This document shows, one piece after another, positions 1 to 36,611 of a DNA stretch of 36,611 nucleotides. The notes under the pieces were generated by a model. The model searched no databases. It saw only the letters and a list, made by a program, of their open reading frames with translations, and was not told where the DNA came from. Both the position numbers and the translations under genes were made by a program. Source of the stretch: a virus; the IMG/VR virus record IMGVR_UViG_3300032053_000237, positions 1 through 36,611 of that record; one strand, 5' to 3'. Numbering within the stretch: position 1 is the stretch's first letter; every line of letters starts with the position of its first letter.

Positions 1-600
1 ACGATTTCCTGTCGCGATGTACTTCAAGCGCTGTTTGGGACTAGCATATATGAAGCTTCCATTCCGCTGTCCTAGCCGTGCTAATCCCGTAATAGGATCA
101 ATGTGCTTAGCGCTAAGCTTAATCGTATTGATATGCAGGTTAGAGTTAAGACTGATATCAGATATCACGACGCTGTTCTTTGGGATCACAGGGTCGATGA
201 GGTTGGGGCGATTTTTAGCAGATGGGTCAGATGCGATCAAGACCAATAATTTCGCCCGGTTTAATTTGCAGTATGATTCTATACTACCAAGAAACGCGCG
301 ATCTGCGGAACATCCTGTAACAGCTGTGGTGATAACGAAACGGCGGTTAGTCTTCAAAAGCGACTTTAAACTTTCAAGATGCTTAGGTGTAAAGAGTGAT
401 TCATCAAGCATGTTCGTAAAATACTCAGGATACTTTTCTTTGGCCTGATCTTTTAAGCGACTAAGCGACCCCATGTGATGCTTTACCATGTCCTTGGTAA
501 ACGGCGATTGATCAACAAATTCGGACATCGTGGGGTAGCGATTTAATTTCTTACAAATTTCAGCATATTTGAGGAGGATGGTGGCTTTCTTGTTCGCCAT
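1..600 (-). CDS. Unknown protein, 3' end cut by the window edge
   Basis: The frame opens with ATG at 600 behind a good Shine-Dalgarno sequence (AAGAGGCGAC) and runs off the left edge without a stop, so 200 residues are visible. Residues about 6-60 look like a small helical DNA-binding repeat of the type found beside HNH/homing endonucleases (Leu-rich helix, then RYPTMSEF, then a second helical pair). From about residue 86 the pattern of short hydrophobic strands (RRFVITTAV, AKLLVLIAS, NSVVISDI) suggests an alpha/beta domain. I do not recognise the product. It follows the thymidylate kinase gene after 8 bases, so the two are probably cotranscribed. The existence of the gene is well supported; the function is unknown. 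Confidence 0.8.
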   Translation of the reverse strand, partial: MANKKATILLKYAEICKKLNRYPTMSEFVDQSPFTKDMVKHHMGSLSRLKDQAKEKYPEYFTNMLDESLFTPKHLESLKSLLKTNRRFVITTAVTGCSADRAFLGSIESYCKLNRAKLLVLIASDPSAKNRPNLIDPVIPKNSVVISDISLNSNLHINTIKLSAKHIDPITGLARLGQRNGSFIYASPKQRLKYIATGNR

Positions 601-608
601 GTCGCCTC

Positions 609-1265
609 TTAAAGATTTAGGACACGCACGATCTCATTAAACACGGCCTGTATGTCTTTGCCTGTTATGTCGATCGTAACGCATCGAAATTTAGGGGCTT
701 CATTATCAAATATATCGGCGACGTTTTTTAGGAACGTAACGCCTTTGGCCTCCATCGCATCGCCGGCCTTAAACTCTTGTTTGGCCGTCTGCGCTCTCTG
801 TAGACCATGCGCAACATCGCCCTTTAAATATATCACGCAATCGTATAAATTGTAAAAATTTAACAGGTTCATATTGTGCACGGTAATATGCTGTGCTAAT
901 TCCTTTAACCATGTCTTGCTGTGGCCGCAAGCGGCACCATAAGCAAGGCCAGATAGTATGCCACGGTCTTGCACGATGAAATCGTAACTCTTAAAAGCGG
1001 GGACGATAATGCGCTCAAGATGAATTGATCGTATGGCCTGACTGATTAGCTCGCGAGCGATGGGAGTGATCTCATTCTCATACTGCTTATCTAGCATGAT
1101 ATTACGCAGCTGCATGGTCAAAGGGGAGAGTGGCGTACCGGGTTCTTTTGTTTCCAGGACAGAGTAACCGCGTTCACGCAAATACTGAGCAAGAAGGGAG
1201 GCTTGGGTTGTTTTCCCTACCCCCTCCGTTCCCTCGCAGCAAATATAGCAAGTCTTTGTTTTCAT
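609..1265 (-). CDS. tmk: Thymidylate kinase (dTMP kinase)
   Basis: Phosphorylates dTMP to dTDP in the cytoplasm to supply dTTP for phage DNA synthesis. Of 218 residues, the P-loop is EGTEGVGKTT (11-20), the substrate-binding EPGTPLS follows at 41-47, and the DR motif is D100-R101. Here the family's usual DRY/DRF is DRG. Length is normal for the family (about 205-215). The frame can be extended to a TTG at 1310, but ATG at 1265 is preceded by AAGGG and places the P-loop at the usual distance from the N-terminus, so I use it. A GTATAAT promoter candidate lies in the gap upstream. A second, divergent kinase of this superfamily is encoded at 15944-16753. Confidence 0.92.
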   Translation of the reverse strand: MKTKTCYICCEGTEGVGKTTQASLLAQYLRERGYSVLETKEPGTPLSPLTMQLRNIMLDKQYENEITPIARELISQAIRSIHLERIIVPAFKSYDFIVQDRGILSGLAYGAACGHSKTWLKELAQHITVHNMNLLNFYNLYDCVIYLKGDVAHGLQRAQTAKQEFKAGDAMEAKGVTFLKNVADIFDNEAPKFRCVTIDITGKDIQAVFNEIVRVLNL

Positions 1266-1314
1266 GATGTTATTGCCCTTATATTGCCAAAATGACGTCA
1301 ACGCCTTCAATGAT

Positions 1315-1321
1315 ATTATAC
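1315..1321 (-). promoter_or_regulatory. GTATAAT promoter element upstream of tmk
   Basis: Exact GTATAAT (context CGGTATAAT) between the M42-like peptidase stop at 1335 and the tmk start at 1265. It is one of 11 identical gap-located copies. A start of transcription about 6-7 bases downstream would give a leader of roughly 40 bases containing the tmk ribosome-binding site. Confidence 0.65.
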
Positions 1322-1334
1322 CGATTATTGTGCG

Positions 1335-2375
1335 TTACTGGATAAGATGTTGGATAGAAAACAGCAATTGGACTAACGCTTCCACGTCGCGCATGCTTAC
1401 GATCTCAGGGGCTGGTTTTCCGCTCAATGATTCATTATGATAATTATCCACCACAACCGCGATACCACCAACCTTAAAATTATGCCGTTTAAAGGCAGTA
1501 CTGTCGGTAGTTCCCTTTGAATGATGTTGTTTTTGAAAACTACTAGGTAATTGAGACGCGGCTTCTTCAATTAAATGAATAACTTTATCATCAAATTTCG
1601 TGTGCTTATCGCGATAGCGTACTATTGGTCCTTTACCTCGCGCTAAATCGTCGACGGCACGAGTGAAATCAACTGAAATTATAGATACCTTCGATGGATC
1701 AACGAGATGTCGCTTCGCTTCTGCGGATGCCCCTCTTAGGCCAATCTCTTCAGACGTACTCAATAACCCAACCATCTTTTTATCTTTAATATCTTTAAAC
1801 GCTGATATCATCGCGGCCACGCCGATCAGGTCATCGGCAGATTTAGTGATCCAATTTTCGCCCGCATCGGCAATACCGGAAGGAACTTCTGGATATGTCA
1901 GATGCGCACCCCACGGTCCAAACGACTTAAGAACATTATCCGTGTCATCACTTGGGGTTAAACCAAGCAATTCCACCTTAACGCGCCTATCATCGCCAAC
2001 TAATTGATCGTCGACGATTATCCCACCAACAGTTACACGATATTTTGAATCTGAAAAAACATGCACTGCCGCACCCTTTAAATGTTTAGGGCCACCGCCT
2101 AACCATCGCCCGACGCCGATCATGGTATCTTTTTCTTTATGAAAAGAATCGAGCGCGATCCCAGGATGATCAACGTGCGTGACTAGGACTATCTTGACAT
2201 TTTTTAAATCATGTGGACCGGACGCGTTTACCCACATGTTGGCGGCTTCATCAACCCAGTATGAAATGCCGAAATGTCGGCATAGGCGCATGCACTCTTT
2301 GATGACCCAACTTTCGCGCGTTGGTGCGGTTGGCTGAGTGACGATATGGAGAATCGCGTAGTTTAATGATAGCAT
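1335..2375 (-). CDS. M42/M20-like zinc aminopeptidase-type metallohydrolase
   Basis: 346 residues with the metal ligands of the co-catalytic zinc peptidases in the right order: H67-x-D69 (THVDHPG), D182 (SADDLIG), catalytic E209/E210 (STSEEIG), D236 (SVDFT) and H313 (DNYHNE). An inserted region at about 80-150 matches the dimerisation-type insert of M42 enzymes. Members remove N-terminal residues from peptides. Why a phage would carry one is unknown; protein turnover or virion/host peptide processing are guesses. The ATG at 2375 has no Shine-Dalgarno sequence and lies 6 bases after a TATAAT box, so its mRNA may be leaderless. All ligands appear present, so it is probably active. Confidence 0.82.
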   Translation of the reverse strand: MLSLNYAILHIVTQPTAPTRESWVIKECMRLCRHFGISYWVDEAANMWVNASGPHDLKNVKIVLVTHVDHPGIALDSFHKEKDTMIGVGRWLGGGPKHLKGAAVHVFSDSKYRVTVGGIIVDDQLVGDDRRVKVELLGLTPSDDTDNVLKSFGPWGAHLTYPEVPSGIADAGENWITKSADDLIGVAAMISAFKDIKDKKMVGLLSTSEEIGLRGASAEAKRHLVDPSKVSIISVDFTRAVDDLARGKGPIVRYRDKHTKFDDKVIHLIEEAASQLPSSFQKQHHSKGTTDSTAFKRHNFKVGGIAVVVDNYHNESLSGKPAPEIVSMRDVEALVQLLFSIQHLIQ

Positions 2376-2381
2376 AATATA

Positions 2382-2388
2382 ATTATAC
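2382..2388 (-). promoter_or_regulatory. GTATAAT promoter element, leaderless type
   Basis: Exact GTATAAT (TAGTATAAT) in the 33-base gap upstream of the peptidase gene. TATAAT ends 6 bases before the ATG, so a normal start site would fall on or next to the start codon. Confidence 0.65.
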
Positions 2389-2408
2389 TATTCTGATTAT
2401 TTTATTTA

Positions 2409-3209
2409 TTATTCGCCTTCTTTTTTCTGTTTATACGCTGCCTTTACAGCGGCATTGGGATGATTTGCCAATTTTTCATGATGTTCTGGAGTCAGGTGTT
2501 GATAGTGGTGATGTATAATAGCTATTCCTTTTTTTTCATCGCCAGAATCGATATGTTCATGAATCTTTTCAGGCGATATAGAAATCGCTTTTATTCGAGA
2601 CTTATGAGCTTTCTCGGGTCTTCCAAATTCCCCATACCACTGGCATCCTGCCCCTCTTCCTCTCTTTTCAAGCGACTCAAACTCTGATCTCATTGATTTC
2701 CCTAATGGCCGATTCACGCTTGATGCCGCACCCGCGCCTGATATTGTTGGTGGAACACGCGGGGCAGGGGCATTCACCATCCCTTGTTTCTCCATCTCTT
2801 CTTTAGTCATTGGGGCAGTAACAGGGATAAGTCGAAATCCTTTACTTTCTAAATTTTTAGTTGACCCAAATCGTTGATTGATCGCTTCGAGATGCATAGG
2901 ATTTTTAGTGATTTGATGAGCACCATCGTGTATATGATACATCTTTATAGCGGAACTCGATGCTTGCGGCGCTTGGTCTGACTGCGCGAGAACCCCACCA
3001 TCCGGCGATATGCTACCTGAGCCACTGACTGTCATACCATCGCCGTATTTATTCAACTGCCACTGTCCACTTTTCGAAAATGAGATCTCTTCGGCTTTGA
3101 TGAAGTTACCGGCGCTGCTTGAACTTGGGGGTTTACCCGAGCTAGCGGCCAGATGTGCTACGCTGCTGGGATCGCGTTTCTCTATGATCTCTGTTTTCTT
3201 ATCTGACAT
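2409..3209 (-). CDS. Unknown low-complexity protein, possible virion component
   Basis: 266 residues. The first 100 are Ser/Gly/Ala-rich and probably disordered; a His-rich stretch (IIHHHYQHLTPEHHEK, about 229-244) lies near the C-terminus. No catalytic motif or membrane segment is seen. The ATG has a clear ribosome-binding site (AGGA, 5 bases before the start) and lies 2 bases after the stop of the preceding gene, so the two are translated as a pair. The partner is also low-complexity, which fits structural or virion-associated proteins, but I recognise neither. Confidence 0.72.
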   Translation of the reverse strand: MSDKKTEIIEKRDPSSVAHLAASSGKPPSSSSAGNFIKAEEISFSKSGQWQLNKYGDGMTVSGSGSISPDGGVLAQSDQAPQASSSAIKMYHIHDGAHQITKNPMHLEAINQRFGSTKNLESKGFRLIPVTAPMTKEEMEKQGMVNAPAPRVPPTISGAGAASSVNRPLGKSMRSEFESLEKRGRGAGCQWYGEFGRPEKAHKSRIKAISISPEKIHEHIDSGDEKKGIAIIHHHYQHLTPEHHEKLANHPNAAVKAAYKQKKEGE

Positions 3210-3211
3210 GT

Positions 3212-4510
3212 TTATCCTGCCTTTTTTGCGGTCTTTGGTTCAGCGGGTTCTTGTGAAACTGGCCTTGCGCTTTTCGTGCGAAGACTAGCGTGCAGTTGGT
3301 TCGCGGTTTTGAGCCAAGCGCCAAGGTGACGAGGGTCTTGTATTTGATTTAACTTAGCAAGCATATCTTGTTTATGCTCTGATGGCCAATGACTAGCCTT
3401 ATTGATAACGTTGCTCAAATACCACTTAACGGACTGCAATCCCTTTCCCCGCATACGCCCGGTTATCTCTTTAAGGTCATTGTGATCAAAAATTTGATTA
3501 GGGTTGGCAATATGCGTGGTGCGCGAAGCGGCAGTGGGTTGCGCTAGATCGCGCGCGGATGGACGTTGGGGACCTTCTTGCACGCTCTTCACGCTTGTAG
3601 GCGGCGTTCCTACCTTTGGTGCTACAGGAACTTCGCCCATCTGTATTCCTTTTTGTTTCCTATGCTCTCCAATAACCATATCCCGTATGCGCCCCAATGA
3701 TCCAGCAGAGGGATGTGCTTTCTCAGCCATCTGCAGGTACCATTCCCTAACATGCGGGTCAACGGGCGGAGACCATTTACTTATAGCGGCAATCAGATGC
3801 TGCTTACCAACTGCTGGATCGCGCATGATGGTAGTTCCTAAATGATCCAATACTTCTCTAGAAAATGGCTCATCTGAAGCAAGAACGTGCTTATAGGGAT
3901 CATAGGGACCTGGCTCGGTGACCTGTGGAAACGGGTATGGGTTAGGATCTTTTTTTGACCTCTGAGGATCCTCCTCATATCGACCAGTTTCCCCCTCTCG
4001 ACGGCCTCGTGCGGGATCTTTAGCCCACTCAACCATTGGATCATTGCTTACCGGCTGACGACGAATAATTTCCTCTGGTGATTTTAAGGGATCTGTGGCT
4101 GCTTGTTCTGGATCAACCGGTGGCGGCGGCGTTTTTGCGGCTGGCGCAACCTGCGCCACTGCTGACGGCGTCGGCGTTAAAAATTGAGGACCTGGTTTTG
4201 GAGAAGCCGGCGTAGTAGGTTGAGAAGGGGGAGTTACATTTTCTGGCACCGGTCGTGGACGATTCTGCATCGCTATTTTCATGGAGTCAGGGGTGTGCGC
4301 GGCCTGACGCGCGATATCAATGGCGCGCTCTTGGTCTTCGGCGGAAAGAGGTTTCTTCGCTTTGACCCTAATTGTTTTTACTTTATGTAGTTGATCATTT
4401 AACGTTTCTAATTTAACAAGCAGTGATGGGAAGGATCGTAGGTCTCGTGCGGTCACGGCCTTTAAGATAGGTTGAATCTGCTTCAATAATGAAGAAAGAT
4501 CACGTCGCAT
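3212..4510 (-). CDS. Unknown Pro-rich modular protein
   Basis: 432 residues. An N-terminal helical part (1-60, with a Leu/Lys heptad character) is followed by a long Pro/Thr/Ala linker (about 85-210, with PPSQPTTPASPKPGP and TPPPPVDPEQ), a helical block at about 210-285, a second Pro-rich linker, and a last helical block at about 340-420. The architecture of folded beads on disordered strings is common in phage structural or adaptor proteins, but no family is recognised. Start ATG with GAGGT four bases upstream. The gene lies directly after a terminator and a GATATAAT box and is therefore probably first in its own transcript, ahead of the gene at 2409. Confidence 0.72.
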   Translation of the reverse strand: MRRDLSSLLKQIQPILKAVTARDLRSFPSLLVKLETLNDQLHKVKTIRVKAKKPLSAEDQERAIDIARQAAHTPDSMKIAMQNRPRPVPENVTPPSQPTTPASPKPGPQFLTPTPSAVAQVAPAAKTPPPPVDPEQAATDPLKSPEEIIRRQPVSNDPMVEWAKDPARGRREGETGRYEEDPQRSKKDPNPYPFPQVTEPGPYDPYKHVLASDEPFSREVLDHLGTTIMRDPAVGKQHLIAAISKWSPPVDPHVREWYLQMAEKAHPSAGSLGRIRDMVIGEHRKQKGIQMGEVPVAPKVGTPPTSVKSVQEGPQRPSARDLAQPTAASRTTHIANPNQIFDHNDLKEITGRMRGKGLQSVKWYLSNVINKASHWPSEHKQDMLAKLNQIQDPRHLGAWLKTANQLHASLRTKSARPVSQEPAEPKTAKKAG

Positions 4511-4532
4511 AGGTACCTCAACTTATATCCCC

Positions 4533-4540
4533 ATTATATC
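4533..4540 (-). promoter_or_regulatory. Promoter-like element GATATAAT
   Basis: Variant of the repeated GTATAAT element, placed between the terminator at 4544-4575 and the gene starting at 4510. Terminator followed at once by a promoter is the expected arrangement at a transcript boundary. Confidence 0.45.
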
Positions 4541-4543
4541 AAT

Positions 4544-4575
4544 AAAAAAGCCCAACACGCGAGCGCATGTTGGGC
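4544..4575 (-). terminator. Rho-independent terminator
   Basis: Perfect 8-bp stem, GCCCAACA (minus strand 4575-4568) pairing with TGTTGGGC (4557-4550), 10-base loop, followed on the minus strand by TTTTTT (4549-4544). It ends transcription of the small membrane-protein genes to the right. A weaker hairpin (about 4587-4604) precedes it. Confidence 0.88.
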
Positions 4576-4674
4576 ATATAAGTAAGCCTTCCGAGCGGAA
4601 AGCCGTTGCAAAGAATATATCTTTATCCTATCATAGACATAGGCTTAAACCCATCTTGTTTTAACGCGCTTAAA

Positions 4675-4971
4675 TTACAATGTATTTTTGCAGCGCCCGG
4701 CTTGCACATCGCGCAACAGCGGCGCCACAAAAAATCCGCATACGGGGATGGGAGGATTGCCGCATTTGATGACATTGTTAAAATTGCTGCAAACTGTGCA
4801 TTTCTTTATCAAGTTGTCATAAGATCGGATCGTGTACGTGATCGTATAAGCCCCGCAAACAAATTGTTTAGCGTATGTACGGTAAAAAACATAGTAAGCA
4901 GCATAGCATAGACTTATGATTAAACAGAATGCCACGATAATACTCTTTTTACTAACATTTTTAGGACTCAT
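4675..4971 (-). CDS. Small membrane-anchored Cys-rich protein
   Basis: 98 residues. Lys-rich start, then one hydrophobic segment (about 10-30), which should act as a signal anchor, and a C-terminal part with six Cys (39, 58, 61, 70, 78, 94), besides C16 and C22 in the membrane segment. An outward-facing, disulfide-bonded domain is inferred. Start ATG with a strong site (AAGAGGATATT). It is the last of a run of small one-TM proteins before the terminator at 4544. No family recognised; possible roles include altering the host envelope or excluding other phages, but nothing in the sequence proves either. Confidence 0.68.
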   Translation of the reverse strand: MSPKNVSKKSIIVAFCLIISLCYAAYYVFYRTYAKQFVCGAYTITYTIRSYDNLIKKCTVCSNFNNVIKCGNPPIPVCGFFVAPLLRDVQAGRCKNTL

Positions 4972-4980
4972 AATATCCTC

Positions 4981-5310
4981 TTATTCGTTTAACAACATAC
5001 AATTAGTGGTAGCGTATAAAAACGCGGTTTGACACGATGTTGAAGTTTTTTCTAAATTATACCGATCGGTGCGGTTAACCTGCTGCCAAATTTCACAGCG
5101 TATCGGAGTAACGACCCTGCCCTCCCATCTCAGCTTAAACATGTATATCTTACTAATATTATTAGATCCTTCTACGCATGAATAGGTAGCAGAACGTGGG
5201 CGGACTGGAGGTGGACCTAATGGGTCAAAGTAAGCGATCACGCCTAGCGCCCAAACGGCCAACACGACCGCGGTCATTAATAATACAGAACCGTTTTGCG
5301 TGTGTCTCAT
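4981..5310 (-). CDS. Small membrane-anchored Cys-containing protein
   Basis: 109 residues from ATG 5310: short charged start, hydrophobic segment about 8-27, then a Pro-rich spacer (PPPVRPRS) and a domain with four Cys (45, 72, 93, 104), probably two disulfides outside the cytoplasm. A second in-frame ATG at 5316 lies one base from the TATAAT box and would overlap any transcript start, so I prefer 5310, which is 7 bases after TATAAT. Neither start has a Shine-Dalgarno sequence, so a leaderless mRNA is likely. Function unknown. Confidence 0.65.
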   Translation of the reverse strand: MRHTQNGSVLLMTAVVLAVWALGVIAYFDPLGPPPVRPRSATYSCVEGSNNISKIYMFKLRWEGRVVTPIRCEIWQQVNRTDRYNLEKTSTSCQTAFLYATTNCMLLNE

Positions 5311-5317
5311 CAGCATA

Positions 5318-5324
5318 ATTATAC
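5318..5324 (-). promoter_or_regulatory. GTATAAT promoter element, leaderless type
   Basis: Exact GTATAAT (AGGTATAAT) between the stop of the gene at 5330 and the start at 5310. There are 7 bases from TATAAT to the preferred ATG. Confidence 0.6.
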
Positions 5325-5329
5325 CTATT

Positions 5330-5656
5330 TTAAGGCGCCTTACCGCACAACGCCCAATATCGTCTTGGCCCCTTCTTGGTAAAGGTCTTTAAGCAGGGCG
5401 CATCCTTATATATCGCTCCGCAGCGTCGAGTGGCATGCTTAAGATTGTCTTGGTCCGTGGCGTTCCAGGCTTCAGTGGATTCGTTGACGATCACTGTAAC
5501 CGGACATGTGGTTTTCACTATATTTTGATAAGAGGAGATGGGGCACATAGTGATGATATATGCTAGTAAAAGCGATAGCAGTAATAAGATGAACTGCATG
5601 AGCCATTTGCCTGGTTTATTCAATGGGGTATTACTCCCATAAAATATAACGTCCAT
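5330..5656 (-). CDS. Small membrane-anchored Cys-containing protein
   Basis: 108 residues: about 18 residues before a strong hydrophobic segment (19-37), then a domain with five Cys (38, 51, 79, 88, 104). The end (about 78-105) has a compact pattern, Cys-Gly, then APCL, then ALCG, that looks like a small disulfide-stabilised fold. The ATG at 5656 lacks a clear ribosome-binding site and lies inside the end of a smaller overlapping ORF (5620-5742), so it may depend on translational coupling. Function unknown. Confidence 0.6.
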   Translation of the reverse strand: MDVIFYGSNTPLNKPGKWLMQFILLLLSLLLAYIITMCPISSYQNIVKTTCPVTVIVNESTEAWNATDQDNLKHATRRCGAIYKDAPCLKTFTKKGPRRYWALCGKAP

Positions 5657-5742
5657 TCAATGATTAAGAATACAAGAATAACAACTCCAGCCACCTTTTC
5701 CCACTTCTTAAGATATATAGACTGTTCTTCTTTTAGATACAT
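5620..5742 (-). CDS. Possible 40-residue single-TM protein overlapping the next gene
   Basis: Short frame from ATG 5742 to TGA 5620. About 16 charged/polar residues (MYLKEEQSIYLKKWEK) are followed by a continuous hydrophobic helix (about 17-38). It fills an otherwise empty 119-base stretch and overlaps the start of the gene at 5656 by 37 bases in another frame. No good Shine-Dalgarno sequence is seen. The amphipathic start plus clean membrane helix argues for a real micro-protein, but chance cannot be excluded for so short a frame. Confidence 0.4.
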   Translation of the reverse strand: MYLKEEQSIYLKKWEKVAGVVILVFLIIEWTLYFMGVIPH

Positions 5743-5775
5743 TTGCTTACAATTCTTTTTTCTAGCCCCTTACAA

Positions 5776-5979
5776 TCATCGAAGCTTTTTAATGATCAGT
5801 GATAACTCTTGTATAGTTTTATTTAACGCGTTGATCTGCGATTGTCGCGCGTCCCACCCAAACCTCATAGCATGCGAGAGATCGTCCGCGCTAAAAAGCA
5901 ACGTAGGATCAAAGTTTGATCTTAGCGCCGCGGTCCGCTCTTTCACCCATTCATCAAACGTAAGTAGATTGTCATTCAT
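5776..5979 (-). CDS. Small helical unknown protein
   Basis: 67 residues from ATG 5979, which has GAGG six bases upstream. The longer frame begins at a TTG (5991) without a ribosome-binding site. Content is helical: an acidic/aromatic first half (LTFDEWVKERTAAL) and a Leu/Ile/Lys heptad stretch at the end (INALNKTIQELSLIIKKL) that could form a coiled coil. It begins 8 bases after the sensor kinase stop and is probably translated from the same mRNA. A regulator or partner of the kinase is possible but unproven. Confidence 0.62.
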   Translation of the reverse strand: MNDNLLTFDEWVKERTAALRSNFDPTLLFSADDLSHAMRFGWDARQSQINALNKTIQELSLIIKKLR

Positions 5980-5987
5980 TTTATGCC

Positions 5988-7829
5988 TCAAGCCGCTTTC
6001 GCCATGGCAAGCGGTATACGTACCGTGAACACGCTACCTTCTTGCGGGAGCGAGGCGCAAGTTATTGAACCCTTTAATTCTTGGACAATGTCATAGACTA
6101 TGGCCAATCCTATGCCGTTTCCCGATGTAGCGCGCGCGAGTAAGGTAGGGGGATCTAAAAGCATAGACACATGATCTTTTTCCATACCGCAACCGGTATC
6201 AATCATTTTGATGACGAAATAATCATTTTCCATCTCGGTATGAACAGTAATTTTTTTAGAAGCTCTATTCTTTAATGATTTATAGGCGTTAGAGAGCAGA
6301 TTAAGGATCATCTGTTGGAATTTATTAACATTACCGTGCGCTATGGTTTGAGGAGCATAGAACGCACGTAAAAGCGAAACGCCTTCTACGGCGTATCCAC
6401 GCTCAACAACAAGTAGCGCTTGCTCGATCGTGCCGCCGATGTTAAAATGTTCTGTTGTAGCGCATTCTGGCTGTAAAATTTTCTTAAATTTCCGCGTGGT
6501 GTCGATGATCGCATTGATCGCCTTATCCTGATTTTTAATAAATTTCTGCGTCTTAGAATTTTCAATCAGTAGGGGATCAGATCGCTCCAATAACTCTAAG
6601 TTGCCCTTGATGATCATCAAAGGATTATTTATCTCATGCATCAGCCCGCTCATCAAAGCGCCAACAGAAGCAACGCGGGACGCCTGAAGCAATTTTCCGT
6701 GCATTACGTCCTGCTGCGTTTGCGCTTTTTCCAATGATCCCAGCATGTTATTCATAGATTGAGCTAGATCCGATAGTTCATCTGCGCCGGACAAAAAGAC
6801 GCGAGCGGTTAAATCGTTGCTGGCGTGTATCCGGTTGATCAATGTGCGCAGACGAGAAACACGCAGCAGCACCATACGGTCGACGATCCATAGCGTCATC
6901 GCGATCATGATGAACATCGCTAGGAAAGAACCGCCTATCCCCAACACCGCCGCTTTACGCGCTTGCGCGTTGATAGGTCTCTGCGCGGTCATCATGATCG
7001 ATGCCGCAGGTTTACCATAGATATCTTTAAAAAGCGTAGTCACTATGATCTGATTTGGAAGGGGCGTTTCTACCATGATTGCGTGCTGCAACTCAGCGTC
7101 GCTCAGATCATCGATCGATTTTAAAGACAGAGTAAGCCGCGTAAGTTTCGATATCTTTCCGACCGTCTCCTTGCTCAACCACTGACCGGCGAGCATGTAA
7201 CCGCGCGGTGGCCCAGTGTAATCTGTGCGAAGGATAGGGCGGCTAACCAAGAGAAGAACGCCTTCCGGCAGAGAGATGATGCCTTGCGCTTGATCTTCTA
7301 AATGCGATTCTTTACCGTTCTTTGCCTGATCTTTTTTATGCGTAAAATGAGAGAAATACGGGTTTGCTAAAAGAAACTTCTTGGTGATAGATTTAGGGGG
7401 CGGCACTAATTTTCTCTTGATCGTGTCCGCGCCCTGAGCCCACACTATATTGCCCTTATCATCAACAAACGCCATCAGGTGAACGCCCATCACCAACATG
7501 GACTCGCCTAGATCATTTTTAAGGTAAGCCTGATTATGGTCTTGGATGAACTTATACGTAGCATCCCACCCAGAATAATCACCTAACTTAGCGGCTAGGA
7601 AATTAAATTCTTGCTCTATTTGACCTTGAACTTGCTGCGCTTGATGCGTCGCTTGATCTTGCTCTATCTTGTCTAGTTGTTGGTTGAAATACACGCCCAT
7701 AAACGTGTTGAAGCTGGCAAAACAAAGAAACTGCGCGATGACTACGATCAACAACGTCTTCTTGCGCAACGTCATGTGCTCAAACGGTCGACCGTCGATG
7801 ATATGGCGAACAAAGCGTGGTAACCTCAT
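5988..7829 (-). CDS. Membrane sensor histidine kinase (CHASE4-HAMP-HisKA-HATPase)
   Basis: 613 residues. TM1 about 24-48; extracytoplasmic sensor about 50-290, whose first part (FLAAKLGDYSGWDATYKFI, 77-95) matches the CHASE4 pattern; TM2 about 294-316; HAMP about 320-370; dimerisation helix with phospho-acceptor His398 (LMHEINNP); ATP-binding half with N-box N510/N514, G1 box D544-TGCG and G2 box GNGIGLA (570-576). Every catalytic motif is present, so autophosphorylation is expected. The start ATG (AAGGA upstream) overlaps the stop of the response regulator gene as ATGA, so the two are translationally coupled. A complete sensor kinase is rare in a phage. Signal and target are unknown. Confidence 0.92.
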   Translation of the reverse strand: MRLPRFVRHIIDGRPFEHMTLRKKTLLIVVIAQFLCFASFNTFMGVYFNQQLDKIEQDQATHQAQQVQGQIEQEFNFLAAKLGDYSGWDATYKFIQDHNQAYLKNDLGESMLVMGVHLMAFVDDKGNIVWAQGADTIKRKLVPPPKSITKKFLLANPYFSHFTHKKDQAKNGKESHLEDQAQGIISLPEGVLLLVSRPILRTDYTGPPRGYMLAGQWLSKETVGKISKLTRLTLSLKSIDDLSDAELQHAIMVETPLPNQIIVTTLFKDIYGKPAASIMMTAQRPINAQARKAAVLGIGGSFLAMFIMIAMTLWIVDRMVLLRVSRLRTLINRIHASNDLTARVFLSGADELSDLAQSMNNMLGSLEKAQTQQDVMHGKLLQASRVASVGALMSGLMHEINNPLMIIKGNLELLERSDPLLIENSKTQKFIKNQDKAINAIIDTTRKFKKILQPECATTEHFNIGGTIEQALLVVERGYAVEGVSLLRAFYAPQTIAHGNVNKFQQMILNLLSNAYKSLKNRASKKITVHTEMENDYFVIKMIDTGCGMEKDHVSMLLDPPTLLARATSGNGIGLAIVYDIVQELKGSITCASLPQEGSVFTVRIPLAMAKAA

Positions 7830-8221
7830 GGCGTTCCTTTCGCGAAAGTATCAAACAATCTCGCGAGATCTTGATAGCTAAACGGTTTCGCGAGATACCC
7901 GTCTACCAACCCGTCGATCGCCATCGTTCGCGCCCCCAAGAGATCGCCAAGTATGTTGCCAGACATAGCCACCATCCGCAGTCCGCAAAACCGGTTAGAC
8001 GCGGATATCGCCCTTATAAGCTCCTCGCCATCCCCGTTCGGCATGATTATGTCGGTCAACAGCACGTCGTACTTGTTCTTGACCAACTTATCGGCCGCCT
8101 CGTGTCCGCTGCAAGCGGTGTCCACGGTAAACCCCATGTCGCAAAGGTACTCGCCCAAGATGAACCGCAGCCCCTCTTCGTCGTCCACGATCAAGACGCG
8201 CCCTCGCTGGTCCTTGCTCAT
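7826..8221 (-). CDS. Single-domain response regulator (CheY-like receiver)
   Basis: 131 residues, a stand-alone receiver without output domain. Acidic pocket D14/E15 region (VDDEEG), phospho-acceptor D57 (LLTDIIMP), switch residue S87 (AMSGN) and conserved K112-P113 (LAKPF) are all present, so it should accept phosphate. The start ATG has GGAG eight bases upstream. Its last codons overlap the start of the sensor kinase (ATGA), making that kinase the obvious phosphodonor. Without a DNA-binding domain it must act through a partner protein, by passing the phosphate on, or as a phosphate sink for host signalling. Its codons are more C/G-ending than those of most neighbours. Confidence 0.92.
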   Translation of the reverse strand: MSKDQRGRVLIVDDEEGLRFILGEYLCDMGFTVDTACSGHEAADKLVKNKYDVLLTDIIMPNGDGEELIRAISASNRFCGLRMVAMSGNILGDLLGARTMAIDGLVDGYLAKPFSYQDLARLFDTFAKGTP

Positions 8222-8255
8222 GATAATTTCTCCGCGTTGAGATATAGACAGCAGT

Positions 8256-8262
8256 ATTGTAC
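8256..8262 (-). promoter_or_regulatory. Weak promoter candidate GTACAAT for the kinase/regulator pair
   Basis: One mismatch to the repeated GTATAAT element, in the 60-base gap between the HNH fusion gene and the response regulator start at 8221. It is the best candidate for transcription of the two-component pair. Confidence 0.35.
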
Positions 8263-8281
8263 AGGAGGATATGAGAAGGCG

Positions 8282-9454
8282 CTATTTTGTGGCAGCTATG
8301 GAGCGGAGGTAGGCGAGGACCTCGATCGCGGTGCCCATGAAGCCGTTGGCGCCGTACTTGAGGAAGCGCTTTTGGATCTCACCGTTACGGTTCATTATTG
8401 TGTTTGTCCATTGGCCCCCACGCAAAGCCATGCGCTCTCGAAGGATTTCTTCAGTTTCGCAGATGGCAACAAGGATGAAGTCGAGTTGGTCAGAGTGGCG
8501 ACGTATGGTGGTAGATATTTTGAAGGTTGGGTCATAGAGCTTTGACTTAGTAGAAGGAGTAAGCAGAAGGTCAAGGTGATTTTGTTTAGGGTTGTTATCA
8601 TAAGATATATAGTCGAACTTATCTAGCAATTGGTTGGCTACCCAGGACTTACCAGAGGCAGGGGCACCGATGAGAAGATAGACGGTAGGTTTGGAGGAGG
8701 AAGGAGGATGTAACCATTCATTAAATTGAACCGCTGTATTATCTCCCCTTCCGTATTGAGAGTGGAATTTTCCATGACATGATTCACATAAGCATGCGCC
8801 ATTGTCAATAGAAAGTCTTTGATCAGGAAACAGATTGAACGCATTCTTATGATGGGCGTGTAATTTTCCGCCCCTTCTATAGCACCTTTGACATATAAAA
8901 TTAGCCTTAGAGAGTACATCATATGTCCAGGCTTTACCCTCCAGTGATTGACGAAGAAGAGTATTCTCTGGAGAGACAAAACCGTTGAAATCTTCTATAG
9001 AAATATTGCGTTTAGAGCACGACATCTTGATATGCATTTGCTGTATTTGATCATCAGTGTAATTGGAGAACTGTTCTAATTTTTTCTGTCTAAGCACTGA
9101 TTTAGTATGTTCAGTGTGGCATTGCCCCTTAAAAGGCGATGTACCACCATTTTTTGCCCAATGATTCTCTACCATTTTTTTATGAGTTTCTTCTGTAAGA
9201 TGGCGCTTTTGACTGCGTTTGGCAGCAAGGACATAGTCTTGATTGTGGAAGCATTTAGAGCATAACTTGTTCTTTAGGGATTGCTTGAGTTTGATGTTGC
9301 GCTCTATACCACATTGTGGACAGTTGTCGATTACGCGGAGTTGTCCTTTTTTATCAACTTGAGGGGCATTCGCAATCTCTACCTTAGTGCGACGTTTTCG
9401 TGAAACATCTATATCGTAGCCAAGTAACTCTAATGTACGCTGCCTGTTGAACAT
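8282..9454 (-). CDS. HNH endonuclease fused to a P-loop kinase-like domain
   Basis: 390 residues. An N-terminal zinc knuckle (C45/C48, C65/C68) is followed by two basic helical stretches at about 84-125 resembling NUMOD3-type DNA-binding repeats (LTEETHKKM; TEHTKSVLRQKK). The HNH nuclease spans about 185-232, with Cys pairs CQRC (188-191) and CESC (223-226), catalytic H201/H202 and a distal His. A separate NTPase domain (about 256-390) follows, with Walker A GAPASGKS (263-270) and a downstream Arg-rich segment, like phage polynucleotide/nucleoside kinases. The HNH half looks like a free-standing homing endonuclease that has joined a kinase gene. Its ribosome-binding site lies in a hairpin. 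Confidence 0.85.
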   Translation of the reverse strand: MFNRQRTLELLGYDIDVSRKRRTKVEIANAPQVDKKGQLRVIDNCPQCGIERNIKLKQSLKNKLCSKCFHNQDYVLAAKRSQKRHLTEETHKKMVENHWAKNGGTSPFKGQCHTEHTKSVLRQKKLEQFSNYTDDQIQQMHIKMSCSKRNISIEDFNGFVSPENTLLRQSLEGKAWTYDVLSKANFICQRCYRRGGKLHAHHKNAFNLFPDQRLSIDNGACLCESCHGKFHSQYGRGDNTAVQFNEWLHPPSSSKPTVYLLIGAPASGKSWVANQLLDKFDYISYDNNPKQNHLDLLLTPSTKSKLYDPTFKISTTIRRHSDQLDFILVAICETEEILRERMALRGGQWTNTIMNRNGEIQKRFLKYGANGFMGTAIEVLAYLRSIAATK

Positions 9455-9474
9455 AATATCCTCTTATGGATATT
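9455..9474 (-). promoter_or_regulatory. Hairpin sequestering the ribosome-binding site of the HNH fusion gene
   Basis: On the minus strand AATATCC (9474-9468) can pair with GGATATT (9461-9455) across a 6-base loop, placing most of the AGAGG Shine-Dalgarno sequence in or beside the stem just before the ATG. The 5' arm overlaps the TATAAT box, so mRNA started from that box would lack the 5' arm and have a free ribosome-binding site, whereas read-through mRNA would be masked. Confidence 0.62.
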
Positions 9475-9478
9475 ATAC
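9472..9478 (-). promoter_or_regulatory. GTATAAT promoter element within the hairpin arm
   Basis: Exact GTATAAT (AGGTATAAT), 17 bases before the HNH fusion start codon. The predicted transcript start, about 9465, lies inside the hairpin loop. Confidence 0.6.
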
Positions 9479-9548
9479 CTTATACGGGATATTGTTCGTC
9501 TAATAAAATGAATAACAACAGTCCATAAAAATATACAAAGAGGGAATT

Positions 9549-9587
9549 TTAAAAATGAAAGGGTCAGCCACATCAGCTGACCCTTTC
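9549..9587 (-). terminator. Rho-independent terminator after the major capsid gene
   Basis: Perfect 12-bp stem, GAAAGGGTCAGC/GCTGACCCTTTC (9576-9587 with 9557-9568), 7-base loop, then ATTTTTAAAA on the minus strand. A second, AT-rich 9-bp inverted repeat (9591-9619) lies between it and the capsid stop codon. A strong terminator after a very highly expressed gene is expected. Confidence 0.92.
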
Positions 9588-9625
9588 GAGATAATTAACT
9601 ACTTGAATTCGTTAATTATTTAATT

Positions 9626-11074
9626 TTACTTACCAACGTTCCTGAAGAAGCAATTGAACCGCGGAGTGTAGACGAACAGCGCACCGTACAGAACAACTGC
9701 AAACTCGAGAGCTGTGCTCACGATCGCGAAGTTGATCTTGCTAAGTGGCGCGAGCTGTTTAAATCTCATGTTCTCTGCGCTCATGTCCAACAGGAATGCC
9801 TCGGCCAGACCCGGCATCTTGCTGCCGATGTCGTTGCAGTCCATCGAACTACCAGTCACCTTGTAGTTACCGATGAACTTCTCTGAACCGGCCGCTCCGC
9901 CTGCTGCGCTGCGATACACCTTCGCGTACCGGCTACCACTTGGAATACCGCTAATGGTAAGCTTCACGCTGTTCTCACCGCCGGCCATGATGCGCGACGT
10001 GGAGGCGCAAGGTGAACCTTCGCCGAAATCGTTGACGAGGGTCACGCGGTACTGGTAGGTGCTGTTAGCAAGCGAGCCTGACACTGCGCCGTTAGCGGTC
10101 GCGAGACCAGGCGCTGCTGGCGCGTTAGCGTTGACTGCCACCGCGCGGACGCCGCTGCGGGGACGAAGGAACAGGTTTGGTTTCAGGTCGATCGCGCCGG
10201 CGGTCGTGGTAACCTTCGACACGTCGTAGCCGACGGTCTGGTTAGCGAGACCGGGTGCTGACCTGAACTGTGGGTAGAACTGACGGACGAACGCGCTGAG
10301 GGCGATCGGCTCGATGTGGAGCTCGTTCGGAGCGCCGAAGTTCTCGAGTGCGATCACGCAAAGACGCTCGATGTCGTCCTGGGCGATCACGAGACCCTGG
10401 AGGTCTTGACCGATCGAGGACAGATCACCGTATCCCTCGAAGTCGCCTGAACGCTGCTGGATGTCGCTGTCGCCCTTCATGAGCTGCTTCAGAAGGCCGT
10501 TCATCGCGAGCGAGTTTGAGGGGATATCGCTATCTGAACCGGACATTGAACCGTCTGAGCCGCTGCAGAAATGGGCATGACCCCAATAAAGCTCGCGCTC
10601 GACGTTCTTCAACAGGTGCATCGTTCCTTCCTTCGCCTGTTGAGCAACCACGTCACCAACTGTCGTGCGGACGAGCGTCATCTGATGGGACACCTTTCTG
10701 CGTGTTCCAAAGAAGACGATCTTTTGACCGTCACGAATGTAGGTGCTGTCTTCCTCTTGAGGAGCCCCGCCCTCGGCGAGATACGGTGAAGAATCACTAC
10801 CGTACCCGACCAAGCGGTTGTACTGCTCGAAGAGGTTATAAGCCTTGTCGACCGCGATAGCGGGCCAAAGCTTAAGGTTCTTCATATCAAAAGTAACTGA
10901 CTTCAGGGTCGACTCCAGCGACTCGGCCTGAATAACGCCACCGTACACGAGGTCGGTGGGCTTACCAGCCCCGCCGTAGCCGGCGGTGATGGCTTTATTC
11001 AAGGACTCGATGTCCTCAGGAGAAACGATACCCTGTTCGATACCGTTGAGGATCTGATTTACCATCTCGTTCAT
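9626..11074 (-). CDS. Major capsid protein (HK97-fold-like) with Ig-like insertion
   Basis: 482 residues. Identified by position (protease, scaffold, then this gene), length, the very strong ribosome-binding site (AAGGAG, 7 bases), the codon use of a highly expressed gene (many C-ending codons), and capsid-like regions: an N-terminal arm, a central region with paired elements, and a hydrophobic C-terminal strand region. Residues about 316-420 form a Gly/Ser/Ala-rich beta domain with the typical fibronectin/Ig strand pattern (STYQYRVTLVNDFGEG), probably a surface decoration of the capsomer. Residues 27-56 resemble a segment of the protease gene product, suggesting a processing or assembly signal. 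A few C-terminal Cys are present. Confidence 0.88.
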   Translation of the reverse strand: MNEMVNQILNGIEQGIVSPEDIESLNKAITAGYGGAGKPTDLVYGGVIQAESLESTLKSVTFDMKNLKLWPAIAVDKAYNLFEQYNRLVGYGSDSSPYLAEGGAPQEEDSTYIRDGQKIVFFGTRRKVSHQMTLVRTTVGDVVAQQAKEGTMHLLKNVERELYWGHAHFCSGSDGSMSGSDSDIPSNSLAMNGLLKQLMKGDSDIQQRSGDFEGYGDLSSIGQDLQGLVIAQDDIERLCVIALENFGAPNELHIEPIALSAFVRQFYPQFRSAPGLANQTVGYDVSKVTTTAGAIDLKPNLFLRPRSGVRAVAVNANAPAAPGLATANGAVSGSLANSTYQYRVTLVNDFGEGSPCASTSRIMAGGENSVKLTISGIPSGSRYAKVYRSAAGGAAGSEKFIGNYKVTGSSMDCNDIGSKMPGLAEAFLLDMSAENMRFKQLAPLSKINFAIVSTALEFAVVLYGALFVYTPRFNCFFRNVGK

Positions 11075-11088
11075 TGTCTATCTCCTTG

Positions 11089-12120
11089 TTATCTCAGATT
11101 ATATTTGTTAACGATAGCGCTGAAGTCCTGCCCTAACTCAATCGACGCGATGTCGGCCGAATCAACGCGGGTACCTGATTTCTTCAGCTCAAAGAGCTTA
11201 CTAGCAAGCTCTGCCTTTGAGAGGGATTCCGTCTCGCTCTTCTTAAGCGGAGCAACGCCGGCCGGGACGCCTTTCGGCGGCATCGGCTGGTCACCGATCT
11301 TCTTGATCATATCGAAAAGACTGCTGATCTTCTTCTCAAGACCACCAAGCTTCTCGTCTACATAGGATTTCGTGAGGGAATCGGTCTCTTCAGAGGATTT
11401 CTTCACTTCGTAACCCTCTGCAGGCTGCGACTTCGGAGACGGGGTCTTCTCTGACTTGCTGTCTCTCGGCGACGCGGAGCGGTTGATGCCAGAGTAGCTC
11501 TCTGACTTCTTAGAAGGCTTGCTATCCTTAGGAGCTGCGACCGAGCGGTTCACACCCTCGTCGGTGCTCTCGGACTTAGACTTCTCGGGCATCTTCTGAG
11601 ACGCGGCCTCTTCGCGGTTGATACCCTCGTACTTCTCCATGTCCTTCTTGTCCTCGTCCTTGTCCTCTTCCTCGTCTTCGTCCTCTTCTGCCTTCTTCAT
11701 GGGTAGCGCTGGTTTCTTTATTGACTTCTTTTTCTCAGCTTCCTTGATCACGCCTTCCCACTCTGCCTTCTTGGCCTCTTCACAGTCCTCGCCCTTCTTA
11801 GCCTCTTCCTCTTCCTCGTCCTCTTCGTCCTCTTCCTCGTCTTCCTCGGCCTTCTTAGCCTCTTCCTCTTTGTCCTCGTCCTTGTCTTCCTTCTCTTCGT
11901 CTTTCTTTTCGGCCTTCTTAGCCTCTTCCTCATCCTCTTCCTTCTGCATCGCGGGCTTCCCAGCCTCGAGCTCACCGCTCGGCTGCAGGGACGCGATCCC
12001 GTCACCAGGACCGCTTAGCTGAACTTCCGCGGCGGAGAAACGCGACTTCTTGAGATCTTCGATCTCAGCGATCGTCTCGTCGATGAGGCTTGTAAGACTT
12101 TTTACAAGCTGTTCATTCAT
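11089..12120 (-). CDS. Acidic low-complexity scaffold-like head assembly protein
   Basis: 343 residues from ATG 12120, preceded by AAAGGAG and six bases; the upstream in-frame ATG (12144) has no such site. Short helical start (1-30), then an extreme Glu/Asp/Lys tract (about 61-160) with EEAKKAE-type repeats, three GINR/GVNR motifs (166-169, 189-192, 211-214) in a Ser/Lys-rich section, and a helical C-terminal part (about 245-343, LSKAELASKLFELKK). Lying between the protease and the capsid gene, with extreme charge and little sequence complexity, it fits an internal scaffold that is removed on maturation. This is inferred from place and composition, not homology. Confidence 0.72.
   Translation of the reverse strand: MNEQLVKSLTSLIDETIAEIEDLKKSRFSAAEVQLSGPGDGIASLQPSGELEAGKPAMQKEEDEEEAKKAEKKDEEKEDKDEDKEEEAKKAEEDEEEDEEDEEEEEAKKGEDCEEAKKAEWEGVIKEAEKKKSIKKPALPMKKAEEDEDEEEDKDEDKKDMEKYEGINREEAASQKMPEKSKSESTDEGVNRSVAAPKDSKPSKKSESYSGINRSASPRDSKSEKTPSPKSQPAEGYEVKKSSEETDSLTKSYVDEKLGGLEKKISSLFDMIKKIGDQPMPPKGVPAGVAPLKKSETESLSKAELASKLFELKKSGTRVDSADIASIELGQDFSAIVNKYNLR
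11641..11940 (-). repeat. Low-complexity purine-rich triplet tract inside the scaffold gene
   Basis: GAG/GAA/GAC/AAG codons almost without interruption, coding the Glu/Asp/Lys block. The minus strand is nearly all purine. Such tracts expand and contract by slippage, so length differences between isolates are likely. Confidence 0.8.
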
Positions 12121-12149
12121 AGTTAACTCCTTTGGCGAATTCATTCAGC

Positions 12150-12536
12150 TTATTGACCCATGTTCTGCATATCGGAATGACCCTGTACGCGTGCGAGCTG
12201 AGTTGACGTATCACCGGCTTCCACGATCTTGTCGTTCGCGAAATCGCCGAGGGTTGCCCACACCTTTAGGATCATCTCGCTGACGAAAATCGCTGCGAGG
12301 GTGTTATCCCCAGCGGCGCCCTTCATCTTGAGCTGACCGGGCTGACATTCGCCGATGCCGAGAAACGGTGACGCGCTGGGATTAACCCCGCCCATCGGTG
12401 CCGCTATGTCGGAATCGACATAACTGATGATCTCGCCGGACGACAGCGTAATGCTGCTCGCGCCCTGCGAGTAGGAAATCCCAAGAATACTGAGATTCCT
12501 TGCGATCTTGTTGAGAATAGGTTTGCTCTGAGCCAT
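12150..12536 (-). CDS. Small protein of the head gene cluster, probable virion protein
   Basis: 128 residues without recognised motif. The first part is beta-rich with repeated Ser/Gly (SYSQGASSITLSSGEIISYVD), followed by a Pro/Gly stretch and a short helix, giving a compact beta-type domain. The start has a strong ribosome-binding site (AAGGAG, 7 bases), as for the capsid and scaffold genes, so high expression is expected. It sits between protease and scaffold genes; a capsid decoration or head-stabilising protein is a reasonable guess, but I do not recognise the family. Confidence 0.65.
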   Translation of the reverse strand: MAQSKPILNKIARNLSILGISYSQGASSITLSSGEIISYVDSDIAAPMGGVNPSASPFLGIGECQPGQLKMKGAAGDNTLAAIFVSEMILKVWATLGDFANDKIVEAGDTSTQLARVQGHSDMQNMGQ

Positions 12537-12592
12537 TTTTTATCTCCTTCAATGACATTTAAGATAACTAAACAGCGATACTTTGATACTTC

Positions 12593-12606
12593 ATTCTATA
12601 GAATAC
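12593..12606 (-). promoter_or_regulatory. Palindrome and possible promoter upstream of the small head gene
   Basis: A perfect 12-base palindrome, ATTCTATAGAAT (12593-12604), overlaps GGTATTCT, which resembles the GTATAAT element with two changes. It lies about 56 bases before the start at 12536 in the longest gap of the head cluster. It could be a weak promoter or an operator. Confidence 0.3.
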
Positions 12607-12658
12607 CATAAAATGACTTAAACATCTATTAGATTGCATTAATTAAGCAAGGAAAGCA

Positions 12659-14257
12659 CTATTGGAGATTAGAAAGCAGCTTAAAAAGCGTTTCCATGGA
12701 GAAAGGTTGGTTGCAGCTTCTGCATTTTACGGCGTATTTATGGTGAACTTGGTCATGGCCGCATTTATCGCAGGTAACATAGCGGAAACCTTTAATCTTC
12801 TTTGGTTTATTATCTTCTAATGCTTCAGATTGCATCACGGCACCTTGTATGCGGTTGGTCGGGGCAGCTGCTCCGCCGTAACCCGCCATCAAAGCCTTGC
12901 GCAGCTTCGGATGTGTTTCTTTCAGCTTCTTAACATATGGATGATCCGAAAGTTTCTTGCCAGACTTTAACGCGTGTTGGGTACCAGCAACCCCCTCACG
13001 CCAGGAATGTGCTATCTTGTCTATATCACTCCCGTGTAGCTTATGTAGCTTATTGTACAGCTCTGAAGCCGCCAGATAGGCCAGCTGCGGGTCGGTATTT
13101 AGGGCCTTGGTGACGTTATCGTGATTAGCATCAATATCCTTAACGAACGGCGCCAGCTGCGCGTATTTCTGCTGTAACGCATGGGATTTATTAAATGTAT
13201 CGGCGAACGTCTTCGGCATCATGCCCCAAGGACCGCCGGCGCGCATCCCTTTGTTTAACCCATGCTTCACGACATCGTGGTCTAGCATCTTGCCGCCGGT
13301 GGACTCTATCTGGGCGATCGACCATAAAGTCGGCGCCTTATCCTGCAATTTTTCTACGAAAGCTGCTGGGGTCATCGCGGGCTTCTTATGTTCAGCAATA
13401 CCAGAAAGAGAAGGTGGCATCAACGTCATCGCGCCGCTCATCAGCGCGCCTGCGATAGCGCCTTTCATATTCTTTTCCATCAAATCCTCCGTAACGATGG
13501 CCTCATGGATCTTCTGCACGTTGCCTACTATCTTTTGTTCTAGGGCGGCTTGGGTAAGTTCCATGGGAGAAGGGATAGAGATCGGCAAGGATTTAGCGCC
13601 GCGTATCTGGGCTAGCATATCGGAGATTTGATTTAAATTTTGATGTACCTTATAGGCAGAACCAATGCGCTCTATCTGCCTGAAAGAGGGCACATTGTCT
13701 TGCGCTAGGTGCATAACTGACCTAATTAGGGCCATATCCGCAGCTTCGTCGTGTTGGCATTTCTCGAGGTTGATAGGCTCGACCAAAGTAGCTGAATTCG
13801 CGGGAGAAAATGTCAGGGCCACGCCGCGAACGACCGTGTGGGCAAGGAAGCGTGGATCTTTAATGCCGCGCGAAACAATACCGCCTTCTACTGATGCCTT
13901 TATCTTTAGAGGGGAATCTGTTTTGTGGATGTTGCGAAGGATCGCGGCGGCAGCCTTAGCGTTGGGATGATCGTCATCGCTGTACAAAATGCCCTTAGCA
14001 TAGATGTACGGGGCTTTAATTTGGTTCCAATAATAGCGTTGGCGATCATCTTCGCAGTCTTCTTCTTTAAAGATTTTCTTGCCGTAGGTGATGCGGCCAA
14101 GGGTGTTGAAGAAACCTCGGCTGTGGTTATCACTCCAAATACCGGTGCCTGCCTCTAAAGCTGAGATATCAGCCCCTTCAACAGATAGTATCTCGCCTTG
14201 GCTATCGCGAATCTCAGAGCCGGCGACGCAATCGATTTCAAGTGGTCTATTAGACAT
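12659..14257 (-). CDS. Prohead maturation protease fused to a lytic transglycosylase-like domain and zinc ribbon
   Basis: 532 residues. The protease domain (1-165) has probable catalytic His45 (WSDNHSRG) and Ser122 (KASVEGG), as in phage prohead serine proteases. A helical linker (165-300) follows. Residues about 308-430 resemble lysozyme-like transglycosylases: catalytic Glu318 in IAQIESTGG, GPWGMMPKT, then DPQLAYLAASELY and SWREG. Next comes AGYGG (458-462) in a segment resembling the capsid N-terminus, and a C-terminal zinc ribbon (C496/C499, C512/C515). The domain union is unusual; a protease and a murein-degrading part may be packaged together. Start ATG with AGGTG 11 bases upstream. There is no typical terminator in the 122-base gap that follows. 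Confidence 0.82.
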   Translation of the reverse strand: MSNRPLEIDCVAGSEIRDSQGEILSVEGADISALEAGTGIWSDNHSRGFFNTLGRITYGKKIFKEEDCEDDRQRYYWNQIKAPYIYAKGILYSDDDHPNAKAAAAILRNIHKTDSPLKIKASVEGGIVSRGIKDPRFLAHTVVRGVALTFSPANSATLVEPINLEKCQHDEAADMALIRSVMHLAQDNVPSFRQIERIGSAYKVHQNLNQISDMLAQIRGAKSLPISIPSPMELTQAALEQKIVGNVQKIHEAIVTEDLMEKNMKGAIAGALMSGAMTLMPPSLSGIAEHKKPAMTPAAFVEKLQDKAPTLWSIAQIESTGGKMLDHDVVKHGLNKGMRAGGPWGMMPKTFADTFNKSHALQQKYAQLAPFVKDIDANHDNVTKALNTDPQLAYLAASELYNKLHKLHGSDIDKIAHSWREGVAGTQHALKSGKKLSDHPYVKKLKETHPKLRKALMAGYGGAAAPTNRIQGAVMQSEALEDNKPKKIKGFRYVTCDKCGHDQVHHKYAVKCRSCNQPFSMETLFKLLSNLQ

Positions 14258-14325
14258 AAAAATGATACACCTAATTAAATATTTTATCAGAGATTAGGCC
14301 CATCACTATAAATAAACCTATAATG

Positions 14326-14856
14326 TTACAAGATATGGCCTTTATTCTCAATATAAAGCGCGGCAAATCGCAATAAAATCGGATCATCGTGCAGTTTACC
14401 AATGCCCGTATTACAATGATTACATAACAATCCTCTTACTTGTCCGGTTATATGATCGTGATCCACCACAAATTGATCTTGTGGGCCACCGGGAATCAAG
14501 GTTTTACACAGTTTGCATGCGAAACCTTGTTGTTGAAGCAATTGATTATAGACGCTTAATGATATATTGTATTTTTTTAATAACGCATCATCTTTAGCAC
14601 ATGATCGACACCATCCGTTAAAGCCATCTGTACTTGATTTATTATATATAAAATTATTCTTCGCTTTTTCTTTTTTACAGCGACAACAAACCTTATTACC
14701 TTCTAAATTAGGATTAAACTCACGTAATTCTCTCTGTTTTCGATATTCCCGTATACATTGCTTACATTTCCCCGTTAAATGATCGCGATTATCGGCATGA
14801 TAATTAAACTCACTATATACCTTTTCAACTTGACACTGTTTACAAATCTTTTTCAT
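14326..14856 (-). CDS. Recombination endonuclease VII-type HNH nuclease
   Basis: 176 residues from ATG 14856, six bases after GAGG; an upstream in-frame ATG (14868) lacks a site. Two N-terminal zinc-finger-like repeats (C5/C8-C31/C34 and C57/C60-C83/C86) precede the nuclease domain, where C114/C117 and C145/C148 hold a zinc and the active region DHDHITG (132-138) with following Asn matches T4 endonuclease VII-related HNH enzymes. It may resolve branched DNA, but free-standing copies of this kind are often homing nucleases. It interrupts the packaging/head gene order between 14935 and 14257. A hairpin covers its ribosome-binding site. Confidence 0.88.
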   Translation of the reverse strand: MKKICKQCQVEKVYSEFNYHADNRDHLTGKCKQCIREYRKQRELREFNPNLEGNKVCCRCKKEKAKNNFIYNKSSTDGFNGWCRSCAKDDALLKKYNISLSVYNQLLQQQGFACKLCKTLIPGGPQDQFVVDHDHITGQVRGLLCNHCNTGIGKLHDDPILLRFAALYIENKGHIL

Positions 14857-14889
14857 AAATATCCTCATTTAGAATGAATGGATATTTAT
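14855..14889 (-). promoter_or_regulatory. Hairpin sequestering the ribosome-binding site of the endonuclease VII-type gene
   Basis: A 10-bp stem, ATAAATATCC (14889-14880) with GGATATTTAT (14864-14855), encloses a nested 5-bp stem (TCATT/AATGA). The GAGG site and part of the ATG lie in the stem. The 5' arm includes TATAAATA (14890-14883), identical to the T4 late promoter consensus. Transcripts starting there would lack the outer 5' arm. Confidence 0.65.
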
Positions 14890-14934
14890 ATCATATACTG
14901 TTTTTCGTTAGCTATAAAGTGTGATTTTAATTGC

Positions 14935-15345
14935 TTATAAATCCGAAGGGTCATCGCCGGATGAGTCAGAAAATATGCCGCCTTTCGCGTAAACTTCCCC
15001 TAATTCTTGGCACATCCCAGAACCCTTTAACTTATTGATGGCAGAAGAAGTGATCTTGTGGACCGTCTCGGGCGATACGCCTAAAAGATGGGCCATCTCA
15101 ATGTCTGACGGGGTCTTCTCAGGAAGATAGTCCGCCAGATACTTAAAGAAACAATAACAGGATGATTGGTGATGGATGAAGAAGGGGCAACCAGGCAGTC
15201 GCCCCTCTTCCTCTTCGGTGAGTTCCTTGCCTACGTTCCTTAACGCCTTCAACTTCAGCACCGCGAGCTCACACCAGGTATCGGGAAGACACTCTAGCTG
15301 GCGCGGGCAGCGTGGGTCCATAAAACGATCATCACGACGCGACAT
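14935..15345 (-). CDS. HTH protein with Cys cluster, sigma-region-4-like
   Basis: 136 residues. The N-terminal half carries C13, C19, C25, C53, C63 and C65, a possible metal site. Residues about 80-107 (SDIEMAHLLGVSPETVHKI, then Ala and KLK) read as a helix-turn-helix of the sigma-70 region 4/LuxR type. A DNA-binding regulator of transcription is inferred; lacking other sigma regions it would not be a complete sigma factor. The C-terminus is acidic. The start at 15345 overlaps the end of the preceding gene by 14 bases in another frame, and its ribosome-binding site is weak, suggesting coupled translation. Confidence 0.66.
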   Translation of the reverse strand: MSRRDDRFMDPRCPRQLECLPDTWCELAVLKLKALRNVGKELTEEEEGRLPGCPFFIHHQSSCYCFFKYLADYLPEKTPSDIEMAHLLGVSPETVHKITSSAINKLKGSGMCQELGEVYAKGGIFSDSSGDDPSDL

Positions 15346-15934
15346 TCGTTTCCACTTTCTCGACGACTGGGGCTGCGGTTACCTTAGCTGCGGGGGCTGG
15401 CGCTTTCCGGACGGCAAGGATCTCAATGATGTGCTTCTTACCGCGGATGTTGAGCTCCACCTTATCGCCCGCTTTCTTACCCGGAAGCGCGGCGATAGCT
15501 TCTGCGTTGCCGGACTCATCGAGCTTAAACTTTGAGCGAAAAATTGCGGCGGTAGGGTCTTCTGGGCATTCAGAGGTGACGGTCAACACGCTGGTTGGTT
15601 CCACAGCGTCCACGACCTCATATCCCTTATCCTTATCTTCTTTATCGGAAGCTGTGTTGTAGTCTCTTGTCTTCAACGCGGTTGCTATCTCGTTAAGCTT
15701 CTCTTTATCGACGCTGTAAAGCTCCATCATGGCGAGGGTGCGATACTGAAGATCGTTGAGAACGCCGAACATGTTGGCGACGTCGCTGTCCATGCGCTGG
15801 TAGCTCTGTGCTAGCTGCTGCATCGACATCTGCAAGATACGGATCGCCATCTGCAGGTTCTCGACCATCTGAACCATCTGCTGCATCGCGACCTTCTTAG
15901 AAGGTGCCGGTGGCTGTCTAAAACCATTCTTCAT
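15332..15934 (-). CDS. Unknown coiled-coil protein of the head/packaging cluster
   Basis: 200 residues. Residues about 12-90 are strongly helical and rich in Met/Gln (MQQMVQMVENLQMAIRIL), forming a probable coiled coil. Residues about 100-175 form a separate beta-rich domain (KAGDKVELNIRGKKHIIEIL), with a disordered Ala/Pro/Val tail. Strong ribosome-binding site (AGGAG, 6 bases). Placed between a dNMP-kinase-like gene and an HTH gene, within the structural region. No family recognised; oligomeric structural or assembly protein is possible. Confidence 0.62.
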   Translation of the reverse strand: MKNGFRQPPAPSKKVAMQQMVQMVENLQMAIRILQMSMQQLAQSYQRMDSDVANMFGVLNDLQYRTLAMMELYSVDKEKLNEIATALKTRDYNTASDKEDKDKGYEVVDAVEPTSVLTVTSECPEDPTAAIFRSKFKLDESGNAEAIAALPGKKAGDKVELNIRGKKHIIEILAVRKAPAPAAKVTAAPVVEKVETNVAS

Positions 15935-15943
15935 ACTTATCTC

Positions 15944-16753
15944 CTATTTATTTAACTTAGCCTTTTCGATCATCCTTTGGCAGTATAGCTTTAGAAGTTG
16001 CATCTCGTCTGAGCTGAACGGACTTGGTGGCTGCGAAGCACCTTGGAACAACTCCTTCATCTTGGCCCCTAAGAAGGCCCTTATCTCACCTTCTAGCGCG
16101 TCATAGACGTCGCCCTTGCGCTTAAGGATGCGACCCTCCAGGACACGATTGATGGCGTTCGCCCGTCGCAGCTTCTCTTTCTCATCGGATTCTACCTTAG
16201 AATCCATCGTCATGATGACGGTCGGGGTTGAAGGCGGTTCCACCGTTGGAAGTTCTATGATCGGTGGAGCGATCGGGGTCAAGTTAAAGTCTTTTAACTG
16301 CATCTTCTTAAACTTGTACTTGAACACTAAGTTACTGTAAAGTTTATTAGCCATGGCGAACTGTTGCTTGGTGAGCTTCTCCTTAAAAGCAACGATGCGG
16401 TTCCAGTGAGCCTGTATGTCAGCATCATACATGAGGATACGTTCTGCGTGATGATGTTGCTCTATCTCGTTGAGAACGGAGAGGTCTTCTTCAGAGAGAA
16501 GGGGATCGCGACCAAAAATAACAGGCCAGACTGCCTCGCCATAATGCGATCGGTCTAAAACAACATCGCGCCCTTCGCAAGAATTCAGCAGCGCGACCAT
16601 CTCGTCCATGTAAGAGGGACCAATATAGTTAGGGTCATAGAATTTCTTATCGGGAGCAGACATATGAATTACTTCATATCCCTTTTGACGATAGAAGTTG
16701 GCCACGGTCGACTTGCCCGTACGATCCAAACCTTCAAGTACGATCAATGCCAT
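15944..16753 (-). CDS. Thymidylate/dNMP kinase-like P-loop protein with C-terminal extension
   Basis: 269 residues. The N-terminal 160 residues have a Walker A of the thymidylate kinase superfamily (EGLDRTGKST, 7-16) and a DR motif D67-R68 (LDRSHYGEAVW). Compared with the enzyme at 609 the lid region is reduced. Residues about 165-190 are a Pro-rich linker and 195-269 a helical extension of unknown role (RRANAINRVLEGRILKRKG). It may be a nucleotide kinase of altered specificity, or a P-loop protein recruited for another job, since its neighbours are structural genes. Start ATG with AAAGGG and seven bases. Confidence 0.75.
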   Translation of the reverse strand: MALIVLEGLDRTGKSTVANFYRQKGYEVIHMSAPDKKFYDPNYIGPSYMDEMVALLNSCEGRDVVLDRSHYGEAVWPVIFGRDPLLSEEDLSVLNEIEQHHHAERILMYDADIQAHWNRIVAFKEKLTKQQFAMANKLYSNLVFKYKFKKMQLKDFNLTPIAPPIIELPTVEPPSTPTVIMTMDSKVESDEKEKLRRANAINRVLEGRILKRKGDVYDALEGEIRAFLGAKMKELFQGASQPPSPFSSDEMQLLKLYCQRMIEKAKLNK

Positions 16754-16788
16754 AGTTTAACCCTTTTTAAAAATGGTTCACTAATCAG

Positions 16789-16795
16789 ATTATAC
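16789..16795 (-). promoter_or_regulatory. GTATAAT promoter element
   Basis: Exact GTATAAT (AAGTATAAT) in the 71-base gap upstream of the kinase-like gene at 16753. A leader of about 28 bases with AAAGGG before the ATG is expected. Confidence 0.65.
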
Positions 16796-16824
16796 TTATA
16801 TGAGATGTACTTATTGCGCGATGT

Positions 16825-17019
16825 TTAAAGGATATGGAAGTCGTTGACTAAGGACTCTGCTTGTGCTGTGGAAAGAACTTCGAGACGCTTTAAAAGATAG
16901 CAGAATTCCGCGAAAGAGTGCCATTGCTCTATGGTGAACAAGAACCCGCTGGAGGCATGAACGATAAGGGAGCCCTTAAGCTGCTCCACCGCCGCGTCCA
17001 AATCCTCCATCGTTACCAT
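16825..17019 (-). CDS. Small unknown protein downstream of portal
   Basis: 64 residues, mostly helical with aromatic residues (IEQWHSFAEFCYLLKRL). The ATG at 17019 has AAGG four bases upstream and begins 6 bases after the portal stop codon; a second in-frame ATG at 17010 is possible. No membrane segment or known motif. Cotranscription with portal suggests a head or packaging accessory role, but there is no direct evidence. Confidence 0.6.
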   Translation of the reverse strand: MVTMEDLDAAVEQLKGSLIVHASSGFLFTIEQWHSFAEFCYLLKRLEVLSTAQAESLVNDFHIL

Positions 17020-17025
17020 ATGACC

Positions 17026-18882
17026 TTATTTTTTCGTGGGTAAACCCGCTGGCATTTGTGGTTGCTCCTGCATTGCCGCTTTCGCCACCGCGCCTGCGTT
17101 TTGCGAGTGAACCTGCTGCATCTCTATGTCGTGCTTCTCTTGCTCGCGGCTATGCGCTTGATCTTGCTGCTGCCCTTGCTTCTCCATCATCTGCTTCTGC
17201 TGGTCCATCTGCTCGGACTGCATCTGGTCTTGCACCTTCTGGCGATCTATGGTCAACATGAGCTGTTGCCATGTTTGATACGCTTGGTCCATCGGGAAGT
17301 AAGCTAACTCGCGACGCTGGGTCGCACCCTTATCCCCAAAGAAGAGCTCTCTGATTTCGCCCTTCGTATAATTCCTTTCAACCATAGCCCAGAACGCCTG
17401 GTTCAGTGGTAGATCAGCCCCTGGCATGTTCAGCGGCTCTTTCTGCGCGGCCTTAAGAAGATCGTTCATCGAGCTATGCACGCTCATCTGAGCCTGAAGC
17501 AGCGCTATCTGGGAGTGTGGGGTCTCATCTGTGTAACCGACAAACTCAAACTTATACTTCTCCGCCAGCGCCTTATCCAGCGTCGGTATGATGTCGCCGT
17601 TGATGAGGTCCTCAAAGAACATCAATATTGGGTAAAGACCACGCTCGCGCGAGTATTCAATCTTAGCTTGGTTCGTCGTCTGCGTACCGCTAACGCGCCC
17701 CGTCCCAGTGGTCAAGAAATCAAGGCCGAGCTCCACTGGATCAATCTGGAACTGCGTGCAGATAGACCGCAGCAGATGGTTGTTGAAGTTGATGTACTCC
17801 ATGTCGCGGTTTGAACCGGACATCGGTACCCATTGAACGTCATCAAGACCTGCGATGATAGGCGTCTTCCAAGCATGCTGCGCGCCGTTGATCGTGTTGT
17901 AGAACTGACGGCGGAACGAGTGCAACTGTGACTGCGTGACAGTCCCCTTAAGATGGAGGATGCCACGCGCCGCGTAACCATGCGTGAAGAAGTTAGCGTT
18001 GTAGTTCTCCGTGTTCAGGTGGTTCGTGACGTTCACGATCGACAGCTCTAATGGAGAATAGCAGTACCCCAATGAATCTAAAAAATTTTGCGGGTTAAAT
18101 AACTTGAAGATCATGTCGCCGTCGCCGAACGCGGCCATGACCTGTTGATCCAGCGATATCTGCACCCATTTGTAATACTCAGACGGCCGCTCGTTGATCT
18201 GTTGATCGCGCCTAGGATCGTTCGGTCCAGAATATTTAAACCGATCCATCATCGTGCGCAAAGCAGTGTCAATCTGCTCCTTCGACGTAGCCTTGTTCAC
18301 GTGATAGACTGATTCACCCGGCAGCGGGCGGAAGCGGTGGAGGCCACCGTTGCGGGTTAAAATCTTCTCAACCGCTATATGGCCAAAGGTAAGGATGTCG
18401 CGCGTCGTCTTCTTAAAGAACTCTCCCAACAGCATCTTATCTTCTATAGGGGTGTTCTCAAGGCGACCGCAGTTATAGAGAAATTCTTCTAGGTTAGAGA
18501 TCGTCTCTACGTCTTCCGGGGTCAATTGAGCCGAAGCGTCGCGCAAGGTAACGCGATAGCCCATCTTAAACTTGTCGCGTTGGGGGCGAGAGAAATTAAG
18601 GAGCGTATCACAGCGGCCCTGTATGATGGCGCTGATGAGCCAGTCGCGCATTGATACATCGCGAAGGGTCTTGTTGGAGAGGCGGGAGGAACGATGTTTG
18701 AAGACGGTGGATTGACTTACCTGGTCCCAATAAGGGTCTTCGACGATAGATCGGCGACCGATCTGTTCGTCGGGAGGCGTTACCTCTTCAGGCTTATCTG
18801 GCATTGCCCCAGCATCTGCCTTCATGAGCTCATCAATATCAAGCCGAATCTTATCCTTTAACCACTTATCCCAAATAGCCAT
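17026..18882 (-). CDS. Portal protein
   Basis: 618 residues. Forms the dodecameric ring at the capsid vertex through which DNA is packaged. Identified by size, position directly downstream of the large terminase, and portal-like core: helical N-terminal wing, a central region with FGHIAVEKIL and PGESVYHVN, and the helix-rich stem/crown region (about 300-440). The last 80 residues are extremely Gln/Met-rich (about 545-600), a disordered tail that probably projects into the head. Start ATG with AAGGA nine bases upstream and a GTATAAT box in the preceding gap. Sequence divergence prevents assignment to a named subfamily. Confidence 0.88.
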   Translation of the reverse strand: MAIWDKWLKDKIRLDIDELMKADAGAMPDKPEEVTPPDEQIGRRSIVEDPYWDQVSQSTVFKHRSSRLSNKTLRDVSMRDWLISAIIQGRCDTLLNFSRPQRDKFKMGYRVTLRDASAQLTPEDVETISNLEEFLYNCGRLENTPIEDKMLLGEFFKKTTRDILTFGHIAVEKILTRNGGLHRFRPLPGESVYHVNKATSKEQIDTALRTMMDRFKYSGPNDPRRDQQINERPSEYYKWVQISLDQQVMAAFGDGDMIFKLFNPQNFLDSLGYCYSPLELSIVNVTNHLNTENYNANFFTHGYAARGILHLKGTVTQSQLHSFRRQFYNTINGAQHAWKTPIIAGLDDVQWVPMSGSNRDMEYINFNNHLLRSICTQFQIDPVELGLDFLTTGTGRVSGTQTTNQAKIEYSRERGLYPILMFFEDLINGDIIPTLDKALAEKYKFEFVGYTDETPHSQIALLQAQMSVHSSMNDLLKAAQKEPLNMPGADLPLNQAFWAMVERNYTKGEIRELFFGDKGATQRRELAYFPMDQAYQTWQQLMLTIDRQKVQDQMQSEQMDQQKQMMEKQGQQQDQAHSREQEKHDIEMQQVHSQNAGAVAKAAMQEQPQMPAGLPTKK

Positions 18883-18902
18883 ATCACCACTTCCTTAACT
18901 AG

Positions 18903-18909
18903 ATTATAC
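18903..18909 (-). promoter_or_regulatory. GTATAAT promoter element upstream of portal
   Basis: Exact GTATAAT (GAGTATAAT) in the 62-base gap between terminase and portal. A second box, GTTATAAT (18915-18922), lies just upstream of it, so tandem starts are possible. Confidence 0.65.
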
Positions 18910-18944
18910 TCTTTATTATAACTCTTTTCACTTTAAGCGCTTAT

Positions 18945-20873
18945 TTAACCTATTGTCCATAAGAAGTTAGTGCCGCCCGTATCGTCCCCGCCGTCATCAT
19001 CGCTATCATCTGGATCTTTTTGATTTTCTAAACGGCCCAACTTAGACGTATCAACCGTAGTATCTATGTTCAACCCTTGCCTGTGAGCGAACTCCGCTGG
19101 GGTGGGCATCTTTAAAAAATCACCTTTCTGATCCGTAACTTGCGCCACCTCATCCATCTCAGAACCACCGCTCATAAGCATCAACGTTTTCCCAAACGTC
19201 ATCGTCATGATGTAGCGCAGCGCGTCTAACCAGTGATTGTTCGCGTCATCGGGCATATCCGTAGAGATGCCCGCCGTATCGGTCTTATAGTGATACATGC
19301 CAAACTCTTCAATGAGCGGTTGACAGGTCTCTTTCGCGAAGAAGATCTTTGCCTCTTGGGTGCCAGGAACTCTTAGAAATTTCTTTATTACCTGAATGCC
19401 GGTGTTGATACTTTTATCCACGTTGTTTGCGGCTGGTAGACCGGCCTTCTTCATCTCATCGATGGCGCCCTGGTCTGCGATGTCGGGAAAATACAACTGC
19501 GCGTGATACACTGGTTGATGCTTGGTCCTAAGATAATGGATCCAAGTTGGCTGGCTGACATAGGTCATCCCGTCACAGCGCACCACATATACGTTCTCTC
19601 GCTTATCAATAAAAAGGTACACGACGGTGTTGGGATTAGACCAACCCCAGTCGACACCCGATAAGGCAAGTAGGCGCATATCATGGCACTTAGCGACGAA
19701 CAAGTCATGAGTACATTCGCCTGGGAACTCAACGCCTGTCAATATCTTCCACATCTCGTTCCAAGTTTTTACGTGAGTCTGCTCCTCAAATTCTCTGAAA
19801 ACTATCCCTTCTACAGACGGTTTAAGGTTCATCAGCTGCGCTAACGCCCAATCTGCGCCTTCTACCTTGATCTTATTAATAAATTCCTTAATCGGTTTCA
19901 ACATCAATGATTTAGAGCATTGCTTCTTGGCATCGCCTAAACACACCGCAGCAGCTGGGCATTGAGCACAACCGGAACCTGGAAGAGTATAAGGAACAAA
20001 TTCTTTCTGCTTTGCCGGCGCCTTTTGTAGATATTCAGCCTCGGGGATCGCCTGCATGTTGTTCTGCATCACGTACAAAAGGACGGGGTCGGTGCCGGAT
20101 CGTTCATCTGGACATCGTTCAGTAAATTCTAACGCGGTCCAACGCCGTACATGACGACCGTCTTTATCGGCATTTTCTAGCTGACGGTTCATCAAACCAT
20201 AGCGGCTTTTTCGTGTAGAAATACCAACGCGCAGTGCCCGCTTGCCGCCTTTGGTGTCTAGCATGCCCGATATCTCTTTAAATGCGCGCAAGCCTTCGCC
20301 GCTGACAGTGTCCAATTCATCTACACAGATAAAAGATGAGTGAGGTCCATTAGTTGCCTTAAGCGTAGCCGGTATTATTTCTAGCGTTATCTTCTGATCT
20401 TTCACATTAAATATGGACTTCGACATGTTTGATTTTTCAAGCATTCGTTGATCTTCGGGAATTTTCGATGGCATGAAAAGTGATTTCAATCGTGGGGCAT
20501 ACAAGAATCCTTTAATGTAGTTGTAGCAACGTTCTGCCTGTGCCATTATCGCACCAACATGTACGACATCGCGTTGATCATGAAGTACCATCAATAATTC
20601 CACAATAGCCATGGAGAGAGTTTTGCCCGCCCCCCGGCCTGCAACTATAAGAAATTCATCAACATTTTCTGTATTCTGCTTCAACACGCATATCCTATAT
20701 ATCTCCCAAATCATATCCATTGGAGTAGAGTCAGAATAGCGCGATACGATCTGATCAGGTAACGACAGGCCTAGATGAAACTGAATAAAATTCGACAGTT
20801 CCTGCTTTGTCTGACAAGGCGTCAGCAAGATATTCATGCGAGTTTCAAAAGAAAGTTTAGTCTTTTTCGTCAT
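18945..20873 (-). CDS. terL: Terminase large subunit (packaging ATPase/nuclease)
   Basis: 642 residues. The motor that drives DNA into the prohead and cuts it. Walker A AGRGAGKT (78-85) and Walker B FICVDE (181-186, catalytic E186) are followed by the nuclease half with acidic residues D408 (GVDWGWS), D464/D467 and D550 (NNHWLDALRY). Between the two halves lie four Cys (302, 305, 311, 319; spacing C-x2-C-x5-C-x7-C), a likely metal or Fe-S site not usual in terminases. The C-terminus is acidic and disordered. The ATG (GGAAG, six bases) lies inside the end of the probable small-subunit gene, a 17-base overlap. Confidence 0.94.
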   Translation of the reverse strand: MTKKTKLSFETRMNILLTPCQTKQELSNFIQFHLGLSLPDQIVSRYSDSTPMDMIWEIYRICVLKQNTENVDEFLIVAGRGAGKTLSMAIVELLMVLHDQRDVVHVGAIMAQAERCYNYIKGFLYAPRLKSLFMPSKIPEDQRMLEKSNMSKSIFNVKDQKITLEIIPATLKATNGPHSSFICVDELDTVSGEGLRAFKEISGMLDTKGGKRALRVGISTRKSRYGLMNRQLENADKDGRHVRRWTALEFTERCPDERSGTDPVLLYVMQNNMQAIPEAEYLQKAPAKQKEFVPYTLPGSGCAQCPAAAVCLGDAKKQCSKSLMLKPIKEFINKIKVEGADWALAQLMNLKPSVEGIVFREFEEQTHVKTWNEMWKILTGVEFPGECTHDLFVAKCHDMRLLALSGVDWGWSNPNTVVYLFIDKRENVYVVRCDGMTYVSQPTWIHYLRTKHQPVYHAQLYFPDIADQGAIDEMKKAGLPAANNVDKSINTGIQVIKKFLRVPGTQEAKIFFAKETCQPLIEEFGMYHYKTDTAGISTDMPDDANNHWLDALRYIMTMTFGKTLMLMSGGSEMDEVAQVTDQKGDFLKMPTPAEFAHRQGLNIDTTVDTSKLGRLENQKDPDDSDDDGGDDTGGTNFLWTIG

Positions 20874-21486
20874 CTGTATCTTCCGCCGGCTCGATCGTCT
20901 GCGCGATCATCTGAGCGGGGGATAAAGTCTCTACTTGCTCCTTATCCTTGCGAGCGGGCGGAGCAAGAGCGTTGAAAAGAGGAGAGGATTGAGAGCGAGA
21001 GTTCGGGATGGCTCCTGCTACTATTTTATATAATGTCTCTATAACATCCTTATATTCTTTTAAATTTACTATGCGCAAAGACGGCTTTGGATTGTTAACG
21101 GGATCAAGGATGAAGCGGCGCATCTCGTCTATATGCTCTACGTTAACAGTGGACAATACAGTAGTTAAAAAATCAACTTGTTCTACAACGCTTTTAATCA
21201 CGCGTGCTTGTACCCTGTCACGAAGCGTATGTTGCATCTTATCGCGATCGTGGTTCCAACCGCGCAGCGCGGCCGTTAAGATAACTTGACCGATGGGATA
21301 CTGGGGGAACTGCTGGGATAACTCTAGGAAACTATGCCCTAGCATGAACATTTCGTATACCTTTAGATCCGCCGGTTGCGGAATAGCGCCTGCAGTTTTA
21401 TTCTTCCGTAGATACTTCGTACCAACACGTATCTCCTCTTCGGAAAAACCGTATTTCTGCGAATCTGAAAAATGACGTTTTAACAT
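20857..21486 (-). CDS. Probable terminase small subunit
   Basis: 209 residues, immediately upstream of and overlapping the large subunit gene, the usual place of the DNA-recognition subunit. Residues about 40-80 (ELSQQFPQYPIGQVILTAAL) form a helix-turn-helix-like unit; about 85-160 are long helices fit for oligomerisation; the tail is Pro-rich then acidic. The assignment rests on position and architecture rather than clear similarity. The ATG at 21486 lies one base before the stop of the preceding gene is completed, with GAAGAAG as a weak site, so coupled translation is likely. Confidence 0.66.
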   Translation of the reverse strand: MLKRHFSDSQKYGFSEEEIRVGTKYLRKNKTAGAIPQPADLKVYEMFMLGHSFLELSQQFPQYPIGQVILTAALRGWNHDRDKMQHTLRDRVQARVIKSVVEQVDFLTTVLSTVNVEHIDEMRRFILDPVNNPKPSLRIVNLKEYKDVIETLYKIVAGAIPNSRSQSSPLFNALAPPARKDKEQVETLSPAQMIAQTIEPAEDTDDEKD

Positions 21487-21487
21487 A

Positions 21488-21844
21488 TTACTTCTTCTGC
21501 GCGATAGTTTGCCATGCGGAATGCTGCTTTATGTTCTGTATGACACTATGGATCCTAGTTATTTCAATTCCGCTATAATCAGCGATCTTCTCAACAGAAA
21601 GCCCTAACAACATCCATAACATGACGCGCTGTTCGAACGCTGAAAAAATCGCCCAAAAAGCAGGGAAAGACTCTGATACGGGAGATTTATACAGACGCTC
21701 TATTGCGCGCCGCAATGCCTTTTCACCGCGATGCATCGCTAGATACTCACGATCAAGACTTCCAAGAGGACGATCAGTGGCCAAGCAATAAAGCACCATC
21801 TCCTGCATCTCATCTCGTGTCAACTGATTATGCCACTTTTTCAT
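21488..21844 (-). CDS. Small HTH protein (sigma-region-4/LuxR-like)
   Basis: 118 residues. The C-terminal half (about 68-106; FSAFEQRVMLWMLLGLSVEK, then IADYSGIEITRIHSVI) has the spacing of a sigma-70 region 4 or LuxR-type helix-turn-helix. The N-terminal half is helical and charged. It overlaps the preceding gene by 17 bases and is followed by the probable small terminase, so it may be a packaging-linked DNA-binding protein or a transcription regulator. No complete sigma factor is visible here. Start is ATG 21844 with only a weak AAAG site. Confidence 0.62.
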   Translation of the reverse strand: MKKWHNQLTRDEMQEMVLYCLATDRPLGSLDREYLAMHRGEKALRRAIERLYKSPVSESFPAFWAIFSAFEQRVMLWMLLGLSVEKIADYSGIEITRIHSVIQNIKQHSAWQTIAQKK

Positions 21845-22265
21845 CGTCTTTCAAAGAAGTCGTTTTCGAAGAGATCACCTCAGGAGAATAGTCCCGGGCG
21901 AGTCGAACATCAACTTCTGCCCTCCATTGCGGTCCGCAAAAATCCTTCACAAATTGATTAAGCATACCGCTAAAATTAAGATTTCCTTCCTTACGAAGCA
22001 AGCGCCGCAAGCGCCACATATTAAAGATCGATTGAGAAGGAAGCAACTTATCGTAAAGCCTTAGTGCACGATGTAGGCGCGGCTGTACGTACAAACGATA
22101 CACGACCGTCTTACTTTCGGCCTTCAAATCCATCTCAACGCCGTAAACGTTCTTATGGACGATGACACCAAACAAGAAAAGCTGATTCTTGGCTCCATCG
22201 GTTATAAGAGCGTTATTCAGCAGCCACCGTTGCTGGTCTATATACTCAGCTAATTTAGCATCCAT
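21828..22265 (-). CDS. Unknown protein at the start of the packaging operon
   Basis: 145 residues of mixed alpha/beta: hydrophobic strands about 28-62 (LFLFGVIVHKN; TVVYRLYVQ) and a basic helical part about 64-95 (MWRLRRLLRKEGNLNF). It has a good ribosome-binding site (AAGGA, six bases before ATG 22265), and a GTATAAT box 17 bases upstream of the start makes it the first gene of the transcript that continues into terminase. I do not recognise it; the basic middle would fit nucleic-acid binding. Confidence 0.62.
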   Translation of the reverse strand: MDAKLAEYIDQQRWLLNNALITDGAKNQLFLFGVIVHKNVYGVEMDLKAESKTVVYRLYVQPRLHRALRLYDKLLPSQSIFNMWRLRRLLRKEGNLNFSGMLNQFVKDFCGPQWRAEVDVRLARDYSPEVISSKTTSLKDDEKVA

Positions 22266-22282
22266 GTTAAGTCCTTATTTTA

Positions 22283-22289
22283 ATTATAC
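22283..22289 (-). promoter_or_regulatory. GTATAAT promoter element for the packaging genes
   Basis: Exact GTATAAT (TGGTATAAT, which also matches the extended -10 form) in the 34-base gap after the SbcD-like gene. The leader to ATG 22265 would be only about 11 bases and carries AAGGA. Confidence 0.68.
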
Positions 22290-22299
22290 CAAGGCGGGA

Positions 22300-23328
22300 T
22301 CACTTCTGCGGGCTTAGATTACTACTTCGAACTTTCTTTAATATATCTAAGGCGTTATGGAGTAGGAGTTCTTTATCGATAGAGCCACTGTAAATTCGTT
22401 CAATATATTCTTGCACTATCTGCTCGCTTGACGCCACGCCAATCTGCACTCTTCGCTTGACCGCGTCCGTGAACTGCGTCTTCAACTGCACGTCGATCCC
22501 AACAACAATATCTTGATATCGAGTAGACTGTATATACGAAGATATCTCACTCTTTGAGCCGATCAGCGATATCACCCAATGATGCTGCGGTACCAAAAGA
22601 ATTTTAAGTTCTTCGTGGAGCATATCGATGGTATATTCAGGGGTTATTACACGCTCTACGCGACGCCACTGCGGGAGCGGGCATTCTATAAATTCCCTAG
22701 CATAGGTTTCCGTATCGAACAACAACAAACCCTTCGCTTGATTAATATCGTTAGCTGATTGCGCGTACGCAGAACCAGGATAGATTACCTTACCGAACTC
22801 CTGACGCGTATGAACGTGGCCGCTGATTATCAAGTTGGCTGTTATCGCGTTAGGATCAACACCGACATCTGGTCTCATGTAGCCATAATCTGCGCCTAGG
22901 AACGTTTGGTGAGCGAAGCATATATCTTGCGTTTCCGTCGGAAACTTTGTGATATCATGAATAAAGGGGATAAAAGATAACTTGCATTCTGGGATATGGA
23001 ATGGCGAATCGATCACGACGAACAAGGGGTTAGTGTCTTTAAGGGCTTGCAGGGCGTGATAGCGACTATCGTTTGGACGAAATTGATCGTGGTTGCCGAT
23101 TATATAATAAAATCGTATATTTAAGGCAGTCACTGCGTCCACAAGATGTTTAAACTCCGCCAGCACCTCAGAGCGCAGAACAGAATGACCGTCAAAATGA
23201 TCGCCTAAGTGAACTACACAGTCAGGGCGACGATCTCGTATTGTTGTCTCAAGCCATCGTAGAAACTGGCACCCCAGCTGAAACTTGGTGATCTTATGAT
23301 GAACATCGCCAATGACTAAGATCTTCAC
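22300..23328 (-). CDS. SbcD/gp47-like recombination nuclease
   Basis: 342 residues. Metallophosphoesterase motifs in order: D8-x-H10 (GDVHH), D43 (GDHFD), N79-H80-D81 (GNHD), H140, and H171/H173 (GHVH). All ligands of the two-metal site are present. With an SbcC/gp46 partner (32103-33875) it forms the Mre11-Rad50-type complex that processes double-strand ends for recombination-dependent replication. The residues after 190 would form the capping and partner-binding parts. It starts with GTG, seven bases after GGAG, overlapping the stop of the preceding gene (GTGA). Confidence 0.9.
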   Translation of the reverse strand: MKILVIGDVHHKITKFQLGCQFLRWLETTIRDRRPDCVVHLGDHFDGHSVLRSEVLAEFKHLVDAVTALNIRFYYIIGNHDQFRPNDSRYHALQALKDTNPLFVVIDSPFHIPECKLSFIPFIHDITKFPTETQDICFAHQTFLGADYGYMRPDVGVDPNAITANLIISGHVHTRQEFGKVIYPGSAYAQSANDINQAKGLLLFDTETYAREFIECPLPQWRRVERVITPEYTIDMLHEELKILLVPQHHWVISLIGSKSEISSYIQSTRYQDIVVGIDVQLKTQFTDAVKRRVQIGVASSEQIVQEYIERIYSGSIDKELLLHNALDILKKVRSSNLSPQK

Positions 23329-23681
23329 GCGACTTCTCCGAATATAGCGTTTTCTACTATCTTACCGGCGACGGTATGGGTCAATAGCTCATTCTCGTTC
23401 CATCGCTTATCATCGACCGCGATGAAATCCTTAACGTCGGTATCTACCGCCACCACCTCTAATGTTCCAAACGCCGAATTATAGCACATCGATTTATAGT
23501 CCGGCGTAATACCAGGTGCTGACGGATACGCGCCGGCGATCTCTCTTATCATCTCGCCATAAACGTCGAGTGAAACATAAAGATACCCCGGGCGTACCAT
23601 GCCATGCTGTATTTCAGCAAAATGATAGACAAGTTCATCGACTGTTGACTGGCTATAAGGCTTCTGGGTCCACGTCAACAT
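23325..23681 (-). CDS. Unknown protein between recA-like and sbcD-like genes
   Basis: 118 residues, mixed alpha/beta with a central strand pair (GTLEVVAVD; DFIAVDD). It overlaps the end of the RecA-like gene by 29 bases and the start of the SbcD-like gene by 4, so it is certainly translated together with them. The ATG is preceded by GGGGG. An accessory role in recombination is suggested by the company only. Confidence 0.65.
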   Translation of the reverse strand: MLTWTQKPYSQSTVDELVYHFAEIQHGMVRPGYLYVSLDVYGEMIREIAGAYPSAPGITPDYKSMCYNSAFGTLEVVAVDTDVKDFIAVDDKRWNENELLTHTVAGKIVENAIFGEVA

Positions 23682-24759
23682 CGTCGCCCCCGATAGCTTG
23701 ACTGCGTGCCTTTATGGCATCTTCGCTCGCGCTCTCACAAGCCAGCATCATCTCTTGCTGAACCTTAACATCGCCAACGACGAACTGACGCATGTTGTCC
23801 TCACCGCGCATAGGATCATAGTTGCCGAACTGCCACATCTGGGGATTAGCGCGCCCCTCTTCGTTCACGGGGTGATAGACGATGTTAAGACTTTTAGCGA
23901 GGTCGTATAGCTCGTTTGCAACGTTGGCGATACCAGAGGCATAAAGGAGAGTGAACTCGGCGATGCGGTAGGGCTTGCCAACGCGGTTCTTCTTGACCTT
24001 TAGACGTACCTTATGACCAATCTGCTGCTCAGTACCGATAAGGGTCTTACCAGACTCGACGATGCTGTCTTTCTTGTCGATCTTGTCGATCTGAACCATG
24101 TAGTCACAAAAATGTTTAAGTGCTCTTCCGTCCGGCACGATATAAGGATTACGGAGCTTCTTATATTGGTCCATCTCTTCGTATATTTGCTGGATTAAAA
24201 TTGCGGTCACATTAAATTCGCGAATTACGGGCATTATGCGTTTAAGCACAGGTCCAAGATACGCAGCACCGCTTCCGCCTTGCACCATATTGGTTGATGA
24301 ATCTTTGATATCTTTAGGAAAAGCGATGTTCTTAACAGAGTCAATCATGACGGCTTTAAGTGGCATGCCTTCCTGCAGAAGCTCGTAAAGTTCGCCGTAT
24401 ATATAATCAAAAATCTTAGTCGGATCATTGGTTTGCCGCACCACAAGGCGGTCTGGATCGCCGCCCAATTTCACGAACCACTCCTTCGTGAACGCGTATT
24501 CGGTGTCAAACAGGATGCAGATGCCATCAGGGTATTTCTTCTGAATCTCGATCAAAGTGATCATGCCAACCAGCGATTTTCCGCTAGATTCTGGACCGTA
24601 GAGGCAGATTGATTTACCTTCCACTAAGCCGCCATTGTCCAGAGCAAAATTAAGTGACGGAGAAGGCAACTTGATAACGTTCTTAGTTACATCATCGATA
24701 GATGATGCTAACTTATTGAAATCATCGTCTAATTTAGATAACCACTTATTTACTGACAT
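23653..24759 (-). CDS. RecA/UvsX-like recombinase
   Basis: 368 residues. Walker A GPESSGKS (55-62), Walker B strand AVMIDSV (about 136-142), and the QQIYEE segment, with RecA core features through about 275; the tail is acidic (GGDDVDVDPEAL). Catalyses ATP-dependent strand exchange on ssDNA coated by the phage ssDNA-binding protein. The N-terminal 30 residues are shorter than the oligomerisation helix of bacterial RecA and closer to phage forms. Strong ribosome-binding site (AAAGGA, six bases). Forms a replication/recombination operon with the ssDNA-binding protein and SbcD-like genes. Confidence 0.92.
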   Translation of the reverse strand: MSVNKWLSKLDDDFNKLASSIDDVTKNVIKLPSPSLNFALDNGGLVEGKSICLYGPESSGKSLVGMITLIEIQKKYPDGICILFDTEYAFTKEWFVKLGGDPDRLVVRQTNDPTKIFDYIYGELYELLQEGMPLKAVMIDSVKNIAFPKDIKDSSTNMVQGGSGAAYLGPVLKRIMPVIREFNVTAILIQQIYEEMDQYKKLRNPYIVPDGRALKHFCDYMVQIDKIDKKDSIVESGKTLIGTEQQIGHKVRLKVKKNRVGKPYRIAEFTLLYASGIANVANELYDLAKSLNIVYHPVNEEGRANPQMWQFGNYDPMRGEDNMRQFVVGDVKVQQEMMLACESASEDAIKARSQAIGGDDVDVDPEAL

Positions 24760-24774
24760 TAACGTTCCTTTCTA

Positions 24775-25239
24775 TCACATACCTTCATATGCACTCTGAT
24801 GACTATCGCCATATATCATTTTTTTAACATCATCGTGGGCCATTCGGAACGCCTGCATCTTATTCTTAAGAAATGCCACGATGGCTTCGGCCTTCGCCTT
24901 CAAACCGCTCGCGTCTAACACTTCAGGGTCTATGTCTACGTAGCGCTTCCTAGCCTCCGACGATTCCTTAATATTGTGCTGTGCTAAATAATCGCCAGCG
25001 CGTTCAAGATAAGCAATTGCCTTCACCTTATCTAGATATGTCTGGGCTTCTACGTCGCAGCGAACAGCTCTAGATAGCATGGTGTTCGTGATATCGTACG
25101 CCAGTATGAAGTCGCGCAAGTAAGTGGGGGCCATCATCGCGTTGATGGCCCCAATCTCTTGTATCTTTCGCGAATAATCAACCAACTGCGTTACGTCGAT
25201 AGACTTCAAGCTGGTCTCTATGGTAATTAGATCGCCCAT
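24775..25239 (-). CDS. Unknown helical protein between ssb and recA-like genes
   Basis: 154 residues, almost all helix, with Lys/Ala-rich helical stretches (YLDKVKAIAYLERAGDYL; GLKAKAEAIVAFLKNKM). It is placed between the ssDNA-binding protein and the recombinase, where a mediator that loads the recombinase (the role of UvsY in T4) would be sensible; the size is near UvsY (137 residues). That is inference from position; no similarity is claimed. Start ATG with AAGGTG and seven bases. Confidence 0.62.
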   Translation of the reverse strand: MGDLITIETSLKSIDVTQLVDYSRKIQEIGAINAMMAPTYLRDFILAYDITNTMLSRAVRCDVEAQTYLDKVKAIAYLERAGDYLAQHNIKESSEARKRYVDIDPEVLDASGLKAKAEAIVAFLKNKMQAFRMAHDDVKKMIYGDSHQSAYEGM

Positions 25240-25260
25240 TATGCTACACCTTCGTCAATA

Positions 25261-26316
25261 TTACTTGCCGTTAAGGATATCGTCTGCCATCTTGAAGATG
25301 TCATCGTGCGGGCTAACCGCCTTCTGCGCAGCTACGGGCGCAGGGTTGCGCGTGGGAGCTACTACATAGCCATGATCATCGTCATCCGCGCTGTCCAACT
25401 TTAGCGCAACCTTAGGGACGACGGGGCGTGACGGAGTAACCGGTTGCGCAGTCTGCTGCATAACAGGCTGTGGCGCGGCGATCGCCGCAGGCGCTTGCTG
25501 AGCAACGGCGCCCGATGGCTCAAAGCCAACGACGTAGGCGTCAGGACTTTCTGCTATGATGAGTGGCATGTTCGCGAGCAGTACAGTCTTCAGCTCATCA
25601 TATGTCTTAACCTGATATATTGAGCTCAGATCATATACCATCGTCTGCCAGTTGTTAACAACGCTCTCAGGAAGTGCTGAGCGATCGTCAATATAGGTCG
25701 GCTGGTTGTTGATGCGGGTCATCATCTGGACCTTATCAACCTTATATTCTGTATCAAAGCCAATACCAGTGCGGGTCACGTTAAACCACACACCAGAATC
25801 ATCGTCAGCGCTGTTGACCGAGGTGGGATCCTGGGAATATTCCTGGATGTACTTAGCCATCGCGGTCTTGAGCTGCTTATGAGCAGTTGGCTTAAGTTCA
25901 ATAAGGCCAACCATGCCGGCCTTATCGACCGCGTTCCAAGCATACACGGTCTTTGGGCGGATCGCGCTGATGATCTTATTAAGCGCCTTGAAACGCATCT
26001 TGAGATCTTCAGCTTCCGCCGATGATGCAGAAACGAGAGACAGCTTCATGGCCTCGGCCTTCTTCTGCAGTTGCTCCACATACTCAAACACCGGGCACTT
26101 CTGCTCAGAGGTGATCGAGCTAGCGTACGGACGCATACGCCCAGACTCAGGATCAGTCATGCCCCAAAGAACGACCCAGCGACGATACGGATAACCGTTT
26201 GACTCATCGCCAAATGGGGGCAAAAAGCGAAAGAAATTACTACCTTCCTTCACCTTATGTCTGTTCCAAGTTTGTCGGGATTTTAAAGAATCTTGATTGA
26301 TCGTGATCTTACCCAT
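25261..26316 (-). CDS. Single-stranded DNA-binding protein, gp32-like
   Basis: 351 residues. The N-terminal block, with KEGSNFFRFLPPFGDES and a following Trp-rich strand and CPVFEY, is the pattern of gp32-type ssDNA-binding proteins with an OB core. The C-terminal third (about 265-350) is a disordered Pro/Ala/Gln linker ending in acidic residues and a short helix (DDIFKMADDILNGK), the usual partner-recruiting tail. It coats ssDNA during replication and recombination. Strong ribosome-binding site (AGGAG, six bases). Its leader contains a promoter box and a small hairpin. Confidence 0.88.
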   Translation of the reverse strand: MGKITINQDSLKSRQTWNRHKVKEGSNFFRFLPPFGDESNGYPYRRWVVLWGMTDPESGRMRPYASSITSEQKCPVFEYVEQLQKKAEAMKLSLVSASSAEAEDLKMRFKALNKIISAIRPKTVYAWNAVDKAGMVGLIELKPTAHKQLKTAMAKYIQEYSQDPTSVNSADDDSGVWFNVTRTGIGFDTEYKVDKVQMMTRINNQPTYIDDRSALPESVVNNWQTMVYDLSSIYQVKTYDELKTVLLANMPLIIAESPDAYVVGFEPSGAVAQQAPAAIAAPQPVMQQTAQPVTPSRPVVPKVALKLDSADDDDHGYVVAPTRNPAPVAAQKAVSPHDDIFKMADDILNGK

Positions 26317-26351
26317 GTTTTTCTCCTACCTTTACAGGCATTGTTTAAAAC

Positions 26352-26363
26352 CGCCTAATGGCG
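26352..26363 (-). other. Small GC hairpin in the ssb leader
   Basis: CGCC-ATTA-GGCG on the minus strand, followed by GTTTT, between the GTATAAT box and the ssb ribosome-binding site. Short stem. It could stabilise the mRNA 5' end or act as a weak attenuator or operator. Confidence 0.35.
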
Positions 26364-26370
26364 TAAATTA

Positions 26371-26377
26371 ATTATAC
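26371..26377 (-). promoter_or_regulatory. GTATAAT promoter element upstream of ssb
   Basis: Exact GTATAAT (TGGTATAAT) in the 69-base gap before the ssDNA-binding protein gene. It allows ssb/recA-like expression independent of the long polymerase transcript. Confidence 0.66.
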
Positions 26378-26385
26378 CAGATAAT

Positions 26386-26862
26386 CTATTCAGAAATCTT
26401 CTTTTCCTTTTTGAGACGCTTTGATTCCAGCTCTCCGCGATCCAAACTAAGGCGTATGAATATTGCCGCCTTATCCTCTGGTCCAACAAAATAAACCGTC
26501 TGTACGGTCGCGGGGCGGGCCTTAATCTTAGTCTCAATATACTTATCAAACATCGTTGGGCAATACTTTACGAACATCGGAATAACTATCTTAGCGCTTA
26601 GATCCTCAGCGTTGTGATACTCAATGCCCTCATATGCTGAATAAGGAAACGTTGTGTACGGGTTGAACTGCTCAGGATCATATTTACGTCCAATAGCTGC
26701 AGCGACTGACTTAAGGAAAAAGATCGCCGAACGACGAATTTGTGACTTGCTGAGCGTCGACTCTACTTCCAGGATCTCGTCTACGAAATTAGGCATCTCA
26801 ATGACCATCTCGTTTTTCTCTAGCCTTTCAGGCTTCTTATCAACGATTATGAATTTTGCCAT
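26386..26862 (-). CDS. Unknown protein between polymerase and ssb genes
   Basis: 158 residues, mixed alpha/beta, with a basic tail (ESKRLKKEKK). No motif recognised. It has a strong ribosome-binding site (AGGAG, six bases before ATG 26862) and starts 12 bases after the polymerase stop codon. A role as replisome accessory is suggested only by its neighbours. Confidence 0.65.
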   Translation of the reverse strand: MAKFIIVDKKPERLEKNEMVIEMPNFVDEILEVESTLSKSQIRRSAIFFLKSVAAAIGRKYDPEQFNPYTTFPYSAYEGIEYHNAEDLSAKIVIPMFVKYCPTMFDKYIETKIKARPATVQTVYFVGPEDKAAIFIRLSLDRGELESKRLKKEKKISE

Positions 26863-26874
26863 AACGTTCTCCTA

Positions 26875-29800
26875 CTATTTGATTATATGACTATAATCAA
26901 TTTGTTCGATCTCATGTACGGTTATACTGAGCGCATCACGAAAACCTTCTTTCAATTGGCCACGAACATAAATTACAGAGTCTTTAGGCCAGTGTAGCGC
27001 GGTAGTGCGATCCCAGTCTACGGCTTCAATCAGCGAAGCCCCGTCTGACAGTGATACGGAAACCAACGACCATGGGCGTCCAGTCTTCTTTGATATGCCA
27101 GAACGGGCCTTCGAAGATTCAAACAGTGCGATAAACGCGACATCGTTAACATATTCTTTCTGCAATAACCCTCGAGCGATACGAACGCCGTTAACCACTG
27201 GGATATCGCCCATCAACAATGGGATACTAGATTGTCCCGTTTCCTTCAATCCGGGCCATGCCTTTCGCAATGCTTCGCGAACGCCTAGATCAGAAAGAAG
27301 AGTGCGATTAAAGCAAGTATTTGTGCTGCGTTCTTGTAAGAAAATAGTGAGTGGATCAACGACATACAATGATGCGTCAAATTTACTCTTAGTGCTGGTG
27401 CCCCGCAGGCGCATGTATTCTTCTATAAAACGAAGGCGCGCAGCGGGGTAGGGGAGGGCAGTATCAAAAAAGGCATCCGCAGCGCGCGCTTTGATGAACG
27501 CCGCCATAGCGCCAATATTAACCTTGACGTGAGTTATTCGTTTCACGAAATCTTCAAGATCTTTAAACGGACCTTTCGCCATAACCTCACCGACCACCGA
27601 AGGGCCAATGCCCTTTATGGCGTTGATTGGGGCGGCTATACGGTCTCCAACGATGCTAAATCGATCTACGGGGTTCTTAAGATTAGGCGGCTGTATCAGA
27701 TCGCCAAGCAGTGTCATGTAGTGACGAACGCGATCTTCTTTTGTTTCACTGTTCAGTACACTTGTCCACCATTCCAGCGGATGATGGTGTTTAAGATATA
27801 CAGTGACATAACCAAGTTCTGCGTATTCCCGAGAATGGGCTCTATTAAAGCTATATTTAGAAAATGCCTGTATTTGCGAGCAAGCAGCATCCGCCTGCGC
27901 CTGTGTCCACCCGCGGGCTAAGGTAGATTCGCGGATGCGAGCAAAGGTTTTTAAGATTATCTCTTCTTTTTTCTTTGCTATAGCCGCCCTTATCTGATCA
28001 GCTTCCTCCCAAGAATATCCGCCTAATTCTACTAAGAATTTCATGACCTGTTCTTGGTAACAAAATATACCATATGTATCTTTTAGAATAGGCTCTAAAT
28101 CGGGATGAAGATAGCTTAATTTTCTGCGACCGTTTCTTACGTCTATGTAGTATTGAGCCGCAGAGACATTATCCTCTAATGATATCTCATCGTTAGTGAA
28201 TTTAGCATCCAATGCACCTGGTCGGCATAAAGCGGTTAAAATGCTGAGATCTTCACGCCTGCGTGGGGCGAACTGCGGAAGATACCCTTTAACTAACTCA
28301 GTATTAAATTGAAAAGCAGAATCCGTCTTTTTATTATAGAAATCTAAATATACCGCATCATCTTCTGGTAATCGGTATACGAGCGCCATGCCCTTATCGT
28401 CTTCTTCTAAATAATCCTTACCCGTAATATCCTTAACTAGTTTCAAACAATCCGATACCGCAGTTAACGTTTTTAAGCTCAATATGTCAGCCTTTATCAA
28501 TCCACTTTCGCCGACCATATCAGCGTCATATTGCGTAGTAACGATAGAGTTATTGGTTTTGCCGCCCATCCGCATCGTCGGAACGCGCGTATTCGCAATA
28601 TCAATCGTCGATATCACGAACGCCGATGCGTGACGACTCCATCCGCGAGGCATACCAATCAAGCGATGCACCATCTTCTCTACATCCGGATATTGCTTTA
28701 AAAAGAACTGTAATTGACGATTTGACTCTAAATGGCCAACCGCGTAATTGCCTTCAGAATCAGTATAGCCGTACAAGAAATCTGATTCTGCAAGGCCTTG
28801 GGGTGAATCCGGGATAGAGTCGCATATCTGACGCACTTCTGGATCATTTCTATTGCGATTATATAAAGAAAACATAGCATCCTTGATCGCATTCTTTGTT
28901 TTCATGCGATTAAAGGTCGCTATCTGCGCAAACCCAGCACCATACTTTTCCTGCAAATGCTGTACGATAAGCGGTCTAGCCTGATCGCTCAAATCTATGT
29001 CAATATCAGGAAACGAGCCCGCTCTAATACGCGCGTGCGACAAGAACCGTTCAAACGGCAGATCAGTTAATACAGGATCAATGTGCGTGATTTTAAGGTA
29101 ATAGCTCAGCAATGAACCGCCCACCGATCCTCTTCCAATGTTCTGCAATAGACCGCAACGCCTTGTAAACGCTGATATGTCCTCATATACCAGGAAATAG
29201 GGGATAAAGTTAAGCGCGTCGTTGCGCATGATAACATCGATCTCTTTTTTAAAGCGCGCGATATATTCAGGGTCATCTCGCCACCGACCGTGCTCTTTCA
29301 CTTTCTCCATCAAGAAATAATACGTCTGTAAATCATAACTATCGGTCTTTTCAAGAATATGCAGCGGAATCTCTATCTTCGGTAGATGATAGGGGAAAGA
29401 AACAGCTATAGATTTCGCCTGATTCGCGATATCGTGCGTGTTGGCAATCCATTGCTCGAATTTCTCTTCGGTCAACCACATCCCCAGATGGGTCTTTAAA
29501 CGCGCGAATATCTCATCCGCGGGTAATTGATGATATGATTGATAAAAACACCAACCATTAGTACTGCCATTCTTCAATAAACAATCCTGAATGATCTTAT
29601 CTTCAGGCTCAATAAAATGGGCATCCGTGACTGGTATTGCCTTACACCCGTACTTATCGATCATGATCGCTAAAAAACGATTATACGCTTTCTGCTGATT
29701 ACCATCGGGCGCTAGTTTGGTCGGTTTAATGGGCTCAAACATCTCCGTTTTCTTATTAAAATCATGCGTAAGATCGGTCGGATGAAACTCGACATAAAGG

Positions 29801-30348
29801 TCATCGCCAAACAACTCCTTATACATGACAAAACGCTTCTCAGCTAATTCAGCATCGTCGTTCATGACCGCTTTGCCAATTGGCCCGGCGATACAGGAAG
29901 TACCAAATTTAATGCCGGCGCGGTATTGGCGAATGATATCCATCGTGACACGCGCCTTTAAACTACCATAATAGGTAACGATGTCATTGTATGCCAATGA
30001 CGCGATCTTCATCAAGTTGTAGTACCCTTCGTTGTTCACGGCCCAACACGTAATATGATAATGCTCCTTATCTTCCGGACGCAATTTAACATATAACTCA
30101 ACCCCTGGAATACCAGAAACCGCATCTAACGGGTAATCCGTATGATTCTTTTTATTGTAATCTTCGATCAACTGTGAATAGCGAGTAGCATGAAAGAAAG
30201 AGATGGCAGTACCATGATCAGTTATCCCAAGACCGGGGGCGCCATGTTTTAGGCACCATTCCAACCATTCCTCAGGATAAGGAACTGCGTCTTGCAGACT
30301 ATACGCACTGTGCACGTGCAATAAAGCAGGCTCTTTGAACCGCGGCAT
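26875..30348 (-). CDS. dnaE: DNA polymerase III alpha subunit (DnaE-type replicative polymerase)
   Basis: 1157 residues from ATG 30348 (GGAG, six bases upstream); the TTG at 30360 has no such site. The N-terminal PHP domain keeps metal-binding residues (H11/H13 in HVHSAY, E84, D44/H45 in TDHG, H98, D242/H244), so a PHP exonuclease/proofreading activity is possible. The palm has D448/D450 (FPDIDIDL) and the third Asp D621 (KADILSL), the GRGSVGGS motif, then thumb/fingers helices with FNRAHSREYA, and a C-terminal OB-fold (about 1070-1150). Full bacterial DnaE length. Replicates the phage genome; no clamp or loader gene is in the window. Confidence 0.95.
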   Translation of the reverse strand: MPRFKEPALLHVHSAYSLQDAVPYPEEWLEWCLKHGAPGLGITDHGTAISFFHATRYSQLIEDYNKKNHTDYPLDAVSGIPGVELYVKLRPEDKEHYHITCWAVNNEGYYNLMKIASLAYNDIVTYYGSLKARVTMDIIRQYRAGIKFGTSCIAGPIGKAVMNDDAELAEKRFVMYKELFGDDLYVEFHPTDLTHDFNKKTEMFEPIKPTKLAPDGNQQKAYNRFLAIMIDKYGCKAIPVTDAHFIEPEDKIIQDCLLKNGSTNGWCFYQSYHQLPADEIFARLKTHLGMWLTEEKFEQWIANTHDIANQAKSIAVSFPYHLPKIEIPLHILEKTDSYDLQTYYFLMEKVKEHGRWRDDPEYIARFKKEIDVIMRNDALNFIPYFLVYEDISAFTRRCGLLQNIGRGSVGGSLLSYYLKITHIDPVLTDLPFERFLSHARIRAGSFPDIDIDLSDQARPLIVQHLQEKYGAGFAQIATFNRMKTKNAIKDAMFSLYNRNRNDPEVRQICDSIPDSPQGLAESDFLYGYTDSEGNYAVGHLESNRQLQFFLKQYPDVEKMVHRLIGMPRGWSRHASAFVISTIDIANTRVPTMRMGGKTNNSIVTTQYDADMVGESGLIKADILSLKTLTAVSDCLKLVKDITGKDYLEEDDKGMALVYRLPEDDAVYLDFYNKKTDSAFQFNTELVKGYLPQFAPRRREDLSILTALCRPGALDAKFTNDEISLEDNVSAAQYYIDVRNGRRKLSYLHPDLEPILKDTYGIFCYQEQVMKFLVELGGYSWEEADQIRAAIAKKKEEIILKTFARIRESTLARGWTQAQADAACSQIQAFSKYSFNRAHSREYAELGYVTVYLKHHHPLEWWTSVLNSETKEDRVRHYMTLLGDLIQPPNLKNPVDRFSIVGDRIAAPINAIKGIGPSVVGEVMAKGPFKDLEDFVKRITHVKVNIGAMAAFIKARAADAFFDTALPYPAARLRFIEEYMRLRGTSTKSKFDASLYVVDPLTIFLQERSTNTCFNRTLLSDLGVREALRKAWPGLKETGQSSIPLLMGDIPVVNGVRIARGLLQKEYVNDVAFIALFESSKARSGISKKTGRPWSLVSVSLSDGASLIEAVDWDRTTALHWPKDSVIYVRGQLKEGFRDALSITVHEIEQIDYSHIIK

Positions 30349-30361
30349 GGATTTCTCCAAA

Positions 30362-30399
30362 TAAAAATGGCCCTAGGATTTTATACATCCTAGGGCCAT
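30362..30399 (-). terminator. Rho-independent terminator upstream of dnaE
   Basis: Perfect 13-bp stem, ATGGCCCTAGGAT/ATCCTAGGGCCAT (30387-30399 with 30367-30379), 7-base loop, then TTTTTATTT on the minus strand. It ends transcripts of the gene at 30421. No separate promoter for the polymerase was found between it and the start codon, 14 bases on, so the polymerase may rely on read-through. Confidence 0.92.
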
Positions 30400-30420
30400 T
30401 ATGCGGTGCAATCTAAGATT

Positions 30421-30750
30421 TTAGAAGGAGAAGTTCAGGTCGACTTTCAAGATTGTTTGATCAGAGGTATTCAATGCAACGGTTATCTCGTCAAACATGA
30501 TATCTTCGCTGGAAAGCTGAGACTCAATGCCCGTCGAGAAAGCCTCCCAAAGTTTCCCAAGTCTTCGTATGTCCGCTGGCTGATACGATACCGCCGCCGT
30601 ATACGTGAACGACTTTAGCCCGCTAGCTGCGGCCGCCGCCATCGCAGTAGAGATAGAACTAAGGTTAGTAGTTACCAAAGATTGGCCGGCGTTACGTGCG
30701 GCAATTAGAGCCGTATCGAGTGCGCCGGAGTAAGTTGCCCGCAAAGTCAT
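30421..30750 (-). CDS. Unknown protein, possible virion component
   Basis: 109 residues: N-terminal helix with Ala-rich stretch (STAMAAAAASG), then beta-strands, ending in DLNFSF. No known motif. Its own promoter element (30780) and terminator (30362) make it a single-gene transcription unit, and its ribosome-binding site is strong (GGGGG, seven bases), so high expression is expected, as for a structural protein. Confidence 0.65.
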   Translation of the reverse strand: MTLRATYSGALDTALIAARNAGQSLVTTNLSSISTAMAAAAASGLKSFTYTAAVSYQPADIRRLGKLWEAFSTGIESQLSSEDIMFDEITVALNTSDQTILKVDLNFSF

Positions 30751-30779
30751 AACATTACCCCCTATTTATCTATAATTTC

Positions 30780-30786
30780 ATTATAC
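30780..30786 (-). promoter_or_regulatory. GTATAAT promoter element
   Basis: Exact GTATAAT (GTGTATAAT, the one copy with T rather than purine before the G) upstream of the gene starting at 30750. Confidence 0.62.
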
Positions 30787-30806
30787 ACTTAATACGGCTT
30801 AAATAT

Positions 30807-31106
30807 CTACTCTTTAACGGCCTGTCTCTTGTTTGATTCCTCAACGATTTCCTCAATCTTATCAAGCATGAATGCGATCTTGGCCTTCTCATGGCGAACG
30901 GCGCCGTTATAACCTGCGCTTAGATCCTTCACGATCTGGCGAGCGGCGATCAACTTAGGATCAGCGCTCATCTCGTCCTTCAGCTCACGAATCTGCTGCT
31001 CACACTTAACGATCAACGCGCTGGCCTCATCCTCTGTAATCTCAGCATGATTATCTATGAACGATTGACTAAGAATCTTAATGGCCTTCCCCTTATTAAC
31101 ACTCAT
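30807..31106 (-). CDS. Small coiled-coil protein
   Basis: 99 residues from ATG 31106 (AAAGGAG, five bases); the longer start at 31121 has no site. Almost entirely charged helix with heptad-like spacing (IVKCEQQIRELKDEM; KIAFMLDKIEEIVEES). No motif recognised. Preceded closely by the resolvase gene, with which it is probably cotranscribed. Confidence 0.65.
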   Translation of the reverse strand: MSVNKGKAIKILSQSFIDNHAEITEDEASALIVKCEQQIRELKDEMSADPKLIAARQIVKDLSAGYNGAVRHEKAKIAFMLDKIEEIVEESNKRQAVKE

Positions 31107-31141
31107 TGCGGCTCCTTTCATAAGTTATTGCGACAATGGCG

Positions 31142-31795
31142 TTATACCGCATCGGTATACGTGAAGTTCTTCGTAGATGAAACGCGAAGCTCGACATCAG
31201 GCGAGACAGAAACTACAGAGGCATATTGGGCTATACCGTATAACCGCATGCAGAAGAAAATAGCTATACCAACCGCGTCTACTACGTCTAGACGAAAGGC
31301 GATCGGTTTATCAGTTTTTTCGGAAATTGAGTGGTTAGGGAAACGTATTTTCCATCGCTCCCATAAACTCTGCTGAATCATGATTTTTTTAGCGGCTTGC
31401 TTACCATATTGTTTTTTCTGAGCAGTTGTTGGGGCAGCGCGCCCCGCGATCATCTTTTTCCACTCCACAGCGTTTAACATCCCATATGGCAAAGACAATA
31501 GACGACATTGCACTTGTAATGCGCCGCGATAATAATAATTAGTGTCAGTTCCTGACGCGAAGCGCGAAGACGCGAAATAATCTTCTATGCCGACTTCTTG
31601 AATTTTATGCCGCTTAATGAGATCACTAAACGCCGCCATCAAAGAAATACAATGATCCCCAGCATATTGCGAGGATCTATCGAATGGTATCAATCCGTAT
31701 TCGACGATAGTCCCCAAAGAATGACAATCATCAACCTCTAAAACAGCATAGCCGCATGAAGCGCCAGGATCTATTGCTAATAAACGAATAGGCAT
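31142..31795 (-). CDS. RuvC-like Holliday-junction resolvase/nuclease
   Basis: 217 residues with the RNase H-fold acidic tetrad of RuvC family nucleases: D9 (LLAIDPGASCGYA), E71 (VGIEDYFAS), D170 and D173 (RLDVVDAVG). Cuts four-way DNA junctions, as needed to debranch DNA before packaging. Sits with SbcC-like and other recombination genes. The ATG lies exactly 6 bases after TATAAT and has no Shine-Dalgarno sequence, so the mRNA is probably leaderless. The C-terminal 30 residues are outside the core. Confidence 0.85.
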   Translation of the reverse strand: MPIRLLAIDPGASCGYAVLEVDDCHSLGTIVEYGLIPFDRSSQYAGDHCISLMAAFSDLIKRHKIQEVGIEDYFASSRFASGTDTNYYYRGALQVQCRLLSLPYGMLNAVEWKKMIAGRAAPTTAQKKQYGKQAAKKIMIQQSLWERWKIRFPNHSISEKTDKPIAFRLDVVDAVGIAIFFCMRLYGIAQYASVVSVSPDVELRVSSTKNFTYTDAV

Positions 31796-31801
31796 ATGAC
31801 T

Positions 31802-31808
31802 ATTATAC
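31802..31808 (-). promoter_or_regulatory. GTATAAT promoter element, leaderless type
   Basis: Exact GTATAAT (AAGTATAAT); six bases to the resolvase ATG at 31795. Confidence 0.66.
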
Positions 31809-31827
31809 TTAATGGATAAAAGTGGAA

Positions 31828-32094
31828 TTACTCAGACTTAAGCGTCCATTGACCATTCTTATGCGTCTTCAGCGCTTCTTTCGCGCGCTTCGCAGCGTCT
31901 AGATGTAGATCTTTAGACGCGGAATGTAGCTGCTCTGTCATCTTAACCGGATCTTTATGCGAGGTGGGAGTTATACCTGGCATGCCCTTAGTTTTGGGCA
32001 TTTTTGGCGCTGGGAGTTTGGGCATTTGTATCGCTGCCTTCACCGCCTTCAATAATTCTTGAAATTGCTCTAACTTAGTGAATAATTGTTCCAT
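31828..32094 (-). CDS. Small unknown protein with Pro/Lys linker
   Basis: 88 residues: N-terminal helix (LFTKLEQFQELLKAVKAAI), a Pro/Lys/Met linker (PKLPAPKMPKTKGMPG) and a second basic helix. No known motif. The ATG lies 7 bases after GATATAAT (32102-32109) and has no Shine-Dalgarno sequence; leaderless start or re-initiation after the SbcC-like stop codon, which overlaps that box, are both possible. Confidence 0.58.
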   Translation of the reverse strand: MEQLFTKLEQFQELLKAVKAAIQMPKLPAPKMPKTKGMPGITPTSHKDPVKMTEQLHSASKDLHLDAAKRAKEALKTHKNGQWTLKSE

Positions 32095-32101
32095 ATTATT
32101 G

Positions 32102-32109
32102 ATTATATC
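32102..32109 (-). promoter_or_regulatory. Promoter-like element GATATAAT
   Basis: Variant of the repeated element, 7 bases before the ATG at 32094. Part of it is also the SbcC-like stop codon, so coincidence is harder to exclude. Confidence 0.38.
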
Positions 32110-33875
32110 ACATCTGAAGATATAGAAGAAATTGAGTTATGTTTCTCAACGCGCACTATCTGTTTAAACGTTGTTTTGGCTTCTGTCACATGATCGATCA
32201 CCCATATCTGCCGTGTCGCAGACATTTTCTCAAGGATTGTTGTTATGAGTTCACGCCCTACGCTATCCAATCCGTTAAAAGCTTCATCTAAAATCAGCGG
32301 ATTAACGGAGATGCTGAAATATCGCGAAAGCGTTTCTATTAATGCAAAGTCAACCGCCAATGAAAGAGCCCGCAATTCCCCACCAGACAAACTGCCGATT
32401 GTTGCGGTTTTACCATTAATAATCAACGCATTAGAAAATTTAGCAACAATCTGACCATCGACGTTTTCGCGGGATGAGTTGAGACGATATGACGCATTCG
32501 GCCATAATATTCCAACATATTCGGCCACTAACTCATTAAATGATTCTATAATAGAATCAAGTATATACGCCATGGCGCCAGTCGACGAATAGATATTCGA
32601 TATATCCTTAAATATCTGTTGACGCTGCTTCATAACTTGCTGTCGCGCGGATATCTCGAGGGAGGCGCTAGTTAATTGCCCTTTTTTCTGTTGAATACCC
32701 ACTAATGCCGCCAATTCCGCGTCATATTGAGCGCGTCGCTGCTCTAACGATCGCTGTAAACCGCGTTGTTCTATCAAATCTCGCTGTGCCCTGTCATATT
32801 GCGCGCTAGCTTCTATCTGTTTTTCTTGTAACTGCCCCAATACGTGTGATATTGAACTCTCTTTTAATAGGCATTCATCAATTTGATCTAATTCATTTTT
32901 TATAACGCATCGTTGTTTTTCAAGTTGTTGTTTTTTATTGGCAATTTCATATTTTAATAGCTTTTCATCTACTTTCACTACAACACTATCTTCTACGTGC
33001 AATAAAACACCACAAGACGGACAAACAGGTAGGGCGCGGTTGATGATAGCATTTAATTCTTCACTAATAGCATTAAATTCTTGCATTTTTTGCGGACGCA
33101 GCGTTCGCGCGATCAAGATCTGTCTAAGTGCACTATGCAGTCCAATTTCCTTTTCTTTATATCGGGCAAGATCAGGACGATCAATTTGAGATAACCCCAT
33201 TAACGATGCGTTAAGGCGCTCTGATTGCTCCATCACGCTACTCAGATCATTTTGTATATCTTTCTCAGCGCGAGATTGCAAGGAATCATAGGTGGCGATT
33301 TGAGCTTGTAGTATATCTAACTCTTTTTGTAATCGATCAATTTCTTGCTGCGCCATAGATCCTGCCATATCAGACAATTGACGGCAAGCCATAAGCTCGT
33401 CTAACCGAAGAAGCGTCAATAAAAACTCTTTCTTAGCTGTATCGTTGAGCAACAAAAAACGCATGTCGCTAGTTTGAGCACAGTAGATAACAGTTAAAAA
33501 TTGATCATAATCGAGATGCAGTATTGTCTCAAATTCATCTTGGGATAGAGCAATTAATTGATTATTTTTATAAAATATTAAATTCTTGGGCCGTTCACGA
33601 CGGACTCGATATCGATCTTCTCCTATCTCGATCTCTACTTCTACATATCCAGTTGTTGTCCCTCGCCGCAGGATCTCAGTGGTCGTGATCTGACGTGGCA
33701 TTTTTCCGTATACGCCAAATGCCAATGCATTAAAGATAGCGGTTTTACCCGCCCCGTTAGCCCTATCTGCATCCGCGTTCCAACCATCGACCAAAACAAG
33801 ACCAGTCTGCCCAAACTGCAACTCAGCATCCTCAAAACTCAATATATTATGAATTTTAAGTCGCGTTATTTGCAT
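32103..33875 (-). CDS. SbcC/gp46-like recombination ATPase (Rad50 family)
   Basis: 590 residues, close to T4 gp46 (560) and much shorter than bacterial SbcC. Walker A ANGAGKT (39-45), long coiled-coil arms with a central zinc hook CPSCG, ABC signature LSGGELRAL, Walker B LILDEAFNGLD and the H-loop (VIDHV) are all present. Partner of the SbcD-like nuclease, whose gene is about 9 kb downstream. I use ATG 33875; the frame opens with TTG at 33887 but neither has a good ribosome-binding site. The start overlaps the end of the preceding gene by 10 bases, implying coupling. Confidence 0.9.
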   Translation of the reverse strand: MQITRLKIHNILSFEDAELQFGQTGLVLVDGWNADADRANGAGKTAIFNALAFGVYGKMPRQITTTEILRRGTTTGYVEVEIEIGEDRYRVRRERPKNLIFYKNNQLIALSQDEFETILHLDYDQFLTVIYCAQTSDMRFLLLNDTAKKEFLLTLLRLDELMACRQLSDMAGSMAQQEIDRLQKELDILQAQIATYDSLQSRAEKDIQNDLSSVMEQSERLNASLMGLSQIDRPDLARYKEKEIGLHSALRQILIARTLRPQKMQEFNAISEELNAIINRALPVCPSCGVLLHVEDSVVVKVDEKLLKYEIANKKQQLEKQRCVIKNELDQIDECLLKESSISHVLGQLQEKQIEASAQYDRAQRDLIEQRGLQRSLEQRRAQYDAELAALVGIQQKKGQLTSASLEISARQQVMKQRQQIFKDISNIYSSTGAMAYILDSIIESFNELVAEYVGILWPNASYRLNSSRENVDGQIVAKFSNALIINGKTATIGSLSGGELRALSLAVDFALIETLSRYFSISVNPLILDEAFNGLDSVGRELITTILEKMSATRQIWVIDHVTEAKTTFKQIVRVEKHNSISSISSDVI

Positions 33876-34414
33876 GCGGTCAGCCAAGGAAGATAGTGCT
33901 GCATATTCTGGATTTGGCCGGCGAGACGTCTCAACATAAAAGAATAGTCAGTGCCGCGCCGCAAGTTGCTCTTATCGCGGACTATGGCGTGTAGGTGCTC
34001 TAACTCCATCACCACCGTATTGAACTGCGTTAATGTGCGGTCTAATTTCATTTCTCCAAAAATATCGCAAGCACGCAGCAATGGATCCTCTCGAAACTTC
34101 CTTAATACGCCTTGGAATAAGGTAGCCGAGGATATAGCAAAATTAGGCAATTCCCCCAACACGATACGATGTAAAATCAATTGGCGCAGTATGTTGTGTT
34201 GCCGTTGAACATTAACATCTCGTTTATCGAGATGCTTGTACGGCTCAATTTCTTGCTTTAAATTTTCCACTATATTGATGATAATCTTACAAATGGCGTG
34301 ATACGCCCTTTCTTCTGAAATGCCATCCTTCCGCACCACAGATTGAATAGCGTTAACAATGCTAGTATTAAACCCCTTATTGAGTAAATTTTGAATAGCG
34401 TTGCGCGAAATCAT
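33866..34414 (-). CDS. Unknown helical protein linked to the receiver gene
   Basis: 182 residues from ATG 34414, eight bases after GAGG and overlapping the stop of the receiver gene as ATGA. The longer frame (34459) lies inside the receiver gene and lacks a site. Nearly all helix; long charged helices (NIVENLKQEIEPYKHLDKRD) and Leu-rich segments. No motif recognised. Tight coupling to the receiver makes it a candidate output or partner protein, or a link between signalling and recombination, since it also overlaps the SbcC-like gene. Confidence 0.66.
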   Translation of the reverse strand: MISRNAIQNLLNKGFNTSIVNAIQSVVRKDGISEERAYHAICKIIINIVENLKQEIEPYKHLDKRDVNVQRQHNILRQLILHRIVLGELPNFAISSATLFQGVLRKFREDPLLRACDIFGEMKLDRTLTQFNTVVMELEHLHAIVRDKSNLRRGTDYSFMLRRLAGQIQNMQHYLPWLTACK

Positions 34415-34749
34415 GCAATTTTCCTCAAAGAGCGCACTATTGGAGCTGTACCTCTGCACTTATCAACAATCTGATATTGATCAATTTGACGCGCGATCCC
34501 AGACATAATTAGCGTAGGCAATTTAATGCCCTTTTTATCCAAAATTTCCAATAACTCCCATCCGTTCATATCCGGCATATATGCGTCCATTAAAATGGCA
34601 TCTGCAAGAGCTACCTTTTTAAGCGCTTCTTTGCCCGACATCACGGGCATCACTGTAAATCCTGCTTTTTTTAAAGAAAAGCATAATACAGCTAAAAAAT
34701 CAGCGTCATCGTCAATTACCAAAATATTCTTTCTTTTTTTTGAATTCAT
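34411..34749 (-). CDS. Single-domain response regulator, shortened
   Basis: 112 residues. Receiver domain with acidic pocket D13/D14 (VIDDDAD), phospho-acceptor D55 (ILMDAYMPDMNG) and switch S83 (LIMSG). The usual Lys-Pro near the end and the last helix are not recognisable; the C-terminus reads RGTAPIVRSLRKIA, so phosphotransfer chemistry could be altered. It follows the kinase-like gene after 2 bases and overlaps the next gene by ATGA. Start ATG with AGGTGG upstream. No output domain. Confidence 0.85.
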   Translation of the reverse strand: MNSKKRKNILVIDDDADFLAVLCFSLKKAGFTVMPVMSGKEALKKVALADAILMDAYMPDMNGWELLEILDKKGIKLPTLIMSGIARQIDQYQIVDKCRGTAPIVRSLRKIA

Positions 34750-34751
34750 AA

Positions 34752-35480
34752 TTACGCCACCTGTTGATATTGTACATTATCCGTTAACGCCATCTGTCGG
34801 CGCTGTATCTCATTAGTCTGCATAGGAATAACTACGGTTAACGCATGGCATGTTATGCCGTTGCAATCTTCTAATTTAATTTTACCGCCAATATTAAGAA
34901 CTAAGTCCTCAAAAAACTTTATGTTTTCATCAGTAACCGTCCAAGTTCCATTAGAGACTATAGGAACAAGCGTGATATGGAGCTGATCATCAATCATCTG
35001 AACCTGTATTTTTAATGTCATTGGATCAAAGATTGCAATGGATTTATGTTTCAAAAAATAACAGCATAAGTATCCTAAATTACAAGTAAAATAATCGGGC
35101 GATGCATTAATGTGTGCTGATTTTATATTTAATGACAGATCAATCGTTTTATTGAACTTCTTAAATAATGAATTTAAAAAAGAACTAAGCTCATCCAACG
35201 ATTCAACTGCATCAAAAGATATTTTAGCATCTGACATATGATTTATTGTTGACATGCCCGTGCATAACTCTGACATGCGCTTTAATGTTTTTTTCATGCG
35301 ATAAAGCGTCATTTCTCCCTTCATGTTCACCTGCGTTGACAGAATATCTAAGCAACCTAAAAGCACGCCAGCAAGACCAGAAAAATCATGATTCACTGGA
35401 GAAGCTATGGCGTTCAAAATAGCTTTATGTGCATCAGATAATACATTAGGAAGATCCTTTTCAAATATAGCAGAATTCAT
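34752..35480 (-). CDS. Histidine kinase-like protein with degenerate ATPase half (phosphotransferase or pseudokinase)
   Basis: 242 residues, no membrane segment. A dimerisation/phosphotransfer helix pair with likely acceptor H31 (VNHDFSGLAGVLLG, the HDF-type H-box) and second helix (about 55-80), followed by a kinase-ATPase-like fold (about 95-215) ending in the typical NIGGKIKLED...IP strands. The glycine-rich G1 and G2 boxes are not seen, and the N-box is reduced to N134. It should not bind ATP normally and resembles ChpT-type phosphotransferases or pseudokinases. Its receiver partner follows. A GTATAAT box precedes the gene. Confidence 0.72.
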   Translation of the reverse strand: MNSAIFEKDLPNVLSDAHKAILNAIASPVNHDFSGLAGVLLGCLDILSTQVNMKGEMTLYRMKKTLKRMSELCTGMSTINHMSDAKISFDAVESLDELSSFLNSLFKKFNKTIDLSLNIKSAHINASPDYFTCNLGYLCCYFLKHKSIAIFDPMTLKIQVQMIDDQLHITLVPIVSNGTWTVTDENIKFFEDLVLNIGGKIKLEDCNGITCHALTVVIPMQTNEIQRRQMALTDNVQYQQVA

Positions 35481-35526
35481 AGTCTACCGCCCTTTATGGA
35501 TTTGTAATTGCCTAAATTTCGTAATT

Positions 35527-35533
35527 ATTATAC
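35527..35533 (-). promoter_or_regulatory. GTATAAT promoter element for the second signalling module
   Basis: Exact GTATAAT (CGGTATAAT) in the 59-base gap before the kinase-like gene at 35480. It is touched by an inverted repeat on its upstream side. Confidence 0.65.
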
Positions 35534-35557
35534 CGCCGCTTATCGTCTATGCGGCGG
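35533..35557 (-). other. GC-rich inverted repeat next to the promoter
   Basis: CCGCCGC/GCGGCGG, 7-bp perfect stem with 11-base loop, spanning the stop codon of the zinc-ribbon gene and ending on the first base of GTATAAT. There is no U-run, so it is not a standard terminator; it could be an operator or weak transcript end. Confidence 0.5.
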
Positions 35558-35896
35558 TTTGGTGTGGATCTGCATCTGCTTATTATCATCAAACCATATC
35601 CAACCCTGTTCTAGCATAGTTTGAACACTATATGTGCCTGATGCCACGAAACGCGGCACCTCATGGGTCCAAAAGTATTCATCGTGGCGCTGTTTGATCA
35701 TGTCTTGTTGATCTTGTTTCCAACGAACACCAGTACCAACATCGACTGTCTCTCGCACCTCAGACGCCCCCGTTAATATAGGAAGCTGGGGCTCCATAGT
35801 TCTGCCGCATTCACATAGTGCACGAGGTGCATCTTTCTGTACTATCCGATGCTCAACTCGGCCACAATATGCGCATTTGAATGTTCTTTTTGCCAT
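35540..35896 (-). CDS. Zinc-ribbon protein of unknown function
   Basis: 118 residues. N-terminal zinc ribbon with C8/C11 (CAYCG) and C28/C30 (CECG), then a linker and a C-terminal domain rich in aromatic residues (QGWIWFDDNKQMQIHTKPP). Short zinc-ribbon proteins of this type are common in phages and may bind nucleic acid or protein; no specific function can be given. No ribosome-binding site; the ATG is 2 bases after the preceding stop, so translation is coupled. Confidence 0.68.
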   Translation of the reverse strand: MAKRTFKCAYCGRVEHRIVQKDAPRALCECGRTMEPQLPILTGASEVRETVDVGTGVRWKQDQQDMIKQRHDEYFWTHEVPRFVASGTYSVQTMLEQGWIWFDDNKQMQIHTKPPHRR

Positions 35897-35898
35897 AA

Positions 35899-36611
35899 TT
35901 AGAAGTGCAACCCTACGCCGCCACCGATCGCAAAATCATTAAGGAAATTAGTTTGAGACTGCACGCCAAGAAACACTGGCCCAAATATGTCCATAGTCCC
36001 ATGAGTGTAATAGTCCTTATTGCTCAAATAACCGACTTCCATACCGTACTTCTTTGCATTGATCTCCACCACTTTTGACTTCTCAAGAGTGGCTATCGTA
36101 TCTTTATATTCTTGCTCTTTCTTCAGGTAATCGCGCTGCAGGATCTCGACGCGCTCTTGATGGATTGCCTTATACTGTTCCTGAATCTCTGTGATCTTCT
36201 GCTTAAACTCTTCTTGGACCTGCGTGATCACCTTACTTGTTTCATTAACCTCAGATTCTGTATATTTCTTAATCTCAATCGTGCCATCTGGACGCACTAT
36301 CTTATAATATGTCTCTTTCTTGCTCGCCTGCAACTGCTTAATTTCATTCGTCAATTTACTTACAGTTTTAACGAGTTCGATGCGCATCTCTGTCTTCTGC
36401 GATTCTAATGTTTTAACAGATTCCTGCAACTGCTTAGTTTCTTTCTGATACTCATCAGTTAACTTGGTGAGCTTCTCTTCATACGTTTGTCTCTCCCTTT
36501 CCTCTATTCTTTTCGAGGGGTAAAACAATGCCCCGATGACAACACCAATAAAGATACACAAGAGTGCTCTTCCAACTTGATTATTCCAAATTGCGGATAA
36601 AAAATTCTTCA
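35899..36611 (-). CDS. Membrane-anchored long coiled-coil protein, start at the window edge
   Basis: The frame is open to the right edge, where the last two bases read TG followed by AAG AAT TTT, so the start codon (probably ATG with its first base outside the window) straddles the edge. Residues about 16-31 (RALLCIFIGVVIGALFY) form a membrane anchor; about 35-195 are a charged coiled coil; the last 45 residues, ending in GGGVGLHF, look like beta-strands. The layout, inner-membrane anchor with a long rod and beta-like tip, suggests an envelope-spanning protein. No family recognised; a spanin-like role is only a possibility. Confidence 0.68.
   Translation of the reverse strand, partial: KNFLSAIWNNQVGRALLCIFIGVVIGALFYPSKRIEERERQTYEEKLTKLTDEYQKETKQLQESVKTLESQKTEMRIELVKTVSKLTNEIKQLQASKKETYYKIVRPDGTIEIKKYTESEVNETSKVITQVQEEFKQKITEIQEQYKAIHQERVEILQRDYLKKEQEYKDTIATLEKSKVVEINAKKYGMEVGYLSNKDYYTHGTMDIFGPVFLGVQSQTNFLNDFAIGGGVGLHF

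Follow-up and report, generated by a model that had tools for sequence, protein, structure and literature searches.

A -35-Less GTATAAT Promoter Class with Predicted Leaderless Genes in an Uncultured Phage Lineage

Introduction

The stretch of DNA analyzed here, referred to below as the window, is a single IMG/VR virus record (IMGVR_UViG_3300032053_000237) of 36,611 bases with a GC content of 46%. It raises the question of why one short word, the heptamer GTATAAT, is found again and again directly upstream of its genes, and which factor might read it. The minus strand is the coding strand of nearly every gene in the window. Head genes (terminase, portal, protease, and major head protein) and replication genes (DnaE-type DNA polymerase, UvsX-like, SbcCD, and single-strand-binding protein) can be recognized. 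The order of portal, protease, scaffold position, and head protein is the same as in the Bacillus phage SPO1, the head protein of which is about 30% identical to that of the window. No relatives of the window at the DNA level were found in the phage collection. In contrast to this, about 110 related loci were found in IMG/VR, some of them from contigs of 150-177 kb. The family-wide statistics given below cover 88 non-redundant loci with a total of 1.40 Mb, the window included. The lineage consists of never-cultured bacterial viruses. It has no close cultured relative within the collections searched, and gene control of these phages was therefore a blank.

Results

GTATAAT in the Window and in Its Relatives

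A sequence-only reading of the window had listed 11 GTATAAT copies in the gaps between genes and regarded them as a promoter class. The coordinates of all 11 are correct, and all of them lie on the minus strand. The further claim that every copy is located in a gap stands for these 11, which sit in sense gaps, but not for the window as a whole: 15 copies exist overall, and the other four lie inside genes, at 5056 and 29680 on the coding strand and at 2513 and 17366 on the plus strand. The gaps make up 4.7% of the window by our gene list, compared with the previously given value of about 4%. They contain 11 sense copies and no antisense copies, and dinucleotide shuffles of the gaps (n = 2,000) gave a mean of 0.66 copies and a maximum of 4. 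As described, the G is preceded by a purine in 10 of the 11 copies, the exception being the copy at 30780 with a T, and by TG in exactly two, those at 22283 and 26371. The variants reported at 4533, 32102, and 8256 are likewise present.

Across the 88 loci, GTATAAT is the top-enriched 7-mer of the sense gaps, with 271 copies observed and 3.3 expected; the antisense gaps contain 8 copies. One observation named as speaking against a promoter was that the word would be just as frequent within genes or on the opposite strand. This objection does not hold: the word occurs 4.75 times per kb in sense gaps, and its frequency elsewhere is 0.04-0.15 per kb (antisense gaps 0.15, coding sense 0.07, coding antisense 0.04). 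The first base of the word is G in about 82% of the NTATAAT sites in sense gaps (G 271, A 38, T 13, C 7). As controls, stretches of 50 kb from SPO1 and phiEco32 and of 200 kb from two Bacteroidota genome bins were examined, and GTATAAT was not enriched in any of them. A literature search for GTATAAT in phages gave nothing relevant. A 6-mer search for a second promoter class in the gaps without GTATAAT revealed nothing shared. The word AACCGA was observed in such gaps of G009 only.

Promoter Geometry and Leaderless Genes

Between the end of TATAAT and the start codon there are 6 nt in 63 of the 271 cases and 7 nt in 10. Almost no cases fall between 11 and 16 nt, and a broad distribution begins at 17 nt. 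The start codons at spacings of 6 and 7 nt are all ATG. In the leadered copies, an A (66%) after a T (58%) is found at the position 7 nt past the last T of TATAAT. Of the leadered genes (17-70 nt), 118 of 143 have a Shine-Dalgarno-like site, versus 19 of 73 leaderless genes. The zone of 11-16 nt would be empty because the mRNA either begins at the ATG or needs a leader of about 11 nt to hold the Shine-Dalgarno site. The same geometry was obtained in a test that made no use of the word. Among 216 genes without a Shine-Dalgarno site, TA...T is located exactly at -12 to -7 of the ATG in 66, and 4-17 genes have it at other offsets. The logo of these genes reads T77 G55 R(G64,A33) T A T70 A77 A95 T, with a pyrimidine at -1.

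No preference for TTGACA was found at any spacing from 8 to 39 upstream of the 271 sites, which rules out a classic -35/-10 sigma70 promoter. Family-wide, T is present at -15 in 54-77% and G at -14 in 44-55%. Since these two bases are partly conserved, the class comes near to the extended -10 type, with G nearly fixed at -13. The proposal that promoters of one class, having a -10-like core but no -35 box, are used throughout the phage lineage is thus borne out by the enrichment, the logo, and the -35 scan. Its stricter form, that the -10-like core is all that is needed, is right about the missing -35 box but does not account for the partly conserved T-15 and G-14 and the near-fixed G-13. Weak T-runs near -30 to -28 and an A at -26 were also seen.

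Taken by itself, the reading of GTATAAT as a sigma70-type -10 promoter element is almost certainly correct. The geometry, the lack of a -35 box, the leaderless class, and the conservation are read directly from the sequence statistics, and the start point is predicted from them. TATAAT is assigned to -12 to -7, G to -13, and the partial TG to -15/-14, which would make GTATAAT the core of a -35-less promoter of the sigma70 family. The RNA would begin 7 nt past the last T, on an A after a pyrimidine. In approximately one quarter of the cases this first base would be the A of the ATG, and these promoters should drive leaderless mRNA. The remaining transcripts would carry a leader of about 11 nt or longer with a Shine-Dalgarno site.

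Genes Behind the Motif

In the window, two copies are predicted to start transcription exactly on the A of an ATG. These are 2382-2388 (minus strand, as are all the copies described in this section; predicted start 2375), upstream of the M42-type peptidase gene 1335-2375, and 31802-31808 (start 31795), upstream of the RuvC-like resolvase gene 31142-31795. The copy at 5318-5324 has its predicted start at 5310-5311, at the second ATG (5310) of the ORF 4981-5316, and would be leaderless if that ATG is used. The other copies are predicted to give leadered transcripts. The copy at 1315-1321 (start 1308) would provide a 43-nt leader to the ATG at 1265 of the thymidylate kinase gene 609-1265 (Pfam), and the motif is found upstream of 25 of 33 orthologues. 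The copy at 9472-9478 (start 9465) would give an 11-nt leader with GAGG to the HNH endonuclease gene 8282-9454 (motif in 5 of 6 orthologues), and the one at 16789-16795 (start 16782) a 29-nt leader to the gene 15944-16753, whose product has a P-loop kinase-like start and no Pfam match (36 of 50). Upstream of the portal gene 17026-18882, the copy at 18903-18909 (start 18896) would produce a 14-nt leader. The motif precedes 30 of 56 portal orthologues, many of them leaderless, so that the same gene is leadered in some phages and leaderless in others. Two copies form the full extended -10 promoter TGGTATAAT. The one at 22283-22289 (start 22276; 11-nt leader) serves the gene 21828-22265, with the motif in 9 of 16 orthologues, and the one at 26371-26377 (start 26364; 48-nt leader) serves the single-strand-binding protein gene 25261-26316, with the motif in 13 of 23 orthologues, always 50-67 nt away. 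The copy at 30780-30786 (start 30773; 23-nt leader) belongs to the gene 30421-30750 and is not conserved in 10 orthologues. The copy at 35527-35533 (start 35520; 40-nt leader) precedes the gene 34752-35480.

The variant GATATAAT, with A at -13, is found at 4533-4538 (predicted start 4526; 16-nt leader; gene 3212-4510) and at 32102-32107, 7 nt before the ATG at 32094 of the gene 31828-32094, which is predicted to be leaderless. The variant GTACAAT at 8256-8262 is located upstream of the receiver gene 7826-8221 and would give a leader of about 28 nt. The extra copy within the ORF 4981-5316 (5056-5062) lies 84 nt upstream of the ORF 4675-4971 and is a possible internal promoter.

GTATAAT copies thus precede both head and replication genes. 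The motif is also present upstream of 32 of 57 protease orthologues. It was found upstream of none of the orthologues of the head protein (0/63), the gene before it (0/42), the terminase (0/35), UvsX (0/18), and SbcD (0/15), and these genes probably sit inside operons. In five genomes of 167-177 kb, the motif occurs in 44 of 167 gaps before conserved genes versus 20 of 295 gaps before unique genes (p ~1e-8), some of the unique ORFs being possible false calls.

Sigma Candidates and RNA Polymerase

No RpoB-type subunit (RNA polymerase beta) was found in nine relatives, with the controls working. The host core enzyme is therefore likely to be used, and it would initiate at the GTATAAT promoters. 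Sigma-like candidate proteins, region-2-only ones included, occur in every complete relative. Three kinds were seen.

The first kind, fam2, comprises open frames of 123-185 aa in 13 of 15 long records and in 30 loci. Its members are 54-81% identical to the first member and have no match in cultured phages. A PDB sequence search gave repeat and chance matches only (WD40, beta-lactamase), and in profile comparisons fam2 matched neither T4 gp55 nor the other sigma-like domain significantly. The best matches of the AlphaFold model (pLDDT 79) among solved structures are almost exclusively sigma region 2, at weak scores (Z 6-8, Foldseek E > 0.1). Compared with T4 gp55 in 7d7c, it gives a Z of 6.5 over 77 residues with an rmsd of 2.6. 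The second kind is a sigma region 2 domain, which either forms part of a protein (about 500 aa) encoded close to the head genes or makes up a protein of 123-164 aa. The head-cluster domain matches the fold of sigma28/sigma70 region 2 with a Z of 13 and an rmsd of 1.4 over 79 residues, and one family member is detected as sigma by PHROG (E 7.8e-12) and Pfam (1.3e-9). The domain does not contain the WW pair of sigma70.

The third kind is a truncated sigma70 of 228-232 aa, which was found in 21 loci, all of them in this phage family, with the same end point in all. It carries regions 1.2, 2 (with the WW pair), and 3 and ends just past 'REEKxxRxxFG' in region 4.1. Since it stops there, it lacks the -35-binding helix-turn-helix. 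The E. coli sigma70 without region 4.2 still transcribes an extended -10 promoter (PMC2613000). While the whole family uses the word, only 3 of the 15 long records contain the truncated sigma70. Its subgroup has G at -14 less often (13/68 versus 115/262), which weakens this protein as an explanation of the TG.

None of the three kinds contains a -35 reader, in keeping with the promoter class, and a phage factor for GTATAAT is plausible. The most likely reader would be a phage sigma without the -35-binding domain, namely a region-2-only protein found in nearly all long relatives. One subgroup would add to it the sigma70 that ends before region 4.2.

Discussion

On the statistics, the finding of a -35-less promoter class with a large predicted leaderless share in this uncultured phage lineage is real, and it is stronger than the sequence-only reading of the window could show. 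For the statement as a whole, namely a -35-less promoter of the sigma70 family, served by the host core, leaderless in a quarter of the cases, and most likely read by a phage sigma without the -35-binding domain, we regard the balance as being on the favorable side. The more general proposal, that the lineage runs many core genes from such promoters by means of phage sigmas that lost their -35-binding domain, with about a quarter leaderless and orthologues switching between the forms, is put forward tentatively.

A different explanation is that the primary sigma of the host reads the sites as extended -10 promoters, the contacts with TG and G-13 replacing the -35 box, and that no phage factor takes part. 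Many primary sigmas recognize TATAAT preceded by TG, and the partial conservation of T-15 and G-14 agrees with this. Furthermore, the known host sigma70 promoters include TGn/-10 promoters in which a good -35 box is missing (PMC2613000), and in many bacteria TANNNT about 12 bp before leaderless start codons is known as a pattern of the host sigma (PMC3160421). However, 3 or more of the 6 matches to the -35 box are retained in most of the known TGn promoters (PMC2613000), whereas the 271 sites display no -35 preference. The remaining gaps of the phages do not contain sigma70 -35/-10 pairs above the level of shuffles. The prevalence of G at -13 also argues against the host sigma, as this base is not known to be required by a primary sigma. 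The host promoters themselves would be TANNTTTG and not GTATAAT if the Bacteroidota genome bins in which three relatives sit represent the true hosts. In two Bacteroidota bins, TANNTTTG occurs 4.0 and 1.6 times per kb; in the phages it occurs 0.46 times per kb in sense gaps versus 0.37-0.49 in genes. Bacteroidota were not accepted as the host, because the two bins combine TANNTTTG promoters with no Shine-Dalgarno enrichment, the phages show the opposite, GTATAAT with strong Shine-Dalgarno sites, and a search of ten phage records revealed no S21 gene. Because the truncated sigma70 is absent from most users of the word and G at -14 is less frequent in its subgroup, the host primary sigma stays a serious rival, which we consider possible though doubtful.

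The sigma of the host might also be appropriated by a phage protein that, in the manner of T4 AsiA, blocks or remodels its region 4 and leaves only extended -10 sites active. Such a mechanism would account for the missing -35 boxes, but alone it would not account for the G at -13, and we consider it improbable. That the word is a binding site of a phage repressor or a processing signal instead of a promoter is hardly credible, since the exact 6-nt spacing to the ATG, the absence of Shine-Dalgarno sites there, and the T/A signature in the leadered genes fit transcription starts and little else.

Read as a promoter, the motif lets the starts of many genes be predicted from the sequence alone. 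It also yields a list of predicted leaderless phage genes, and candidates for the sigma can be named. A sigma70 that naturally stops ahead of region 4.2, in phages with -35-less promoters, would mirror a classic truncation experiment. Genes that occur in both a leadered and a leaderless form offer a clean comparison.

Comparison with Known Systems

The late promoters of T4 consist of one -10-type element without -35 conservation and are read by gp55, a small sigma with region 2 (PMC2988020). The single -10-type element without a -35 box is the likeness to the class described here. The T4 late word is TATAAATA, and gp55 works with gp33 and the gp45 clamp. The word found here is G-13 followed by TATAAT, and no fixed ATA comes after GTATAAT, so that it differs from the T4 word. 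Many of the genes are predicted to be leaderless, and the motif also precedes replication genes. No match to the beta clamp or gp45 family was found in 8-9 relatives, in searches that a divergent clamp could escape. The middle/late promoters read by gp36 of phiEco32 contain the single element tAATGTAtA without a -35 box, with the start 6-8 bp downstream, and their sigma is without region 4 (PMC8948821). The GTATA core is common to both systems. However, the phiEco32 consensus has AAT upstream of the G, compared with TG/TA here, no GTATAAT occurs in the examined gaps of phiEco32 (50-kb stretch), and the host of phiEco32 is known.

The extended -10 (TGn/-10) sigma70 promoters resemble the class in having TGn-TATAAT without the need of a -35 box. 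Here, in contrast, the TG is partial, the best conserved upstream base is G-13, and no -35 remnant is seen. The leaderless part is similar to the TA-led leaderless genes of bacteria, in which TANNNT is located about 12 bp upstream of the start codon and no Shine-Dalgarno site is present (PMC3160421). It differs from them in belonging to a phage lineage, in using one near-fixed heptamer, and in its mix of leadered and leaderless orthologues. On the sequence comparison, the GTATAAT class would work like the T4 late and phiEco32 gp36 promoters while being, by word and by sequence, a member of neither.

Sigma-like proteins and candidate regulatory words

A naturally truncated sigma70 of 228-232 aa, which ends in region 4.1, is encoded at 21 loci (L228, L230, L232-L236, L238, L239, L242, L243, L245, L246, L248, L278 and L308-L313), and every one of them belongs to the phage family of the window. 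The sigma70-like proteins found at 47 loci of other phages, including L317, L324-L328, L331, L332, L338 and L339, extend beyond region 4.1 by a tail. The region 4.2 helix-turn-helix, which binds the -35 element, was not seen in those of the tails that were read, and the -10-like promoter word GTATAAT is not abundant in these 47 loci.

A sigma-region-2-like domain forms the end of a large protein whose gene follows that of the head protein at a distance of approximately 5-6 kb (L120, L121 and L010:16044-17720). The related phage genomes G007, G009 and G011 encode this domain as a separate small protein. The gaps of G009 (L134-L142) that lack GTATAAT contain the word AACCGA 17 times vs 1.1 expected, with one occurrence on the other strand. 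This word is perhaps another regulatory word of G009.

Other features of the window and its relatives

No orthologues of the window genes at 1335-8221 were found in the relatives, and for this reason the stretch looks like an inserted block. At 5988-8221, a receiver-domain gene (Pfam Response_reg, 3.4e-18) is directly followed by a CHASE4 histidine kinase gene; the two make up a two-component pair carried by the phage.

Large tRNA arrays, which include anticodon-CTA tRNAs of the amber-suppressor type, are present in the relatives G001 and G014 (tRNA entries L127:6344-6499 and L169:2339-2416, both on the minus strand). Despite these tRNAs, TAG is the stop codon of approximately 14-16% of the genes in both genomes.

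Between the protease and portal genes, the window encodes a recombination endonuclease VII (14326-14853; Pfam, 1e-20) resembling gp49 of T4.

Follow-up and report, generated by a model that had tools for sequence, protein, structure and literature searches.

Why does a phage head maturation protease carry, close to its C-terminus, a segment that is also present near the N-terminus of the major capsid protein? The question arises from the 36.6-kb virus record IMGVR_UViG_3300032053_000237 of IMG/VR, which was analysed over its whole length (the window). We found that residues 454-483 of the protease (12809-12898, minus strand; KALMAGYGGAAAPTNRIQGAVMQSEALEDN) and residues 27-56 of the capsid protein (10907-10996, minus strand; KAITAGYGGAGKPTDLVYGGVIQAESLEST) align without a gap and share 16 of 30 residues, exactly at the positions given by an earlier, sequence-only reading of this DNA. 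The corresponding DNA is identical at only 52 of 90 positions. The local BLOSUM62 score of the segment pair was 91, a value reached by 0 of 2000 shuffles (mean 38, sd 5, max 63; fitted p about 1e-6). Across 34 loci, the segment scored 53-136 against the protease and the remaining 44-residue capsid windows scored 41 or less. Relatives place the edges of the module at a Lys and at about +33 (K27-F60 in the capsid protein, 10895-10996, minus strand), which makes the segment slightly longer than the 30 residues first proposed. A third copy was sought across the 36.6-kb record, as the sequence-only reading had advised for other virion proteins of the genome, and only the capsid protein and the protease carried the segment. 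The idea that it is common to all cleaved head proteins was rejected, as the window and three long relatives have it in these two proteins only; scaffolds carry just short K-S sites without the segment.

The protease is a multi-domain protein of 532 aa (12659-14257, minus strand; phrog_1028, E 4.5e-9). Its catalytic domain (residues about 1-165; 13763-14257, minus strand) contains His45 and Ser122 (ASVEG), which are invariant in 38 protease sequences and whose catalytic role is assumed from the family; K454, G459 and P466 of the segment are invariant in 38 proteases as well. In the protease model a putative assemblin-like N-domain is followed by helices, a lytic-transglycosylase-like domain (residues 296-449; 12911-13372, minus strand; phrog_3108, with Foldseek matches to Slt70 and the phi6 lysin), the segment and, after it, a zinc-ribbon-like C-terminal domain with a CxxC...CxxC pattern (residues 490-529; 12671-12790, minus strand). 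Herpesvirus assemblin proteases ranked first when this model was searched with Foldseek, though weakly (E 8.5e-3, prob 0.77-0.84). The capsid protein (9626-11074, minus strand; phrog_752, E 1.2e-55) is of the SPO1/A511 type and has the HK97 fold. It matched SPO1 gp6.1 (9vel) by sequence (E 7e-58) and by Foldseek (E 4e-39), and VIA-align superposed 384 residues of the capsid model on 9vel (Z 31.2, rmsd 3.6). AlphaFold gave pLDDT values below 50 to capsid residues 28-63, ahead of the HK97 fold, and to protease residues 454-489, which are flanked by two confident domains. A stretch that is conserved yet unfolded in both models would suit a segment that becomes ordered on binding.

An acidic scaffold protein is encoded directly upstream of the capsid gene (11089-12144, minus strand); a family search with it gave no match, and it was assigned from this position and its K-S sites. 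It has long, acidic EEED/KK-rich repeats and three G[IV]NR copies (EGINREEAAS, EGVNRSVAAP, SGINRSASPR), and the long antisense plus-strand ORFs at 11089-12144 stem from these repeats. The head module is flanked by HNH and endonuclease VII-type genes (8282-9454 and 14326-14868, both minus strand), which are likely mobile endonucleases. A two-component pair lies a short way downstream of the capsid gene, made up of a full sensor histidine kinase with CHASE4, HAMP, HisKA and HATPase domains (5988-7829, minus strand) and a separate response-regulator receiver protein (7826-8221, minus strand).

IMG/VR relatives of the capsid protein were searched with a profile of the capsid segment. The profile found one further ORF per locus, usually with the segment 40-60 residues from the C-terminus, and such a second ORF was present in 182 of 196 partly redundant loci with an anchored related capsid gene, distant phages included. 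About half of the 14 exceptions were short contigs missing the upstream region; the other half were the L133 group, L187 and Bacteroides DAC phages. All of the diverse carriers that were checked were phrog_1028 head maturation proteases, and the segment was present in ORFs from 284 to 1007 aa, whatever the strand or insert. Carriers include Staphylococcus phage K, Listeria A511-type and Bacillus SPO1-type phages and an Oxalobacter prophage. A search of the whole PDB with the protease from a relative of phage K matched only the phi812 capsid (E 1e-6), beginning at mature residue 1. An artefact of tandem duplication of neighbouring genes was rejected, as the segment is kept where the protease lies on the opposite strand (L005, L013, L014, L015, L034) and in LfeInf despite reversed gene order.

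Two further arrangements were observed among the relatives. Protease and scaffold are fused into one protein in three cases (L203:6426-7964, L204:6470-7963 and L133:6285-7931), from phages of Bacilli and Treponema bins and an IMG/VR group, with the arm or a remnant of it at or near the junction. In a 176.5-kb relative, a 74-aa ORF (L215:871-1095, minus strand; G004:97302-97370) contains the capsid N-arm region a second time, in partial form (PGPLLVESLESTLKAVTFDTKHLKLWPVLP), and is either a duplicate that has decayed or a small protein that mimics the capsid.

We then asked how the two copies vary together. In 23 phages the mean segment score was 92 for a protease paired with its own capsid protein and 48 for other pairs. 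This excess was reached by 0 of 200,000 permutations and held with 14 lineage groups, in 12 of which the own capsid was the best match (the permutation tests treat lineages as exchangeable). Each protease segment is also linked to its own capsid by shared indels, and lineage-specific versions recur in both proteins of Brochothrix ADU4 (KSMTTGYEHGGTDQ and KSMTTGYNHGGTDQ), Lysinibacillus LysYB2 (KALEAGYATTPETQ and KALSAGYATSPETQ) and a Desulfobacterales phage lineage (KALEAGHQNPATGSGGALR and KALEAGHTNPVAGTGGGSALR). An old duplication alone would be expected to leave own and foreign pairs equally similar. Of 437 positions with the same residue in both copies, 191 used the same codon, against 176 expected from codon usage (z 1.5). 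Since codons are alike only at chance level, the likeness is kept by selection on the proteins and not by copying of DNA, and gene conversion or recent duplication was rejected on this test. Protease-capsid fusions do occur in other phages (phrog_617; a Rhizobium phage), and would fit a segment that is the functionless relic of an ancestral fusion or duplication, or one whose copies have been homogenised by gene conversion. Both the co-divergence and the codons speak against such a relic, and the protease segment is conserved across very divergent phages (column identity 0.74, against 0.38 just before it). We consider it very unlikely. By sequence comparison, one Lys and the about 33 residues that follow it make up a co-evolving module in two proteins.

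The left edge of the module is sharp. In alignments anchored on the Lys, similarity was at background upstream, jumped at the Lys (18/18) and returned to background after +33. The mature phi812 capsid chain (9row, 439 aa) starts at S25, right after K24 of the 463-aa precursor. For SPO1 gp6.1, at most 445 residues of the deposited 468-aa chain are modelled, which equals the length of 24-468 and is consistent with a similar start without being proof of one. Lys27 of the capsid protein is invariant among relatives, and P1 was Lys in 91 of 93 distinct protease sequences, with hydrophobic P3 and P2'; the anchoring pattern demands the capsid Lys, so that the capsid count (66/66) is circular and the protease count is not. 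In a few of the 23 phages (Iacchus, LfeInf and Lbab1) the protease Lys does not stand directly before the arm. An N-terminal sequencing study of phage EF24C concerns the tail fibre and not the head. A phage K peptide beginning SFQTGYG was detected by MALDI, placing this stretch in virions, though the peptide is tryptic and so is no proof of a cut (PMC5258805).

The same site recurs in the scaffolds. Across 24 loci, scaffolds contained 217 K-S pairs against 81.5 expected (2.66-fold; shuffle maximum 104), with K-A at expectation and K[SA] at 1.05-fold in other ORFs. Hydrophobic residues ([LIVMF]) occupied P3 in 74% of the scaffold K-S sites, compared with 20% at other Lys, and P2' was hydrophobic in 48% compared with 16%. 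The window scaffold has LVK/SL, LTK/SY and other such sites, and both LNK/AI of the capsid protein and LRK/AL of the protease fit the [LIV]-x-K/S-hydrophobic context. From these statistics, a K-S/A motif spans the head proteins. The predicted cuts are Lys454/Ala455 in the protease (codons 12896-12898 and 12893-12895) and Lys27/Ala28 in the capsid protein, which would remove a propeptide of residues 1-27 (10994-11074, minus strand).

The sequence-only reading had taken the shared segment for a common cleavage or docking signal, and had placed the cut after a Glu within it, in the manner of T4 gp21. Conservation, co-divergence and position all lend the general idea strong support. The Glu cut is not supported. 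Glu followed by Ala or Ser is indeed found in both window copies (SEAL and AESL), but relatives have not kept it (KEEI and REIL in phage K), and the mature phi812 capsid, which starts after the left-edge Lys, retains that Glu. Scaffolds are enriched in K-S as described above and slightly depleted in E[SA] (160 against 188 expected, 0.85-fold). Glu-specific cleavage was rejected on these grounds and is the least probable of the readings considered.

What, then, might the 33 residues behind the cut do? The reading that we favour, and that we regard as standing about an even chance of being correct, is that the segment is a copy of the mature-capsid N-arm placed behind a maturation site, through which the protease would dock within the prohead and which self-cleavage would release. 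The protease arm would take a site of the kind used by the capsid N-arm, so that the low-copy protease would be carried into the shell or core like a capsid subunit. In keeping with this, virions of phages related to these have been shown to contain the protease (PMC12282133, PMC3601020). The protease would then cut [hydrophobic]-x-Lys/Ala or Ser-[hydrophobic] at many scaffold sites, for which the sequence evidence is strong, and presumably at Lys27/Ala28 in the capsid protein and Lys454/Ala455 in itself. The capsid protein would shed its 27-residue propeptide, leaving the N-arm free to order in the mature shell, and the protease would lose the arm together with the zinc-ribbon tail, untethering the catalytic part with its transglycosylase-like cargo. 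The shared partner of the arm may be the capsid, the scaffold or the protease itself.

The main rival is a prime-side exosite, in which the protease would recognise both the capsid protein and itself through the 33 residues that follow the scissile bond, with no docking to the shell; acting in cis, the segment would be a pseudo-substrate or a timing latch. In both proteins the module does begin precisely where the scissile bond is predicted and is confined to the prime side, and a single shared binding groove would yield co-divergence. Scaffold K-S sites share the P3-P2' context without the segment, however, which argues that the segment is not needed for cutting, and 33 residues is long for subsites. 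The protease of Bacteroides phage DAC16 has kept LRK/SF but is missing the arm, suggesting that cut and arm are separable. DAC16 has also kept the scaffold K-S sites and the capsid K/A, and phages of this type do without the arm. We judge an exosite possible but rather unlikely.

Docking to the scaffold core is also possible, although we think it unlikely and a shade less probable than the exosite. Here the same scaffold site would hold the capsid N-terminus and the protease, and the cut would free both. In HK97 the scaffold sits in the region near the N-arm (PMC10275583). The protease and scaffold genes adjoin, and the three fusions described above join protease, segment and scaffold in one protein. 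Loss of the scaffold leaves the segment in place in the mature shell, however, and the strong conservation of the segment in the capsid protein would need another reason.

We compared the N-arm copy with known head proteases. Phages SPO1, K and A511 (Herelleviridae) have the same capsid family and the segment in their proteases, but theirs are short proteins of about 250-290 aa that have a helical tail, whereas an insert and a zinc ribbon are present in the window family. In T4, the protease gp21 is packaged in the head core and cuts after Glu; internal proteins are tagged next to the cut, and the capsid targeting tags lie before it. The arm described here instead lies after the predicted cut, in an internal or C-terminal position, and is not a targeting sequence in that sense. 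T4 gp21 was not convincingly similar to the N-terminus of mature gp23 (score 37, reached by 9/500 shuffles), and no similarity to gp23 or gp24 was seen in T4 Inh, a protease inhibitor for which a likeness to capsid proteins seemed possible.

Herpesvirus UL26 (HSV-1 VP24/VP21; R and M sites) is comparable to the window protease, with its putative assemblin-like domain and predicted self-cleavage site: in UL26 such a site lies between the catalytic domain and an assembly-element tail (PMC12474303). It differs in that a capsid N-arm copy, not scaffold, follows the site here, and in that the window tail ends in a zinc ribbon. Protease and scaffold are separate genes in the window and not a single polypeptide of the UL26 type. 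Only in the relatives L203, L204 and L133 is the tail scaffold, and there the segment lies at the point of fusion or close to it, which makes a close parallel to the herpesvirus R site (PMC12474303). HK97 shares the capsid fold, and the N-terminal extension of its gp5 is cut at K103/S104 (PMC10275583) in a context, FNK/SL, that resembles LNK/AI here. In Prohead I of HK97 the N-arm cannot be seen where it adjoins the cut; once cleavage has occurred, some of this arm takes over the position of the scaffold (PMC10275583). The gp4 tail has K-S sites, but the N-arm of mature gp5 has no copy in gp4 (score 29, reached by 47/500 shuffles). The phiKZ-type protease gp245 of SPN3US makes a C-terminal self-cut of the kind predicted here, by which it is experimentally known to lose a 64-residue propeptide, but it cuts at A-x-E, and no capsid-arm copy was seen in the part of the source consulted (PMC10052503).

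The protease gene also has a variable cargo slot, placed between the catalytic domain and the arm or after the arm (window 12911-13372, minus strand; also L005, L019, L038, L061, L079 and L086). The transglycosylase-like domain, which occupies it between catalytic domain and segment in the window, is absent or replaced in relatives; the insert may be such a domain, HEAT or LRV repeats, a GNAT domain, or none. Myxococcus phage Mx1 has a very long protease of 1239 aa with a C-terminal kinase-like motif, DRNDGN...HIDNA, recognised by eye. The domains in the slot may be enzymes that are packaged together with the protease for delivery to the host. More tentatively, and as an unlikely extension, this may be a general strategy in which the protease enters the shell wearing a capsid N-arm, the arm-plus-tail peptide stays in mature heads at capsid-arm sites, and the cargo is released inside the head for the host.

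No description of the shared segment was found in the open-access literature; the older SPO1, A511 and K papers lay largely outside this search, and an earlier description is possible. The module bears on a general problem for most tailed phages, namely how a low-copy protease enters the prohead and is switched on in time. For phage K, SPO1, the Oxalobacter prophage and the environmental phages, the co-evolving arm copy offers a concrete and testable answer. It comes with a cleavage motif, [LIV]-x-Lys/Ser or Ala-hydrophobic, that is predicted to hold group-wide, and arm and motif could help in identifying, from genome sequences, proteases and the ends of mature capsid proteins. The findings also suggest that, in the laboratory, the arm could possibly serve as a tag to bring other proteins into heads of this kind.

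Follow-up and report, generated by a model that had tools for sequence, protein, structure and literature searches.

Phosphorelays control commitment decisions in bacteria. In Bacillus subtilis, the dimeric phosphotransferase Spo0B has the build of a kinase core and transfers phosphate from one receiver to another. In Caulobacter crescentus, ChpT (PDB 4fmt; CckA-ChpT-CtrA/CpdR relay; PF10090) has the phospho-accepting His33, has lost the ATP lid and does not autophosphorylate (PMC3433190). Among viruses, phoR/phoB genes occur in soil phages (PMC10987575), and hybrid kinases in EsV-1 and kinases in giant viruses have been reported (PMC12993054). Jumbo phages carry divergent receiver-like cREC domains, which are associated with NAD/ADP-ribose genes and have never been seen together with histidine kinases (PMC7824862), and the phage protein PIT4 binds host kinase domains (PMC10714779). 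Phage histidine kinases and receivers are already known, and a stand-alone phosphotransferase lacking the ATP site was not found described in a phage; no description of a phage phosphorelay or of a phage ChpT-like protein was found in the open-access literature, in keeping with the original prediction, which had called such a phage relay undescribed.

The window (the whole stretch of DNA analysed here, a virus record of 36.6 kb) encodes an HPt-like protein, HPt, in a short cassette next to a core gene of the phage:

35540..35896, minus strand: g35540, conserved core gene of 118 aa, located ahead of sbcC in relatives (from their core order)
33869..35539, no strand: cassette between g35540 and sbcC (limits approximate, from gap comparison in relatives)
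34752..35480, minus strand: HPt-like protein (HPt), 242 aa, ATG start, with a DHp hairpin (aa 10-81) and a degenerate Bergerat/CA domain (aa 87-219)
35388..35390, minus strand: H31 codon of HPt, predicted phospho-accepting/transfer His
34411..34749, minus strand: RR2, shortened receiver of 112 aa (D13/D14/D15, D55, S83; PF00072 1.7e-13)
34585..34587, minus strand: D55 codon of RR2, predicted phospho-accepting Asp
33866..34414, minus strand: 182-aa orphan, third gene of the cassette, start overlapping the RR2 stop (ATGA)
32103..33875, minus strand: sbcC-like DNA-repair gene, phage core (PHROG 77, 1.5e-68)

Like ChpT, HPt is stand-alone, soluble and of similar size, with its histidine near residue 30 (His33 in ChpT, H31 in HPt), a DHp hairpin followed by a degenerate Bergerat domain, and a receiver as partner (PMC3433190). 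Unlike ChpT, it matches no PF10090 profile and lacks the H-box proline (Pro38 in ChpT), and whereas ChpT is an alphaproteobacterial cell-cycle gene with CtrA as partner, HPt is phage-borne, is known from its sequence and has a shortened single-domain receiver beside it. The likeness to ChpT that had been claimed for this protein is therefore borne out for size, position of the histidine, loss of the ATP lid and fold, and fails at the family profile and the H-box proline. The resemblance to Spo0B is one of general knowledge, with no match to the Spo0B family. Virus-borne two-component genes are kinases or ordinary receivers, whereas HPt stands alone without an ATP site. The cREC domains are likewise receiver-like domains of large phages, but the two receivers of this phage (RR2 and RR1, below) differ from them in being ordinary PF00072 domains. 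Inhibitors of the RetS/PIT4 type are kinase-like or phage proteins that act on another kinase, while HPt has no sensor region and has a receiver of its own.

A kinase core with its histidine kept and its ATP site lost

HPt is known from one genome. Its reading frame is preceded by a Shine-Dalgarno-like sequence (AAAGGGCGG) ahead of the ATG, and 242 open codons at its GC content of 35% would be expected by chance with a probability of about 2e-8. H31 lies within 'NHDFSGLAGVLLGCLDIL'. Sequence searches returned no family at E<=1 in Pfam (including PF10090, the Hpt domain PF01627, the Spo0B family, PF02518 and PF00512), no match in NCBIfam or PADLOC, nothing better than E 0.04 in PHROG and nothing better than E 0.16 among PDB sequences. 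A comparison of profiles was more informative: with hhalign, residues 20-225 scored 37.8 against a profile of 38 kinases, while the highest score among 60 shuffled sequences was 22.9 (median 13.6) and reversing the sequence gave 14.2, so that the relationship of HPt to histidine kinases, as read from its sequence, is above chance. A phmmer search covering 296 genomes from a single bacterial phylum yielded weak matches only, in most of the leading ones with the alignment starting at HPt residues 2-22; in the four best alignments (those alignable to long kinase frames) H31 fell on the histidine of HDF-type kinases, e.g., 'HDFNNILTVILGHTEMLL'. Tblastn against 20 bacterial loci gave nothing useful. 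No relative was found in viral_contigs, genome_contigs, plasmids or 32 relatives of the phage, and the phages database gave a single weak match, to an ordinary kinase. A scan for kinases (by pattern, from a three-sequence kinase alignment) found 39 viral contigs, some of which are perhaps prophages or misassigned bacterial contigs, and none of these loci held a relative of HPt. Its significant BFVD matches were longer proteins, nearly all of them named histidine kinases.

Aligned with 19 kinases, HPt retains the histidine and loses the ATP site. H31 corresponds to His in all 19, and the adjacent D32 to Glu or Asp. Position H+4, usually Thr or Asn in HisKA kinases, is G35, and the H-box proline (H+5) is replaced by L36. 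Both asparagines of the N-box are tyrosines (Y137 and Y141), although K144 is kept; in the G1 box the aspartate is S176 and the second glycine W180; a clean deletion of 25 columns takes out the ATP lid together with the G2 box. The N, G1 and G2 boxes, which are intact in active HisKA kinases, are thus not intact here, and because these N-box and G1 residues and the lid with G2 are lost, ATP binding and autophosphorylation by HPt are very unlikely. What had been proposed from the letters alone, an HDF-type phospho-accepting histidine in a protein without G1 and G2 boxes, is visible in this alignment, where the N-box is lost as well.

Structure models also place HPt in the kinase fold. AlphaFold2, run on the alignment with the 19 kinase cores, gave our better model (pLDDT 79, pTM 0.65), which is partly circular and not independent because kinase sequences supplied its alignment; two helices (10-47 and 53-81) form the DHp hairpin and are followed by an alpha/beta, Bergerat-like domain. 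In a Foldseek search of the PDB, the best 50 of 273 matches at E<=0.001 were DHp-CA structures of the histidine-kinase fold (top E = 1.4e-8), among the matches being the RetS-GacS DHp complex 7n0e; the TM-scores of only about 0.4-0.55 support the fold class and not the domain arrangement. The model from the single sequence was poor (pLDDT 42) with a similar topology, and it too matched kinases; we counted it as weak support only. The original prediction had suggested a comparison with the ChpT and HisKA folds, and its outcome was favourable, ChpT (4fmt) itself being matched by the alignment-free model. LvrB (8vc9), one of the top structural matches, was not retained as an analogue for a relay, since PMC13269768 describes an active kinase. 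Taken by its sequence, HPt is a divergent histidine-kinase core that has kept the transfer histidine, and we hold with high confidence that it is a degenerate kinase fold without an ATP site.

A translationally coupled cassette in an insertion hotspot

The phage family was gathered with DnaE, terminase and SbcC as anchors; several of its members are 150-177 kb long, and the core order is shared. In 39 of the 61 contigs that hold both neighbours, g35540 and sbcC are separated by -7 to +50 bp, and this short gap in relatives identifies the cassette as an insertion at a hotspot. The remaining 22 contigs carry other inserts at the same place (165-1570 bp), those examined being HNH-like endonucleases, small ORFs and three membrane-type ORFs; HPt, RR2 and the 182-aa gene were present in none of the 61. 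ORFs resembling HNH homing endonucleases lie at the junction in three relatives (L016:5445-5915, L020:5670-6140 and L041:4764-5372), which suggests how the hotspot may have originated. In another (L039:2554-4126) it is occupied by an overlapping operon of three ORFs (151, 203 and 155 aa) with hydrophobic, probably membrane, N-terminal segments. Elsewhere in the family, the terminase is split around residues 175-180 in L004 (1834-7170) and L011 (21062-23413), and in L004 also at about 390-400, which suggests introns, inteins or homing elements.

Three close relatives (L044, L045 and L046; terminase 57-59%) are in Bacteroidota MAGs. Strong Shine-Dalgarno use is unusual for Bacteroidota, and in the phage family such sequences precede 50-100% of the scored genes in 20 of 21 loci (25% in one locus of four genes; chance 17%); a firm call of a Bacteroidota host was rejected on account of this heavy use.

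The three genes of the cassette each have a Shine-Dalgarno-like sequence ahead of them and are tightly joined: RR2 starts 2 bases past the HPt stop, the ATG of the 182-aa gene (at 34414) overlaps the RR2 stop as ATGA, and the ATG of sbcC (at 33875, the same Met as used by the sbcC of relatives) lies inside the 3' end of the 182-aa gene. The cassette is thereby positioned so that translation continues into sbcC, and the coupling to a 182-residue protein and an SbcC-like gene that had been noticed from the sequence is confirmed. A promoter scan near the cassette gave results at chance level.

RR2 matches PF00072 with 51.2 bits (curated cut-off 30.2), over profile positions 1-81 of 111 only. It is shortened after beta-4, and K97 can be taken as the conserved lysine only on the assumption of a short helix alpha-4. 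Judged by its residues and profile match, RR2 is truly a receiver, though an unusual one; the prediction of a receiver 2 bases beyond HPt stands as to identity and D55, and has to be amended in that the domain is not a standard one. The 182-aa protein belongs to no recognisable family and has no relative in viral_contigs; it is the only linked candidate for an output.

The kinase-receiver module and its relation to the cassette

A second set of two-component genes is encoded near the other end of the window:

7826..8221, minus strand: RR1, complete single-domain receiver of 131 aa (D57, K112; PF00072 3.4e-18)
8051..8053, minus strand: D57 codon of RR1
5988..7829, minus strand: HK, sensor kinase, CHASE4-HAMP-HisKA-HATPase (N, G1 and G2 boxes intact; overlaps RR1 by 4 bp)
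6636..6638, minus strand: H398 codon of HK, phospho-accepting His
9557..9587, minus strand: terminator-like hairpin (14-pair stem and T run) separating the HK module from the major capsid gene
4550..4575, minus strand: terminator-like hairpin closing the HK module (11-pair stem and T run)

The kinase and receiver that had been recognised at 5988-8221 are what they were taken for: HK has the expected domains and H398, its boxes (NLLSNA, DTGCG and NGIGL) are complete, and RR1 retains both D57 and K112. HK, RR1 and RR2 match viral two-component PHROGs (families 857 and 731). The capsid gene and the thymidylate-kinase-like gene, which are 0.1-0.7 kb apart in several relative contigs, are separated by 8.3 kb here, and the HK-RR1 module lies within this second accessory insertion. 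Directly upstream of RR1, the same accessory stretch contains an HNH endonuclease fused to a P-loop kinase-like C-terminal part (8282-9454, minus strand). Directly downstream of HK and ahead of the strong terminator are three small Cys-containing proteins (4675-5656, minus strand; 108, 111 and 98 aa), each with a hydrophobic, probably membrane, N-terminal stretch and none with a family match, which are possibly linked to the CHASE4 sensor.

Searches with PF00072 and PF02518 gave no match in the 65 relatives, nor in 8 records retrieved through the terminase, among them Myxococcus phage Mx1, while in the window the PF00072 search matched twice. Many of these records are fragments, and it is only in the longer ones that the absence can be called firm. 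It follows that the HK/RR1 module, too, is private to this phage among its relatives, and the occurrence of both modules together, only here, favours a single system. The difference in GC content between the modules makes separate origins likely (HPt 35.0%, RR2 37.8%, HK 46.3%, RR1 55.8%; core 47.7 +/- 4.1%), and from this composition HPt/RR2 and HK/RR1 probably come from different sources. The two modules occupy separate insertions with 26 kb between them. Across the alpha-1 face (E15-L26 of RR1, D15-L26 of RR2), the two receivers have only 2 of 12 residues in common, and Pfam finds an output domain in neither. All parts of a His-Asp-His-Asp series are encoded, namely H398 of HK, D57 of RR1, H31 of HPt and D55 of RR2, so that the original prediction, that the phage has every part of such a phosphorelay, is correct as to parts; distance, GC content, the alpha-1 faces, the shortened RR2 and the lack of an output domain argue, at the level of sequence, against a ready-made four-step relay.

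A possible phosphotransferase and its alternatives

The reading we prefer, on sequence and models, is that HPt and RR2 form a ChpT-like phosphotransferase/receiver pair, which we consider somewhat more probable than its contrary; that HPt is a phosphotransferase and not an inert docking protein is likely. HPt would be a pseudo-histidine-kinase that dimerises through a DHp four-helix bundle. Unable to use ATP, it would be phosphorylated on H31 by one receiver and would then donate the phosphoryl group to D55 of RR2, the receiver that is translated along with it. HPt, RR2 and the 182-aa gene form an AT-rich, translationally coupled cassette of recent acquisition that lies immediately ahead of sbcC. 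As to the donor, the most economical choice would be D57 of the phage's own RR1, charged by the membrane kinase HK, giving the order HK-H398, RR1-D57, HPt-H31, RR2-D55; a host receiver is the alternative donor. Feeding of HPt by HK/RR1 is conceivable, although we lean against it, and a complete four-step phosphorelay of the phage, which would sense the envelope of the infected cell and set its output by way of RR2, the 182-aa protein and sbcC, we regard as unlikely.

The strongest competing explanation, itself rather doubtful, directs the pair at the host: in the infected cell, HPt and RR2 would bind to kinases or receivers of the host and drain or redirect phosphate from a host relay, or block that relay, HK/RR1 being a separate system. 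The separate insertions and differing GC contents of the two modules fit this, as do receivers devoid of an output domain, and there is a precedent in PIT4, a phage protein that binds several host histidine kinases (PMC10714779), with RetS-GacS (7n0e) among the structural matches of HPt; set against this are a complete kinase and receiver of the phage's own, absent from 65 relatives, and the fact that no host or host partner was identified. Quite improbable is a partner switch without phosphorylation, in which HPt would be a dimeric scaffold for RR2 and the 182-aa protein, release being set by the state of RR2, and H31 a structural relic: the ATGA coupling of the sole candidate output to RR2 and the loss of the usual HisKA residues at H+4 and H+5 would suit such a scaffold, but H31 and the acidic D32 beside it are kept as in active kinases. 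Still less probable is an inert remnant, a bacterial kinase gene minus its ATP site decaying as a passenger beside a receiver that is losing its end too, for although the cassette is low in GC like the HNH insert (34.3%), RR2 is shortened, the H-box proline and the boxes are lost and relatives are absent, both frames are open with good Shine-Dalgarno sequences and joined by the ATGA overlap and the 2-bp spacing, H31 and D55 have been retained but the residues that bind ATP have not, and the ATP lid has been cleanly deleted. A reading as a defence system was rejected, because PADLOC gave only weak matches, to receiver-like parts.

The g35540/sbcC junction is an insertion hotspot that can be mined for accessory genes in this phage family. 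If the preferred reading of HPt and RR2 as a phosphotransferase/receiver pair is true, a phage with a phosphotransferase incapable of using ATP would either operate a relay by itself or tap into one of its host, and phages would borrow relay hubs, beyond sensor kinases and regulators.
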